Shown here: positions 1 to 64,000 of the stretch, piece by piece | Layout of the letters: every line of letters starts with the position of its first letter | How positions within the stretch are numbered: position 1 is the first letter of the stretch | From: Micractinium sp. NFX-FRZ | Taxonomy: Eukaryota > Chlorophyta > Trebouxiophyceae > Chlorellales > Chlorellaceae | Direction: 5' to 3' | Length of the DNA: 64,000 nt | Assembly: GCA_029339195.1 (NCBI GenBank) | Contig: JAPTJF010000359.1 | Span: 1-64,000, forward strand | Notes under the pieces: generated by a model | Seen by the model: only the letters and a program-made list of their open reading frames with translations | The model's database searches: none | What the model was told of the DNA's origin: nothing | Position numbers and translations under genes: made by a program

Positions 1-850
1 AAAGGTGGGGAAATGGATTCTGCGCCTGCAGGAAACGTCGGGAACAATGTCGGGTTTTTGGGTCAGATCCACTAGTGGTGTAGCTAGGGTTGCTCCTACA
101 CAGCCTCCCGTCCACTCCCCCCACTCTCCTTTATCACGTGTATGCACTTTGGTGGGCTGTCGTGCTGTTTGCAACTTGCGTCTACGGGCAGTTGCCAAGG
201 AGCTGGAGGCTGGCTGCTGAAGGGTCAGCTCCATCCGGTTTCGTCATCCAAATGGCCCATATCTCCGGCTCTCTCTGACATCATTGCATTCTTTCACTCG
301 AGAGACGACACAGACTCCTCAGACTAACACAGTTGGCCAAGAAGAACAGCAAGCGCAAGGTGCGCCGGCCGTCAACACAGAGTGATGGCGGTGTTCACTT
401 GCCGACCCGCTGCTCTCCCTCCCATCTCCACCCCCACGCACTTTGCTAGCTCCCTTTCACATACTGCAATATGAACCAGCTGCTGCTTACGCAGTTAGTT
501 GCTGGCCCCAATGCACAGTCATCCTGCGGCACAGCCCCCTCCCATCACGCACCTCCGCTGGAGCAGCAGCTCCCGCATGCCGAGCGCTGCTAGCACCCAC
601 TCCAATATTCAACACAGTGCTGTTTCAATTGAATGCAAGTCTTTGTCACCAGGCTGTTGACTTGGACCAGTTTGTGAGCAGTGCCTCACATCTGCTCACA
701 TGAGGTCATCCCCAGGTCGCGAGGTGCAAGGTTTGAGGACGCTGACAGGAGTGCCAGGGTTCAGCCGAGGGCCGTTATTCAGGACCGGGTGATGCGGTCG
801 CTCTGTCGAGGCAGTTTGCAAAGCACCGGACGCACAAGAACCCTCAACAG
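1..850. other. No recognisable gene
   Basis: Only short unconvincing open frames are present. The stretch is less GC-rich than the DNA that follows and shows no exon with recognisable protein similarity. It could be 3' flank of the coiled-coil gene that is transcribed leftward from 4105, whose last exons I could not place. Confidence 0.4.
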
Positions 851-852
851 GT

Positions 853-1218
853 CATGGAGGGCTGGGAAGGAGGCGGGGCAGGTCATGGTGGGTGCCAGGG
901 GTGGCGGGGCAGGTCATGGAGGGCGGGAGACGCCCCCAACAGGTCATGGTGGGTGCCAGGGGTGGCGGGGCAGGTCATGGTGGGTGCCAGGGGTGGCGGG
1001 GCCAGGTCATGGAGGGCTGGAGACGCCCCCATGAGGTCATGGTGGGTGCCAGGGGTGGCGGGGCCAGGTCATGGAGGGCGGGAGACGCCCCCATGAGGTC
1101 ATGGTGGGTGCCAGGGGTGGCGGGCAGGTCATGGTGGGCGGGAGACGCCCCCATGAGGTCATGGTGGGTGCCAGGGGTGGCGGGCAGGTCATGGTGGGTG
1201 CCAGGGGTGGCGGGGCTC
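853..1218. repeat. GC-rich minisatellite, ~30-bp units
   Basis: About a dozen head-to-tail units of roughly 30 bp. Two related unit types alternate: one carries GGTCATGGTGGGTGCCAGGG and the other carries a GGCGGGAGACGCCCCC core. Because units are near multiples of three, both strands show long artificial open frames. It lies beyond the last recognised exon of the leftward coiled-coil gene and may sit in an intron or the 3' region of that gene. Confidence 0.85.
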
Positions 1219-1256
1219 CGCCACAAGCCCTTGTGCCCCGGTGGCCTGGCCGCCAC

Positions 1257-4105
1257 CTCAAACGGCGGCTGCCTACGCCGGAAGCAGGACCGCAACAGCT
1301 GCAGGCACATGGCAGCCGGACCCGCCCATCAGGTCCCACCCACCAGTGCTCCTCCAACCCACCTTGGTGCCAGCCGCAGCCTCCAGCCGCGCGTCCTTGC
1401 CCGCCAGCTCGGCACCGACGCGCTGCAGCTGGGCGGTGGCTGCGGCAAGGCGGCCCGCCAGGTCGCCGCGCTCCTGCTGCGCGCCCGCCAGCTGGACCTC
1501 CAGCGCAGCCTTTGAGCGGGGGCGGGAGGGGCAGGGAGAGTTCTACAGTGTGGAAGGGTGGAACCTGCAGGGCATGGCGGGCAGCCTATACTCGAGAGCC
1601 CCTGGCCCCCACCTTGGCGGCATCCGCAGCGGCGAGCTCGTCCAGCCGGGCCTGCAGCGCCCCGCTCTCCTCAGCCGCCGCCGCAGCGCCCTCCTCCCCA
1701 CGCTTGCGCTCCGCTGCCAGCGCGGCCACCTGTTTGTCATGGCGGGGGGCGGCGGGGCGGCAGGGGGCTTGTATTTGGGGGCGAGGGGGCTGGCAGAGGG
1801 AGGGGGGCCCGCCAGCACTCTGCAGTTTGTATTTGGCTGGGCATGGCGGGGGGCGGAGAGGGCGGCGGGGGGCTTGTATTTGGAGGGGGCTGAGCCGCGC
1901 CCCCGAGTTTGCATCCTGCAAGGGGAGAGCAGCGGGCAGCCTGCACCTATGCTCCGGCGCCCACCTGGGCCTGGCTGGTTGCGGTGACCTCGTCCAACCG
2001 GGCCTGCAACGCCGCAGCCTGCGTTGCCTTCAGGCAGGAAGAGCACGGCACAGCAGAGGAGCTCGTATTGGCGGCTCAAGTGCTTGAATGCAACAGCCAG
2101 AGTTTGTACTGCGGCGGCGACGGGCCCCGGGCGGCTCAAGAGCTGGCATGCAGCAGATGGGGCTGGCAGAGGGGCGGCCGGGAGAGCTTGTATTGGGCAT
2201 GGCAGGGGCGGAGAGGGCGGGCGGGGCAGCTTGCATTCGGTTGAGCAGTGGCAGGCCGCCCCCCGAGTTTGTATGCAGGCTCCTGGCGCCCACCTTGGCG
2301 GCATCCGCAGCGGTGAGCTCGTCCAGCCTGGCCTGCAGCGCCCCGCTCTCATCGGCCGCTGCCGCAGCACCCTCCTCCCCACGCTTGCGCTCCGCTGCCA
2401 GCTCCCGCGCCTGCTCCTCCTGCTGCGCCTGCAGCCGCCCGTTGCCAATGAAGGCGGTGTCCCTGGACGTCTGCAAAGGGCCATGCAAGAGCGGCGCGGA
2501 TGTTCTGCAACCTCCAACATGGGCATAAGTTTGTGTTCACCCCTAAGCTGGCCTGGCCAACTGTTCTTTTCTTTTTAACCACCCCAAGCACAAAACTACT
2601 GGCGGCACCTGCCCACCTCAGCCTCCATGCGGCGGTCTTTCTCTGCCAGCATGCGTGTCTTCTCAACGTCTAGCTCTCGAATGGCCTGCATAAGACAACA
2701 GACAGTGGCATTTGGTTGGATGAATACATTGTCTAGCGCCAGTTCTCGGGCTTGACCGTGCGCTTCTTGATGCACAGAAAAGGGGAGGGCTGTGTGTGCA
2801 GGCGCACGGGCAGGCCCCGATGCCGTGATCAGCCACTCATTGCCAGCACCAAGCAGCAACATGACACCCAGCTCAATTCCATCACGCTCTCTACCCACCT
2901 CTGCCGCAGCAGTCTCTGCCCCCTGCAACTTCCTGCGCTCCGCCGCCTCCGCCGCCTGCAGGGCCTCGCAGCGGTTGACTTGCGTGGGGTGCCTGCACCA
3001 GGTGGGAGGCCATGGCCAAGGGGAGGGTCAAGCAAGGTGTAACAGCAAGGAAGGAAGCAGGCTGCCAGCCGCGTGGCTGGGCAGCCCAACATCGGCTGGC
3101 ATGCAATGTTGTGTGACCTCTGGAGCAGCCAGCAGGCAGCACGATATGGGTGCAGGGGCGGGTGGAGAGCTTTGGGCATGCACCGGCACCAGCGTGTGTC
3201 CGCCTATAGGAAGCGGGCGAGGCATTGGAATCAGCTGAACAAACGGGGCTGGATGTGTTCCAGCATTCCAAACACGGTCAACCTGCATGTGACACCATTC
3301 CAACAACCGAAATCTGCACCCGCCGACTAGCGTGCCTCACAAAGCCTCGCGCCACGCCCCCCCCGCCAGCCTACCCGCAACGTCTCAGAATGTTCCCATC
3401 CTGCTCACCTGCTGCCGACCCCACCGCGCCCGCCTCCACTTGACTGGCAGCCTCTCGCGCCACCTGCGGCTGCTGTGCTGCCTGCCGTGCAGCCGCCTGC
3501 TGGGGCTGGCATGCCTGGTGTGCAGCCTCCTGCAGCTGCTGTAACTCCCTCTGCATCCCAGTCCTCCAGACGTGCAGGACGAGTTGCAATTGAGCAAGGC
3601 GGGACAGAGCCGTGTTGTTTCTGTTGTCGCTGCCTGCGCACCCACCTGGCTCAGTGAATGCATCCAAGCCAATCCTGGGCTGCCCGCGTGCCGCCTGGCA
3701 CCCGTGGCGTTTTCAAGCTGCAGGCGAGCCCCCCCCTGGACCCCAGCTGCCCCTGTTGACACGTAATACCCACCTCTACGGCAGCCAGCTTAACTTGCAG
3801 CTCCTCAATCTCCATATCACGCTCGCTGATCTCCCCAGCGTGCACATGCGCCATGTTGCGGGCGTCGGCAGTCATCTCGGCAAGCGAATGCCTGACATGC
3901 TCGAAGACGGCCTGCACACAGTGGCGGGAGCATACAACCGGCCAGCAGGTTGCGCAATGAGAACAACTGGGTGTTGCGTCTACAGCGCCAGCACCCATTT
4001 GTCTGCCACCCCTCTTCGCAGCCGCAAATGTGCGCTTCTCAGCACCCACGGGCACACTTCAAGTCTTCCCCGCGCGCGTACCGGGTCTACTGCTATTTGC
4101 GCCAT
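1257..4105 (-). CDS. Coiled-coil protein with tandemly duplicated exons (3' end unresolved)
   Basis: Unidentified protein predicted to form long alpha-helical coiled coil. Exons on the minus strand: 4105-4058, 3911-3774, 3550-3409, 2978-2899, 2685-2617, 2470-2294, 2027-1965, 1729-1613, 1509-1363, 1298-1257. Splice sites are GT-AG and phases agree throughout, giving at least 341 residues. Heptad-like runs rich in Ala, Glu, Gln and Arg fill nearly all exons, for example IEELQVKLAAVE and ELDVEKTRMLAEKDRRMEAE. Three exons (2470-2294, 2027-1965, 1729-1613) carry repeats of the motif ALQARLDEL. The start at 4105 (MAQIAVDPV) is the first Met in frame with exon 2. The acceptor of exon 4 (CAAG at 2979-2982) is chosen only to keep phase. 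No enzyme motif or membrane segment is seen. The stop codon and last exons below 1257 were not located, so the model is partial. Confidence 0.65.
1613..2470 (-). repeat. Triplicated coiled-coil exon block
   Basis: Exons 2470-2294 and 1729-1613 encode nearly the same peptide (LAAERKRGEEGAAAAA, then a DES or EES variant, then GALQARLDEL). Exon 2027-1965 encodes a shorter, more diverged version (AAALQARLDEVTATSQAQ). The introns between them also share motifs such as CTTGTATT. This is intragenic tandem duplication of exon plus intron, which lengthens the coiled coil. Confidence 0.8.
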
Positions 4106-4600
4106 GATGGCGGCGCCGGCAGGGCGGTAGGCGGTGGGCGGTAGGGCGGTAGGGCGGTGGGGCCCACAGGTGGGCGCCGACACTAGCAGAAGGCGGCGGT
4201 GGGCCAGCAGGTCGAGCAGTTCAAATACCGCGATAAGAGCGGCGCCCGGAAGTCTGCGGCGCGAGCAAATGGCCGGCAAATTTTCGGACCGCCGAAATGC
4301 TCTGGCACGCGGTTGGTGTTCTCCACCTGATCACGGTGGTGCCTTACCCAATCGGGCTGCGCTGTAAAGGGCTGCAGGCTCAGCGCATGTGCACTCTGCC
4401 CTCCGGCTGGCTCGCACCCGCCATCTGTTGCGCTCAAGAGATGGTGACTGAATCGCCAAGTGAGGACAGAAGCGCGCTGGGAAGTCCGAGGCGTCCCGCT
4501 AGGTGCGGTGCAGCATACTAAATTGGTAGTTCGCCCTGCTGCTGACGTGGCAAGGGGGCGGCACACCCCCTACCTAACTCTCTTTTCACTCCCTACTTTA
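4106..4600. promoter_or_regulatory. Upstream region of the coiled-coil gene
   Basis: No convincing exon. The first 90 bp hold a short GGGCGGTAGG-type repeat around 4128-4160 immediately upstream of the start codon at 4105. This is the likely promoter region by position only; no TATA box or recognised element was identified. Confidence 0.35.
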
Positions 4601-5580
4601 GCTGACTGCTTGTCGGCTTACACCCTCACGGTGCTCTACATTCTTATGCACGCATGAATGAACAGACTGGGTGGAGATCAGCAGAACAGGCAATGTCCTT
4701 GGCTGACCCAAACTTTGCCGAGTTTCAAGGAGGAGGCACTCAGCATTGATTCCATCAACAAGCGGCTGCAGTACCACCTGCAGCTGCAATAAATCAAACA
4801 GGAGTTCCCTGTTGCGGTGGCAAACAGGAGTTCCCTGTTGCGGTGGCAGCGTGGCTGGCGGTGGCTCTGGTGGTGGCTCTGGTGGCCGTCGTTGCTCTGG
4901 TGGCGGCTCTGGCGCTGGTTGGCTGCCACGTAGCAGCCCCTGAAAGTACTGCTCCAGTACATCTGAGGGGAAGCTAGGGGAAGCTGGCCACCAGCCGGGC
5001 TGAGCGGTCAATGGCACGGAAGAAGGTTGTGGGGTCTGTGTCCAGCAGGTCCTCACAGGCCTTGCCCCGCATGGCTGATGCTGCCCGGTGTGCTGAGCGT
5101 GACGCCTTCTTCAGCAGCGCAGGATCTTGCCATGCAACATAGGCCAAACATGTGCAGGTCACCATGTTTAAGATGCCCTGAGTAGCCACACTTCTGCAGT
5201 CACATTATTCGGGTCGGGTGACAGTTTGATCATCAAAGAGCGCACCTGCATGGTGGACTTGATGCCGCCCGAGGTCGCGACAAACTGTGCTCGCTTGATT
5301 CTGCCATGCAACATAGGCCAAACATGTGCAGGTCACCATGTTTAAGATGCCCTGAGTAGCCACACTTCTACAGTCACATTATTCGGGTCGGGTGACAGTT
5401 TGATCATCAAAGAGCGCACCTGCATGGTGGACTTGATGCCGCCCGCGGTCTCCATGAACATTGGTGCAAGTGAATTGGGACCGACTTGCCTACGCTGGCG
5501 GCGAATGCAGTTGTGGCCGTGGCAAAGCCTGCCTGCTGCAGGACAGCGTCCTGCACAGGCAACAAGTGACATATGTGGAA
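4600..5580 (-). pseudogene. Unidentified coding remnant with frameshift
   Basis: Minus-strand frames look protein-like but do not join into one open frame. One frame (5189-4974) reads DPALLKKASRSAHRAA and then DLLDTDPTTFFRAIDRSARL. It is stopped by TAG inside a 10-bp tandem repeat (about 4967-4986). Another frame continues directly with SDVLEQYFQGLLRG, a Pro/Glu-rich linker and a Leu-rich tail. This suggests that the 10-bp repeat shifted the frame. A further frame at 5572-5342 contains KSTMQVRSLMIKLSPDPNN and overlaps the duplicated segment. I do not recognise the family. It could be a decayed host gene or a piece of a mobile element. Confidence 0.35.
5128..5450. repeat. 149-bp direct duplication
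   Basis: Positions 5128-5276 and 5302-5450 are almost identical, with offset 174 bp. Two differences are visible: G/A at 5194 versus 5368, and A/C near 5272 versus 5446. About 25 bp separate the copies. The near identity implies a recent event, in contrast to the decayed duplications elsewhere in the window. No inverted termini or target-site duplications were seen. Confidence 0.9.
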
Positions 5581-5662
5581 GATGGTGCCAAAAGTGTCAA
5601 GTTGAGGGTTAGATTCAAAACCAACAAGCGTGGTTACACCTTCGTGCAGCTAGAAATGCCAA
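5464..5662 (+). CDS. Possible exon of unknown protein
   Basis: An open plus-strand stretch reads like real coding sequence: VNWDRLAYAGGECSCGRG, then KSVKLRVRFKTNKRGYTFVQ. It ends at a plausible GT donor after CCAAG at about 5662. No partner exon or start codon could be assigned, and the region overlaps the minus-strand remnant. It may be part of the same decayed locus. Confidence 0.2.
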
Positions 5663-5814
5663 GGTGGGTGTGTACGCAGGTGGTGTGGGTTGCAGCAACA
5701 GCAGCAGGAGCTAGGAGCTGGGAACCGTCGCACGTTCATGGCAAGTGTGGCCAAGCTAGCAATTGCACCGCCACTAACAGCCCTCCGCCACCCCTCAATG
5801 CGCTAAGTGATAGA

Positions 5815-6062
5815 GCTTGTGATAGAGCCACACATATCACCTAGAATGAATAAATCAGCACACTTTGATCGTAAGTAAATTGTGTAATATAGAGAGAACT
5901 CACTACCCCAATTACTTTGCCTTGGACACCACCCACGCGACATGCAAGCCAGCACCTCCTGCTCATGCAATGTTCCACTTGTTGCCAAATTCAAACTGAT
6001 GATGACTTTAACTTTGTTCCCAAGCCACTTTATCATGTGTGTTTGCACAGTTAGTGTTCCAT
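5815..6062. other. AT-rich spacer
   Basis: A stretch of clearly lower GC than the rest of the window, with a repeated GTGATAGAGC at 5810-5830. No gene is seen. It separates the unidentified remnants from the decarboxylase paralogue. Confidence 0.4.
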
Positions 6063-6289
6063 TATGAGGTTGTTTGTTCAATTGGGGGCCCCGCGCCGTT
6101 GGCCTGCATTACGAGCACCCCCTGGGCTGCCCGAGGTGCGTCACGTCTGCGGGGATCGAGGGCTCTGGCTGCGCTCGGACGGGTGCAGCGGGCAGCAGCG
6201 GGACCGCTGGCGCGCCGAATGGGCGGCGTCGCACGTGCATGGCACTCCTCTCACCACAACCCCTCGCCTCGCTGCCTGTCCTGCTCCTC

Positions 6290-9200
6290 CCCAGTGGCGC
6301 CGCCTGGGCAGGCAGGTGGTTGACCTGATTTCAGAGTACCACGACCGCCTGCTGGGGCGGGGGCGCCGTCCGCCGCTGCCCGTAGGTGAGCGCACCGGGG
6401 GGCTGGCAGGAGCGCTGGGAGGAGCCTTTTACCTCGGTCGGCCAAGCCGCTCTCCCTTGCACTCTCACATGCCACGGTTTGCTGCATGTGCTCTGCACCA
6501 CCATCCCAGCGCACAGCGCACAAGCCTGACTGAACGCCCTGCCTCTTGCTCCTCACTGCTCTTGTTTCAGTCAGCCGCGCAGAGCCTGGCTTCCTGCGCG
6601 CCGCCCTGCCCCCGGCGGCCCCCGAGCGCCCCGACTCCTTTGCGGCGGTGCTGCGGGACATAAAGTGAGGGCCTGCACCTTGCACCGGCGCCTGTCTGTG
6701 GTTGCCAGCGCTGACCTGTGACACGCCTCGCCCTGCACAGCTGCTAGCAGCGTCGGGCCAGCCACCCTTGCACACAATGCCCTGCCGCTGCCTGCCCGGC
6801 TCCCGCCCCATCTGCAGACCAGACGCACAGCTGCCTGCAAAAGGCGTGCATGGTGGCTGGCATCCAGCACCTGCGCCTGATCTGCACCCGCCCGGAGGAT
6901 GAGTACGCGCTGCAGCCGGCGGCACTGGAGGCGACGGTACAGGCTGACCTGGCGGCGGGCCTGCTGCCCTGCTACGTGTGCGCCACCATTGGGACCACCT
7001 CGTCATGTGCGGTGGACCCTGTGTCTGAGCTGGCAAAAGTGACGCAGCGCTACGGCATCTGGTGAGGGCCAGCTGGGGGGCAGTGCAGGGGCAGTGCGGG
7101 GTGCACCCTGGGTGCGCGCAGGGTGCAGCTGCATTGCAGGCGCACCCCCGGGGTGTGGCGGCAGGAGGAACGCTGGCATGCTCTGGCTGAACCCACGTAT
7201 GAACTGCCGGTGCACCGCCCCGGTAGATCCCGTCAAATTCCCATGCTCGCAGCAGCGACACGCACTGCTTTCCAGCGTCCCTCCACCCCTCCCCTGGCCT
7301 TCAGGCTGAACGTGGATGCGGCGTGGGCGGGCGTGTTTGCGCTGCTGCCGGAGCAGAGGCAGCGGTACTTTGGTGGGCTGGAGGGAGCGGACAGCTACGA
7401 CACAAACCCGCACAAGGGGCTGCTCACTGGGTGGGAGTGGTGAGCTGTGGGGTGGGGGTAGGCAGGGTGGGTGGTCAAGGTGGGTAGGCAGGGTGGGTGG
7501 GCAGGGTGGGTGGGCAGGACGGGGCAGGACACCGTGGGAGCGGGCGGCAAGTGTGGAGGGATCACCCTCCTTGCCCCTTAGCAGGCTAACAAAGGACCTA
7601 GGAGTCCTTCCGGTTGGACACCCAACCTTTTCCGGTCCTACTACAGCAAGAGACCCTGGGAGGGCGCATTGACCTGGGGGCACTGCCAGCGCAGGTGGGG
7701 CAGACCTGGGTGGCGTGCCCTAGCACTGCGCTGCCTGCCTGGTGCCCCGCCCCCTCCCTGCACACTGACACCCGCACGCCGGCAGGGTTCGTCAGCACTT
7801 TGCCCACAGCCCCGCCCGCCTCCCTCTGCCGTGCGCCCCCCGGGGACATGAGAAATGAGAAGGGCGCACTCCTCTGCGCCCGCTCACACCCACGCGTACC
7901 TGCATACGTATGCGCCCACCCACCTCTCCACACAGTATGCACTACCGTCAAGGAGTTTGAGCCCCCTGCCACCCGTGAGCTAACCACCCTTGCACCTCGT
8001 CATGGCTTCCTTGCAGCTCCGCCATGTACGTCAAAGATGCACGCTGGGTGAGGCAGGCGCTCACCGTCACCCCCGCTACCTCCAGAACCCCGCTGCAACT
8101 GGCGCCAGCTCCGCCCGGGGCCCCACCCTCAGCCCGCACCTTGCCACCCCGCCCCCCGACGGTAGCGGCAGTCCTGCTCAGGACCCCGCCCTCAGCCCGC
8201 GCCTGGCCGCCCTGCCCCCTGGCGGTACCGGTTGCGGTGGCAGCGCCAAGTTCTCCGCCGCTGGGACCAGTGCTGGCGCCCCCGGAGCGGGGCCAGGCCA
8301 AGGAGAGGAGCATGGCAAAGGAGAGGGCGAGGGCGGGGGCTGCCAGGCGCAGGCCGGGGCAGCGCCTGGCGGGGGGCGCACCGAGCCTCCAGAGTACAAG
8401 GTGTGCACGTGCCTGCCACGTGGGTTTTCCTGTTTTCGGTTGGTCCTGTCTGGGTAGTGTTGCTTTTCTTCGGTGAAGTGGGGCCAGCCATGGCAGGCGC
8501 TCGTCTGGCGTGCCCAGTGCAAACCGCACATTGTGCGACTCGTGCCGCGTTGGTTCAATTCGTCCGTGCATCTATAAGTTGGCTGTGGGATACCTTTGTT
8601 CCTGCCGTGGTGCAACGCGGCGCCTGCCATGCCCCCATCAACCAATCACCCCGCCCCAGCGCAGACGCCCGGCGGTCCCACCCGGTTGATTGCCCGGCAC
8701 TAACGCATCCCCCTGCCTGCCCGCCTGCCCGCCTGCTTACCCATACTGCCTCAGGACCTGGACGTCCCGCTGGGGCACGGCCGCTTCAGGGGCCTGCGCC
8801 TCTGAATGGTGCTGCGCCTTTACGGCGCACAGCGCCTGCGTGACCTCATGCGCCACCGCCTGTGCCTGCAGGACTTCTTGGCAGACCTGGTGAGGCGGCA
8901 TTCTGTCACTGCGCCAGGGTGGCGTGTAGGAGATCCGTGCAGGTGGGCACAGGCGCAGGTGCATCGCTGCGCCCGCACCAGCAAGGCTACAGTGCATACT
9001 TGGGACAGGCCGCGCTGCCCTATGTGCCCCCCCACTTGCTGCGTACCACACACTTCTTCGGTTGGGTGGCAGGACAGGAGAATTGTGGGTAGCAAGGGCA
9101 GCCTGCAGGCTCATCATGAGCACAGCTTGCAGGTGCAGGGTTATTCCGCCTATGGGTGAGGCCTGCCTGCTGCCTGGAGGCATGGCGGTTTTGGCGAGGG

Positions 9201-10013
9201 GAGCCCACAAGGCGCCCCCCTCCCCCCCCCCCTTCCCTGCCCTCTGCCCTCGTGCTCGTCTGCCCATCACAACCTTCTCCCCTCCTCCCTCCCCTTGCCT
9301 CCAACCAAACCAGACACCCGACTCAGCTTCCGCCCCCTTGTGCCTGCCCCCTTGCCGCCCGCCCGCAGGTGCGGGGCGACCCGCGCTTCGAGCTCGTGCC
9401 GGGGGCGCCGCCCCGCTTTGGTCTGGTCTGCGCAAGGCGGCAGCGACCTGAACCTGCTGAACGAGTCGCTAGTGCAGGCAGTCAACGACTCGGGTGGGTG
9501 GCGGGGTGCAGTGGAGTGGGTTGAGGACTGCTGCCTCGGGGCAGATGGGCGGTCAGGCGGACAGGCAGGCGGGCGGGCGGGTGGGCGGGCAAGGAGGCAG
9601 GGAGCGCTGCAGGCCTGCCTGCCTCTTGGCTGAAGGCCGCTCCTGGTTCGCCCAGCGGGTGAGTGCCTGATTGGCTGGCTTACTCTGACTCATGAGTAGC
9701 TCAGATCACAGAGGACGGTGGATCCTTGCCACCGGTCCACCACTCCTGCTTGATTGCATTGTCCCTGTTGCCCCACTGTCTTCTGCTGGCCCTTGAACTG
9801 TGCCCGGCACACCCCTCTGTCCCCGCCGCACCTGCAGGCGAGGCCATGCTGTCGCACACTATGCTGAGCGGGCGGTACGTGATCCGCTGCGCCATTGGCG
9901 GCACCCACACCCAGGGGCAGCACGTGGAGGCGGCCTGGCGCACCGTCCAGCGCTGCGCCACCTCCCTGCTGGCCGCCCAGCACGGCCCTGGCAGTGGCGG
10001 CGAGGAGCGGTGA
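6290..10013 (+). pseudogene. Degenerate aromatic amino acid decarboxylase paralogue
   Basis: Recognisable exons match the intact decarboxylase at 37867-42261 in order: RRLGRQVVDLISEYHDRL (about 6297-6385); PGFLRAALPPAAPER (about 6570-6662); [17 protein letters not shown] through [17 protein letters not shown] (about 6823-7061); DAAWAG through DTNPHKGLLT (about 7307-7430); MYVKDARWVRQAL (about 8024); DLDVPLG (8755 on); RGDPRFELVPG (about 9369); and a C-terminal exon ending at the TGA at 10011. The part equivalent to exons 3, 4 and most of 5 (cofactor and substrate pocket) is absent. A TGG codon has become TGA in the segment at 8805 (LRL-stop-MVLRLYG), and the exon at 9369-9490 is frameshifted. 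Intron positions differ: an extra intron splits exon 2, and the intron after NPHK is missing. It is therefore an old paralogue rather than a fresh copy. Confidence 0.8.
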
Positions 10014-10547
10014 GGCAGTGGGGCGGGTTGCCTGGCTTCGATCCTACAGAGCTGCCACGCAGCGGGCTCACTGAGCAGCCGGCAGCTGGCAGCCGTACAG
10101 CAGGCTCCTTTTGAGACGATCATGCCAGCCCAGCAGGCAGCCCATGTCACTGCCACCCTCCTCCACCTATGCATCTATGTACCCATCCAAGCGGCCATCC
10201 AGCCAGCCATCCAGCCAGCCACCATTCCCTCGTTTCGAGCCATTCCCCAAAAAGTAGTAGCGACAGCCCATGCAAAGTAAAGTGTTGGATTCATCTTTGC
10301 TGTTCATTGATCATGGAGCGAGACAGAACCCCGCAGTTGGGTCCCGTCGTTTGTAGTGCAGTTGGTTCCCTTGCATGTGTAGCACACCACCTCGTCGTCT
10401 TTGATTGACATTTCATTGGATCACCTGTCGATTCGAGCTTCAGGCTTCCTCCACAGCCTCCATACCCTCTCCATGCACCTCTCCAACCCGTTCCTTAAAT
10501 CCCAAATGCAGCACATGCATTGTGCCTAGAACCAGCACTGTACTTTC
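10014..10547. other. Spacer without a gene
   Basis: No convincing coding exon. A short run of CCATCCAGCCAG-type repeats occurs around 10185-10225. It lies between the decarboxylase paralogue and the ATCase fragment. Confidence 0.4.
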
Positions 10548-10551
10548 TGTG

Positions 10552-10655
10552 GCGCCGTCGTGGCTGGTGGAGCCGCTGCGACACGTGGAGAAGAGCCAGC
10601 AGTTCAACCAGGAGGCGCTGGAGCGCGTGTTCAGGGCAGCGGGGACGCTGGGCCC
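10552..10655 (+). pseudogene. Fragment of ATCase exon 1
   Basis: About 100 bp match 14587-14680 of the intact ATCase gene. The translation APSWLVEPLRHVEKSQQFNQ followed by EALERVFR corresponds to [20 protein letters not shown] and EALEHVFK in the functional gene. Similarity stops at the codons after VFR, and no catalytic STRTR motif or later exon follows, so it cannot encode an enzyme. Synonymous differences show that it is not very recent. Confidence 0.85.
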
Positions 10656-10659
10656 CGCT

Positions 10660-11690
10660 CGATGTTGTTGGGTCCCAGGCCTCAGTGCCTGCCCATCTCC
10701 CTGCTGAGCATGCCTTGGGTAAGCTGCTCCGATCTCGTCCTGCGATGCTTGAGCGCTCGCATATCAGTGTTTCATTCATGCGTGATTGGTTCATTGAGCA
10801 GCACAGGCGTGTTCTGAGAAGACGTGTAACCCGCACTCAGTCAGTCGGTTGGGCGGGGGGGGAGGGGTTCAACGTGATGGGCAAGCTCAACGTCGCATCA
10901 GGCAGAGCGGAGTGTGGGACTGGGTGCGGAGGGGAAGGGGATGCAGAGGGTGCGGTTTCCAAGTCGACTGCCCTTTTGGAGGGAACGTGGCAGAACAAGG
11001 GTGCATCGGGGCACACTCTTGTGACACAAAGGTCGCATGTGCTGTTCTTTTCGGTGGCGGCGGATAGGCGCCGCCAAGCATCGCTGCTGCCCGTCGCCCA
11101 CGGCCGAGCAATCGATTGGGGCCTGCTCGGATGGGAGGGCGGCGGGGCCGCCGGGTGTGTGCTCAGCGCTCCGCTGCGGCCAGCTGACAGCCTGACGTCA
11201 CCCCCCATTGCGAGAACCGGCAGCAGCCGCCAGGTTGACCGCCCTCCCCCTCGCGCAAACTTGCGGTGTACCTGATGGGCAGGGCGGATGTGCGGGGCGG
11301 GAGGGAGGGCGGGAGCGAGGCGGTGGGTTGGGTTGGGGTGGAGTGGGGTCCGCCCCAACAGGGCGGGAGGGATGCAACGTGCGGTAGGTAAGGAGCATGG
11401 AGGTGCGGGGCCGGGCAGTACATTGGGCAGAAAGGGGTGGTAGGGATGGGGCAGGGCGAGGCGTTCGCCGGCCAGCAGGCAGCTGCCAACGCATGCACGC
11501 CGCCCAAACGCTTCAGCCGCTCGGTGAAAGATAATGACCCGCGAGATACCGGAATTGGAGGCTCCCCGTTTCGCTGGGTGCCGCTGGGGCAAGATTCTGG
11601 GGTGAGCTGGCAGCCCTGCAAAAAGGGACCCCTGGCGCAGGGAGGTGGGGGGTCGGGCGGCTTATCGCCCAATCACGTGTAGTGCACAAA
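10660..11690. other. Intergenic region upstream of the membrane-protein gene
   Basis: Several long open frames occur on both strands, but none has recognisable sequence or splice structure. The last few hundred bases presumably contain the promoter of the gene starting at 11692. No defined element was identified. Confidence 0.35.
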
Positions 11691-11691
11691 C

Positions 11692-13405
11692 ATGCTTGCC
11701 GACCTGAGTTTCTGGGACTCACGCTTGGAGTCCCGCTTTCAGGCGGAGCTTCGCACCACCAGGCGTGGCGTGGTGTGCAGCTTTGGCGCATTTCGCTTCT
11801 GCCTGCTGATCTGGGTGTCGCTCAGGTGAGCCTGCGAGGCGGGGGGCGACGCAGGAAGCGGCAAGCCAGCTGCCGCGCACCAGCGCAGCGGGAGCTGCTG
11901 CCAGCGGGCGCACGGCGCGGCGCGCGTGCCGCTCAAATCAAATCTCCAAACGGAGCGACCCCTGCTTGTATTGCCCCGCTCCTCATCAAAATCTGCCAGG
12001 GCCTGGGTGGACGGGCAGTGGGTCAAGCAAGACGTCTACTTCCTTGCCAGCGCCTGCCTCAGCCTGCTGCCGGCGCTGGCAGTCGCCCCCAGCCTCCCGC
12101 CCCGCCTGGTCAGGTGTGCTTGCCCTGTGCAATTGTTTCCGCTCCGCTGCCTTTGTTTTGCTTTTTCAGCTGTTTCAGTTGATCATCTCGGAACGGTTGG
12201 AGCAGCGGTGCCAGCCCAGTTGCCCGCTCCATGTGCGTTCAACCCCACTCCAGCCCCATCCTCCCACCCCCATCCTCCCGCCAAAATTCCTTCCGCCCCA
12301 TCCTCCCGCCCCATTCTCCCGCCTGCAGCCTGGGCCAGTGGGCCTCTGTACTGGTGGACATCGCGCAGGCGGCCACTGGATGCCACAACCATGCGCACAT
12401 GGTGAGGAGGTGCTCATCGCGGGGGGGCCGTGGGCAACTGCCAGCCGGGGGCGGCAGCCTGCTGAGCAGCATAGCCACCACTCCCAGCCAAAGGGTGCAT
12501 GCATGTGCTTGGCTCGGGCATGGCTGCGGCGGGGCGGCAGCAAGATGGCCCGTTGGATGGATGGGGGGGTGGGTTGGGGGGCCAGCGCCGTGGGCATCGC
12601 ACGCGCAGCGGCACCACTGCTGGGTGCTCTGCCGCCGCCACTGCTGCCAGCTCACGTGCTGCCCTCTGACCCCTCGCCGACCCCACTCGCCCGCCCCCCT
12701 ACGCCCACCTGCCTGCAGGCGCCCAGTCACGCGGGCCTGGCCCCCCTGGCAGCGTTGGCCTACCTGCCCTTTGGCTCCACCGCCCTCTGGATCTACTGCT
12801 ACACCACCTTCTCAGCCCTGCCCTTTCATCAAGAGCTAATCAAGGCGGCCCTGGTGGCCACCGTCCTCATTGCCCGAAGCGACCACATGTGCAGCGGCAG
12901 CCCCGGGCTGCAGAGCGGGTACGCCGTGCTGCACAGGGCGGCACAGGCGGCTGCGCCGGCGGCTGGGCCGGCGGCTGCGCTCTGGCCCACAGGGCTCGGT
13001 TCGATGCTGGCGCTGCAGGGGGCAGGCGACTCCACCGGGCCGGATGCAGCGGCCCGCCTGTGCACGCAGTACCAGCTGCCCGTGCTGCTCACCACCTTTG
13101 TGGCGTGCGCGCTAGCGGTACACCGCACGCAGCGGCACATGCGCCTCCGTTTCCTGCACCGCTGGGCAGCGGCGGCAGGCGGCGGCGGCGAGCCAAGCGA
13201 GCCCGAGCGCCGTGGTGTGGTGGGCTCCTGGAGCGGGCAGCAGAGCAGCACCAGTGGCGCTGCTGGCGGGGAGTGCTCGCTGCTGTCGGCAGCAGCAGCG
13301 GCGGAGCTGGCGTGTGGGCATGCGGCTGGCGACCTCGACTTCTTCCTGTGCATGGGCCTGCCAGCGTTGCTGTGCATCCAGCTTACCTTGGGCCTGGTGC
13401 TGTGA
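11692..13405 (+). CDS. Multi-pass membrane protein of unknown function
   Basis: Unrecognised 335-residue protein. Exons: 11692-11825, 12000-12113, 12329-12401, 12719-13405, all GT-AG with consistent phase. Hydrophobic segments suitable for membrane helices include FGAFRFCLLIWVSL, YFLASACLSLLPALAV, LAALAYLPFGSTALWIYC, LIKAALVATVLIA, LLTTFVACALAV and a C-terminal LPALLCIQLTLGLVL. Between the last two lies a polar loop rich in Ala, Gly and Ser. The donor of exon 2 is placed at 12114 rather than 12109 because only that choice keeps exon 3 in the frame LGQWASVLVDIAQAATGCH. The start codon is the first Met of that frame after an upstream stop, and an unseen 5' exon is possible. No catalytic motif is visible, so function cannot be assigned. 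Confidence 0.6.
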
Positions 13406-13546
13406 CGATGCCCTGCTCCGCTCTGCCCCATCTGGTTCCATGCTCTGTGATCGTGCCATGCCTTGATGGGCACTCATCCTTCAGCACTGCGTCCTTGTGT
13501 ACAATCTGTGACTGCCTGCTTGCAAGCACTGCATCCTGTGCCGCCG

Positions 13547-13940
13547 GCCTCCCTCCTTTCAATAGCACCCACCCTCCCCCAACGACACCCACCTTCTGCC
13601 CCACCTCATGCCGTGCCGCCGGCCTCCCTCCTTTCAATAGCACCCACCCTCCCGCAACGACACCCACCCTCTCCCCCAGCACCCACCCTCCCGGTTTGAC
13701 TCCCACCCTCTCCCCCACCTCATGCTGTGCCGTCGGCCTCCCTCCTTTCAATAGCACCCACCCTCCCGGTTTGACTCCCACCCTCTCCCCCACCTCATGC
13801 CGTGCTTACAGCCTCCCTCCTTTCAATAGCACCCACCCTCCCGGTTTGACACCCACCCTCTCCTCCACCTTATGCTGTGCCGACGGCCTCCCTCCTTTCA
13901 ATAGCACCCACCCTCCCGCAACGACACCCACCCTCTTGTA
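13547..13940. repeat. Minisatellite downstream of the membrane-protein gene
   Basis: Five tandem units of about 65-110 bp each begin with the phrase GCCTCCCTCCTTTCAATAGC, at about 13548, 13623, 13735, 13811 and 13886. Units vary in the number of internal CCCACCCTCCC blocks. The array lies in the probable 3' untranslated region of the gene ending at 13405. Confidence 0.9.
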
Positions 13941-13941
13941 A
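13937..13941 (+). terminator. Candidate TGTAA polyadenylation signal
   Basis: TGTAA is the usual polyadenylation signal of green algae. This one lies 532 nt after the stop codon at 13405, just past the minisatellite. Assignment rests on motif and position only. Confidence 0.3.
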
Positions 13942-14454
13942 ACATGCATGAGGCTCTCTTTGATGCAACACGTGTGGCTTGAGCTCCCTGTGTGCAGCGG
14001 CCGGCAAGGCTCTTGCCTTCACAGCAGTGGAGTTGCTGGCACCTGCTCAAGGCGCCTTGCTTGGTTGGCCTGCACTTGTGTTCGCTCCTTTGAGATCGCT
14101 TGCCTGAGTTGTGACGGCTTCATTGAGAAGGCTTCCCAGGGATGGCTTCCCTGAGATATGAATCATAAGCGCCGCCGCCGCCGTGCCGCCACCCGCCTAC
14201 TACAGGTGCACCTTGCATGCCCTCCGCGCACCCTAAGGCGTACCATTGCGCAACCCACACTCTTCAACCTGTGGCATGCATGCTTGAGGAGCCCAACTCC
14301 GTTCTGTCCGGACCGTCTGCTGTGGCGTGCTGTGGCGGCCGAAATGCCGCACCCCTACGTTTCCCAAATCGCAAGCGATGTGTCTCGAGTTGCCAGCTTT
14401 CCGTGCCTCTGTCCCATCAGGCTTGGACGGCTTCTGCCCCCGATCACCTTCGTG

Positions 14455-17400
14455 ATGGCCCAGGCAGCAAGCGCACAGCGGCATGCAGGCCCCGTGGGCA
14501 GGCCCAGTGCACCACGGTCCCGCCGTGCCTGTGTGGTGCCGCGGGCCGTGACGCCCACGCTGCAGCCCGGGCTGGAGAACCGCACGGCGCCGTCGTGGCT
14601 GGCGGAGCCGCTGCGCCACGTGGTGAAGAGCCAGCAGTTCAACCAGGAGGCGCTGGAGCACGTGTTCAAGGTGTCCCGCGAGATGGAGACGGTGCGGCCA
14701 GGCACGGACGAGAGCCGGCAGCTGCAGGGTGCCATCATGTCCACCCTCTTCTACGAGCCCTCCACCCGCACCCGCCTCTCGTTTGAATCTGCCATGGCCC
14801 GACTGGGCGGCACCATCCTCACCACAGAAAGCGCAGCCGAGTTCTCCTCAGCAGCCAAGGGGGAGACGCTGGAAGGTGCGGGGTGCAGCGGCAGGGAATG
14901 GGGGGAGGGGAGGTTGGGGCGGGCAGCCATGGGAGGGGCGGGTGAGGCAGGAGGTGGGCGGGCGCTGCCGAGTGGCAAGTGCGGCCCTGCATGGGCCCTG
15001 CATGGCTGGGCCCCATGCAGCGTGTGGCAGGTTTCGGGCTCGCTCCTGCTGTGCAGAGCCTTTGAGGTGTTAGGGTTTTGGGTGTTAGCATGGGCACAAA
15101 CCCCAGCCCCAGAGCGGCCTCCCTCCCTCCAAACTGCAGCTTGCTGCCCAGCGGTGTCGCCCCGCCTGGTGCGCTCGGCACTGCGCGCCTCACTCCCTGC
15201 CCCTGCCTGCCTCATCTCCCCGTCATCTTCCTGTCCCTGCCCGCAGACACAATCCGCACTGTGGAGGCGTATGCCGATGTGGTGGTGCTGCGCCACTTCC
15301 AGGTGCCTTGCTGGACTGCTCCTCCCTTGTGTAGCTCTCCCGCCTGCATGCATGCATGCATGCATGCATGCATGCCCGTCTGCCTGCCCTCGTGCCTGTG
15401 CTGCCCTGCCGGGGAGCAGGGAACAGGAGCAGCAGGCCGTTGGGTCAGCCTGTGCCGCATGCCCCTGAAACATCTGCTGGAAGCACTGCTGGGGCGCAGG
15501 GTGCAGTTGTCAGGTGGGGGCTGGCCGGGGCCTGCAAGTGAGAAGGGCGGCCCTGGCTCCTCTACAACTCTATCCACGGCAGGCGGGCCAGCAGCCACCT
15601 CCCAGCCTACCCGCCGCTTGCTCATCCGCCTGCCCTCCTTGACCACCTCACCCCACCCCACCCCGCCCCTCGCCCCTGCAGGCGGGATCAGCTGAGAAGG
15701 CGGCAGCCGCTGCCTCCATCCCAATCATCAACGCAGGGGACGGCCCCGGCCAGCACCCCACGCAGGTGCCTGTGTGGTTAATAGAGGGCAGCGTTGTGGT
15801 ACGGGCCCTGCAGGGCGTCCCTGCAGCAGCCAGCCAACTGTCTAGCACAAGAGATGAGGGAACTGCAGTACCTCTAGTCATGGTTCTGCCCTTCTCACTG
15901 AGTGCAAGATGATGGCCTGTCTTCCTCACTGAGCAACATCCGGCTCCTCCCCATGTAGGCCCTGCTGGGCGAGACGCGCCACTCCACCACAAGCACAGGC
16001 GGTCCATCCCTCCAACCCCTCCTTCCTTCTTGCTCCAACCCCTCCGTGCTCCTCCCCTGCAGGCCCTGCTGGACGTGTACACCATCCAGCGGGAGATTGG
16101 GCGGCTGGAGAACTTCAAGATCGGGCTGATCGGCGACTTGGCCAACGGCCGCACCGTGCGCTCCCTCGCCTACGTCCTCTCCATGTACAGCAACGTCAAG
16201 ATGTACTTTGTGGCGCCAGACGTGGTGAGTGGGGGAGCCAGCGTCTGTGTTCATTTCATCTCTCCGTGGTGAGTGGGCGAGCCAGCGTCTCGTGCCTTGT
16301 GCTGTTACAATTGCCAAGGGAGTGAGCGAGTGCCACGTGTTCGGTTTCAGAGGCAGGCGGGTGCCCATGTTGGTGCTAAATATGTGGGAGAACAACGACA
16401 TGAGGTGGCCAGGTGGCAGAGTGAGCTGTCATCCCTGGTTGCATCATGCTGGCATCCCTGTGCTCCTCCCCTTCGCCTCGCATGCTCCCCCCTCTTTCCC
16501 CCGCTCCCCGCAGTGCCGCTGTGGGGGGACGACATCATCACTCCGCCCCAGCCGCTCACCCTGCCCCGCAAAATTCCAACGCGGTGCCCTGTTTCCCTGT
16601 GCCCACACGATGCCCCCCTGCAGTGCCGAATGAAGGACGACATCAAGAGCTACCTGAGCAGCGTGGGCGTGGACTGGGAGGAGGTGGATGACCTGGCGGC
16701 GGTGAGCATGTGGTGGGGGGAGGCGGAGGGAGTGGGGTGACGGTGGGGAGGGGTAGGGAGCTGGGGGCGGTCACAATCCAGACAGGCAGTTGACACAGCC
16801 AGGGGTGTGGGAAGCAGGCGGTGGTGGCGGTGGTGGTGGCGGCGGCAGCGGTGGATGCACGATCTGGCCCAAGGAAAGTGTGGGTCCGCTGTGGCAGTGG
16901 CGCGTGCGCAGGGCGCGTGCATCACCATGTGGCACTGCCGCCACCCCAGGTGCCAACATGCCAGTGCCCCTCGTGCCCATTCATCTGCCCGCCAGCCTGC
17001 CTGCCCCCGAGGATGCCAGGCTACCCGCCCCACCCCCACACGTTGGGCATTTTTTTTCCTTCAAAATGTCCTCATGCCAGGTGGCGTCTGACGTGGATGT
17101 GCTGTACCAGACGCGCATCCAGAAGGAGCGCTTCCAGGACAGGCAAGCAGAGCAGCAGCAGCAGAAGCAGCAGTCAGCAGAAGCAGTCAGCAGCGTCGGT
17201 TGGCAATGCTGGGCGGGTCACTGTGGCGAGTGTGCTAGCACATTGATGCCCTCCCCACCCCTGCCTCGCCCCACCCCCACTCGACCGCTCTTGAGATTGC
17301 AGGCCAACCGGCCACGAGAAGTACCCCTCCCCTCCCCTGCCGCCCCTCCCTCCTGCTCACTCGCTGCCGCCCCCACCTTGTCTTTCTGTCCACTGTGCCC

Positions 17401-18114
17401 CACCAACCCTGCAGGCCCGACGACTATGAGAAGGCCAAGGGCAAGTACATCATCAACACGGAGACGATGAAGCAGCTGAGGCAGGACGCGGTGGTGATGC
17501 ACCCGCTGCCGCGCGTGGACGAGGTGCGGTGGACCGAGGCCGGGCGGTTGATGGATGGATGCTGGTGGAATGTGTGTGTGTGCCGGTGTGTGTGCCGGTG
17601 TGGGTGTGGTGTGCTTGGGCTTGGTGATGCTTCCGTTGGCACCCGTGTGTGGTTGTATGCGGTAGTCGGGGGTTGTTGGAGGCGTGGTGGGGGCAAGGAG
17701 CAGGGGCCCGGCCAAAGAATGGATGTGAGGGCTGCCGAGGGGGGTGGAAGGAGGGGGGCCAGGGGTGGTGAGGGTGGAGGTCAGGGGGATGATACCCCAG
17801 CCCCCTGTGCATTGATGGATATGACGCATGTAGAGTTGTTGCATTGCATGCGCATCTGGCTGGCGGCAGGGCGACCCTGACGTCGTGTCACCACAAGCTG
17901 GCAGTCGCACTGCCTATGCCTTTGGGAGAACCCATCCATGGTTCGGCTTGGGATAACCATCAACACTATTTACACCCCCCTGTCCTGCCCGTAGATCGAC
18001 CCAGCGGTGGATGCCGACCCGCGTGCCGCCTACTTCCGCCAGGCCCGCAACGGCCTGTACGTGCGCATGGCCCTGCTCAAGCTGTGCCTGGAGGGGCGGG
18101 AGCTGGCGCACTGA
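14455..18114 (+). CDS. PYRB: Aspartate carbamoyltransferase, plastid-targeted
   Basis: Joins carbamoyl phosphate and aspartate to form carbamoyl aspartate in de novo pyrimidine synthesis. Exons: 14455-14875, 15247-15302, 15682-15765, 16063-16224, 16624-16701, 17081-17142, 17415-17523, 17995-18114 (363 residues). Carbamoyl-phosphate site STRTR is at residues 103-107, HPTQ at 184-187, and the HPLPR loop at 317-321. The C-terminus [21 protein letters not shown] is cut here to the family signature and is typical of plant enzymes. The first ~35 residues are Ala/Arg/Ser-rich and look like a chloroplast transit peptide, matching the plastid location of plant ATCase. Intron 6 has a GC donor (GCAAGC at 17143). 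Decayed copies of the exon 4 donor (16266) and of the exon 5 acceptor (16511) lie inside intron 4. A broken partial copy of exon 1 sits at 10552. Confidence 0.95.
15346..15374. repeat. (GCAT)n microsatellite in ATCase intron 2
   Basis: About seven head-to-tail GCAT tetranucleotides form a self-complementary run. It lies between exons 2 and 3 of ATCase. Confidence 0.9.
16266..16541 (+). repeat. Exon-edge copies in ATCase intron 4
   Basis: Positions 16266-16290 repeat the exon 4 donor context at 16222-16246 (GTGGTGAGTGGG and then GAGCCAGCGTCT). Positions 16511-16541 repeat the start of exon 5 at 16621 (CAGTGCCG, later GACGACATCA). Both copies are diverged and presumably not spliced. Confidence 0.7.
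17568..17612. repeat. TG-rich simple repeat in ATCase intron 7
   Basis: Interrupted (TG)n tract with GTGTGTGTGCCGG units just after the exon 7 donor. Confidence 0.8.
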
Positions 18115-19241
18115 GCGTTCAGTGCGCAGCACAGATGGGGCACTCGGACCTGGGGCGCTGAGCGCAGCCCGCGCCGTTCATCCTGCGCCGCGGCACCCTG
18201 CTCACTCAAGCTCTCTGCCTGGAGCTGACGCTCTGAGTGAGGGGCGGTGCGCCACCCCATGCTGTGCGTATGCCCACGCCGTGGAGCGCTGCAAGGAGAG
18301 GAGTGGAAAGCTGAGCGGCTTGGCCGGCTGGCCGAGCAGAGCGAGCAAGCGAGCAAGCGGGGGCACGCTCGATGCAGCGGGGGCGGGCCTGCGGGCCCGC
18401 CTGCCAGCCCGCAGTTTGTGCCTGAGCAAGGCGGGTGTGGCGGTCGCGTGCATGCCTTGCAGCTTGCACAGGCCACCTGCCCAGAGAGGGGAAGCAAGCA
18501 CAGCCGCCTTGCCGCAATCCAGAGCCACAGCACCCATCATGCACTTCCGTTTCTTCCCACACAACACTGCTTTTGACCGCCTCGGGCTGCTTTTACCACC
18601 TCACTGTCCCCACACACCTGGTATACTTTTGTTTTGTTAGGGTCCCTGTCTGCCCCTTTGCTAGCGTTCTGCTGCCATGCGCTGTGTCTTTCAGGCACGC
18701 ACTGAAATTCAGGCGGCCCCCGCCCGGTGTTCACTCTCTATGTGCACACGCATGGTGCGCAGGTGTGACTCGGGTCTGCCTACCAGAGGGACTGAGACGA
18801 GGCATTGTGCTGCTCCTGCTGTGTTTGTGGTTGACACGGTCCCCAGACGAAAGACAGGGGTCTGGGGCAGTTCACGAGGCAGCGGCAGAGCGGGGGTGCA
18901 GTACATACTGGGGTGTAACGGCATGTGCTGCATGCAGCAGCGGCAAGAGGGTGCAGGTGACTGCGGTGCTGCTGGCACCGCCACAGCTGCAGCAGCGGCG
19001 AGGGGTCAGCTCATTACGGCTTCATTAAAAGCTAATGCTGCTGATGCCGCAGCCACCGCTGCTCCCACTGCCTGCCTGCGGCCGCCGTCACCGCCTGCCT
19101 GCTGGCTGCACGCCGGGCCTGCCGGGAGCCAGGCTGCGTGCTGCCTGCTGCGGTCCCTCGGCGCCAGGCTGCCTGCCAGCCCCAGCCCACCAGGGTTCCC
19201 CCGTCAAAGCCTGGCAGCCTCAGTCTGACATCCCCCCTGCC
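18115..19241. other. Convergent 3' region between ATCase and the Ala/Lys/Glu-rich gene
   Basis: No convincing exon. A TGTAA at 18914-18918 could serve ATCase but is 800 nt from its stop. GC content drops in the middle part (about 18540-18680). The region probably contains the 3' untranslated ends of both flanking genes. Confidence 0.4.
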
Positions 19242-21193
19242 TCAGTCCAGGTCCTCATCAGTCATCCCCTCAGTGTACTCCTCATCCTGCTGCTGCTGCT
19301 CCTTGGGATCTGCAGAGCAGGCAGCGCCAGGCAGGCGGGGGGTGAGCAATACACGGGGCGCCGCGGTACAAGGGGGTGCATGAAAGGGGGCGGGGAGGCT
19401 GAGGGCGGCATGGCTTGGAACCCTTGCAATCCAGAGAGAGGTTGCTGCCAGCTGGCTGGCTCGTGCTTCGGGGTCATGCGTGCCTGCCAACAGCCTATTC
19501 CAACAGCAAGCAGCGAGCCAACCCCACCCGCAACTGCCAGCCGGTCAGATCTGCTGCCAGCCCCTCCCTGCCCTCCCCCTGCCGCCAAAAGCAGCCGCTG
19601 CCCACTCTGCTGTCTCGGCCCCCAACCTCGCTTGCTGCGCAGCCAACACCGCAACACAGCATGCACATCGGGCACAGCACAGCACAGCACGCACCGGCTG
19701 CAGGCGCCTTCTCCTGAGGCGTGGGCGCCGCCTTCTTGGCAGCCGCCCCCGCAGCAGCCGCCTTCTCCTCATCTGCTGCCGCGGCAGCCGCCTTCTTGTC
19801 CTCCGCCGCCTTCTTGGCAGCCTCTGCCGCCTTCTTGGCAGCTGCCTCCTCCGCCGCCGCCTCCTTGGCAGCTTCCGCCTTCTTGGCGGCCTCCCCCTCT
19901 GCCCCCGCCTTCTTTGCCTCCCCCTCTGCCGCCTTTTTAGCCTCGGCCTCAGCCGCCTTCTTGGCGGCCTGCGCCTCTGCCTCAGCCGCCGATGCCGCAG
20001 CCGCCTTCTCCTTTGCCTCCTCCTCCTTAAGCTTTGCCTCCTCCTCGGCAGCCTTCTTCCTCGCTGCCTCCTCCACCTTCCTGGCTGCCTCCGCCTCCAC
20101 CTCTGCCGCCCGCTTTGCCTCCGCCTCTGCCGCCGCTTTCTTCGTCGCCTCCTCCTCCTCCTGGCGAGCTGCCTCCTCACGCGTGGCCGCCTCGGCTGCC
20201 GCACGCTCCGCCTCGGCTGCCCGCAGAGCCTCCGCCTCGGCTGCCCGCTTCGCCTCGGCCTGCTTCTGCGCCTGCCGGCTGCGGTCAATCACAGCCTCCA
20301 CCCCCAGCTCGGGATCCGCCACTGCAGGCAGGCGGGCGGGTGGAGTGGATCGGGCAGGCAGGTGCGGAGATGGGTTGCATGCAGCGGGGAAGCGAGCAGG
20401 GATGTTAGGGGGATGCGAGCCGGATGCGGGCGCCGCCGGCGGGCGGGCACATCCCTTTGCACACTCCTGTGCACACTGTCGCCATTCCCCTGCCCCGGCG
20501 CCTTCCGGACAAGACCTGCTGCAGCATGCCTGGCCCACGCCCGGCAGCAGCTGCCCACGCCCGCAACAGAGAAGCACCAGGAGCAGGCTGCCGCAGCACT
20601 CACTTCCACCCCGGAAGTCGCTTGTTGTGGGCGGGTCGCTCCGGTAGTTGACCACCAGGCCCATCAGCGCTCCAAACACGAGGAGCAGCCCCACTCCCAC
20701 CACCGCCTTCTGCTTGTTGCTCATCCGGGTGCCTACCGGCGCGGGGGCCTGCACCGACAGCGGCTGCAGGCGCGGGGCGGCGGGGAGGGGCATGAGGGCA
20801 CGGCCAGCAGGGGGCGCGGGGTGGGCGCGGGGGCGAGGGAGGATGAAGCCTCCAGCGGCAGCTCAGGCGGGCATGAGCACAAGCCCCAGGGCTGGGCGCT
20901 GCTGCGGGCGGCTGGCGAGCCCAAAGGCAAGGCGAGGCGCAACCACCGCTCCTTCCCCTCGGGGCCCCGCCGCCTGCACCGCCGCACCTTCACCCGTAGG
21001 TTGCTCAGCAGGCGCTGCTCCTCGTCATCGTTGATCCCCTGCTTGCGCAGCTCATCCTGCAGCGGGGGCCAGGCAGGAGAGCAGGGGGAACGAGCGTGGG
21101 TGTGCGGCGGGGAGGTCGAGGCGTGTGGGGGAGTGGGCACCGCTCGCGCCACGGTGCACCCACCTCTATGAATCGAGAAAGCTCGCTGGCCAT
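19242..21193 (-). CDS. Single-span membrane protein with long Ala/Lys/Glu helix
   Basis: Unidentified 312-residue protein. Exons on the minus strand: 21193-21164, 21056-20988, 20748-20604, 20321-19695, 19309-19242, phases consistent. The N-terminus MASELSRFIEDELRKQGIND is short and charged. A predicted membrane helix (KAVVGVGLLLVFGALMGLVV) follows at about residues 42-61. About 200 residues of Ala, Lys and Glu with Arg come next (units such as KKAAEAEAKKAAEGEAKKA), predicted to form a long rigid alpha helix. The tail is acidic (DEEYTEGMTDEDLD). The layout resembles bacterial TolA-like spacers only in composition, and homology is not implied. It might bridge a membrane and another structure. 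It shares a 309-bp divergent promoter region with DHFR-TS. The opposite strand gives a 563-residue open frame that is an artefact. Confidence 0.7.
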
Positions 21194-21502
21194 CCTGAAA
21201 CGGGCTGCTCTACTCCGGTCTGCTCGTCCACAGGACTGTGGGGGCCTTGTGCAAGCTCGATGCGTGATGTCTAGGACCGAGTTGCAGACTTGGATGCTCG
21301 CGATCTGCGCTCAGGGGCGCGAACGGGCTTAGCAGCAGCAACTGCCAGCCTGGCAGTGAGTTTCTTCTGCTGGCGCCCTGCTGCCGCTGCCAGCTCGATC
21401 TGCAGCGCTCGCATAGGATCTGACCATCCAGCACCGCCCTCTGCCAGTGCGACAGGCGGCCGCTCGGTTTCAAGGTTCAAACCGGGGAGCAGCGCCAAAA
21501 GG
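21194..21502. promoter_or_regulatory. Divergent promoter region, membrane protein / DHFR-TS
   Basis: 309 bp separate two start codons facing away from each other. No exon is apparent, so both promoters and 5' untranslated regions should fit here. No TATA box or named element was identified. Confidence 0.5.
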
Positions 21503-26611
<5,109 letters not shown>

Positions 26612-28229
26612 GCTGCAAAGGGCCTGCCCCCGCGGCAAAGGACCTGCACCCTGCTGCGGCACACAGGGCAGCCGCGGCAGGCAGTGCTTGGAGCACACGG
26701 TTGTCAGTCTGGCCGCCACCCGGCCTTCTGGCTGAGGCAGGCAGGCGGGCGCCAGCCACAGGCAGCTCGGCTCAGCTGCAGCCAGCCGACCAGGCAGCCA
26801 ACCGCTCACTCGGCACGTGCCCGACCGTTGCTCAGCACAGCATGCCATGCACAGCGTGCGCCTCCGCGCTTTTTTTTGTACTTACGCTCTTCACTGCCCA
26901 ACTGGTTGCCGTGCCCGCCCAGCCACCACGCCTTCACACGCAGCAGCGTTGCTTTGCCCCCTCGCCCCCTGCTGCTGTATGCATACATCTCCTCCCTCCT
27001 CTCCTCGCTGGCACATGATTTTTTCCAGCAACCCTCGCATGCACGCCCGCCACAGGCTTGTGACGCACTCGCACATGTTCGTAAGAGCGCGCGCTCACCT
27101 TATGCACTCAGCTCTTGCATGCTGCTGCCCCACAAGGTGCGGTCAGCCACCGGAGAAGGTGTGTGTGCGATGCCATGCAGGGTGGGGGGCGCCTGCGTTT
27201 TGTCTTGTCTTGCCGCGGGCTGCCCCCGTGCTCGGCAGGCTCCTTTCTGGCCTTGCTGCGGAGGGAAGGACAGGCGGGAGCGGCGGTGGGTGCGGGCAAG
27301 GCTGTGGGTTGCTACCGTCGTTTGTCTCCCTGCACTGCCGCCAGATCCGACACAAGGGCATGCGTGCACCAGCCACCACGTGTTGCCATCCTGGTGTGCG
27401 GGCGCGACCACAAATTCTTGCCGCACCTCTCCCTTCACGCTGTGCAGCCCTTGGCAACACGGGTACAGGTCAGCACGGTGCTTGACAGGTGCACGTTTGG
27501 GTCAGGATTGCAGGCAAGCAGAGGAGGGTGTCTTGGACAGCAGGAGCGCATTGGGCGTGAAGACATAAATCAAAGGGGGTGAAAGTGAGGCTTGCGAGCA
27601 CTTGCGAGGCGTTCTTGCCTGGGCCTAGTGCCTGCCCAGCACGGCGGCTACGGAGAGCAGGAGGCAGCGTGGCGTGTTGAGAGGACAGGCGCAGGGTTGG
27701 TGCGCGGAAACGCAGAAGGGGCATGCCAAAGGCATTTGGGGTGTTTGCAGGGTGGAGGGAGACGGTTCGGATTGTGATGCAAGGGATGGGGAGGTGCAGG
27801 CGAGCAGGGCATACGATGCGACGAGGACGCGGAATGGCGTGAAGGGATTAAAGGTGTTTGCAGGGGTGGGGAGCGGATGAGATGTGGTGTGAGGAGACGC
27901 GAGGTGAGTGGAGGCAGGGCATACATCGCGGACAGATGGGCGTGGAATGGTGTGAAGAAGGCATGCGTTGCGTTTGCAGAGCGGGGTTCAAGATGTGGAG
28001 TTCAAGATGTGTGAGGTCAAGATGGGTGAGATGCAGGGTGCCAGTGGTGGGTGCAATGTGGTGACGATCGGAGTGGGTGCCGGCGCGAGGGAGGAGGTGT
28101 GTGTGGCAATAGGGAGGATATGCCGCGTCAAATGCGGGACAGGCTAGGTAGCATGGGCAGGGGAGCAAGATCAGTGGAAAGCACAGGAGAGGAGGCACAG
28201 CGGGCCATGCCGGTCATCTAATAGCCTCC
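26612..28229. other. Convergent 3' region, DHFR-TS / expansin 1
   Basis: About 1.6 kb without a recognisable exon. The left part is poly-T and C-rich (a T8 run at 26869-26876). The right part is purine-rich on the plus strand and holds the direct repeat at 27738-27966. It presumably includes both 3' untranslated regions. Confidence 0.45.
27738..27966. repeat. Diverged ~114-bp direct repeat
   Basis: Two adjacent units (27738-27851 and 27852-27966) both begin GGTGTTTGCAGGG-like, contain GCAGGGCATAC, and end with GGAATGG-TGTGAAG-like sequence. Divergence between the units is substantial. Confidence 0.6.
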
Positions 28230-30228
28230 TTACTCAAAGTTGCGCAGAAGCTGCGGCTGCAGCGGGTCCTGCACCGTGATGTTCACCGTCATCCCATTCA
28301 CGGATTCCAGCTCAAAGAGTGCCGGGGTGGCCAGGGGGGCGGCGTGGATCCAGAACTGCAGGGGGCCAAGGGTGGGGGGTGGTGCGAGTGAGGAGCAGCG
28401 GGCGGTGGAGTGAGGCAGATGGGTGTAGGAACTTGTGTGTGTAATGTAGGTGTGGCGCTGGGGGGCCACAGGCACCCAAGCACTACCTTGCGCCCGTGCG
28501 TGGCGATGCACAGACACTCACAAGCAAGCACCGCGAACACGCAACCTGCCTCGATCACCCACCCAGGCGCTGACATTGCATACCTCCCATCTTCTTTCCA
28601 TCAAGATCTGCCAGGTGCCAGCTGGCCTGCAGATACAGCATACCATTGCCTGTCGGCCCAAACCGCCCTCCCCCCCCCAGGCCCACCCCACTCACGTTGA
28701 ACTGCTCCCGCACCAGCTCCCTGCCGTTGATCTTCACCTTGGACAGAGGGTACTTAGAGTTGGAGAGGTAGAAGGCCTGCCAGAAGGGGTTGATGCCGTC
28801 CTGCGCCAGGGGAGGGAAGGGTGGAGGGGAAGGGGGGGCCGTTAGGCAGCCATCGGGGGTGTGCTGAAGAAGGGAGTGACGGGCGGGAACGCCAGTCACT
28901 GGCAGGCAGTGAGCATAGCGAGCCGCCAGGGCTGCTGCCAACCACACGCTCCGCCCACTGCTCCATCCCCAGCCCTCCTCACAAATCAGCATTCCCCAAT
29001 GGCAGCCCCTGCCACACCCGCGGGGGCGCCCACCTTGGGTGTGAGGCGGATGTCCCCCTCAATCTGCGGCGAGCAGTCGGACCACTCCCACTGGATGTTG
29101 AGGCGGTGGGGCCACATGCCGGTGATGTCGCGGAACACGGGGATGGAGAAGTCGACGTCGCCTGGGGCAGGGGGTGGGGTGGGGTGGGGTGGGTGGTTGG
29201 AGAATAGCATAGGGATGGGGCTGAAACAGCACGGCATCATAAGCGCTTGCATAGCCTTGCCAAACAGCACCACCTGCCTCAGCACAGCAGCAGCCGCCAT
29301 TGCGTCCCGCCAGCTGACAGGCTCAGGACCCACCAGCCCCCACCCCACAGGCACTCACCCTCCTTGCACTCTGGGCACAGATCCACAATCTTGACCTGCA
29401 CCCGCTTGTTCTTCACCGGGCAGCGGTCGTCCACGCACCAGGCGGTGACGCAGCGACCGCAGGCGCGGCCCTCGTCCCACTGCAAGGGGGAGCGCCGAGA
29501 GGGGAGTGAGACTGATGTGTGCAGGCAGAGGCGGAGGGTGCAGGCAGCGTGGTGAGGCCTACAGCAGCCCACTGCCTGAGAGCACATCTGGACAAATCTA
29601 CGCTCAGCAGCACTCCACCATACCAGCCCAGCACAACAGACATCTCGCTGGAACTCGCAAGCCTGCTGTTCAGTCTCACTCCCAGCACCCACCATGGGCT
29701 TGTTGATGGCGGCAAAGTGGGTGGAGAAGTAATCGTTGAGGTAGCGGTCAGAGCAGGCGAAGGCAGCGCCGGTGCCTGCCACGGCCTCGCTGTATGCTGT
29801 GCCCTCTCCGGAGAACAGGCCGCCCGGCAGCCAGGCGGGGCGCTCGCCAGAGGTGGCGGCCGCAACAGCTTCGGCTACCTGGCCACCCGCACGGCCCAGC
29901 CACGGCTGGTAGCCGCTTGCGGCCGTCACGTTGGGCTGCGCAGCGGGGAGGATTTGGAAGCAGTGGTCGGGAGAGAGGGAGATTGTAATGGAGGGAAGCA
30001 GGCCAGCGCAACCGGGCCGGCGGCGGGCGGCGGCCCGCCCGTACAACTTGCAGCTGCGGCGTTATTGCAACTGCGCCCCTTGCGCGTCTCTCTGCTGCGC
30101 CACCTCACCTCTGCGGACGGTGCCAGGCTCTGCTCGGTCGCAGGGGCCAGGGGGCGGCCCGCTGCAGCGCCAGCCAGCAGCAGCAGAGTGCAGAGGGCAG
30201 CACAGGGCAGCAGCTGAGGGGCGGTCAT
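28230..30228 (-). CDS. Expansin-like secreted protein 1
   Basis: Probably loosens or remodels cell-wall polysaccharide without hydrolysis. Exons on the minus strand: 30228-30109, 29935-29693, 29479-29359, 29161-29034, 28800-28696, 28355-28230 (280 residues). A signal peptide (MTAPQLLPCAALCTLLLLAGAAAG) starts the protein. The double-psi beta-barrel domain contains GRACGRCVTAWC, VDDRCPV, VKIVDLCPECKEG and DVDFSIPVFRDITG, with the paired cysteines of expansins. A C-terminal expansin-type carbohydrate-binding domain follows (WEWSDCSPQIEGDI to DPLQPQLL). Only an HFD-like catalytic triad would separate active from inactive members, and I did not establish it. The exon structure is identical to expansin 2 at 43159, in inverted orientation. 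Confidence 0.9.
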
Positions 30229-30314
30229 TGCGGGGATGCGCCGTGTACAAGCGATAGGAGAGCCTAGAGCGAATAGGGAGAGACGGTCAACGAGGAGGAG
30301 TGAGGGGCTGGCTC

Positions 30315-30396
30315 AAGTTGAACCGCGCCGCTGTCTGTCGCGGCGCCGCCCTTTCCAACCCCCATTACGGCGCCAGTACGCCCCATGCGCAAGCCC
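30315..30396 (-). promoter_or_regulatory. Conserved expansin promoter block, copy 1
   Basis: About 80 bp upstream of the start at 30228 match, in reverse complement, 42985-43063 upstream of expansin 2. Shared parts include GCGCATGGGGCGTA, TGGCGCCGTAATGGGG, GGAAAGGGCGGCGCCG and GACAGACAGCGGCGC. Two GGCGCC palindromes (30342-30347 and 30369-30374) are spaced 27 bp apart, exactly as in the other copy. Confidence 0.8.
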
Positions 30397-30399
30397 AGC

Positions 30400-31005
30400 C
30401 GCGTCCCTCTCCCGTTTGTTCGACGTTTGAAGGCGATGGGGTCTTAGAGAGCAGCCCTCAGGCGCGCGTGTTGCCAAATGGCGCTCATGACCAAACCGGG
30501 TGCTGACGCAGCGGCGTGTGCTGGCGGCTGCCAGCGGCTATGGCTATTGAGGTTGCACTCGAGCACGAACTGGCCCTAGTTGCAGCTGAACAAGCTGCTA
30601 GGTTGATGAGAGTTTTGGGCACAGTGCACGTGCCTCAGCTGTCCTGCCCAGCGGCCAGGACTCTTACTGGCTGCCAATGCCCCTTGCGCTGATGCACCCA
30701 TGTGCCATGCCGGTGCTCAGCTCATCCTTTCATTCTGTGCACCGGATACTTAGCACCCACAAATCGGGGCATTCAGTCTGGAGCTAAGTAGGCCTCCACA
30801 CGCTCGGTTCTGAGCAACCGCCTGGCAGTGTCGGCTGGCGTGCGCGCATCGCTTCAGCTGTACTGAACGTCTTACATGCAACTGTACTGCAACAACAGGC
30901 AGCACCAGGGCACATAAGCGGGAAAAACAACACAACGGCAGCCTGGGTGCAGCCTGCACATATTCCCCCGCCAAAGTGCGGCGACCGCGCGCCATGCACC
31001 GCCGT
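30400..31005. other. Spacer between expansin 1 and EMC10
   Basis: No exon recognised. It holds the outer upstream region of expansin 1 and the 3' untranslated region of EMC10. Confidence 0.4.
30872..30876 (-). terminator. Candidate TGTAA polyadenylation signal of EMC10
   Basis: TTACA on the plus strand reads TGTAA on the EMC10 strand, 130 nt after the stop codon at 31006. The distance is normal for green algal genes. Confidence 0.45.
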
Positions 31006-32324
31006 TCAGCGCCGTGCGACGCGCACTGGGGCGCCGCCGCCGCCGGGGCGCGCTTGCTGCTGCTGCTGGCCGCCGCCCGCAGCGTTGCCCATGATGTTAA
31101 GCACCTGCAGCCAGTGGGAGAGCGGGCTGCTTGCTGAGGGAGGCGACAGGTGTGGAGGTGCGTGGTGCCAGCAACACTTTGCTCCGGATCTGCAGCCCTC
31201 CCTCCAACTGGAGCCCCTGCGCCCCCAAGCCTGGAACGCCAGCAGGGGCACCCTGTTGAGCAGCCTCGCCGTCCTCCTCTCCTGTCCGAATCCACACCTC
31301 CAGCACGCTGCACCCAAACGACGCAGCCAAAAGGGGCCATACTGTGACCGCAATCTAGCCTGCGCCCGGCCTGCCTGCTGATCACACTCACAATGAAGCA
31401 CACGGGCATGATCATCATCCAGTTCTTCTGCAGCCAAGTCCTCTCGTCCGGTGGCGCCTTCTTGCCGTCACCCGCCTTGCCGCCTGCCGAGCTGGCATCA
31501 CCGGCACCGCCCTGAGCCGGCTGCTGGCCTGCCGCGCCGCCGCCCTGCTGCTGCTGCGCGGCCTGCGCGACAGGGTCCAGAGGCATGCTGACGCCTGGCC
31601 CCGCCTGCCCGGCGGCCGCCAGCAGCGGCAGCACATCGGGCGCTGCCGCAGGCAGGCGCACCCGCAGATCCTGGCTCTCTGGCAGCAGCTGGGCAGGGTC
31701 GGCGTCAGCACCCACGTGGGTGCTGCGTGCACAGGGTGCGGCCACGGTGATGCCGGCAATGTGGGGCCTGTTGCTGCCGGCGGCGCTGGCCTGCAGCAGC
31801 TCCAGCTCCAGCCCGCCGGGTGCGGCGGCCGCCGCCAGGCAGCGCGCCGGGAAGGAGGTGGCGACGGGGGCGGCGGCGAGGCGCAGGCGGTAGAGCCCGC
31901 CGTCGGCGAGCAGCTCACGCAGCTGGCCCGCCTGCTCCGCCGGCAGCGCAGTGCGCTCGAGCACGGCGGTTGCTCCATTGCGCTGCAGAGAGTATCAGGA
32001 GGGTGCGCAGTGAGGGTCTGCAGACCAGGGGTGGCTACAGGCCGTCGGCCCGGCCCGCCACACCCGCCGCCGCCCGTCCCCCACACCAGGTCAGCTGAGC
32101 GATCACCTGCATCTGGCGCAGTGCTCCGGCATTCGCTGTCATGTGCTGCTACGCACAGGGGGGGGGGGGGCAGGAACACAGCGGGCGGCGCTCACCGACG
32201 GAAGAAGAGTGATGGCGCCGGCTGGCACGAATGTGTGGCCTCCATCCAGGCTGTGCTCCACCCCGATCGATGTTGCAGCGGCCGCTAAGCCGCAGAGCAA
32301 CAGCAGCGCGACGACGACCCTCAT
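31006..32324 (-). CDS. EMC10: ER membrane protein complex subunit 10
   Basis: Subunit of the ER membrane insertase complex, with most of the protein in the ER lumen. Exons on the minus strand: 32324-32196, 31982-31392, 31104-31006 (272 residues). The signal peptide is MRVVVALLLLCGLAAAA. The luminal domain has features of the family: a hydrophobic SIGVEHSLDGG start, GLYRLRLAAA, a cysteine in SFPARCLAAA, GLELELLQAS and GITVAAPC. A Gln/Gly-rich linker leads to one membrane span (WLQKNWMMIMPVCFIVL) and a short Gly/Gln tail (NIMGNAAGGGQQQQQ), matching the known C-terminal layout of EMC10. Human EMC10 is of similar length. The start is fixed by the signal peptide. The open frame from 31964 shown by simple ORF calling lacks exon 1. 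Confidence 0.85.
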
Positions 32325-33441
32325 GTGGCCTGCTTGGGGGTCCACAGCTCGCCAAAAGGAGATCAGAGGTTTGCAGGAGGGCCGACTCTCGACGAAACTG
32401 AGAGCTGGGCGCACTTGCCCACAGCCAGCCATCCCGCCGCCGCCATGCTGCGCAGCGTGAGCGGTCCGCACCTCGAGCGAAGCTCCACACACAGCACTCG
32501 CTCTTGTGTCGACAGTGTGTTACAATTAGGCAGGCACAATCAGGCAAGATCTTGCGGCATGCTGTACACCCCTAAGCAGAGTGGGCGGGGCGGGTGCCAT
32601 GTGCAAAGGGCCCCTAGCGCAGAGGCAGCAAGGTGCGGAGGCCGCCAACGAAATGGCTGTCGGGCGAAGTGAGGCAACAATACTGGAGATTTTGAAGGGC
32701 GTGTTGTCTGCAGACAATGCTGCGAGCAGGCGCCCCAGAGTGGGATGTGTGTGGCAAGGTGGAGGGAGAGCGGAGCGCACCGGCCCATGGGCACTGCCCA
32801 GGAGTGGGGGGTCGGGCGGCCTGGGAGCAGGGCAAGGGTGGGGGAGCAGGGTGGCAGATGGCAGATGCAGATGGCTGGCAGCAGAGCCCGGGAATCCAGA
32901 GGGGCAGACGCGGCGCCGCCACGCCCCCTATCTGGGGGCGTGCGGGGCCGCCGGAAGAGCCGATGTTCACCGATCACCGATCCGAGGTAAGGGAAGAGAG
33001 AGGGGCAGGTGGGGCTGAGAGCAGGCAATGGGAGAGCACAAAGTAACAAACAACCGGGTCGGCTGGCTGCGGGTGGGTGGAGGTGGCCGGAGTGGGGCGG
33101 GCCGGCGGGGAAATCGCCCGCTTGTGGCGAACCCCATGCCAAGCAGGTGGGAGGGTTGGTACTACTATGGGAGGGGTGCAGGGCAACTTGTGGACACGGG
33201 GGAGGTATAGGGAGTGGGGGTGGGACACGGGAGGCGCTGGCAAAGAGCTTATCGCATATGTGAAGAGTAGACGTGCAGGAGCCTCGCACTGGGCCCCACC
33301 GCGCTGTGCCAGCTGGCTGGCGTGCGCCATGGCAGGTGCCACCGACCACTAACCCAGGAGCGCAGCAGATGCAGCTGAAGCAGGCTGAGCTGGCGCGTCC
33401 AGGCTGGCGCCCGTGCCACGCTGGCGCTCTTCAGCTGGCGC
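32325..33441. other. Spacer between EMC10 and the acyl-ACP desaturase
   Basis: 1.1 kb without a recognisable exon. It should contain the EMC10 promoter (next to 32324) and the desaturase 3' untranslated region. A TTACA at 32519-32523 (TGTAA on the minus strand) is far from the desaturase stop. Confidence 0.4.
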
Positions 33442-36400
33442 TCACACCTTGACCTGGCGGTCGAAAATCCAGGAGAACTGGATCTGGGCGGGCGGCGCCT
33501 TGGCCTTGCGCGCAGACGCACGCTCGCTCAGCTTGCGGAAGCGGGTGGGCAGCTTCATCAGGTACTCCTGCAGGCACGGAATGTGGATGGTGGATGGCAA
33601 AATTGTTGGTTGAAACAGCAGAGGCGGGTGGGCTGCGCGGAATCCCAAGCAGGGGTAGGGAGGGCACAGGTGGGCAGCATCACCGGGTTCTCCAGCAGGC
33701 ACACGGCTGACGGAGCATGGCTGCTGGCCGGCAAGGTGAAATCTTTGCACGGGGTTTGGGCAGCCGCAAAGCGGGCAGTCGGGAGGCAGGGAATTCGTGA
33801 GGTGCGGTGGCCAGCCAGCACTGTTGAGGCAGCAGCAGCAGGCACCTGAACCGCCCCCGTGCGCCCCCCCCGGGGCGCCTGTGCCCCGCAACTGCACCGC
33901 ACCTGCGCCTCCGCTGCGTCCCCGCTCAGCCCCTCGCGGTGCTCAATGTCCCACCGCTGCACCAGGTGCTCCATGATATCGCAGTAGTCGGAGGCGTCGT
34001 ACACTGCGGCGGGTGGGGGGGACAGGCAGAGGGAGACAATGTTGGAGGGGGGTGCTGGAGTGAGAGGAGTAGGAGCAAGAGGGAAGGGCACAGCGCTCCA
34101 CGGCGTTGCAGTAGGTGGAGGTGTCGTCCAGGTGTCAAGGGTTGTTGGAGTGAGAGAGGGCAGGGGGCGCCATGCACTGCTGCACCCTACCATTGGTTTG
34201 AAAGGCAGGGCCCCACACATGCCCACACAGCAGATCTCATTTCGGGGATGCTCCACTTGAACCCTTCCCTTAGCCCCCCCTTAGGCTCACCTCCCAGGCG
34301 CTCCGCCACCTCCGAGAAGTCGTGGAACAGGTTGCGCCCGCTGTTCAGGATGCCGTGCTTGCCGTCGTCCATCAGGTGGGCGGGCCTGTGGCAGGGGCGG
34401 GGTGGGTGGGGTGGGTGGGGGCAGTGGAAGCGAGGCGAGGCAGGCACAAAAGAGGAGGGGAAGGTGTGCAGTGCCGCCGTTTCTCATGCAGGCATGCCCA
34501 GGGTAGAGCAGCAGTGGGGTCGAGAGGTGAGTGGAGGGGCGCCGAGCAAATAACAACTGCAGGACAGCCAGATCCGGCATGCCTCTGGCCCCCGCTGCGC
34601 AGACGCCGCAAGCGTCGAGGCCAAAGGCAAGCATGCAGTGGCAGGCAGCGGCGGCGGACTCACATGACAATCTGCTTGCGCATCATGTCGGCAAAGGACA
34701 GCATGGCGTTGTTGGGGTCCTGCCTGCAGCAGGGGGAGGCAGGCAGAGGATGCACGCCGTTGATGGGTAGCAACAGCAGTGGCACTGGCGGCAGCTGTGT
34801 CGCCTAGCCATGGCTGGCAGTACATGCAGCATGCACTTAGCGAGCGCGCCAGCGGCCTGCATGCAGCCAGCCGCACAAACAGAGGCAGGCCCCCCCTGCG
34901 TGCCTGAAGAACTCGTCCACGATGCGTGTGTAGGCAATCTCGTGGCGCGACTCGTCCGAGGCGATGGCGCCGCACAGCTTGCCCAGCGTGTCGTCGCCGT
35001 ACTCGGCCGCCATGCGCGCCGTGTTGCCGTGGCTCACCTTGGTGGCGCGCTCCTGCAAACGAGACGGGAGGAGGACATTACATTACGGGTGTTGGCAGAG
35101 GCAACACACACGTGTGCCCGGCTGCCGTGCATGCACTGGTGCCGTGGCCGGCCTTGGAGGCAAGCCCTCGTCAAAGAACCCACCCACCTGACCTTCCCTC
35201 CTCTTGAAAAAGGTACGCCTATACCGCCCACTGAAGCACGCATCAAGGGTTAGAAAGCAGGGCACACACCACACGGCAGCCACCTGGAAGGAGGTGTAGA
35301 TGAAGCCGAGGTAGGGGTTGTTCTCGGTCTTGGGGTCCATCCCCGACCCAATCAGGTTCTGGATCGTCACCTCAATCTGCCGCATGTCCACGCGGCCGCT
35401 GCAGTGGGGGGAGGGGCGTGAGGGAGAGGCGACTGTTAGTAGAGGATTCCGCAGCGGGTGCAACAGGGTCCCATCCAGGCCCCAAGTGCCGGTCACGCAA
35501 CTCAACCCAGCGCTGCCCATGGCCTTGCCCCCAGCACTTGTGAAAACTGTCCCATCTGGCAGCGACTAGCATGATGTGCGACTCGCATGATGTGGCATCC
35601 CACTGCCCATCCCTGCCAGGCCGTCCTAAATTGGAACCCTCTGCCCTTCATCAGAGCAAGCAGCGCCCCCACCCACCTGAGCCAGCAGTACTTGTTCATG
35701 AGGTCGCCGTGCCGGTTCTCCTCGGCAACCCACTGCCGCGTCCACCGCCCCCAGGGGGTGGGGGCCGCGCCCGTCTCGTCCCGCACCCCGTCCAGCGTGT
35801 TGAGCATGGCCATGTAGCTGCAGGGGGGGCAGGGCAGCGCGGCGGGCGCACACACATGGTGAGAAGGTGGAGGAGGCAGAGCCTTCCTCTTCTGCCCAGC
35901 CACATCCCCACCCGCCGACGCTGCCGCTGCTGCGCTCCCGCCGCTGCACCCTGCAGCCCCCCATGCTGGCGCATTCTCTGCGCCGCTACGCTACGCCCTG
36001 CTGTGCCCCTTTGCCTTCCCTCTCGAGTGGGCAGAGCCTCCTCATACCATGCAGCCCACCAGGCCCACGCTGGCCTCGCATCCAGCCTTCAACCATAGTC
36101 CTACTCACCCAGTCCAACCCTAACCCAAATCCACCCCCCTGTGCCCACACGGGAAGCGCCTCCTCCGTGCTCATCCCCCCCACCAGGCACACACCTCGAC
36201 CAACCTTACGCTGCCCTGCACGGTCAGGACAAGACGGCCACCACCACCTCCCCACCCCCACACCCAGCCGCCTCACGTGGGCAGCGCCTCCTCTGTGATC
36301 ATGTCCCCCACCAGGCACACAAAGTACTCGTCGGGCACCTCCTTGGTGCGCTCACGCAGCTCGTGCACCTGCCGGGAGGATTGGGAGGGGGAGCGGACGG

Positions 36401-37220
36401 GTGATCAAGAGCAGCACACAACACGCGTCACGAGCTCCGCCACCCTGGCATCTTGCCCAGCCCTCCACCTTGCACAATGTACTAGCTTGTGCAGCTGCTT
36501 CCGCCTGCCACAGGTGCAGGACTGTCGGTTGCGGCAGCGCCCCAAGCATACTGGCGGCGGCCGGCGGCGGTACCAGCATGGTGTTGGCCCCAGCTGCGGC
36601 GCCAGAATGCGGCGCATGCGGCAAGAAGATCCTCCTTCGCCCCACCCTGCCCCCCACCGCGCCACACCAAACCCTTCACACCTGCCCAAACAGCACATCC
36701 ACCTCCCTGCCACACATCCCCTGCCCTTCCGGCCACAAACTTGCATGCACGCACATTACATCACTCTGGCAAACCCTCCATCACACCACACAGTCCAAGA
36801 GCAGCCCCGTCCCAGCAAAGCAACCCGAAACCTGCCGTGCCCCGCACCAGCCCGCCCCCGGCCCTCAGCGTGGCAAGCTGCACTCACCACATCCAGGAAA
36901 TCGGGGGACTCGGGTGCGGGCAGGAAGTCCTGGGGCTGCCAGCACTTCTCGGTAGGCTTCAGAATGGGCAGCACGTGCTCCTCGGCATACTTGTCCATGG
37001 AGGCAATCACATCCAGCTGCTCCTTGGTGGCGCTGTGCAGCACCTGGCCGTTCACAAGGGTGGGGCCCTGCTTGGGGGCGGCGGTGGCGGCGTCGGGCGC
37101 AGCCACTGCGCGGGTCACCAGGCGCGCGGGGCGGGAGGCGCGGCGCGCCGCCGCCGCCGGGCGCCGGGCCGCCACGCGCTGGGCGGCGGGGGCCAGGCAC
37201 ACGCTGCTGCTGGCCGCCAT
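33442..37220 (-). CDS. FAB2: Stearoyl-acyl carrier protein desaturase, plastid
   Basis: Soluble di-iron enzyme that introduces the delta-9 double bond into stearoyl-ACP in the plastid, giving oleate. Exons on the minus strand: 37220-36888, 36368-36277, 35817-35677, 35398-35284, 35052-34904, 34723-34664, 34385-34291, 34003-33903, 33567-33442 (403 residues). An Ala/Arg-rich transit peptide fills roughly the first 38 residues. Iron ligands are in the two ExxRH boxes EENRHG (174-179) and DESRHE (260-265), with a further Glu in [42 protein letters not shown] and the C-terminus [11 protein letters not shown] are signature regions. Intron 5 has a GC donor (34903). Introns contain decayed copies of exon 2, 8 and 9 edges. 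It shares a 647-bp divergent promoter region with the amino acid decarboxylase. Confidence 0.96.
33668..33704 (-). repeat. Decayed copy of the desaturase exon 9 start
   Basis: On the minus strand the copy reads [11 protein letters not shown] against [11 protein letters not shown] around the true acceptor. The shared DNA includes GGTGGGCAGC and CAGCAGGCAC-type blocks at 33542-33577. It lies about 126 bp from the true exon, inside intron 8. Confidence 0.7.
34090..34133 (-). repeat. Decayed copy of the desaturase exon 8 start
   Basis: Shared blocks GCTCCA, GCAGTAG and GGAGG-GTCGT align with 33965-34008 at a constant offset of about 125 bp. It lies inside intron 7. Confidence 0.7.
36017..36193 (-). 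repeat. Two decayed copies of the desaturase exon 2 end
   Basis: Positions 36147-36193 (minus-strand MSTEEALPV) and 36023-36065 resemble the exon 2 donor region at 36272-36321 (MITEEALPT). All three share AGCGCCTCCTC-like and CCCACCAGGC blocks, spaced about 125 bp apart. Both copies are in intron 2. Confidence 0.75.
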
Positions 37221-37866
37221 GCTGCTGCTGCTATTAGTTACTGAGGCTGCTAAGCCTGCAGGTAGGGAGGGGAGCAGGGCGGCAGTACTGTGGGGGTTGA
37301 CCGGGGCAGCCAGGTTGGCATGCTGCCGGAAGGCGGCAGCGGCGGACCAGAGCGGGTGGCGGCACGGCCATGCCGCCAGCTGCACCAGCCCCCGTGAGTG
37401 TGGCCCAGCGGCGAGGCATCGGCTCACACCCGCCCTCCTCCCGGCCACAACCAGAGTGGGCAAGCGCTGCCAGCAAGCTGCTGGCGATGAGCAGAGGAGA
37501 TGGGCTGCCAGAATGCGCAGGCTTGTGGCCGCGGCGCGCTGCTACTGCCCTCTGCTGCTCGTGCATCAGGCGCACCTGTGCCCTGGCGGGTCTCGGGAGC
37601 AGGAGGGGCAACGGGGAGGGGCAGGGCTGTGAAAGCGACGGCCTCTTTATCAAGTGCTGCGCTGACAGGCGATCGCAGGTAAGTAGGCGCACAATGGAGG
37701 CGCCACCGGCTCTCTGAGCAGCGCGCGCCTAGCTGGCGTGCATGAGGTCAGCCTGTCCGAATTGAGCTGGGCGCGCTCGCAGGCGATCTCAGGTGAACCC
37801 TTTATTGATGCAGCTGCACAATTGGACAGCCTGAGCAGCTTGTTGCCGCCATCCACTGCTGGCAAA
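37221..37866. promoter_or_regulatory. Divergent promoter region, desaturase / amino acid decarboxylase
   Basis: Region between two divergent start codons with no recognised exon. A partly repeated phrase (GGCGATC-CAGGT) occurs at 37669-37681 and 37781-37794. No named promoter element was identified. Confidence 0.45.
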
Positions 37867-40800
37867 ATGACAGGCGCCGAAGTCAATGGCGCTAGCAAAG
37901 GCGGTGCTGCACAGGGTTATGAGCCGCCGTTCGATCCCGAAGAGGTGGGTTGCAGCAGGCAGCCGTGGGAGAGGTGGGGGCAGTGGCGGCGGCCCCGAGC
38001 GTGGCGGCGCCTGTGCCCGCGCGGTGCCCGTGCGTTTGCGGCGCCGCGTTCTGCCGGACAACTCCCCGCCTGACGTTAACACATGCCCTATTCAACTTCG
38101 ATTGCTGCCGCAGTTCCGCCAGCTGGGCTACGCCATGGTGGACTTCATCGCCAGCTACAAGCAGCAGCTGGAGCGGGGGGCGGGGGAGGGCGCCCCGCCG
38201 GTGCGCTCCCAGGTGTCGCCCGGCTACCTGCGACCGCGCCTGCCGGCGGCGGCGCCGGAGCGGGGGCAGGCGCTGGAGGATATTCTGAGGGATGTGGAGG
38301 CACACATCATGCCGGGCATCACGCACTGGTGGGTGGGTGCGGGTGGAGGAGAGCGCAGGGTGTGGGGCTGAGGAGGGGGAGGGCAGGGGTGAGGCGGTGG
38401 CGTGGGGGGTGCGTGTGGCGGGGGGAGGTGACGCCGGAGATGCTTCCTGCCTGCCAGCATCAAAGCGGTGGCGCCGCCCTTAACCGTAAAACCATAAACC
38501 CTTCCTGTGATCACAAACACATAACCGCCTCAGGTTACTAACAGTTGCCCTCCTTCTTTGGCTGCCGCCCAGCCGCCCCTGTCCCTGCAATGAATCCCAC
38601 CTCTGCTCAAAGGCTGCGCCCTGCCTGCCTCCCCGGGTGCGCAGGCAGTCCCCCTCCTTCTTTGGCTGGTTTGGCGCCAACTCCTCGCCGCCCGCCCTGC
38701 TGGCGGACATGCTGAGCGGCGCGCTGGGGGTGATTGGCTTCTCCTGGGTCGCCAGCCCTGCAGCCACGGAGCTGGAGGAGGTGGGCCGCCTGACTGATGC
38801 CTTCATTCTAGCAGCCCAGCAGCTCGGTTCCACAAGAGCAGTCAATCACCAGACAGGGAGGCGGGTGATTCCTGCCGTGTTTGTTATGAAGGCAGCAGAG
38901 GGCGGATCAGCCTCTGATTAATGGATTTGCACCCCTGTTGAGGGCAGCATGTGGCATGAGATGCACCTGTCGGCATGCCTCCTCGCTTGCCTGCCTCTGC
39001 ACCCGGCCCACTGCACCCGCCTCACTTCTCTCCGCTTCTCCTGGCCCTCCCTGCGGTCCAGATTTGCATGGACTGGCTGGGCCAGCTGCTGGGCCTGCCT
39101 GCCTGCTTCCTGTCCTCGGGAGGGGGCACGGGGGTCATCCAGTCGACCGCCAGGTGAGGGGGGAGCAAGCAGCAAGAAGTGGCGACCGCTGCTTCGTTGA
39201 CCTGCCAGCCTGGTTTCCCAAAGTGGGGAGAAAAGGAACCCAGCAGTGAGGCGTCACAGGAGGGCAGTCTGCGCCGGCACCTCCGGCCGCTTTGTACCGT
39301 GCTTGCCTGCTGACTACACACCTTCCTCCTCACCCAAGTCACCCACCACCCGTTGGTTGCCGCTGCTTGATGTCGACACGCATGTTTGCAGTGAGGCGAC
39401 CCTCGTGGCGCTGCTGGCCGCCAAGGCTCGTGCGATGGCAGGGCGGCAGCCGGGGGATGCACTGAGGCTGGCTGTCTACTGCTCCGACCAGGCGCACAGC
39501 TCGGGTGGGTGGGAAAGCAAACAGCAGGGGGGGTTGAGCGGGTGGGTGGGGGGTGGTGGGCTGTGGGGTTGGGCAAACAGCTGGGGGGGTGGAGCAGTTG
39601 GGTGGGGGTGGGTGCGGATTGTAAAGGCAAAGGTGAGGGCAGGCACGGAGCATGTGTTTGCGGCCAGCCACCCCTTGATCTCAGCCCCCAGACATGTGCC
39701 GCTGATTGCTGCTGTGCCGCGCCACCTCACGCCACCTCACCCCACCTCACCTGCCTGCCCGCCCCCCTGCCTGCCCGCTCTTGCCCTGCAGTGAAAAAGG
39801 CGTGCATGGTTGCCGGCATCCAGCGGCTGCGCGTGCTGCCCACCACCGCTGCCCAGCAGTACACCCTGCAGCCGGCGGCACTGGAGGCGGCGGTACAGGC
39901 TGACCTGGCGGCGGGCCTGCTGCCCTGCTATGTGTGTGCCACCATTGGGACCACCTCGTCATGTGCGGTGGACCCCATTCCCGCCATCGGCGCCGTGACG
40001 CAGCGGCACGGCCTCTGGTAAGCCGCTGGTGGGGCTCGTCGCCTGCGCCGACCCTGACCATTGCCACTCGCGTGCCCTGTGCTGCGGTTGTCTGCGCTGT
40101 ATGGCGCAGCAGCGCCCAGCCCCCGGCTCGACCCCCGCTCTCCGCCCCGCCCCGCCCCCTCCCGGCAGGCTGCACGTGGATGCCGCCTGGGCGGGCACGT
40201 TTGCTGTGCTGCCCGAGCTGAGGCACCACTTCCAGGGGCTGGAGCTGGCAGACAGCTTCGACACAAACCCGCACAAAGGTCCGGCCTGGCTGGTGGTGCG
40301 GGTGGGGGCAATGGCAGTGCAATTGCACTGGTTGGTGGGGAGGCAAAGCAGGAAGGCGGGGCGGAGGATCGCGCGCCGGGCAGGCAGCTTTGGTGCCAAC
40401 CCCCACAAAGGCGAGCTGCGTGGCCTCTCCGAGGATGTGGATGTAGCTGGGCAAGCTCCGCCGCCTCGCCCTGCTGCTGCCACGCCACGCCTTCACGCCT
40501 GCTCATTGCACAACTGGTCCCTGCCTTCACGCCTGCTCACGGCACAACTGGCCACATGCCCCTGCCCCCCCCACACCCTCCCCCTGCCCCTCCTCCTCCT
40601 GCAGGCCTGCTCACCAACTTTGACTGCTCCACTCAGTGGTTCCGTGACGACAAGTGGGTGCGGCAGGCGCTGTCCCTCACACCCGAGTACCTGCGGCACC
40701 ACGCCAACGACCTGGACTACAAGGTGGGGGGCAGGTGCCGCTTGCAATGTAACTGCTTGGTTCACTGCTGAGTTTATAAGCTTGCTTGGTCAACCGCTTG

Positions 40801-42261
40801 GTCAAGTGGGTGCTCAACTGAGTGTTCAGCTGCTTGGGAAACGGAGTGCTCACTTGCGTGCTCGGTCGAATGCTTGTTCAATTGAGAGCGATGGAGGGGC
40901 GGCACCGCGCGCGGCCTGAGGAGGGTTGCGCTCTGCACACCCACAACACGAGTCGCCCCACCTGTCCTCCCTCCCTGCCGCCCGCGGCCGCAGGACCTGC
41001 AAGTGCCCCTGGGGCGCAAGTTCCGGGCGCTCAAGCTGTGGTTTGTGATGCGGCTGTACGGGGCGGAAGGCCTGCGGGAATATGTCAGGAACAGGTGGGT
41101 AGCTGGTGGGTGGGTGGGCGGGTGGTTGAGTGGGTGGGTAGCTGGTCGGTAGCTGGTGAGTTGCCGGTGGTCGATGAATTGGGTGAGTGGGTGCTGCGTG
41201 CGCATGCGAGGCGTGTGGGGGGTGGGGTGGGGCGCGTAGCGCAGCGGGAGCAGGGTGGATATGCGGCGACGGTGGAGCGAGTTGGGGGGCATGGCAGGAG
41301 TGGCAGGGGATGTTGTGGGGCCTGATGGGTGAGATCTACCAGGGAGTGGGCAGCCTCTTGTTGTGCGTAGGTCCACGTTTCAAGTGCAAGGCGCAAGCTG
41401 CCGAACGCTACACAGCGTGTGCAGCCCCACGCCGCCTGCCCGCCAGCCTCCTCTTCCCCACCCGACCCGTCCCCACCCTGCCCCCCGCCGCAGGCTGGAG
41501 TGCCAGCGTGCCTTTGAGGCCTGCCTAGCATCCGACCCCCGCTTCCGCCTGGCGCCCGGCACCACCCCCGCCCTGGGTCTGGTCTGCTTTCAGCTCTGCC
41601 ACGGTGGCGAGGCCGCCAGCGAGGCGCTGCTGGAGGCCGTCAACGCCAGCGGTGCGTGCGTGCAGGAATTTGTGTGCGTAAAAACATGGGCTGCACATGT
41701 GCGCCGATCTGGGGGGCGGTGCCTGGCCGGCACTGCTGCGGCCCACTGCTGCTGCTGCCGCTGTCCCTGCCTGTATGGCGTGGGCCTGGCACCCTGCCCG
41801 CCAGGCGCTGCACTGCTGCATCCTCGCCATGCACAGCGCACACATCTCCCCACACCCGGCACTCCCTCCCCTGTGCACACCCCACCGGATGATTTGCACC
41901 CACCCACTCGCCCCCCTTCTCCTCTCGTGCCCTGCATCCATCCGACTGTGCACGTGCCCCCCTTGCAGGCAAGGCGTTCCTGGCGTTCTCTGGTGCACAC
42001 CAAGCTGGAAGCCAGAGCACGCCTCACTCTGCTACACTGGCCCTCTCTTGCTCCCACCCTTCCTGCTCCCACCACTCGCCCCCCTTTGCAGGCAAGGCGT
42101 TCCTGGTGCACACCAAGCTGGACGGGCGGTTCACCCTGCGCCTGGCCATCGGCTCAACCACCACCCGCCCCTGCCACGTGGAGGCCGCCTGGCGGTTGAT
42201 ACAGCAGACACTGGACGGCATGGAGGCAGACAAGGAGGGCGCGGAGCCTGTGGGGCAGTGA
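37867..42261 (+). CDS. Aromatic-L-amino-acid decarboxylase (group II PLP enzyme)
   Basis: Removes the carboxyl group from an aromatic amino acid such as tyrosine, tryptophan or DOPA; the substrate cannot be read from sequence alone. Exons: 37867-37944, 38114-38328, 38645-38780, 39062-39153, 39392-39504, 39792-40017, 40169-40278, 40605-40723, 40994-41094, 41494-41651, 42092-42261 (505 residues). Family motifs are [63 protein letters not shown], and DTNPHK with PLP-binding Lys323. The residue after the lysine is Gly, where plant and animal enzymes have Trp. [13 protein letters not shown] and [10 protein letters not shown] follow. Length and exon phases are normal. No targeting signal is evident. 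Introns carry exon-edge copies. A broken paralogue lies at 6290-10013. Confidence 0.93.
38544..38564 (+). repeat. Decayed copy of the decarboxylase exon 3 start
   Basis: CCTCCTTCTTTGGCTG is repeated about 104 bp upstream of the same sequence in exon 3 (38652 on). The copy lacks a good acceptor. Confidence 0.7.
40379..40412 (+). repeat. Decayed copy of the decarboxylase exon 7 end
   Basis: CAGGCAGCTTTGGTGCCAAC and then CCCCACAAAGG repeat the PLP-lysine region of exon 7 (40246-40280) about 133 bp downstream, inside intron 7. Confidence 0.75.
40765..40895. repeat. Degenerate short repeats in decarboxylase intron 8
   Basis: Imperfect units of about 20 bp with GCTTGGTCAA, GTGCTCA and ACTGAGTG-like cores recur through the segment. 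They carry more A and T than the flanks. Confidence 0.5.
41087..41172. repeat. GGTGGGTAGCT simple repeat at a splice donor
   Basis: The repeat starts with the exon 9 donor (GTGGGTAGCT at 41095) and repeats GTGGGTAGCTGGT-like units for about 80 bp into intron 9. Confidence 0.7.
41958..42013 (+). repeat. Near-intact copy of the decarboxylase exon 11 start
   Basis: The polypyrimidine tract, CAG acceptor and first ~45 nt of exon 11 (GCAAGGCGTTCCTGG, GTGCACACCAAGCTGGA) are repeated 123 bp upstream, with a 10-bp insertion in the exonic part. The decoy acceptor at 41968 is intact. Use of it would shift or extend the reading frame. Confidence 0.85.
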
Positions 42262-42984
42262 GGGACGGGCACCACATGTGCTGCAGCTGGGGCTGAGGAA
42301 ACTGGCGCCTAGGTCGCCCCTCCACATACGGCTCCCCGCTGCGCCTCTTCATCCCCGCTTGCACCCTCCCACTGTGATGTTGACAAGGTGTTGTTTCCCA
42401 CACTGCTGTGCCGCAGCGCAGTTCCATTGCGGCAGCAAGGTTGTTTTGGCAGCGGGCGCACCCTGTAGGCCTCCTGCATTGCCCGTGTGCCCATGGATGT
42501 CTCATCAGCAGCTGCTTCGCGGTGACTGCCTGCTGCTCCTGCTGCTCAGTCGACGCCAGAGGAGCAGTGTGAAGCTTAGTACAGCCCTGACACCGTCGGC
42601 AGAGCATCAGGCTGGGGACCATGCGGAGGACTGGTGCACAGCATGCACTGAGCTGCACTAGCAAATGCAAGGAGGTACCGGCGGGGGTGCGGTGGTGCCA
42701 GTATGACAGCCTAAGCTAAGCAGGCCATCCGCTCTCGGCCCACATCGTCTTAAGCGGCCGTCTCAGGCTCGTGCGACTGCCGCTGTGACATCTTTGTGGG
42801 GGCCAAGCTTGGCGCAAGCCGCACTGCCTTGCATCAAGCAGCCGCCGGCCGCCGCCAGACAGCCGGCCGCTGCGTCAGCACCAACTCGACCTTAACGCCC
42901 AATGGCGGCCCATGCACCTTCCTAGGCTCGTCTCATGAACTCGCTGCCCTTTCTGGAGTCTTTGGGAGCCGCGAAAGGAGCGTG
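42262..42984. other. Spacer between decarboxylase and expansin 2
   Basis: No recognisable exon. It contains the decarboxylase 3' untranslated region and distal upstream sequence of expansin 2. Confidence 0.4.
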
Positions 42985-43063
42985 GGCTGGCGCATGGGGC
43001 GTAGTGGCGCCGTAATGGGGGGTGGAAAGGGCGGCGCCGTGACAGACAGCGGCGCTATTCAAC
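42985..43063 (+). promoter_or_regulatory. Conserved expansin promoter block, copy 2
   Basis: Matches 30315-30396 in inverted orientation. GGCGCC palindromes are at 43006-43011 and 43033-43038. The block ends about 95 bp before the start codon at 43159. Sequence between the block and the start codon is diverged between the two genes, so this block stands out as specially conserved. Confidence 0.8.
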
Positions 43064-43158
43064 CTGGACGGAAGCGCTACAACTCACCATTCTTTCCGCC
43101 TCTCCTTCTTCTCCCGAACCCGAGCGTGATTTCCCTCCTGACTCGTCAACACCCCGCA

Positions 43159-45109
43159 ATGACCGGCCCTCAGCTGCTGCCCTGTGCGGCCCTCTGCACC
43201 CTGCTGCTGCTGGCCGGCGCTGCAGCGGGCCGCCCCCTGGCCCCTGCGACCGAACAGAACCTGGCACCGACCGCAGAGGTGAACAAGGGCGCAGCAGCGA
43301 GCTGCAATGACGCCGCAGCTGCAAGTTGCGCGGGCGGGCCGCTGCCCGCCGCCGGCCCGGTTGCGCTGGCCTGCTTCCCTCCATTACAGCCTCCCTCTCA
43401 CCCAACCACTGCAAGTCCTCCCCTCTGCGCAGCCCAACGTGACGGCCGCGAGTGGCTACCAGCCGTGGCTGGGCCGTGCGGGCGGGCAGGTAGCCGAAGC
43501 TGTTGCGGCTGCCACCTCCGGCGAGCGCCCCGCCTGGCTGCCGGGCGGCCTGTTCTCTGGAGAGGGCACCGCATACAGCGAGGCCGTGGCGGGCACCGGC
43601 GTCGGCTTTGCCTGCTCTGACCGCTACCTCAACGATTACTTCTCCACCCACTTTGCCGCCATCAACAAGCCCATGGTGGGTGCTGAGGGGCGGGGCGGGG
43701 CTGAGAACGGCGGGGCACTGATGTTTGCTGGGAGGGCGCTGCTCTGGCCAAGCCTCGCCACCCATCCATTAACTTCTGCCCCTGCAAAAGACACGCCATC
43801 CAGCTCTCACCCAGCCCTGCCCCCTCCGCTCCCGCTCTCCCGCCTGCAGTGGGACGAGGGCCGCGCCTGCGGTCGCTGCGTCACCGCCTGGTGCGTGGAC
43901 GACCGCTGCCCGGTGAAGAACAAGCGGGTGCAGGTCAAGATTGTGGATCTCTGCCCAGAGTGCAAGGAGGGTGAGTGCCTGCGGGGTGGGGGCAGGAGAT
44001 GGGGACCAGGGGAGTGTGGGTGCCGTGTGGGTCGGCAGCGGAGAGGATCAGCAGTAGCACCGCTGAGCTGCTTAGTAGGGGCCAGCACTGCGAGGCAGCC
44101 GGTACCACACAGTTGTGCTTGGCAGCCGCGTCCGTCCTGTTGCAGGGTCCTCGCACCCTGCATCCCGTCTTCACAGACTCGAACCAACCAACAACCACTT
44201 CGCCCCGCCCCCCACCCGCCCCCCACCCGCCTCCCTGCCCCAGGCGACGTCGACTTCTCCATCCCCGTGTTCCGTGACATCACCGGCATGTGGCCCCACC
44301 GCCTCAGCATCCAGTGGGAGTGGTCCGACTGCTCGCCCCAGATTGAGGGCGACATCCGCCTCACACCCAAGGTGGGCGCACCCCGCGGGTGTGGCAGGGG
44401 GTGCCGTTGGGGCGCTAAGGGTGTGGGAGCTGTGGTGCGGGTGGGCAAGAAGAGGGAGGGTGATGGCGGACTTGGGTAGAGGAGACCAGACTGTTTTGAG
44501 CCCCCGGAAGGAAGCAGTGCGTGCTTGCCACACGCTCCCCCCCACTACTTGCACCCTGCTTGCTGCTCACCACGCCCTTCCCCCCGCACCTCCCGTCTGC
44601 CCTCCCCTGACGCAGGACGGCATCAACGCCCAGTGGCAGGCCTTCTACCTCTCCAACTCCAAGTACCCCCTGGCCAAGGTGAAGATCAACGGCAAGGAGC
44701 TGGTGCGGGAGCAGTTCAACGTGAGTGCTTGGGGAGGGCAGGGCGGAGAGTGCCTTGCTGGCGTGTTATGGTGGCTAACAGCGGCGACTGGACAGCCCGG
44801 GCATGCAGGATCAGGCAAGCAGCAGAGAAGCAGCCTGCCCCAGGCTGGGTGCCTCCCCGACTCCCTGGCCTCTTTGACCCCTTCCACTTCACTACTCTCA
44901 GCCTGTTGCCAGCCTCCCGGCTCCCGCCAATCAGGCCCTCACCTGACCGCCGCGCGCCCATCCCCACCCGTCCCTTCCTGCAGTTTTGGATCCACGCCGC
45001 CCCTCTCTCCACCCCTGCCATCTTTGAGCTGGAAGCTGAAAATGGAGCAAAGGTGACCACGACGGTGCAGGACCCGCTGCACCCGCAGCTGCTGTCCAAC
45101 TTTGAGTGA
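43159..45109 (+). CDS. Expansin-like secreted protein 2
   Basis: Paralogue of the expansin at 28230-30228, with the same 280-residue length and the same exon sizes (120, 243, 121, 128, 105 and 126 nt). Exons: 43159-43278, 43433-43675, 43850-43970, 44244-44371, 44616-44720, 44984-45109. It has a signal peptide (MTGPQLLPCAALCTLLLLAG), then the barrel domain with CGRCVTAWC and KIVDLCPECKEG, then the C-terminal binding domain. The coding sequence is very similar to copy 1. Most replacements are near the signal peptide junction and the last exon (ELEAENGAKVTTTVQD against ELESVNGMTVNITVQD). Introns have diverged strongly. A secreted wall-modifying role is inferred from the family. Confidence 0.9.
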
Positions 45110-46209
45110 AGAGATGGGGGCCCCTGCACAGCACCGCCACCCCGTGCCCCCCGCTGCCCTACCATACCTTCTCATCCCAACTAGCTCTTAGCGTCCCTTC
45201 TTTAAGCTTGTGTCGCGTCGCCACACTGCAACCCCTCCACCACTCACCCTACCTTGATTCCCTCGACACCACCCCTTGCCCGCCACCCTTCCTCCGCGCT
45301 GCAACCCCACCACAACAAATCCCCTTGCCCCAATCCCTTAGCGACAGCCCCTCAGCCTGGCTCCGCCGTGGACCCCACACCTGCACCCTTTGCCCAACAT
45401 GCTGCCAGCCCCCTGCTTCCCGCTGCCGGCATGCTGGGAGGGCCCCTCGTTCTTCCTGTCGAGTGAACAGAGCACAGCCTCCCCACCCACAGCCGCCTCA
45501 CATTTCATTCTTTTGTTTGACCTACACTGCATGCATTCACCCAACGACAAGACGCATTGCTCCTCAACACCCTGCGACGCCCACCTCCCTTGCGCATGCT
45601 GCACCCCCCCTCGTGTAACCTCCACTGTCAAGCAGTAATGCAACTGTGATACTGGCACAGGTCTGGCTGCTTCTGTGGGGAGGTGAGCTCCAGGCAGGTG
45701 TGCTGGCGGGTGTCCTGCGGGTGTTCCGCCTGGACCACAGACGGAGCCAGGCCAGCACAGCTGCGCTCCTTCCGGCCCTCTGCCCCGCCGCCGCCGCCGG
45801 ATCGGCACACCACTGCTTGCCGGGTTTGGCGCGCCACTCCCCTTGCGTGGTGGGCTCTCTCTGGCTCCCAGCGTCCTGGCCGCTGTCGCCCCCTGCTCTG
45901 CTCTCCGCTCCCCCAGCCACCGTGCGTGGCTCCCCCGCTGCCGGGGAGGGCCTCGTCTTGCCTCCGCTTTTTCCGCACCCCCTTTTTTGCACAACAGGCA
46001 CAAACACACACACGAGGACCGGACCAGGGCACCAGACCAGGGAGCAATGCGCAGCCAAGGGAGCAACCAGGGGCGGCAGGGCAGCAATTGAGGCACAGGC
46101 CAACAGGCGCATCTCGGGCTGCAGCGCCCCAAGACGCTCGCTTCGGCAGCCCTCTCCAGCAGCGCACGCCATGCTCAGCACGCACGGTGCGCCCACTCGC
46201 GCGCTGAGC
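45110..46209. other. Convergent 3' region, expansin 2 / MscS-like gene
   Basis: No recognisable exon. TGTAA at 45614-45618 lies 505 nt after the expansin stop and is a candidate polyadenylation signal. The remainder is probably the 3' untranslated region of the channel gene. Confidence 0.45.
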
Positions 46210-49200
46210 TCACTCCAGCATCTCGGCCGCCACTTGCTCCACGGTGGCGGGGGTCGCGCCTTCCGCAGCTTCCAGGGTCTGCCCCTGGGTCATGTTCTTG
46301 ATGATGTAGTTGGTCACCGTGCTGTTGTCGATGTACACTGCAGACGTGCAGAGGGTGGGGGGAGTGATGGGCACACATGTGTGGTGGTCGCAGTTGTGTG
46401 GCTGGTGGCAGTGTTGTTGTCGCGGGCGGGGCAAGGGCGAGCGCGGTGGGGGAGACGCAAAGGCAGGGAGGGCGACCGGCGCGACCCCAGGCACCACCAC
46501 CTGCCCAGCAAGCGGCCGCGATGCCCCCGTCAGTCTGGTCAGTCTGCAGCCAGCACCTTCCCTGCCCTGCACAACCCTCCAGCCGCCCAACCTCCCAACC
46601 GCCGACCACCCGACCGCCCGCACACCACCATGCACTGCAACATAGGACGGGCTGCCTGCCCCAACCCTAACACGCCCAAACCCCACACTCACCCAGGCCC
46701 CCGTCGTCTGAGTGTATGATCGTCCTGGTTGGCTCCACCTGCGTCACCTTGCCCTGCAGACGAAGAAGAAGAAGAAGAAGAAGCAGATGACAGCCCGAGG
46801 GCGTAGGATTGAGAAAGCCAACATGAAATCAAAGCCAGTGGCACCAGTCAGCTACCTTTTCCCTGCAGACCAGCACCCAGGACCGGGAAAGAGGATTGGG
46901 AGCGTAGTGCGACCGCCCAGCAGATGGGCAGCGGCAGCGGGAGCGACAGCTTGACAGCACAGGGCTAGTTGACAGACAGGGACCGGCTGGGCGGCTGGCT
47001 GCGTTGGCTGGCTGGCTGGCTGGCTGGCTGCCGCCGCTCGCCCCCGTCCCCGGCGGGCGCCTCCTCCTGGGGATGCGGGACAGCACATAAAGAGATGCAG
47101 TTTCATTCTGGAGTTGAGACTTCATAAGCCTGTGTAAGAACATGCCTACCTGGACCACAGTGATGCCTCCGGACAGCAGGTGCACCTCGTCCCCCACCAC
47201 AAAGGGGCGGGCAGTGAACTGCAGGCAGGGAGGGAGGGAGGTGGGCGGGAGGACAGGAGGGCAGGAGGGTGGTGCCGCCTCTTGGTGCAAGGAGGAGTGC
47301 CAAAGAGGGAGGTGGACTGTGCTGAGGGGGCGGCCAGCACCGCGCAGTAGCCGCCCCCTAGCTAATAAGACGTACGCACCCTTCCCGTGCCAGCAAACCT
47401 GCTGAAAAGGGCATTGGCTGACTTAAGACGCAGTCCGACTGACGGATACGAACGGCCTGACTGTTGACACAGCCGTCAACTGTTGTTTCAGTGAAAGCGG
47501 ACGAAGCTTACCAGGGCGATGGCTGCCACGACATTTGACAGCAGCTTCTGCGCTGCCAGGCCCGCCACAATCCCCAGGCCGCCCACTGAGGCCATGACAG
47601 GCGCCAGGTTGATGCCTGCAGCAGCACAGTGAGAGCAACACGCCCTGAACAAGGCAGCACCCCTGTGTTGCTACATTCACAGCAGACAGCACCCAGCTGT
47701 GGGTATGCTAACTGCGGACACCAGGCCGATGCCTGCAGCAGCACCGTGAGCACAGCCTTCCAGGCTTGGCCAACGTGGGTGGCAGGCGCTGCCCCACTGG
47801 CACGGCTGTGCAGGGCCCCCCGGAGGGGGCCTCCCTCCCCTCGTTAAGCCCTTTGCCCACCCTCTTCCCCTGCCACGTCAGCACCCCTCGCGCCCTGCCA
47901 GGGAACCGCCTGCCCTGCAGCCCCACCCACCGTAGGCAGCCAGTGCAGTGGCAATTGCCGCCAGTACAATAAGCAGGTTCACCACGCCTCCCAGGGGGCG
48001 CAGGAGGGTGAGCGCCGCGCTGTTCTCGACTTTTCTGCAGGTGGGTTTTAAAGCGGGAGGCGTGGCAGGCGGCTTCGTGATGCCCACCCAAGAAAAGGGT
48101 GACAGGGTGCAGGGAAGCAAGCAGGTCAGCAAGCTAGCATGCACGCGTGGCGCCGAGGCGGGGTGGGAGGCGAGCGGACACTGCGCCTTCAGAGGGGCCA
48201 CAGCATCATGATGCACCACCCCACGCCCCATCACCTCCCCGCTGGCAGTCCTGCCATAGGGAGCGCCCTCGTGCTCCTTAATCACCCTGTGCAGCCACTA
48301 GTGAGACGGCGCCCCACCCGAGATGCGGCGCCCCACCCACACAGGATCAGCAAGGGTAGGCACAGCACAGCACAGCGCGGCATGGCACAGCGTGGCATGT
48401 GCAGCGTGGCGCGCAAAGCAAGGCGCACCAGGCGCCCCCCCCGCTCCGGAGCTCAGAAGCCTGCCAGCACAGCGCAGCATGGCGCAGCACAGCGGCCCGC
48501 CCCGCTCAGCCCCCCTCCGGAGCTCACGAGTCGGACAGTATGCATGTGGCCACCCAGTGCAGCACCCGGCTCTTGAAGTCGATCAGCGCCCAGGCCACGG
48601 CAACAATGATCAGCAGCTCGCTGGTGTCCTGCAATATATAATTATATGATATATAATAATATCATTGAGCGGTTGTGTGCAAACCGCTGGGCAGTCGTTC
48701 TCACCACCCGAGTGCGTTGCTTGCTCATGGCGGCACTTCAACATGATGGTTAGTGATCATGCGGGCCGCCACAGTGCCAACCAACGCAAGCACCTCGCTC
48801 CTTTGCCACGCTCGGCAGTCAGGCTTCCAGCACTGCTGCCGTTGAAGACCGCAGCCCAGGAATGTCCAGCCGAGAGGAAGGCCTCTAGCGTGCAGTGCAG
48901 GTGCCTCATCCCCTCTGCCCACTGCCCCCAACACAACCTGCCTACACCCTGCCCTGCCCGCCGCCCCCTGTGCACCTGCTTACACCCTCCCCTGCCCGCC
49001 GCCCCTACACAACCTGCCCACACACTCCCCTGCACGCTGGCCCCCGCGCACCTGCCTGCACCCTCCCCCGCCCGCCGCCCCCTGCACACCTGCACCCTCC
49101 CCTGCCCACTGCCTCCTGCGCACCTGCACCAGCTGAGTGAACCACTGGAGCGCTGTGAGGGCCATGTCGCTCTTGTCTCCTGCACACACACGCACACGCA

Positions 49201-50538
49201 CCAGACAGGCGGACGGGTTATGTCATCTCGGCAGTCGGGGCAAAGGCCTGTAGGTGCCTGCCCCTCGTGCTGTGTGCACTGGCTGCTGCACTGCTGGCCG
49301 GCCCTCTGCTGCGCTCGGCATGCACCGCTGCATGCGTGTGCCTTGCGCCCTGCTGCCATGAGGTGCCTGCATCCACTGCTGCAAGCAGCCATAATGCAGC
49401 TCGCCACTTGTGTGACACAACCGCTAGCGCTGCCACTCACGAAAGAATGAGGCCCAGTCCCGTTTGAGCTTGGTGGCCGCCACCTGGGCCAGGGCGCTGC
49501 CGAGCGTGACAATGTAAGCGCCGGCGTAGTACGGCAGCAGTACCTGCAGCGGGGGTGACATGGCATTACGGCTGGTCATTGCAAGCACACACAAGCATGA
49601 AAGTGTTTGGTGCGCCGCCGGTGGTGGGGTACGTGCAGGCATGGCAGGGCAGAGGTCCTACAATCCATCGGGGCGGATGGAGGGGCAGCCGCACCACCCG
49701 CATGTCCAAGGCACCGAGCTGGAGGTACAGCCCAAGCGCTTCAGGCGGTGCAAGCTGTTCCCAAGTTCAAAGGAACTGGGTGCGGTCCCAGTGGGGGAGT
49801 TGGGTGCAAAGCGCACGCGGGCGGGCGGCGGGGAGGCGGGCGGGCATCCGACCTGGCAGGGCCTGAAGGCGGCGGCCGCCAGCGCCGCCGCGACGTTGAA
49901 GTCGCCGCTGCCGCTGCTGCGCGCGATGCGCCGTCCCGCCAGCCGGTCCACGGCGCGCAGCGCCAGCGTGCCCAGCACGGCGACCGCCAGCGCGACGGCC
50001 GCCAGCTTGGCGCTGTGCTGGACGGCTGCCTCTATCGTGCGCATGCTCATGAGCTCATCTACAAGGGGCACCCCCGTGGCCTGTGGTGGTGTGGATGCAG
50101 AAGGTGGGGCGAGGGCGGACGGGTGGGAGGAGGGCAGCGTGGGGCGAGCACGCGAGCGGGTTGGGAGTGGGCGGGGCCGGCCGGCGCATGTGCCCCTGTT
50201 TGCACCCAGATGCAGCTGTATTTGGCTACCTCAAACAAGGAATCCACCGCTTCTGGCAGCGCACGCTGCGGGGTGGTCCGGTTGCGAGCGCGGCGCGGGC
50301 GGGGCGGGGCGCCGGCACGGGGCGGGGACGCTGCTGCCGCCAGTGGCGGCGCTGAAAACCCAGCCCGCGCCAATGGAGTGGACCCTCGTGCGCCCTCCGC
50401 TGCTGCATGCACTCGTCGAATAGGCGGGTCGGTGGTGCCGCGCAGCAGGGCCGGTGAAGGTGCCTGCCGCATTAAAGAATTTGGTCGGCAAAGGCTCCAA
50501 ACAGTGTTCATGGTGGCCTGCAGCTTTGCGGCGAGCAA
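46210..50538 (-). CDS. MSL: MscS-like mechanosensitive ion channel
   Basis: Opens a pore under membrane tension and lets ions pass, protecting cells or organelles from osmotic swelling. Exons on the minus strand: 50538-50230, 50080-49853, 49543-49441, 49179-49124, 48628-48528, 48034-47931, 47615-47512, 47218-47150, 46753-46693, 46337-46210 (420 residues). The N-terminal ~100 residues are Ala/Arg/Pro-rich and may be an organelle transit peptide. Membrane helices include LAAVALAVAVLGTLAL, YAGAYIVTLGSALAQV, LLIIVAVAWALIDF and VNLLIVLAAIATALAAY. The pore helix and beta domain are typical: SVGGLGIVAGLAAQKLLSNVVAAIALFTARPFVVGD, then VVQGKVTQVEPTRTIIHSDDGGLVYIDNSTVTNYII (shown as two family blocks). 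The protein is short for plant members. The start is the first Met of the open frame, so an earlier exon is possible. Confidence 0.85.
46757..46784. repeat. (GAA)n microsatellite in channel intron 8
   Basis: About seven GAA triplets stand directly next to the exon 9 acceptor. Read on the gene strand this is a TTC-rich polypyrimidine tract. Confidence 0.85.
47719..47752 (-). repeat. Decayed copy of the channel exon 7 start
   Basis: GATGCCTGCAGCAGCACCGTGAG repeats the acceptor context at 47602-47635, where CACAGTGAG follows. The two share 19 continuous bases, GATGCCTGCAGCAGCAC plus flanks. The offset is about 117 bp, inside intron 6. Confidence 0.8.
48448..48466 (-). repeat. Decayed copy of the channel exon 5 donor
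   Basis: CGCTCCGGAGCTCAGAAG resembles CCTCCGGAGCTCACGAG at 48514-48530, which spans the real donor. The surrounding 48360-48500 is filled with AGCACAGCG/GGCATGGCACAGCG short repeats. Confidence 0.55.
48632..48664. other. AT-only patch at the channel exon 5 acceptor
   Basis: About 33 bp of nearly pure A/T (TATATAATTATATGATATAT and on) lie immediately upstream, on the gene strand, of the exon 5 acceptor at 48629-48630. Such AT content is exceptional in this window. Confidence 0.8.
48905..49125. repeat. C-rich minisatellite grown from a splice donor
   Basis: Four to five units of about 50 bp have cores CACCTGC, ACACCCTCCCCTGCCCGCCG and CCCCCTG. The last unit merges into the exon 4 donor of the channel gene (CGCACCTGCACC at 49119-49130). 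The array looks like amplification of the donor region into intron 4. Confidence 0.75.
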
Positions 50539-51083
50539 GCACTCGAATAAAAGTGCAAGCCATCAATCTGGACACCGCGGCTACCAGGCATGTTGTGTGG
50601 GCGGGGTGCCCAGTGGGCGGCGGTATCCCTCCATCCAGTGGCGCCGCCGCCTGCGCTGTGATCGGGACAGCGTAGCTGCTGCTATTTGTGTCATCATAGG
50701 AGCGTCTACAAGCCAACATCAACCGGCGCAGGAGGTTGAGCACTGCCGACCCAAGGTGGGCACTGGCCGCCCACACCGCCTGCTCAACTCCACCTGCCCC
50801 TGCAGCTGTCGTCCCGCCTGCTGCCAGCAGCACACTGTAATGGCGCGTTTACATGCTGCACACGGTTGTCGAGCAGTGCGTGGAGTTGCGCCTGCGAGGC
50901 AATAACGTCAACTCAGTGTGGGGGGAGGAGTGTAAGCGGGGGAAGTCGCACACATCATAGCACAGTCAGGATGATTGTAGAGTCGGGGAGCTGGTGTTGT
51001 GGGGGGGAGAGTGGTCGGGCGTGGGTACAGTGATTGCACTGTGGCTGGGGTGAGTGGTGGCCAGCGGCCAGCGCAGGCACCCC
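50539..51083. other. Spacer between FAS1 gene and channel gene
   Basis: No recognisable exon. It holds the promoter of the channel gene and the FAS1 3' region. TTACA at 50849-50853 reads TGTAA on the minus strand, 235 nt after the FAS1 stop, and is a candidate polyadenylation signal. Confidence 0.45.
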
Positions 51084-53627
51084 TCAGTTGCGCACGTTCT
51101 TGACGTTGCGGATGACCCGCTTGTTCCACCCGACCCAGGTGGGCACCTGCAAGACAGGGGGGCAGGGTGGAGGATGCAGTTGGTCAGCTGCTGTGCATCG
51201 GTACTGCCATTACTGCTGCCACACCCCTGTGCGTAGGGCGAGCAGGATGTTCCTGGCCCCCACCTCGCCGCCCTGTGTCCGCACGCGCAGGCAGGCAAGG
51301 CAACAGAGCAGTGCAGCCACGGCCCCAGGCAGGGAGCGGACCAAAGCAGAGAACAGCGGGGCAGGGCAGAGCAGAGCAGGGCAGGGCGGCACTCACGTCA
51401 TCCACCGTCTGCATCACTCCCTTGCCAACCTTCACGTTGATCACCCAGCTCCTGTGCACCAGCTGCAGAGGGGAAGGGATGCGGGTGCGGGCAGGGTGGT
51501 TCAGTAGAGGGTTGGAGGCGGGAGGTCAGGGGGCACGTCGCGCACCCAGCAGGGTGGCACTCACATCATCCTGCCCCACCCGCTGCGCGCGCCCTGGCTG
51601 CTGCCCAGGACCAACCCTGCCGCCTGCACCGGAGCCCACAAGCCGGCCACTAGCTCTGTGTGCAGCCTCGGGTCCAGCGTGACCCGTTTCCACCGGTGGC
51701 ACACACAGCGCGTCATCTTGTGTGCCATCGGTGGGGACACAATGCCGCGCTCTGTGTGCCGCGTGCAGGAAACCCAGGTGCATCACGCCCTGCTGCAGCT
51801 GGTCCCTCCATGCCATGAAGCTTCCTTCGCTAACAACTCCTCTGCCTCCACCCACCCACATCCCTCCCTCACACCCCACCCCTCACAAGCCGCACTTCTT
51901 GTGTGTGTGTCAATCCACAAATGTGTCCCTACCTCGGAGTCGTCGTCGGTGCCGTCGACGTCAAAGCGGTCGGGGCCGGGGCGGCGCCCGCCGTCGTCCA
52001 TCTCCAGCCCGATGCGGTTGCCGGGCTGCATGGTGGGCAGCCAAATCTTCTTGGGCCACTGGGGCCACATGGGGGTGTACACGCGGCGGCCGGGGACGAT
52101 CAGGGACTTGATCAGCTGCAGAGGGTGGCAAGGGAGGGCAGCGGGAGGGAGGGGAGGGGTGGGCAGGGGGGAGAGGATCGTCGGTGTGTGGGGCCGAGCG
52201 GGGTTGGCACGCAAGGAGGCGGGCAGGAAGGCGAGCCACCTGGCGGAGACAGGAGCACGCAGCAATCGCCAGCCTTCCCTGCACACCTATACGCAACCGA
52301 CGCCCAGCCTGCCCTGCACACCTGTACGCAACCAACGCCCAGCCCGGCCTCCACCCCTCCCCACCCCTCTCACCTCCCGCAGCAGCGCCTTGTTGGCAGG
52401 CAGCAGCAGCTCGTGAACCGTGATGCCCATCTTTGTGCTCAGATGCTCGCGCCAGGCGCGGTCTGCAGGGGGACATGGGGGAGCGGGAGGCAGGGCAAAG
52501 GCGGATGCCAGGTGAGGAAGAAGGGGTTGCAGAAGAGGGAGCTTACAAGCTTCGGAAAGCTAGCAGAGGCGTCACGCATGCAGATGGGCAGGCAGGCAGG
52601 CAGGCAGGCAAGGCAGGCTGGCAGAAGCAGAGGGGTGTTTCAGCAGGCAAGTTGGCAGGCTGGGTAGGCAGGGCAGGCAGGCAGGCAGGCAGGCAGTCCA
52701 GCGAGGTCCGCCCAGGCCAGCAGTGCAGCGCACCGTCAGGGGGGAAGAAAGTGGCCACCACATTGCCATTGGAGAGGTACTGGCGCATGCCGGACGCCTG
52801 CGGGGGTGGGCAAGCAGCAGCAGCACTGTTGATGGGATGCACACCAAGCAGGCGCCTCTGCTGCCTGGGGCAACAGCAGGAGGGGCAGCAGGTATGCTCT
52901 GTTGGAGTGGTGGTGCTGGCCTGCATGCACGCATGTTCTGCCGATACCCGGAACCAAGGCGGCGGGCAGTCGGCTCAGTGTGCAGCAGGGCGTGTGGAGG
53001 CTGCGGGCAGGCAGGCAGGAGGGAGGTTGAAAAGCGGCCACAGGCTTGTTGCATGCTGTGCTCACATCCACCACGGCGCGCGTGATGCTCATGCCGGGCT
53101 GCTTCTTGAGGGCGGTGTAGAAGTTGGGGAACATGACCTGGCCATTGTTGGCGGGCGCGGCGGCGGCGGCGACGCCGGCGCCGGCCGCGCGGTTGGGGTG
53201 GATGACAAGCGACTCAGCATGCACGCCTGCAGGGCAGATTGAGGTGCATAAAGTGGTGGTTGGTACAGCACGCGGGGGGGTCGGTGGGGTTGGCTCTCAA
53301 GCGACTGGTCATGCACGCCTGCAGGTTGATTTGCAGCGGGCGAGGGGGCGGAAGGCAGGAGGCGGGGGGCACATAGCAGGGACACCAGTGGCGGGGCGGG
53401 GCAGCCTGAAGGGCCGGTGTGTGACAGCCCGGTGCGCAAATCCTGGGAGGTGGTGGTCGGGTGGAGCGTGCAAGGCCGGCCTGCGGACGGCAAACAGACT
53501 GCCCAAGCAGGGGCGTCGGCGGCGCGCCGGGCAGCGGCCAGATGCCGCCGCCATGCTCCCATCACTCACCCGCAGCTAGCAGCACCGCTGCCAGCGCAAT
53601 GCCAGCCACGACAGTGGAGCGCTTCAT
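51084..53627 (-). CDS. Secreted fasciclin (FAS1)-like domain protein
   Basis: Probably an extracellular or luminal adhesion-type protein. Exons on the minus strand: 53627-53570, 53226-53066, 52797-52734, 52462-52374, 52115-51933, 51462-51397, 51146-51084 (227 residues). The signal peptide is MKRSTVVAGIALAAVLLAAG. The central part follows the FAS1 pattern: FPNFYTALKKQPGMSITRAV, then VVATFFPPDDRAW (equivalent to the FTVFAPTD motif), then ITVHELLLPANKALLRELIK and SLIVPGRRVYT (equivalent to the YHVVPG region). The remaining C-terminal half is Trp-rich and basic (MWPQWPKKIWLPT, VPTWVGWNKRVIRNVKN) and not typical of FAS1, with a Gly/Asp-rich acidic stretch between. The FAS1 call rests on pattern, not on alignment. 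An orphan copy of the last exon lies at 54544. Confidence 0.6.
51552..51572 (-). repeat. Decayed copy of the FAS1 exon 6 donor
   Basis: GGGTGGCACTCACATCATCC repeats GGGCGGCACTCACGTCATCC at 51384-51403, which spans the real donor. However, it lies upstream of exon 6 on the gene strand, inside intron 5 rather than next to its parent donor. Confidence 0.65.
52585..52700. repeat. (GGCA)n microsatellite in FAS1 intron 3
   Basis: Two runs of GGCA tetranucleotides (about 52585-52612 and 52672-52697) are separated by interrupted units. Confidence 0.85.
53297..53325 (-). repeat. Near-intact copy of the FAS1 exon 2 start
   Basis: CAAGCGACTGGTCATGCACG plus CCTGCAGG repeats 53205-53233 with only a few changes. 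On the gene strand it reads GVHDQSLES against GVHAESLVI and keeps an intact CAG acceptor, about 92 bp upstream of the real one. Confidence 0.8.
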
Positions 53628-54543
53628 GGCGCCAGGGCCCATGAGGAGGCGGAGAAGAGGAGCGGCGGGGAGTCCAGGACAGGGCCCCGGAAAGCAGGCG
53701 AACAACAGGGTTTTTGAAATCAGAGGGCACGGAGAAGAAGCGGAAGCGACGAACGAATCCCAGCGGCCACCAAAACTGAATCTGACTGATGCGGGGACGC
53801 GGTTTCTTCGAGTGCAAAAGCCTGGCGCAGCGGTTGGCACGCCACTCTGCGTAGGAGGGCCCCACAGGCTTACAAAGACGAAAACAACAGCGACCACGAG
53901 GCGCCATGCACCCTGGTGTGGTGGTATCCACGCCGACCTGGCAGAAGCGCCCATCCGGCGGAGCGGCAGCTTCATGCAGCCAGTGGTCGGACTGCAGACT
54001 GTCAGCACAGTGATTATGTTCTCCATGCGTCTCACAATTTGCACCCTCTGCTTTGGTAAGAGTTTCAGGTGGGTTGGCATTGGGTTTATCATGCATGGAA
54101 GCTGGGGCAGAAGGGGGGAGCGGAGTGGACACTTGTGCCCAGGACGTTATGGGCGGGCAGCTACCATCCCAGCTGCTAGACACACGAGGAACAGCTGCTA
54201 CACGCCTTCTGGCGTCAAGAGGCGTGAATAGCTTGGTTTTCAGAGAAATGCAGGCCTGATGGGAGGAGGGCGGTCAATTGTGTCACATGTGCTGGAAACG
54301 GAGACAGGGTCGGTGGGCAAGGGAAGCGGGCGGCTGTGCACAACTGATCCCAGTTCTTCAGAGGGCAAGGGGGGAGCTTTGACGCGAATCGAGTGAGGTC
54401 TGGCGGAAAGGGGCGAAAATGCAACCCCGCTGACTCAAAGTGCAGCGCAGGTGGCGAGCATGGGAAGAGCTGTACCAGGAGCCTGCCTGGGGGCAGCCTG
54501 CCGCTGGCGCCGCCAGCACCACCCTACAGGCATGGGGGCGCTC
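53628..54543. other. Upstream region of the FAS1 gene
   Basis: No recognisable exon. Lower GC and more varied composition than the introns. It presumably includes the FAS1 promoter next to 53627. Confidence 0.4.
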
Positions 54544-54615
54544 AGTTGCGCCGCGCGTTGCGTCGAACCGCCCTCTGGCGCCGCCTCACCCAGGTGGGAA
54601 CGTGCGGGAGACAGG
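54544..54615 (-). pseudogene. Orphan copy of the FAS1 last exon
   Basis: Minus-strand reading gives VPTWVRRRQRAVRRNARRN followed by TGA, against VPTWVGWNKRVIRNVKNVRN and TGA in the last exon of the gene at 51084. Flanking DNA also matches: CTGTCT before, and CGCAACTGAG at the end. The acceptor AG of the true exon is not preserved, and no earlier FAS1 exon was found upstream, so it is a remnant of a duplicated copy. Confidence 0.6.
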
Positions 54616-55631
54616 CGGAATGATGCAGTAGGAGGCAGGTCGGGCACAGCACTGCTCCTGCAGAGCCACGCAGAGCTGTGAATCCTGGCAGCAGCCAGCC
54701 GGCAGCAGCCTGGCGTTTCGGGCACCCATCCCCCACCACTCAAGGCAGACCCTAGGTTGTTCTGGTGGGGTGGGTGATTCAAAGGCTTGCCAGCGCCAGC
54801 GGGCTCGCAAAAGTGCAGTGCATGCTGCTGGCGTGGATTGCATTGCTGCCGGCAGGGTCAGTATACCAATGCCGCAAGCCTGAGCAGACAGCTTCTGGCA
54901 GGTTTATAACCTGCAAGGGTCAGAAGGTGCGTTCGCCTGACAGTCTGCATTGGGTGCAGAGCAGGACGTGCATCGCCAGGCGGCACATGCCGAATGCGCC
55001 CTGCCGCTTGGCGTCCTGCCTTGCCATGCAGTGTACCCAACACAAGCGTGGTCGCACCTTGCGTTTGCAAGCTTGTGGTGACGAGCGTTTCAAACAATCA
55101 CTGCGCCATCACTGACTGTTACATGATGGCCCAGTAGTTAGTGATGCAGACTGGCCTGCCCTGGCGGCATGGCCAGCTCCCGCCCAGAACGCTGTGGACA
55201 GCGGACCCGCTGCCCCGCCGCCAGCAGCCTGCCAGCTCCTACCCACACCACCCACGCTTTCTGCCGTCTTCAGCATTGTATGGGGTAAACCCTATCACGT
55301 CGCAAGCCTCCACCGAGACGAGGAGCTCTGTGCTGCAAAGCCACTCCGCGCTCTCAGGGTTTGTCCACTCTCGCTCGTCGCAGCGCTAGCTACACGCTTT
55401 AATTCGGAACTTATTGCTAACAGGCAGCGCTCGAGCAACAGGTGCGCTCTTTTGACCGGCCGCCAAGCTCCCGCCACTGCCGTCGTCGCCGCCCGCACTC
55501 GCAGCACTTTCTCCGACGCGGTTTGCTGCCAGCTGCCACGGCAGTGCCTGGTGCCGCAGCCTTCACTGTGCCACTGCCTCTGATCCCGCGGCAACCGTCC
55601 CTCTGCCCCCTGCCCCTCCCTGGCTGCAGCC
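54616..55631. other. Upstream region of the TMEM14-like gene
   Basis: About 1 kb without a recognisable exon. The promoter of the gene starting at 55632 should lie in the last few hundred bases. No named element was identified. Confidence 0.4.
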
Positions 55632-56421
55632 ATGGACCGCCCCACAGGCTCCTCACACGCAGCCTTCAGCATGGCCGCCGTGTGCGCTGCGGGCGGCGTG
55701 GCGGGCTACAGCAAAACCAAGTCGGTTCCGAGCCTGGTGGCCGGCCTGGGCATTGCAGCGCTGTTTGGCGCCGGCGGCATGCAGATCAACGTAAGGGGCC
55801 AGCAACTGCTCTTCGCCAGCGCCGCACGGCACCTGCTTGGTCCGCCCTGCGCGCCTCTGCTCTCAACCTGCTGGTCAGGCTGCCCTGCCCAACTGCAAAT
55901 GCCACCTCCCGCCCCTGCCGCCACGCTGCCAATCTGCTCGCGCCCCCCTGCGTGCTGCGTGCGCAGAGCGGACGGCCGGATGTGGGGCACCCCATATCCC
56001 TGGTGGCCTCCCTGGCGCTGCTGGGTGCCATGGCGCCCCGCTTTGCCAAGACACGCAAGGTACGGCTCCCTGCAGGGTGGGGATTCGACAGGGGGGCAGG
56101 GGGGCCGCGGCTTGGCGGCACATGCAGTGCGGTGCGGCAGTGCATCGATCTGCAGGCACATGATGTCGGTCGCATGCATGCAGGTGATATGTGCCGGCCC
56201 ATCTGCCAGCCCAGGTGTGCACTTGCATGCTGGGGGCACCGCCAGCCCGCCTCTGCACGGACTGGTGGATTGCGGGGTAAGGTTATTCGCAATCCGACCG
56301 GTTCTGTGTGCTGCTCGCCACCCACCGCGTGCCGCAGGTGTGGCCGGCGGGTGTCATGAGCGTGGCGGGCGCCCTCTCCTCGGTGTACCAAGGGATGAAG
56401 ACGCGGGAGTGGCTGGCATGA
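55632..56421 (+). CDS. TMEM14 / FAX-like small membrane protein
   Basis: A 111-residue protein of the Tmem14 family, whose plant plastid members (FAX) take part in fatty acid export from the chloroplast and whose animal members are mitochondrial. Exons: 55632-55790, 55967-56059, 56338-56421. It is nearly all hydrophobic helices with glycines: FSMAAVCAAGGVAGYSKTKS, SLVAGLGIAALFGAGGMQIN, HPISLVASLALLGAMAPRF and VWPAGVMSVAGALSSVYQGMK. The Gly-Tyr in GGVAGYSKTKSVPSLVAG and the RFAKTRKVWPAG turn are family landmarks. No long transit peptide is present at this start, so a short mitochondrial or ER type is possible. The upstream frame stays open toward 55442, and an N-terminal extension cannot be excluded. 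Confidence 0.85.
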
Positions 56422-57554
56422 CGGCGAGGACGGCGAGAAGCCAAGTTTTAAGGCCATGACATGCATCAAGATACATTGTTGGGCATCCCTTCGAAAAGTG
56501 GAACCCCTTGTAACCGTGCAGTGTAGCGCTGGCGCCGGGCAGCGGCACTGCCGGCTGGCGGGGCACGCCTGCCAAGCTCCCTGGCCCTCCAGCCTGCTGT
56601 GCCCGCCCTCCCTTTCCTGCCCCTCCCTTGCACCCCGCTGTCATCTATTGCTCTGCTTTCACTCCTTGACGCTACGGCGGCGGTGGCCTGCTTACAGGCG
56701 CCACCTGTCAAGTCGGGGAACAACAGCTCTTGTCAGTCCGCGCACAGTGGGGGGCTGTGGCGGCAGGCGGGTAGCCAGGCAGTACTGCTGCCAGGCCGCA
56801 CTCAGCCTTGGTGGGAGGAAACAAGGTACGGTGGGTGGGTGGTATGGTGAGCAGTGTGACGTGATCTTGGGATCGGTGTGGGGAGGGGAGGGATGCGGTA
56901 AGATGGCAAACTAAAGCATTGATGAGCGCGCACACACACACAAAAGGGGGGAGGGGAGGCAGGGGGGGCAGGGGGCCTGCAGGCCCCAAGGTGACAAGGC
57001 GGCACAGGCACCGCTGGGGCGGGCAGGCAGCCTGCCAACAAGTGCTGGGGCGTTGGAAAAGATGTCCAGTGCGCGAACGAGGGGGGAAGAGGAATGAACA
57101 GGGAAGAGGAAGGGGGAGGAGCATTCTTAACAGGCGGCGACCTGGGGCGGCGGAGTGTGGAGAAACATGCTGCTGCGGGGACAGAGGCAGCAAGCAGCCA
57201 CCCCACCCCTCCCCGGCCTGGCCTGCCGCCCACGCATCACATTGATAGGCATGTTGTGGGGCAGCATGCATTCTTTCAGGCAAGCTGGCTGGTGCAGGCG
57301 GCACTGCCAGCACCGCTGCCGCACGTCCGCTCGTCAGGAAGCCGCAGGCGTGCGGCGGGCCGGCAGTTTCAGTGGAGCACCACTGCTGCCAGCTGGGCCA
57401 CACGCCTGGCGAGCTCTCGGCGGTGCGGCCGGCATGCGGCACCATGCAGCGCCACCGGCAGCTGGTTGCTGGCCGCGCCACGCTCACACAGCCCGCTGCG
57501 CCAGGGTGAGCTGTGCACGCTGCGCTGCGCTGCGCCACCTCAGCCTGGACTAGC
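56422..57554. other. Convergent 3' region, TMEM14-like / sphingolipid desaturase
   Basis: No recognisable exon. TTACA at 56692-56696 is a weak candidate polyadenylation signal for the desaturase strand. The region is probably composed of both 3' untranslated regions. Confidence 0.4.
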
Positions 57555-60500
57555 TCAGGAGGCGGCGGGCAGGTTGTAGTTGTTGTGCGGGTTGTTCTCG
57601 TCCTGCTTGGCACCCTTGTTGATCAGGCGGGCCGCGCTCTTGCCGCCCATGGCTGCCTGCAAATGCGTTTCCACAAGGGAGCACCGAATGGAAAGGTCAG
57701 AGGTGGAGGCTGGATCGGCAGTGGGAACGGGACAGCACAGCACTGGCTGGCAACGCAGCAGAAGGTTGGCATCCGATTCGATGCAACACAAGGCCACCCC
57801 GCATGCCCGCCGCCCTGGCACCCCACCTACAGCGCTGGGCCCCGCCTGCACCTCTGCACCGCCCCCTGCCACACGCCCGCAAGCCCGCCCCACCTGCAGC
57901 GCTGTGGCCCCGCCTGCACCTCTGCACCGCCCCATACCCCGGCCCCGCCCCCACCCACAACCCCGTCCCACCTGCAGCGCAGTGGCGCCCCCCTCGCTGA
58001 GCACCTCTGCCGAGCGCGCGGCCTCGCCGGGCGCCGCCTCCGCGGCGGTGCGGCACAGGCTGCCGATGAAGGCGTCGTTGGCGGCGGGGGTGCCCTCGCG
58101 CTGCACGCGGTGCATGCGGGACCAGGGGCCCATGGAGGGGTCCACCAGGAAGCGCCAGATGACCCAGCACCACGAGGTGTGGGAGTAGAGGGTGTCGTAG
58201 TACTCGGGGGCAATCTTGCGCAGCTGCGGAGGGGGAGGGGCAGGGGGGAGAAGGAATGTCAGTGCGGGGGCACACAGAGCAGCAAGGTGGAGAGGTAATG
58301 TAAGTGTGGGAAGGGTTGGGTCAGAGGTGGGGGACAGCCATGGGAGCAGAGGGCAGCTGGCCAAGCTCCACTTCCCCTTCTCCCCCCAGCTTGTGCATCC
58401 CGGGCTTCTCTGCTGTTGCCCTCCGACATGTTATGCCCTTGCTACAAGCAACTCTCTCCCCCCTGCGCTGCCTGTGTGCTGCCCCACCTTGTGCAGCCGG
58501 GTCTGGGGGATCTGCGGGAAGTCGTGGTGCTCGTTGTGGTAGCCCACGTTGTAGGAGAGCAGGTTGAGGGGGCCGTAGTAGCTGTACGTCTCCTGGCCAC
58601 GGTTGAACATGTAGTGCTCTGCAGGGGAGGGGCAGGGGAGGGGCAGGGGAGTGGGAGGGCCACAGTGCTGTTATCGGAGCAGGTTCAGAGGGGTGCGAGA
58701 GGTACGCTGCGTCATCAGCTTACACAGTACAGTGCTGCTCAATCCTGCAGGGAAGCGCCAGCACCGCGGCGGCGGTGCCCACATGCCTGCACCCCTGCCG
58801 GCCCAGCGTGCCGGACGCGCAGCGCTGCCAGCCCGCGCCCGGCACTGCCCAGCGGCAGCCACACCCGGGATTGATACCCACACACACACGCTCAGCACCC
58901 GCGCCGCACCCGCGATGAGGTGGCCCGCCATGGGGTGGGGGCCTCCGCCCAGCAGGGAGCCGGCCAGCAGGTACACAAAGGACTTGAAGCCCCAGAAGTA
59001 GAGGATGGCCAGGTCAACGCCAATCACAGACACCCAGTTGACGGCGTCCGCCATGGCTGCGGGGGGGTGGCAGGGGAGGGGAGGCGGGGCGAGGGTGAGG
59101 GGAGGCGGAGCGAGGGTCATGGGGAGGGCAGGGTGCAGGGGACACGGCACAGCGGCAGCAGCAGCTGGCACAGGGCAGTAGCGAGCGGCCAGACCACTTC
59201 TTAGGCCAGCATCAGGCGTCCGCAGCTCCAACTCCCTCCGCCCCACCCACCACCTCAGGGCGTACACAAAGCAGAGTGTGCACAGCGCGCATGGCCCAGC
59301 CGCCGCGCATCGCCCACCACCCAACCCCCACTCACTTGCGGCCTTGGGGCGCACGAGCAGCGGGCGCACGGCGTAGACGCCCATGTAGCTGATGGTGAAG
59401 AGCACCTTGGTGATGAAGCCGGTGATCCAGGTGGACTCCAGCACCGTGGGCAGGTCCACGTCGCCGCCGTCAATGCCCTGGGGGACAGGCGGGGCAGGAG
59501 GGGGGGGAGGAACACGTGGGGTGGGACGGGGTGGGTGAAGGCAGGGTTGGCTGCAGCACGGTGGGCTGGTCCACGCTGCTGCCACTGAACATGCCCCGCA
59601 TTGGAACCATGGCATCATCACGAGGAGGGTTTGGGGGAGGCCAGGTTGGGGCAGGTTGAGGCACGGAAGCCTGAGAAGGTGTGCTGTGCTGTGGGGCTAC
59701 AGCCGGTCCTGCCCGCACGCTAGGATGCAGCCAGAACGCGCACCCCCAAGTGCAGGGGGGACAAGGAACCCCTGTTCCAGGCTCAGGAGGCCCGGCCAGC
59801 CCAGCCAGCCCTCACCAGGAAGATGTGGTGGTCGTGGTGGTACTCCCGGAACTTGACTGCCATGGGCACCACCAGGGGCAGGTTGCCAAACAGAGCCAGC
59901 AGCTTGTTGTGGGAGGGCTTGCGGAAGGCGAGGAAGTGGGAGATCTCGTGCTGCGCCGTGAGCAGGTTCTGGTTCAGCGTGCCCGACACGACGTAGGAGA
60001 CGAGCCACAGCTTCCACCAGTCCCAGTCCCGCACGCAGTAGGCCATCAGGAACTGCAGCAGCACCACAAACACGACCTGCACCCAACAAAAGGAAGAGGT
60101 GGGATCTGGGGGTCAGCGAGAGATGGCACGCGGATGAGCCAGCGGGGTGCGCGTGGCAGCACGACGGCGGTTGGCAGCGGTTGGAGAGGGCAGCGCGGTC
60201 AGCAAGCACAGCAGCTGCCCGGCTGGGTCGGGTGAAGCCGCTGCTGCGGCTGAATACTGCTGAAAGAGGGAGGCAGCGCGGGTGGCGGCAGAGCGAGCTC
60301 CCGGCAAAGCGACAATGCTGGCGGCAGGCTGCAAGATACTGTCACCACCCAGGCACCCAAACAGACACCGCACAGCTCTGTAAGCTATGGTGCCCCTAAC
60401 AGCCCGTGGCACCCCAACAGCCCACAGCAGAGCCACGAGCAGCAGTAGCGACCGGCAAGGTCTGCCTGCAAGTGGCGCGACAGACGCACGGGTGCACCCA

Positions 60501-60722
60501 GGGCGGCGGCGGCGTTGAGGCGACGCCGCCAGGCCTTGCCAGCCAGCCCGGCGTCCCCCCTTCGCGCGCACGCACCTGGTAGGCGGTGGCGTGGTCGTAG
60601 CCATACAGCTTCCGGATCTGCTCGCCATACTTGGACAGCAGCTCGCGGCGGCGAATCGCATGGGGCTCGCCGCTCGCAACCCACAGGAAGCGGCTGGAGG
60701 GGGGAGGTGGTGGAGCCACCAT
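57555..60722 (-). CDS. Sphingolipid delta-4 desaturase (DES/DEGS type)
   Basis: Membrane di-iron enzyme of the ER predicted to introduce the delta-4 double bond (or a hydroxyl) into dihydroceramide. Exons on the minus strand: 60722-60576, 60076-59816, 59477-59336, 59056-58910, 58618-58488, 58223-57972, 57656-57555 (393 residues). The N-terminal [20 protein letters not shown] matches the DES lipid-desaturase N domain. Histidine boxes are QHEISH (HEISH at 92-96), HHDHH (129-133) and HNEHH (260-264, within [13 protein letters not shown]). Hydrophobic segments lie between them. A ~50-residue tail after RMHRVQREG extends beyond most family members and is polar. Introns 2 and 6 carry exon-edge copies. 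It is divergently arranged with the ketopantoate gene, 347 bp apart. Confidence 0.93.
57822..57990 (-). repeat. Triplicated exon 6 donor region of the sphingolipid desaturase
   Basis: CACCTGCAGCGC-type sequence occurs at about 57826 (CACCTACAGCGC), 57891 and 57969. The last one contains the true donor. Units of about 65-78 bp also share CCCCGCCTGCACCTCTGCAC. The two intronic copies therefore repeat the last codons of exon 6 (ATALQ) with donor-like GT. Confidence 0.85.
59550..59600 (-). repeat. Decayed copy of the sphingolipid desaturase exon 3 start
   Basis: On the minus strand it reads [13 protein letters not shown] against [13 protein letters not shown] in exon 3 (59438-59477). It lies about 112 bp upstream on the gene strand, inside intron 2. 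Confidence 0.75.
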
Positions 60723-61069
60723 GGCGTTGGCCCCCGAGGCGGCTGGAGAGCTGGCTATTTCAAATTCCACAAAATTGTAAGACCACGCGGCGGCGTTCCA
60801 GTGAAGGCACGCTGCGAGGATGCAGAGAGCCTGGGTGGAGCTGGCAAGCGCAAGGAAACAGGTCGCGGGGCGGGGGAGTGGTTCAGAGCGCTCGGCCGCG
60901 TGACAGCACCATCGCAAAGCACGCACTTCAGGCAGCCGTCCCGCAAGCTGCTGCCCTCGTTGGTTGCCCCATCGGACACAATACTTGCTGCCAAAACCAT
61001 TCCGCTAGGGTTGGCAGCCCCTGCCCAGCAGCCACCTATTCAGCGAGTTGTCTGCGCCGCTGTGGCGTC
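60723..61069. promoter_or_regulatory. Divergent promoter region, sphingolipid desaturase / ketopantoate gene
   Basis: 347 bp between opposed start codons, with no convincing exon. Both promoters should be here. No named element was identified. Confidence 0.5.
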
Positions 61070-63951
61070 ATGGCGGCCTATATGCGCGACGCCCAGCGCC
61101 GCCTGTGCCAGATGGTGCTCACGGGAGCCTGCCAGCGCGCCCCAGCAGCAGGTCAACCACATGTGCAGCCGCATGCAGCCGCCGCCTCCGCTGTCGTCTG
61201 CCGCTCCGCTCGCCTGCCCTGCAGCCCCCCTGCTCATGCCAGTGGCACCGTGACTTTTCAACGTTCGCAGGAAGCAGCCTGGAGGAGCTGCTGCAGGCGG
61301 CAGGCGGCGCGCGCTGGCACTCCAACAAACCAGAGAATGCCGTCTACAGGTGCGGCTGCCGCGCTCCCGGCCGGGTTGTTGGCTCTCCTTGGCACCAGTA
61401 TGGCTGGGTGCAGTGGGGTTGGCGGCGGGGTGGCGGTCAGAACCGGAGGCGAGAAGTAGTGCATCAGCATTGTCACACGCAGTTGGGTTTTTACATGGGC
61501 TTGGCAGAGCAGCTTGCTTGCCTCATTGGAGAGGAGCCGCCCCTCCCGTACCCACTCTGCCTTGTACCATCCCATCGCTACCCCCTGCCTCTGCCCCCCA
61601 CCCCTCACCCCCTCGCACCCCCTGCCCGCGTGCAGCGGCCCCTCGGCGCCGTCGCCGCGTCGCGTCACGCTGCGCACGCTGCGTGACAAGTACCAGCGGG
61701 GGGAGCCCATCTCCATGGTGACAGCCTACGACTACCCCTCCGCCGTGCATGTGAGCCCTCCCGTTGACAAACAACTCCCAACAACTTTCACTCTCCAAAT
61801 GCCTGCCCCAATCACACACTGGCGGGCGATGGCAGGGCGTTTGTTAGCAACCGGCCACAGCTTGGTGTATGTGATAGCAACGCATGCCCCCTTGCCTCCT
61901 CCCAACCCTGTGTTCTCTGCAATGTTGGGGCAGCGCAGTTGCCGCCTGGGCGGCCAGCATGGTGTGGTGGCGGTGGTGCACGCTTCCTGATGCCATTCGC
62001 CTTCCTCCCCTTCCCTCCCCTTCCTTGCACATCCACAGGTCGACGAGGCGGGCATCGACATGCTGCTTGTGGGTGACAGCGTGGCCATGGTGGTGCACGG
62101 ACACGACACCACTCTGCCTATCACGATGGACGAGATGCTGACGCACTGCAAGGCGGTGGCACGGGGGGCGCGGCGCCCATTCCTGGTGGGAGACATGCCC
62201 TTTGGCTCGGGTGCGAGGGGAAGGGGTGCAGAGTGGTGTGGGGTGGGGCGGGTACATGAGGCCGGGTGGGTGCAGGCGGGGCTTGGCGCAGCAGGACGTG
62301 CAGGCGGGGCGCGGCGCACCAGGCGCAGCAGGCGGCGGTGCAAGGCTTTTCAGCACGTCACCGTGGCCTGCGCTCGCGCTTTCCTGGAACCCCTTGCGCG
62401 CTCCGCCAGGCAGTGGGGTCACCCACTCGCCGGGCGCGTGCTCTTCCATCCTCCCCCACCCACTCTCTCCCTGCCTCCCGCCTGCACCGCAGTGGAGGTG
62501 TCCCCCGAGCAGGCGGTGCAGTCTGCCATCCGCATGATGAAGGAGGGGCAGATGGATGCCGTCAAGATTGAGGGCGGCTTCACCAATAGGGCCAAGGCGG
62601 TGAGCGGGCGCACATGTGGGCGTGGGCTTGTTGCGTGACGGGTGCGAGGGTGAGATGGGCGCGGTGAGGGATGAAGGTGGCTCCCTTCCAGAAGCGTAAA
62701 GGCCGTGAGTGGGCTGTGTGCATAGTGATGGCAGTAAGTGGGTTTGAGAATAGAATCATGTACAGGGGAAGGGGGGAGGGGAGGCCGATAGAGTGGGGGT
62801 GTTGAGTGAGGACAGGGTGGCGAGGGGGTGGCAGGGCGGCGAATGCACAGGTAGGCAAATGTGGGCGTCTAAAGTCGCCAGTTTGGGCAGTAGGCGCCCC
62901 CCCGCTCAGGGCTTCCTTCCTTCCTGCATGCCTGCATGCCTGCGTGCCTGCGTGCCTGCCTGCCCGACTGCCTGCTTATCTCGCCTTGCCCTGCCCTGCC
63001 CCTGCACTATCCCCCGCCCGCTGCAGGTGCGCAGCGTGGTTGAGGCGGGGGTGGCGGTGATGGGCCATGTGGGCCTCACCCCGCAGGCAATATCAGTGCT
63101 GGGGGGCTTCCGCCCTGCTGCACAGACAGGTGAGGCAGCAACCTGTTAGAGTGGTGGCCAGGGCATGTTCTTTCTGGCCCACTTTCAATGGAAGTTGCGG
63201 CAGTGGGGCGTGCATGCGGGCCACCCCCACTGCTGTGAGGCTGCAGGCCCGCAGCACAAGCGGGTCAGCACATTGACTGTGCCGTACCAGCTGCAGAAGA
63301 GCAGGTGCTGGTGCCGGCGGGAGGCCGGTGCAGGCAGGCAGGGTAGGGCAGAGCAAGCCACACAGGTGTGCACAGTTCGCGACGTCAGCGCCCCGCCCGC
63401 CTGTGCGCTCCCTGGTGTCGCTGCCTGACCGGGGCCCGACCTTTCTTTCTTTCCACCCTGCGCAGCCTCCGAGGCGCTGCGCGTGATCCGCGAGGCGAAA
63501 GCGCTTGAGGCAGCTGGCTGCTTCTCTATCGTGCTCGAATGTGTGCCTGCTGTGGTGGCAGCGGCAGTCACAAGCGAGCTCAGCATCCCAACTATTGGCA
63601 TCGGCGCTGGTGGCGGCACCAGCGGGCAGGTGTGCGCGACAGCTGGGCAGGGCGGTGGGCGGGACCGGGCGGAGGTGCGGGTGCAGATGGGAGGCAGGCG
63701 GAACAGGTGGCGTGAGATGGCCCTGCGGGGGCTTTCATTCGGCCCTCCCTGCCTGCCCTCCCGCTGTTTCATTACCCACACCCTTCCATCCACCCTTTCC
63801 TCCCACCGCCGGTGCTGGTATGTCACGCATGCTTTGACATGATGCTGCCGCACCCCTGTGCCCGTCATATTTCTCCCACGCATAACTGCGCCATTTCATG
63901 CTGGCAACTCGTCGTCTGCAGGTGCTGGTGTACCGTGAACTGCTAGCTTGA
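61070..63951 (+). CDS. panB: 3-methyl-2-oxobutanoate hydroxymethyltransferase (3' end incomplete)
   Basis: Transfers a hydroxymethyl group from methylene-tetrahydrofolate to ketoisovalerate, the first step of pantothenate and coenzyme A synthesis. Exons: 61070-61151, 61271-61349, 61636-61750, 62039-62210, 62493-62599, 63027-63129, 63466-63629, then 63922 on. Family motifs are [82 protein letters not shown] and [16 protein letters not shown]. The first ~60 residues are an extension rich in Ala and Arg and could be a mitochondrial presequence. Reading straight through exon 8 gives VLVYRELLA and a TGA at 63949. The family continues VLVYHDLLG for 30 or more residues. A GT donor at 63935 would let His be completed by a later exon, so the true end probably lies beyond the window. 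Confidence 0.93.
62670..62715 (+). repeat. Decayed copy of the panB exon 5 end
   Basis: Sequence resembling the exon 5 donor (GCCAAGGCGGTGAGCGGG at 62591) recurs as TAAAGGCCGTGAGTGGGC about 104 bp downstream in intron 5, including a good GTGAGT donor. Confidence 0.65.
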
Positions 63952-64000
63952 TGCAGCCCCCTGACCTCCCTCCCCCCCCCTGCCCATCTTCACCACCACC

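Follow-up and report, generated by a model that had tools for sequence, protein, structure and literature searches.

A tandem duplication within a gene that duplicates the splice signals and gives rise to a new intron was reportedly described by Hellsten et al. in 2011, and Zhuo et al. in 2007 are said to have traced alternatively spliced human introns to tandem arrays holding duplicated splice sites. Such human arrays would concern the origin of alternative introns, whereas the junction copies described here in the alga Micractinium sp. NFX-FRZ are decayed and known from sequence alone. In the potato RdRp gene, a tandem duplication that included an intron-exon border generated a new intron, according to the accessible part of the report (PMC4974935). 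The algal pattern resembles this case and that of Hellsten et al. in that it appears to involve tandem duplication within a gene with duplicated splice signals. It differs from them in that those were single cases yielding new introns, as far as the accessible part of PMC4974935 goes, whereas in the alga existing introns appear to be lengthened, at about 1 junction in 9. Repair-mediated proximal duplications in primates, whose median is 147 bp in the available portion of Pace et al. 2009 (PMC2671141), are like the alga's short, nearby and able to carry exon edges together with splice sites. According to the same portion, the primate set excluded pairs within 50 bp and had 4 partial exon/intron donors among 824 tabulated; in the alga, by contrast, junction pairs prevail among the recognisable ones, and a third copy tends to sit at about twice the spacing. 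Work on intron sliding and tandem duplication in Drosophila, in the part available to us (PMC2891723), likewise has regional tandem duplication of exonic sequence driving intron change, but there it leads to novel intron positions and here to a change in the length of existing introns. The original prediction knew of no general description of such a pattern. Single-border and repair-mediated cases are in print, as the accessible parts of PMC4974935 and PMC2671141 attest, but a genome-wide description of junction copies was not found in our literature search, which misses most subscription papers. The ingredients are known; what seems to be new is their density, together with the length accounting and the reading anchored on the exon.

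The window, that is, the whole 64,000-nucleotide stretch under analysis, is positions 1 to 64,000 of a contig of a 66.07-Mb draft assembly in 838 contigs (GC content 62 to 67%). The window and 20 stretches of 10 kb from the same genome made up our sample of 264 kb in 21 sequences, 0.4% of the assembly. Gene models were obtained over all 264 kb with a Viterbi gene finder combining coding periodicity and splice profiles, trained without labels. It returned 61 genes, 520 exons and 460 introns (459 used downstream), with median lengths of 108 nt for exons and 244.5 nt for introns, and it learned from the data the donor consensus CAG|GTGAG and the acceptor consensus TGCAG|G. Mean intron length was about 272 nt (125,240/460); according to the accessible part of a preprint, introns average 206 nt in C. 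vulgaris and 179 nt in Auxenochlorella (PMC12633428). Pfam searches with six window models identified dihydrofolate reductase with thymidylate synthase (DHFR-TS), DPBB, PLP decarboxylase, a fatty-acid desaturase with a sphingolipid desaturase head, ketopantoate hydroxymethyltransferase and an acyl-ACP-type desaturase. The names ATCase, channel and FAS1 are putative and were carried over from the original prediction, and the ATCase and acyl-ACP desaturase models each appear to be fused with a neighbor. The DHFR-TS protein is 87% identical to that of Micractinium tetrahymenae, 84% to that of Chlorella variabilis and 93% to a further protein, identities that most likely place the source among green algae of the Chlorella clade.

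The original prediction had called for exon edges to be aligned with their own introns alongside controls. At every junction, we aligned the adjoining 50 nt of exon with the inside of the intron next to it, with a cut-off score of at least 30; introns shorter than 100 nt or beside exons shorter than 50 nt were dropped, which left 348 of 459. Own introns matched at 20 of 348 donor-side edges (5.7%) and 22 of 348 acceptor-side edges (6.3%), all in direct orientation near the first copy, whereas 0.06% and 0.10% of 6926 length-matched pairs per side matched introns of other genes, a 60- to 100-fold excess. Reversed introns gave 0/348 matches per side, and so did reverse-complemented introns. The junction-copy pattern is genuine and far above chance. 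It is also not special to the window relative to the sampled stretches (3/84 donor and 7/84 acceptor edges inside, 17/264 and 15/264 outside). Since exon edges rarely match other genes' introns (0.06 to 0.10%), we did not find the similar sequence in many genes that characterizes introner elements. Genome searches with two copy-rich segments (L021:1-8700 and L005:3500-9900, in two of the sampled stretches) gave, among the matches listed elsewhere, only short ones of at most 138 bases.

A more sensitive test, with p values calibrated on introns of other genes, was applied to 398 and 396 edges on the two sides. At p≤0.05, 15.6% and 13.6% of outer exon edges matched their own intron. The controls stayed low: exon segments 40 to 80 nt from the edge gave 5.0% and 3.1%, segments at 80 to 120 nt 2.6% and 3.1%, the next intron 3.0% and 3.3%, reversed introns 3.8% and 2.8%, and reverse complements 3.3% and 3.3%. 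At p≤0.01 the figures were 6.8% and 8.6%, against 0 to 1.5% in controls. This excess over controls indicates that about 11% of tested junctions, or about 1 in 9, have a copy, and the background level of the deeper segments indicates that copying is limited to the outer 40 nt or so of the exon. An ungapped scan of 24-nt exon windows against the own intron (acceptor, then donor) found 36 + 38 matches for exon bases 1 to 24 (3.7 + 3.5 expected), 14 + 12 for bases 25 to 48 (1.7 + 3.3 expected) and 2 + 2 for bases 49 to 72 (2.9 + 1.7 expected).

Within the window, exon pieces of at least 20 nt beside introns of at least 100 nt provided 208 edges, 20 of which matched their own intron at p≤0.02, with other genes' introns as the reference; 4.2 would be expected. 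They belong to 7 gene models: DHFR-TS (7 edges), acyl-ACP desaturase (4), ATCase, PLP decarboxylase-2, channel and sphingolipid desaturase (2 each) and FAS1 (1). Self-comparison added pairs missed by this test, with copies at 8102, 15939, 16265, 25689, 41957 and 47721 and an array at 48915. The prediction of more than 20 copies agrees with these edges and additional pairs. It had placed them in at least nine genes, which was borne out for the 7 models but not for two others, panB, where no edge reached p≤0.02 against introns of other genes, and the coiled-coil gene, where the similarity was exon to exon, between 33-nt repeats at 1629, 1981 and 2310. In the coiled-coil gene (1613 to 2470), pieces of coding sequence recur in successive exons, with the 33-nt repeats about 330 to 350 apart; this is an exon duplication as opposed to an intron copy.

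In DHFR-TS (plus strand), a donor copy at 22418 to 22516 shared both exon and intron parts with the working edge at 22326 to 22426 (spacing 92, 85% identity), and another at 26265 to 26314 corresponded to the edge at 26117 to 26171 (spacing 148). Acceptor copies were present at 22636 to 22677 (working edge 22706 to 22747, spacing 70, third copy at 22569 to 22617), 23254 to 23280 (edge 23433 to 23459, spacing 179), 24607 to 24651 (edge 24711 to 24755, spacing 104) and 25689 to 25728 (edge 25783 to 25822, spacing 94, 95% over 40 nt). A donor-side copy at 23653 to 23677 had its exon source at 23555 to 23579 (spacing 98), and an acceptor-side copy at 23792 to 23831 had its source at 23955 to 23994 (spacing 163, p 0.007).

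Other copies on the plus strand were an ATCase acceptor copy at 15939 to 15971, with an exon part of only 13 nt (edge 16043 to 16075, spacing 104), and a head-to-tail copy over an acceptor of PLP decarboxylase-1 at 8102 to 8168 (edge 8165 to 8231, unit 63). PLP decarboxylase-2 carried an acceptor-side copy at 38542 to 38564 (exon source 38646 to 38668, spacing 104), a donor-side copy at 40379 to 40410 (source 40247 to 40278, spacing 132) and an acceptor copy at 41957 to 42009 that the gene finder took for an exon (edge 42080 to 42122, spacing 123). On the minus strand, the acyl-ACP desaturase gene had an acceptor copy at 33669 to 33702 (edge 33544 to 33577, spacing 125), acceptor-side copies at 34095 to 34130 (source 33968 to 34003, spacing 127) and 35128 to 35169 (source 35013 to 35052, spacing 117), and a donor-side copy at 36151 to 36193 (source 36279 to 36321, spacing 128), with another copy about 252 nt away. 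Also on that strand were acceptor copies in the channel gene at 47721 to 47750 (edge 47604 to 47633, spacing 117) and in FAS1 at 53282 to 53325 (edge 53190 to 53233, spacing 92) and, in the sphingolipid desaturase gene, an array over a donor at 57821 to 57925 (edge 57888 to 58010, unit 67) and an acceptor-side copy at 59545 to 59583 (source 59430 to 59468, spacing 115). Because the junction copies at 25698 to 25724 (27 nt) and 41969 to 41992 (24 nt) keep frame and sites, they were called exons by the gene finder; annotations of such genomes may hold spurious micro-exons of this kind.

The annotation-free self-comparison covered offsets of 30 to 400 and scores of at least 34, with low-complexity pairs (trinucleotide entropy below 3.8) removed; removing overlaps took the set from 158 to 107 pairs, and pairs were present in 16 of the 21 sequences. 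These comprised 22 acceptor-spanning and 18 donor-spanning pairs, 13 exon-intron pairs that ended before the junction, 4 with a copy that had been called an exon, 23 pairs within introns, 12 intergenic, 3 exon-exon, 3 of opposite polarity and 9 mixed. The predicted polarity, with donor copies downstream of the donor and acceptor copies upstream of the acceptor, held for 40 junction pairs as against 3 of opposite polarity. Setting aside 5 arrays (alignment/spacing above 1.25) and 1 pair without a mapped junction reduced the junction pairs from 57 to 51; at ratios up to 1.25 there were 14 intron-internal, 19 donor and 32 acceptor pairs. The spacing of junction pairs had a median of 106 nt (10 to 90% range 80 to 179), and their alignments were mostly much shorter than the offset, whereas 17 of the 23 pairs within introns were head to tail (alignment at least 0.85 of the offset). 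Median identity was 85% for donor pairs and 82% for acceptor pairs, and the exon part exceeded 50 nt in 4/19 donor and 1/32 acceptor pairs. It scored well above control, while the 40-nt intron flank passed the 99th percentile of the control in 9/50 pairs; with displacement allowed, intron flanks were similar at p≤0.05 in 14/49. Head-to-tail cases with both exon and intron parts included 22326/22418, 8102/8165 and 57821 in the window and others in the stretches L002, L006, L007, L013, L014 and L021. No full-length junction duplication near 100% identity was found in the 264-kb sample, the best being about 87%.

Introns with copies were longer. Their median was 376 nt (48 introns) against 238 nt for introns without, a shift of 115 nt (bootstrap 95% interval 86 to 142) for a mean spacing of 123 nt; subtracting the spacing left a shift of -9 nt (p 0.5), in a comparison made between introns of the sample. 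The 39 introns with short alignments only gave a shift of 114 nt (81 to 145). The shift dropped to 82 nt when only introns of at least 180 nt were considered, so part of it may be length bias, but this value still exceeds the roughly 45 nt of visible copy. We prefer these figures, in which intron copies called exons are merged, to the unmerged variant (353 versus 239 nt, 232 net); two pairs were dropped from the unmerged length and displaced-flank comparison. As a general pattern rather than a per-intron tally, copies lay inside introns (median 376 nt), about 106 nt from their own junction. Since copy-bearing introns are longer by about the spacing, introns appear to grow, among other ways, by small duplications across their splice borders.

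A search of 49 introns for second copies found them in 10 at p≤0.02 and in 14 at p≤0.05 (2.5 expected). Of these 14, 9 lay at 1.9 to 2.2 times the first spacing, and another 2 at roughly half that distance. At fixed places, scores of at least 28 were reached in 8/45 introns at 2.0 times the spacing and 7/41 at 2.25 times (these windows overlap), in 3/41 at 1.75, 2/38 at 1.5 and 3/12 at 0.5 times, and in 0/39, 0/31 and 0/25 at 2.5, 2.75 and 3 times. The excess near twice the spacing over neighboring places had a Fisher p of 0.02 and a weak rank test (p 0.10). In a subset of introns, third copies show a tendency to fall at about twice the spacing.

These observations are probably best read as old, short tandem duplications over splice junctions, of which one site works and the other decays. 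Units mostly of 80 to 180 nt (median 106) would have been duplicated over exon-intron junctions, and splicing would have kept the outermost site, namely the first donor or the last acceptor. With that site in use, the protein would be unchanged and the extra unit would become intron, lengthening it by one unit, and some junctions would have been duplicated twice. Because selection holds the exon half in the working copy and only the second copy drifts there, similarity in this half would remain recognizable. In the intron half, both copies would drift, frequently through indels as well, and that half would be the first to fade, leaving behind an isolated, worn exon edge and its splice site. 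The original proposal of a tandem duplication over the junction, leaving one working and one decaying site, is supported in this form, although in most pairs its tandem nature is deduced from lengths and periodicity, because the shared segment was shorter than 0.65 of the spacing in 42/51 pairs (it reached 0.65 in 9/51 and in the 5 longer arrays set aside).

Those short segments are also what would be expected if break repair had inserted 20 to 50 nt of nearby DNA at a distance, so that the copy never comprised more than the exon edge plus a few bases of intron. We consider such spaced templated insertions unlikely, although the intron flanks next to the best-kept exon copies are often unrelated: among 8 pairs whose exon part was well kept (40-nt score of at least 50), the intron flank scored below 20 in 6 (control mean about 10, SD about 5.5). 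Very similar exon copies beside an unrelated intron flank, at L005 7812, L004 3172, window 25689 and L010 3615, remain unexplained by duplication with one-sided decay. Templated insertion does not, however, account for introns being longer by the full spacing (or by 82 nt for introns of at least 180 nt) rather than by the 45 nt or so of visible copy, nor for third copies near twice the spacing, and a blind copier would include the exon segments at 40 to 80 and 80 to 120 nt, which were at background.

We simulated tandem duplications at uniformly distributed positions, letting copies decay neutrally while the exon stayed fixed, and applied the same detector as to the real data. A steady-state process with ages uniform from zero was rejected: it predicted mostly full-length alignments and too many intron-internal pairs (within-intron:donor:acceptor 340:265:232 and 230:200:119, observed 14:19:32), with intron-flank scores below 20 in 7 to 33% of well-kept exon pairs (observed 6/8). 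Old events gave 58:134:96 for ages of 0.15 to 0.7 substitutions per site and 5:119:79 for 0.25 to 0.5, and ages of 0.1 to 0.4 with many indels gave 70:140:99. In old-age runs the alignment fell below 0.65 of the spacing in 50 to 79% of pairs (observed 42/51), and intron-side profiles were near those observed. These runs overshot exon parts above 50 nt (29 to 47%, against 4/19 donor and 1/32 acceptor pairs) and gave a somewhat lower identity (78 to 80%, against 85% and 82%). The acceptor shortfall of long exon parts may reflect the need to keep the branch point and pyrimidine tract. Provided that the events are old, duplication with one-sided decay would account in these models for most of what is observed. 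Together with the length accounting, the old-age runs mean that the missing intron part is no longer proof against tandem duplication.

It is much less likely still that selection maintains the copies, be it as splice sites with a decoy or regulatory role or as alternative exons. When copies were found by exon bases 7 to 46 only, blind to the site (34 pairs, or 30 after dropping 4 short of the junction), the copied GT or AG was intact in just 12/30 (AG 7/15, GT 5/15). Intact copied sites were mostly strong, as selection would have them, with median scores of 8.25 against 7.79 for working acceptors (n=7) and 5.34 against 6.27 for working donors (n=5). Per base, however, retention of the splice dinucleotide (53 to 60%) was not higher than that of adjacent exon bases (66 to 69%). 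Mismatches in exon copies (268/1787 aligned exon bases, 15%) were nearly equal across codon positions 1, 2 and 3 (12.4, 15.1 and 17.5%), without the coding constraint that alternative, mutually exclusive exons would need. The residues encoded by the DHFR-TS copy at 25689 to 25728 were moreover absent from the four relatives' DHFR-TS proteins compared. From the near-even codon positions and the splice dinucleotides that are not specially kept, the copies look neutral. The high AG retention seen in most acceptor pairs with the site in the alignment was set aside as ascertainment, given the 7/15 of the site-blind test.

Chance resemblance of exons to GC-rich, low-complexity introns is hardly credible despite the many simple and tandem repeats of the window (113 TRF rows), given the rates in the 6926 length-matched pairs and in reversed and reverse-complemented introns, and the background level of the next introns of the same gene. 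Equally hard to credit are misjoined or duplicated reads, which a draft of 838 contigs might hold, since a 15% exon-copy mismatch is unlike read-level artefacts and 16 of the 21 sequences contain pairs. Conversely, if young identical units were collapsed during assembly, recent events could go unseen.

The original suggestion that introns lengthen mainly through junction duplication is unproven, and so is its suggestion that the copies supply decoy and alternative splice sites, as the copied sites decay like their neighbors. Directly visible copies (48 × 123 nt of 125,240 intron bases) make up about 4.7%, and about half is reached only by model-dependent extrapolation. The first old-age run detected 230 of 1088 junction events (1112 intron-internal events were made alongside), at which rate the 51 pairs would represent some 490 events in total and about 45% of intron bases, assuming uniform placement and the chosen age range. 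It is possible, though we hold it as doubtful, that about half of the intron DNA comes from tandem duplications of about 100 nt, of which those at junctions are legible through their coding-frozen half, so that exon edges would be a fossil record. Lengthening would then proceed in quanta at splice borders, and introns would be seeded with strong duplicate sites to lose. As introns decay, the mutations behind their length can seldom be seen; in the alga, one class of events can be counted junction by junction, dated against the conserved half and tied to a matching length gain. Comparing the outer 40 nt of an exon with its own intron, with deeper exon as the control, is a simple assay for any annotated genome, and duplicate splice sites of graded decay are material for studying the choice between near-identical sites.

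Neither the window paralogs nor the searches with L021:1-8700 and L005:3500-9900 dated any copy. The window also contains a diverged paralog of the copy-bearing PLP decarboxylase-2, with exon matches of 78 to 81%. Two DPBB/expansin-like paralogs at 28230 to 30228 (minus strand) and 43159 to 45109 (plus strand), without junction copies in either at the thresholds used, have equal exon lengths and all intron positions in common. Their exons are 81 to 99% alike (exon 3, 99%; exon 4, 97%), and their intron 1 is 93% alike, with introns 2 to 5 heavily gapped. This would suggest either exon-limited homogenization or very fast intron turnover.

Repeats of other kinds were also present in the window. 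Part of a DHFR-TS intron, 23323 to 23385, is a piece of a dispersed repeat with about 40 matches listed genome-wide (about 33 to 64 bp, 92 to 98% identity), and five of the listed matches lie less than 100 bp from a contig start. A minisatellite with 62-nt and 30-nt periods occupies 841 to 1214, in the last predicted intron of the coiled-coil gene, and a recent head-to-tail duplication with a unit of 174 bp (TRF, 98% matches) lies at 5118 to 5459.
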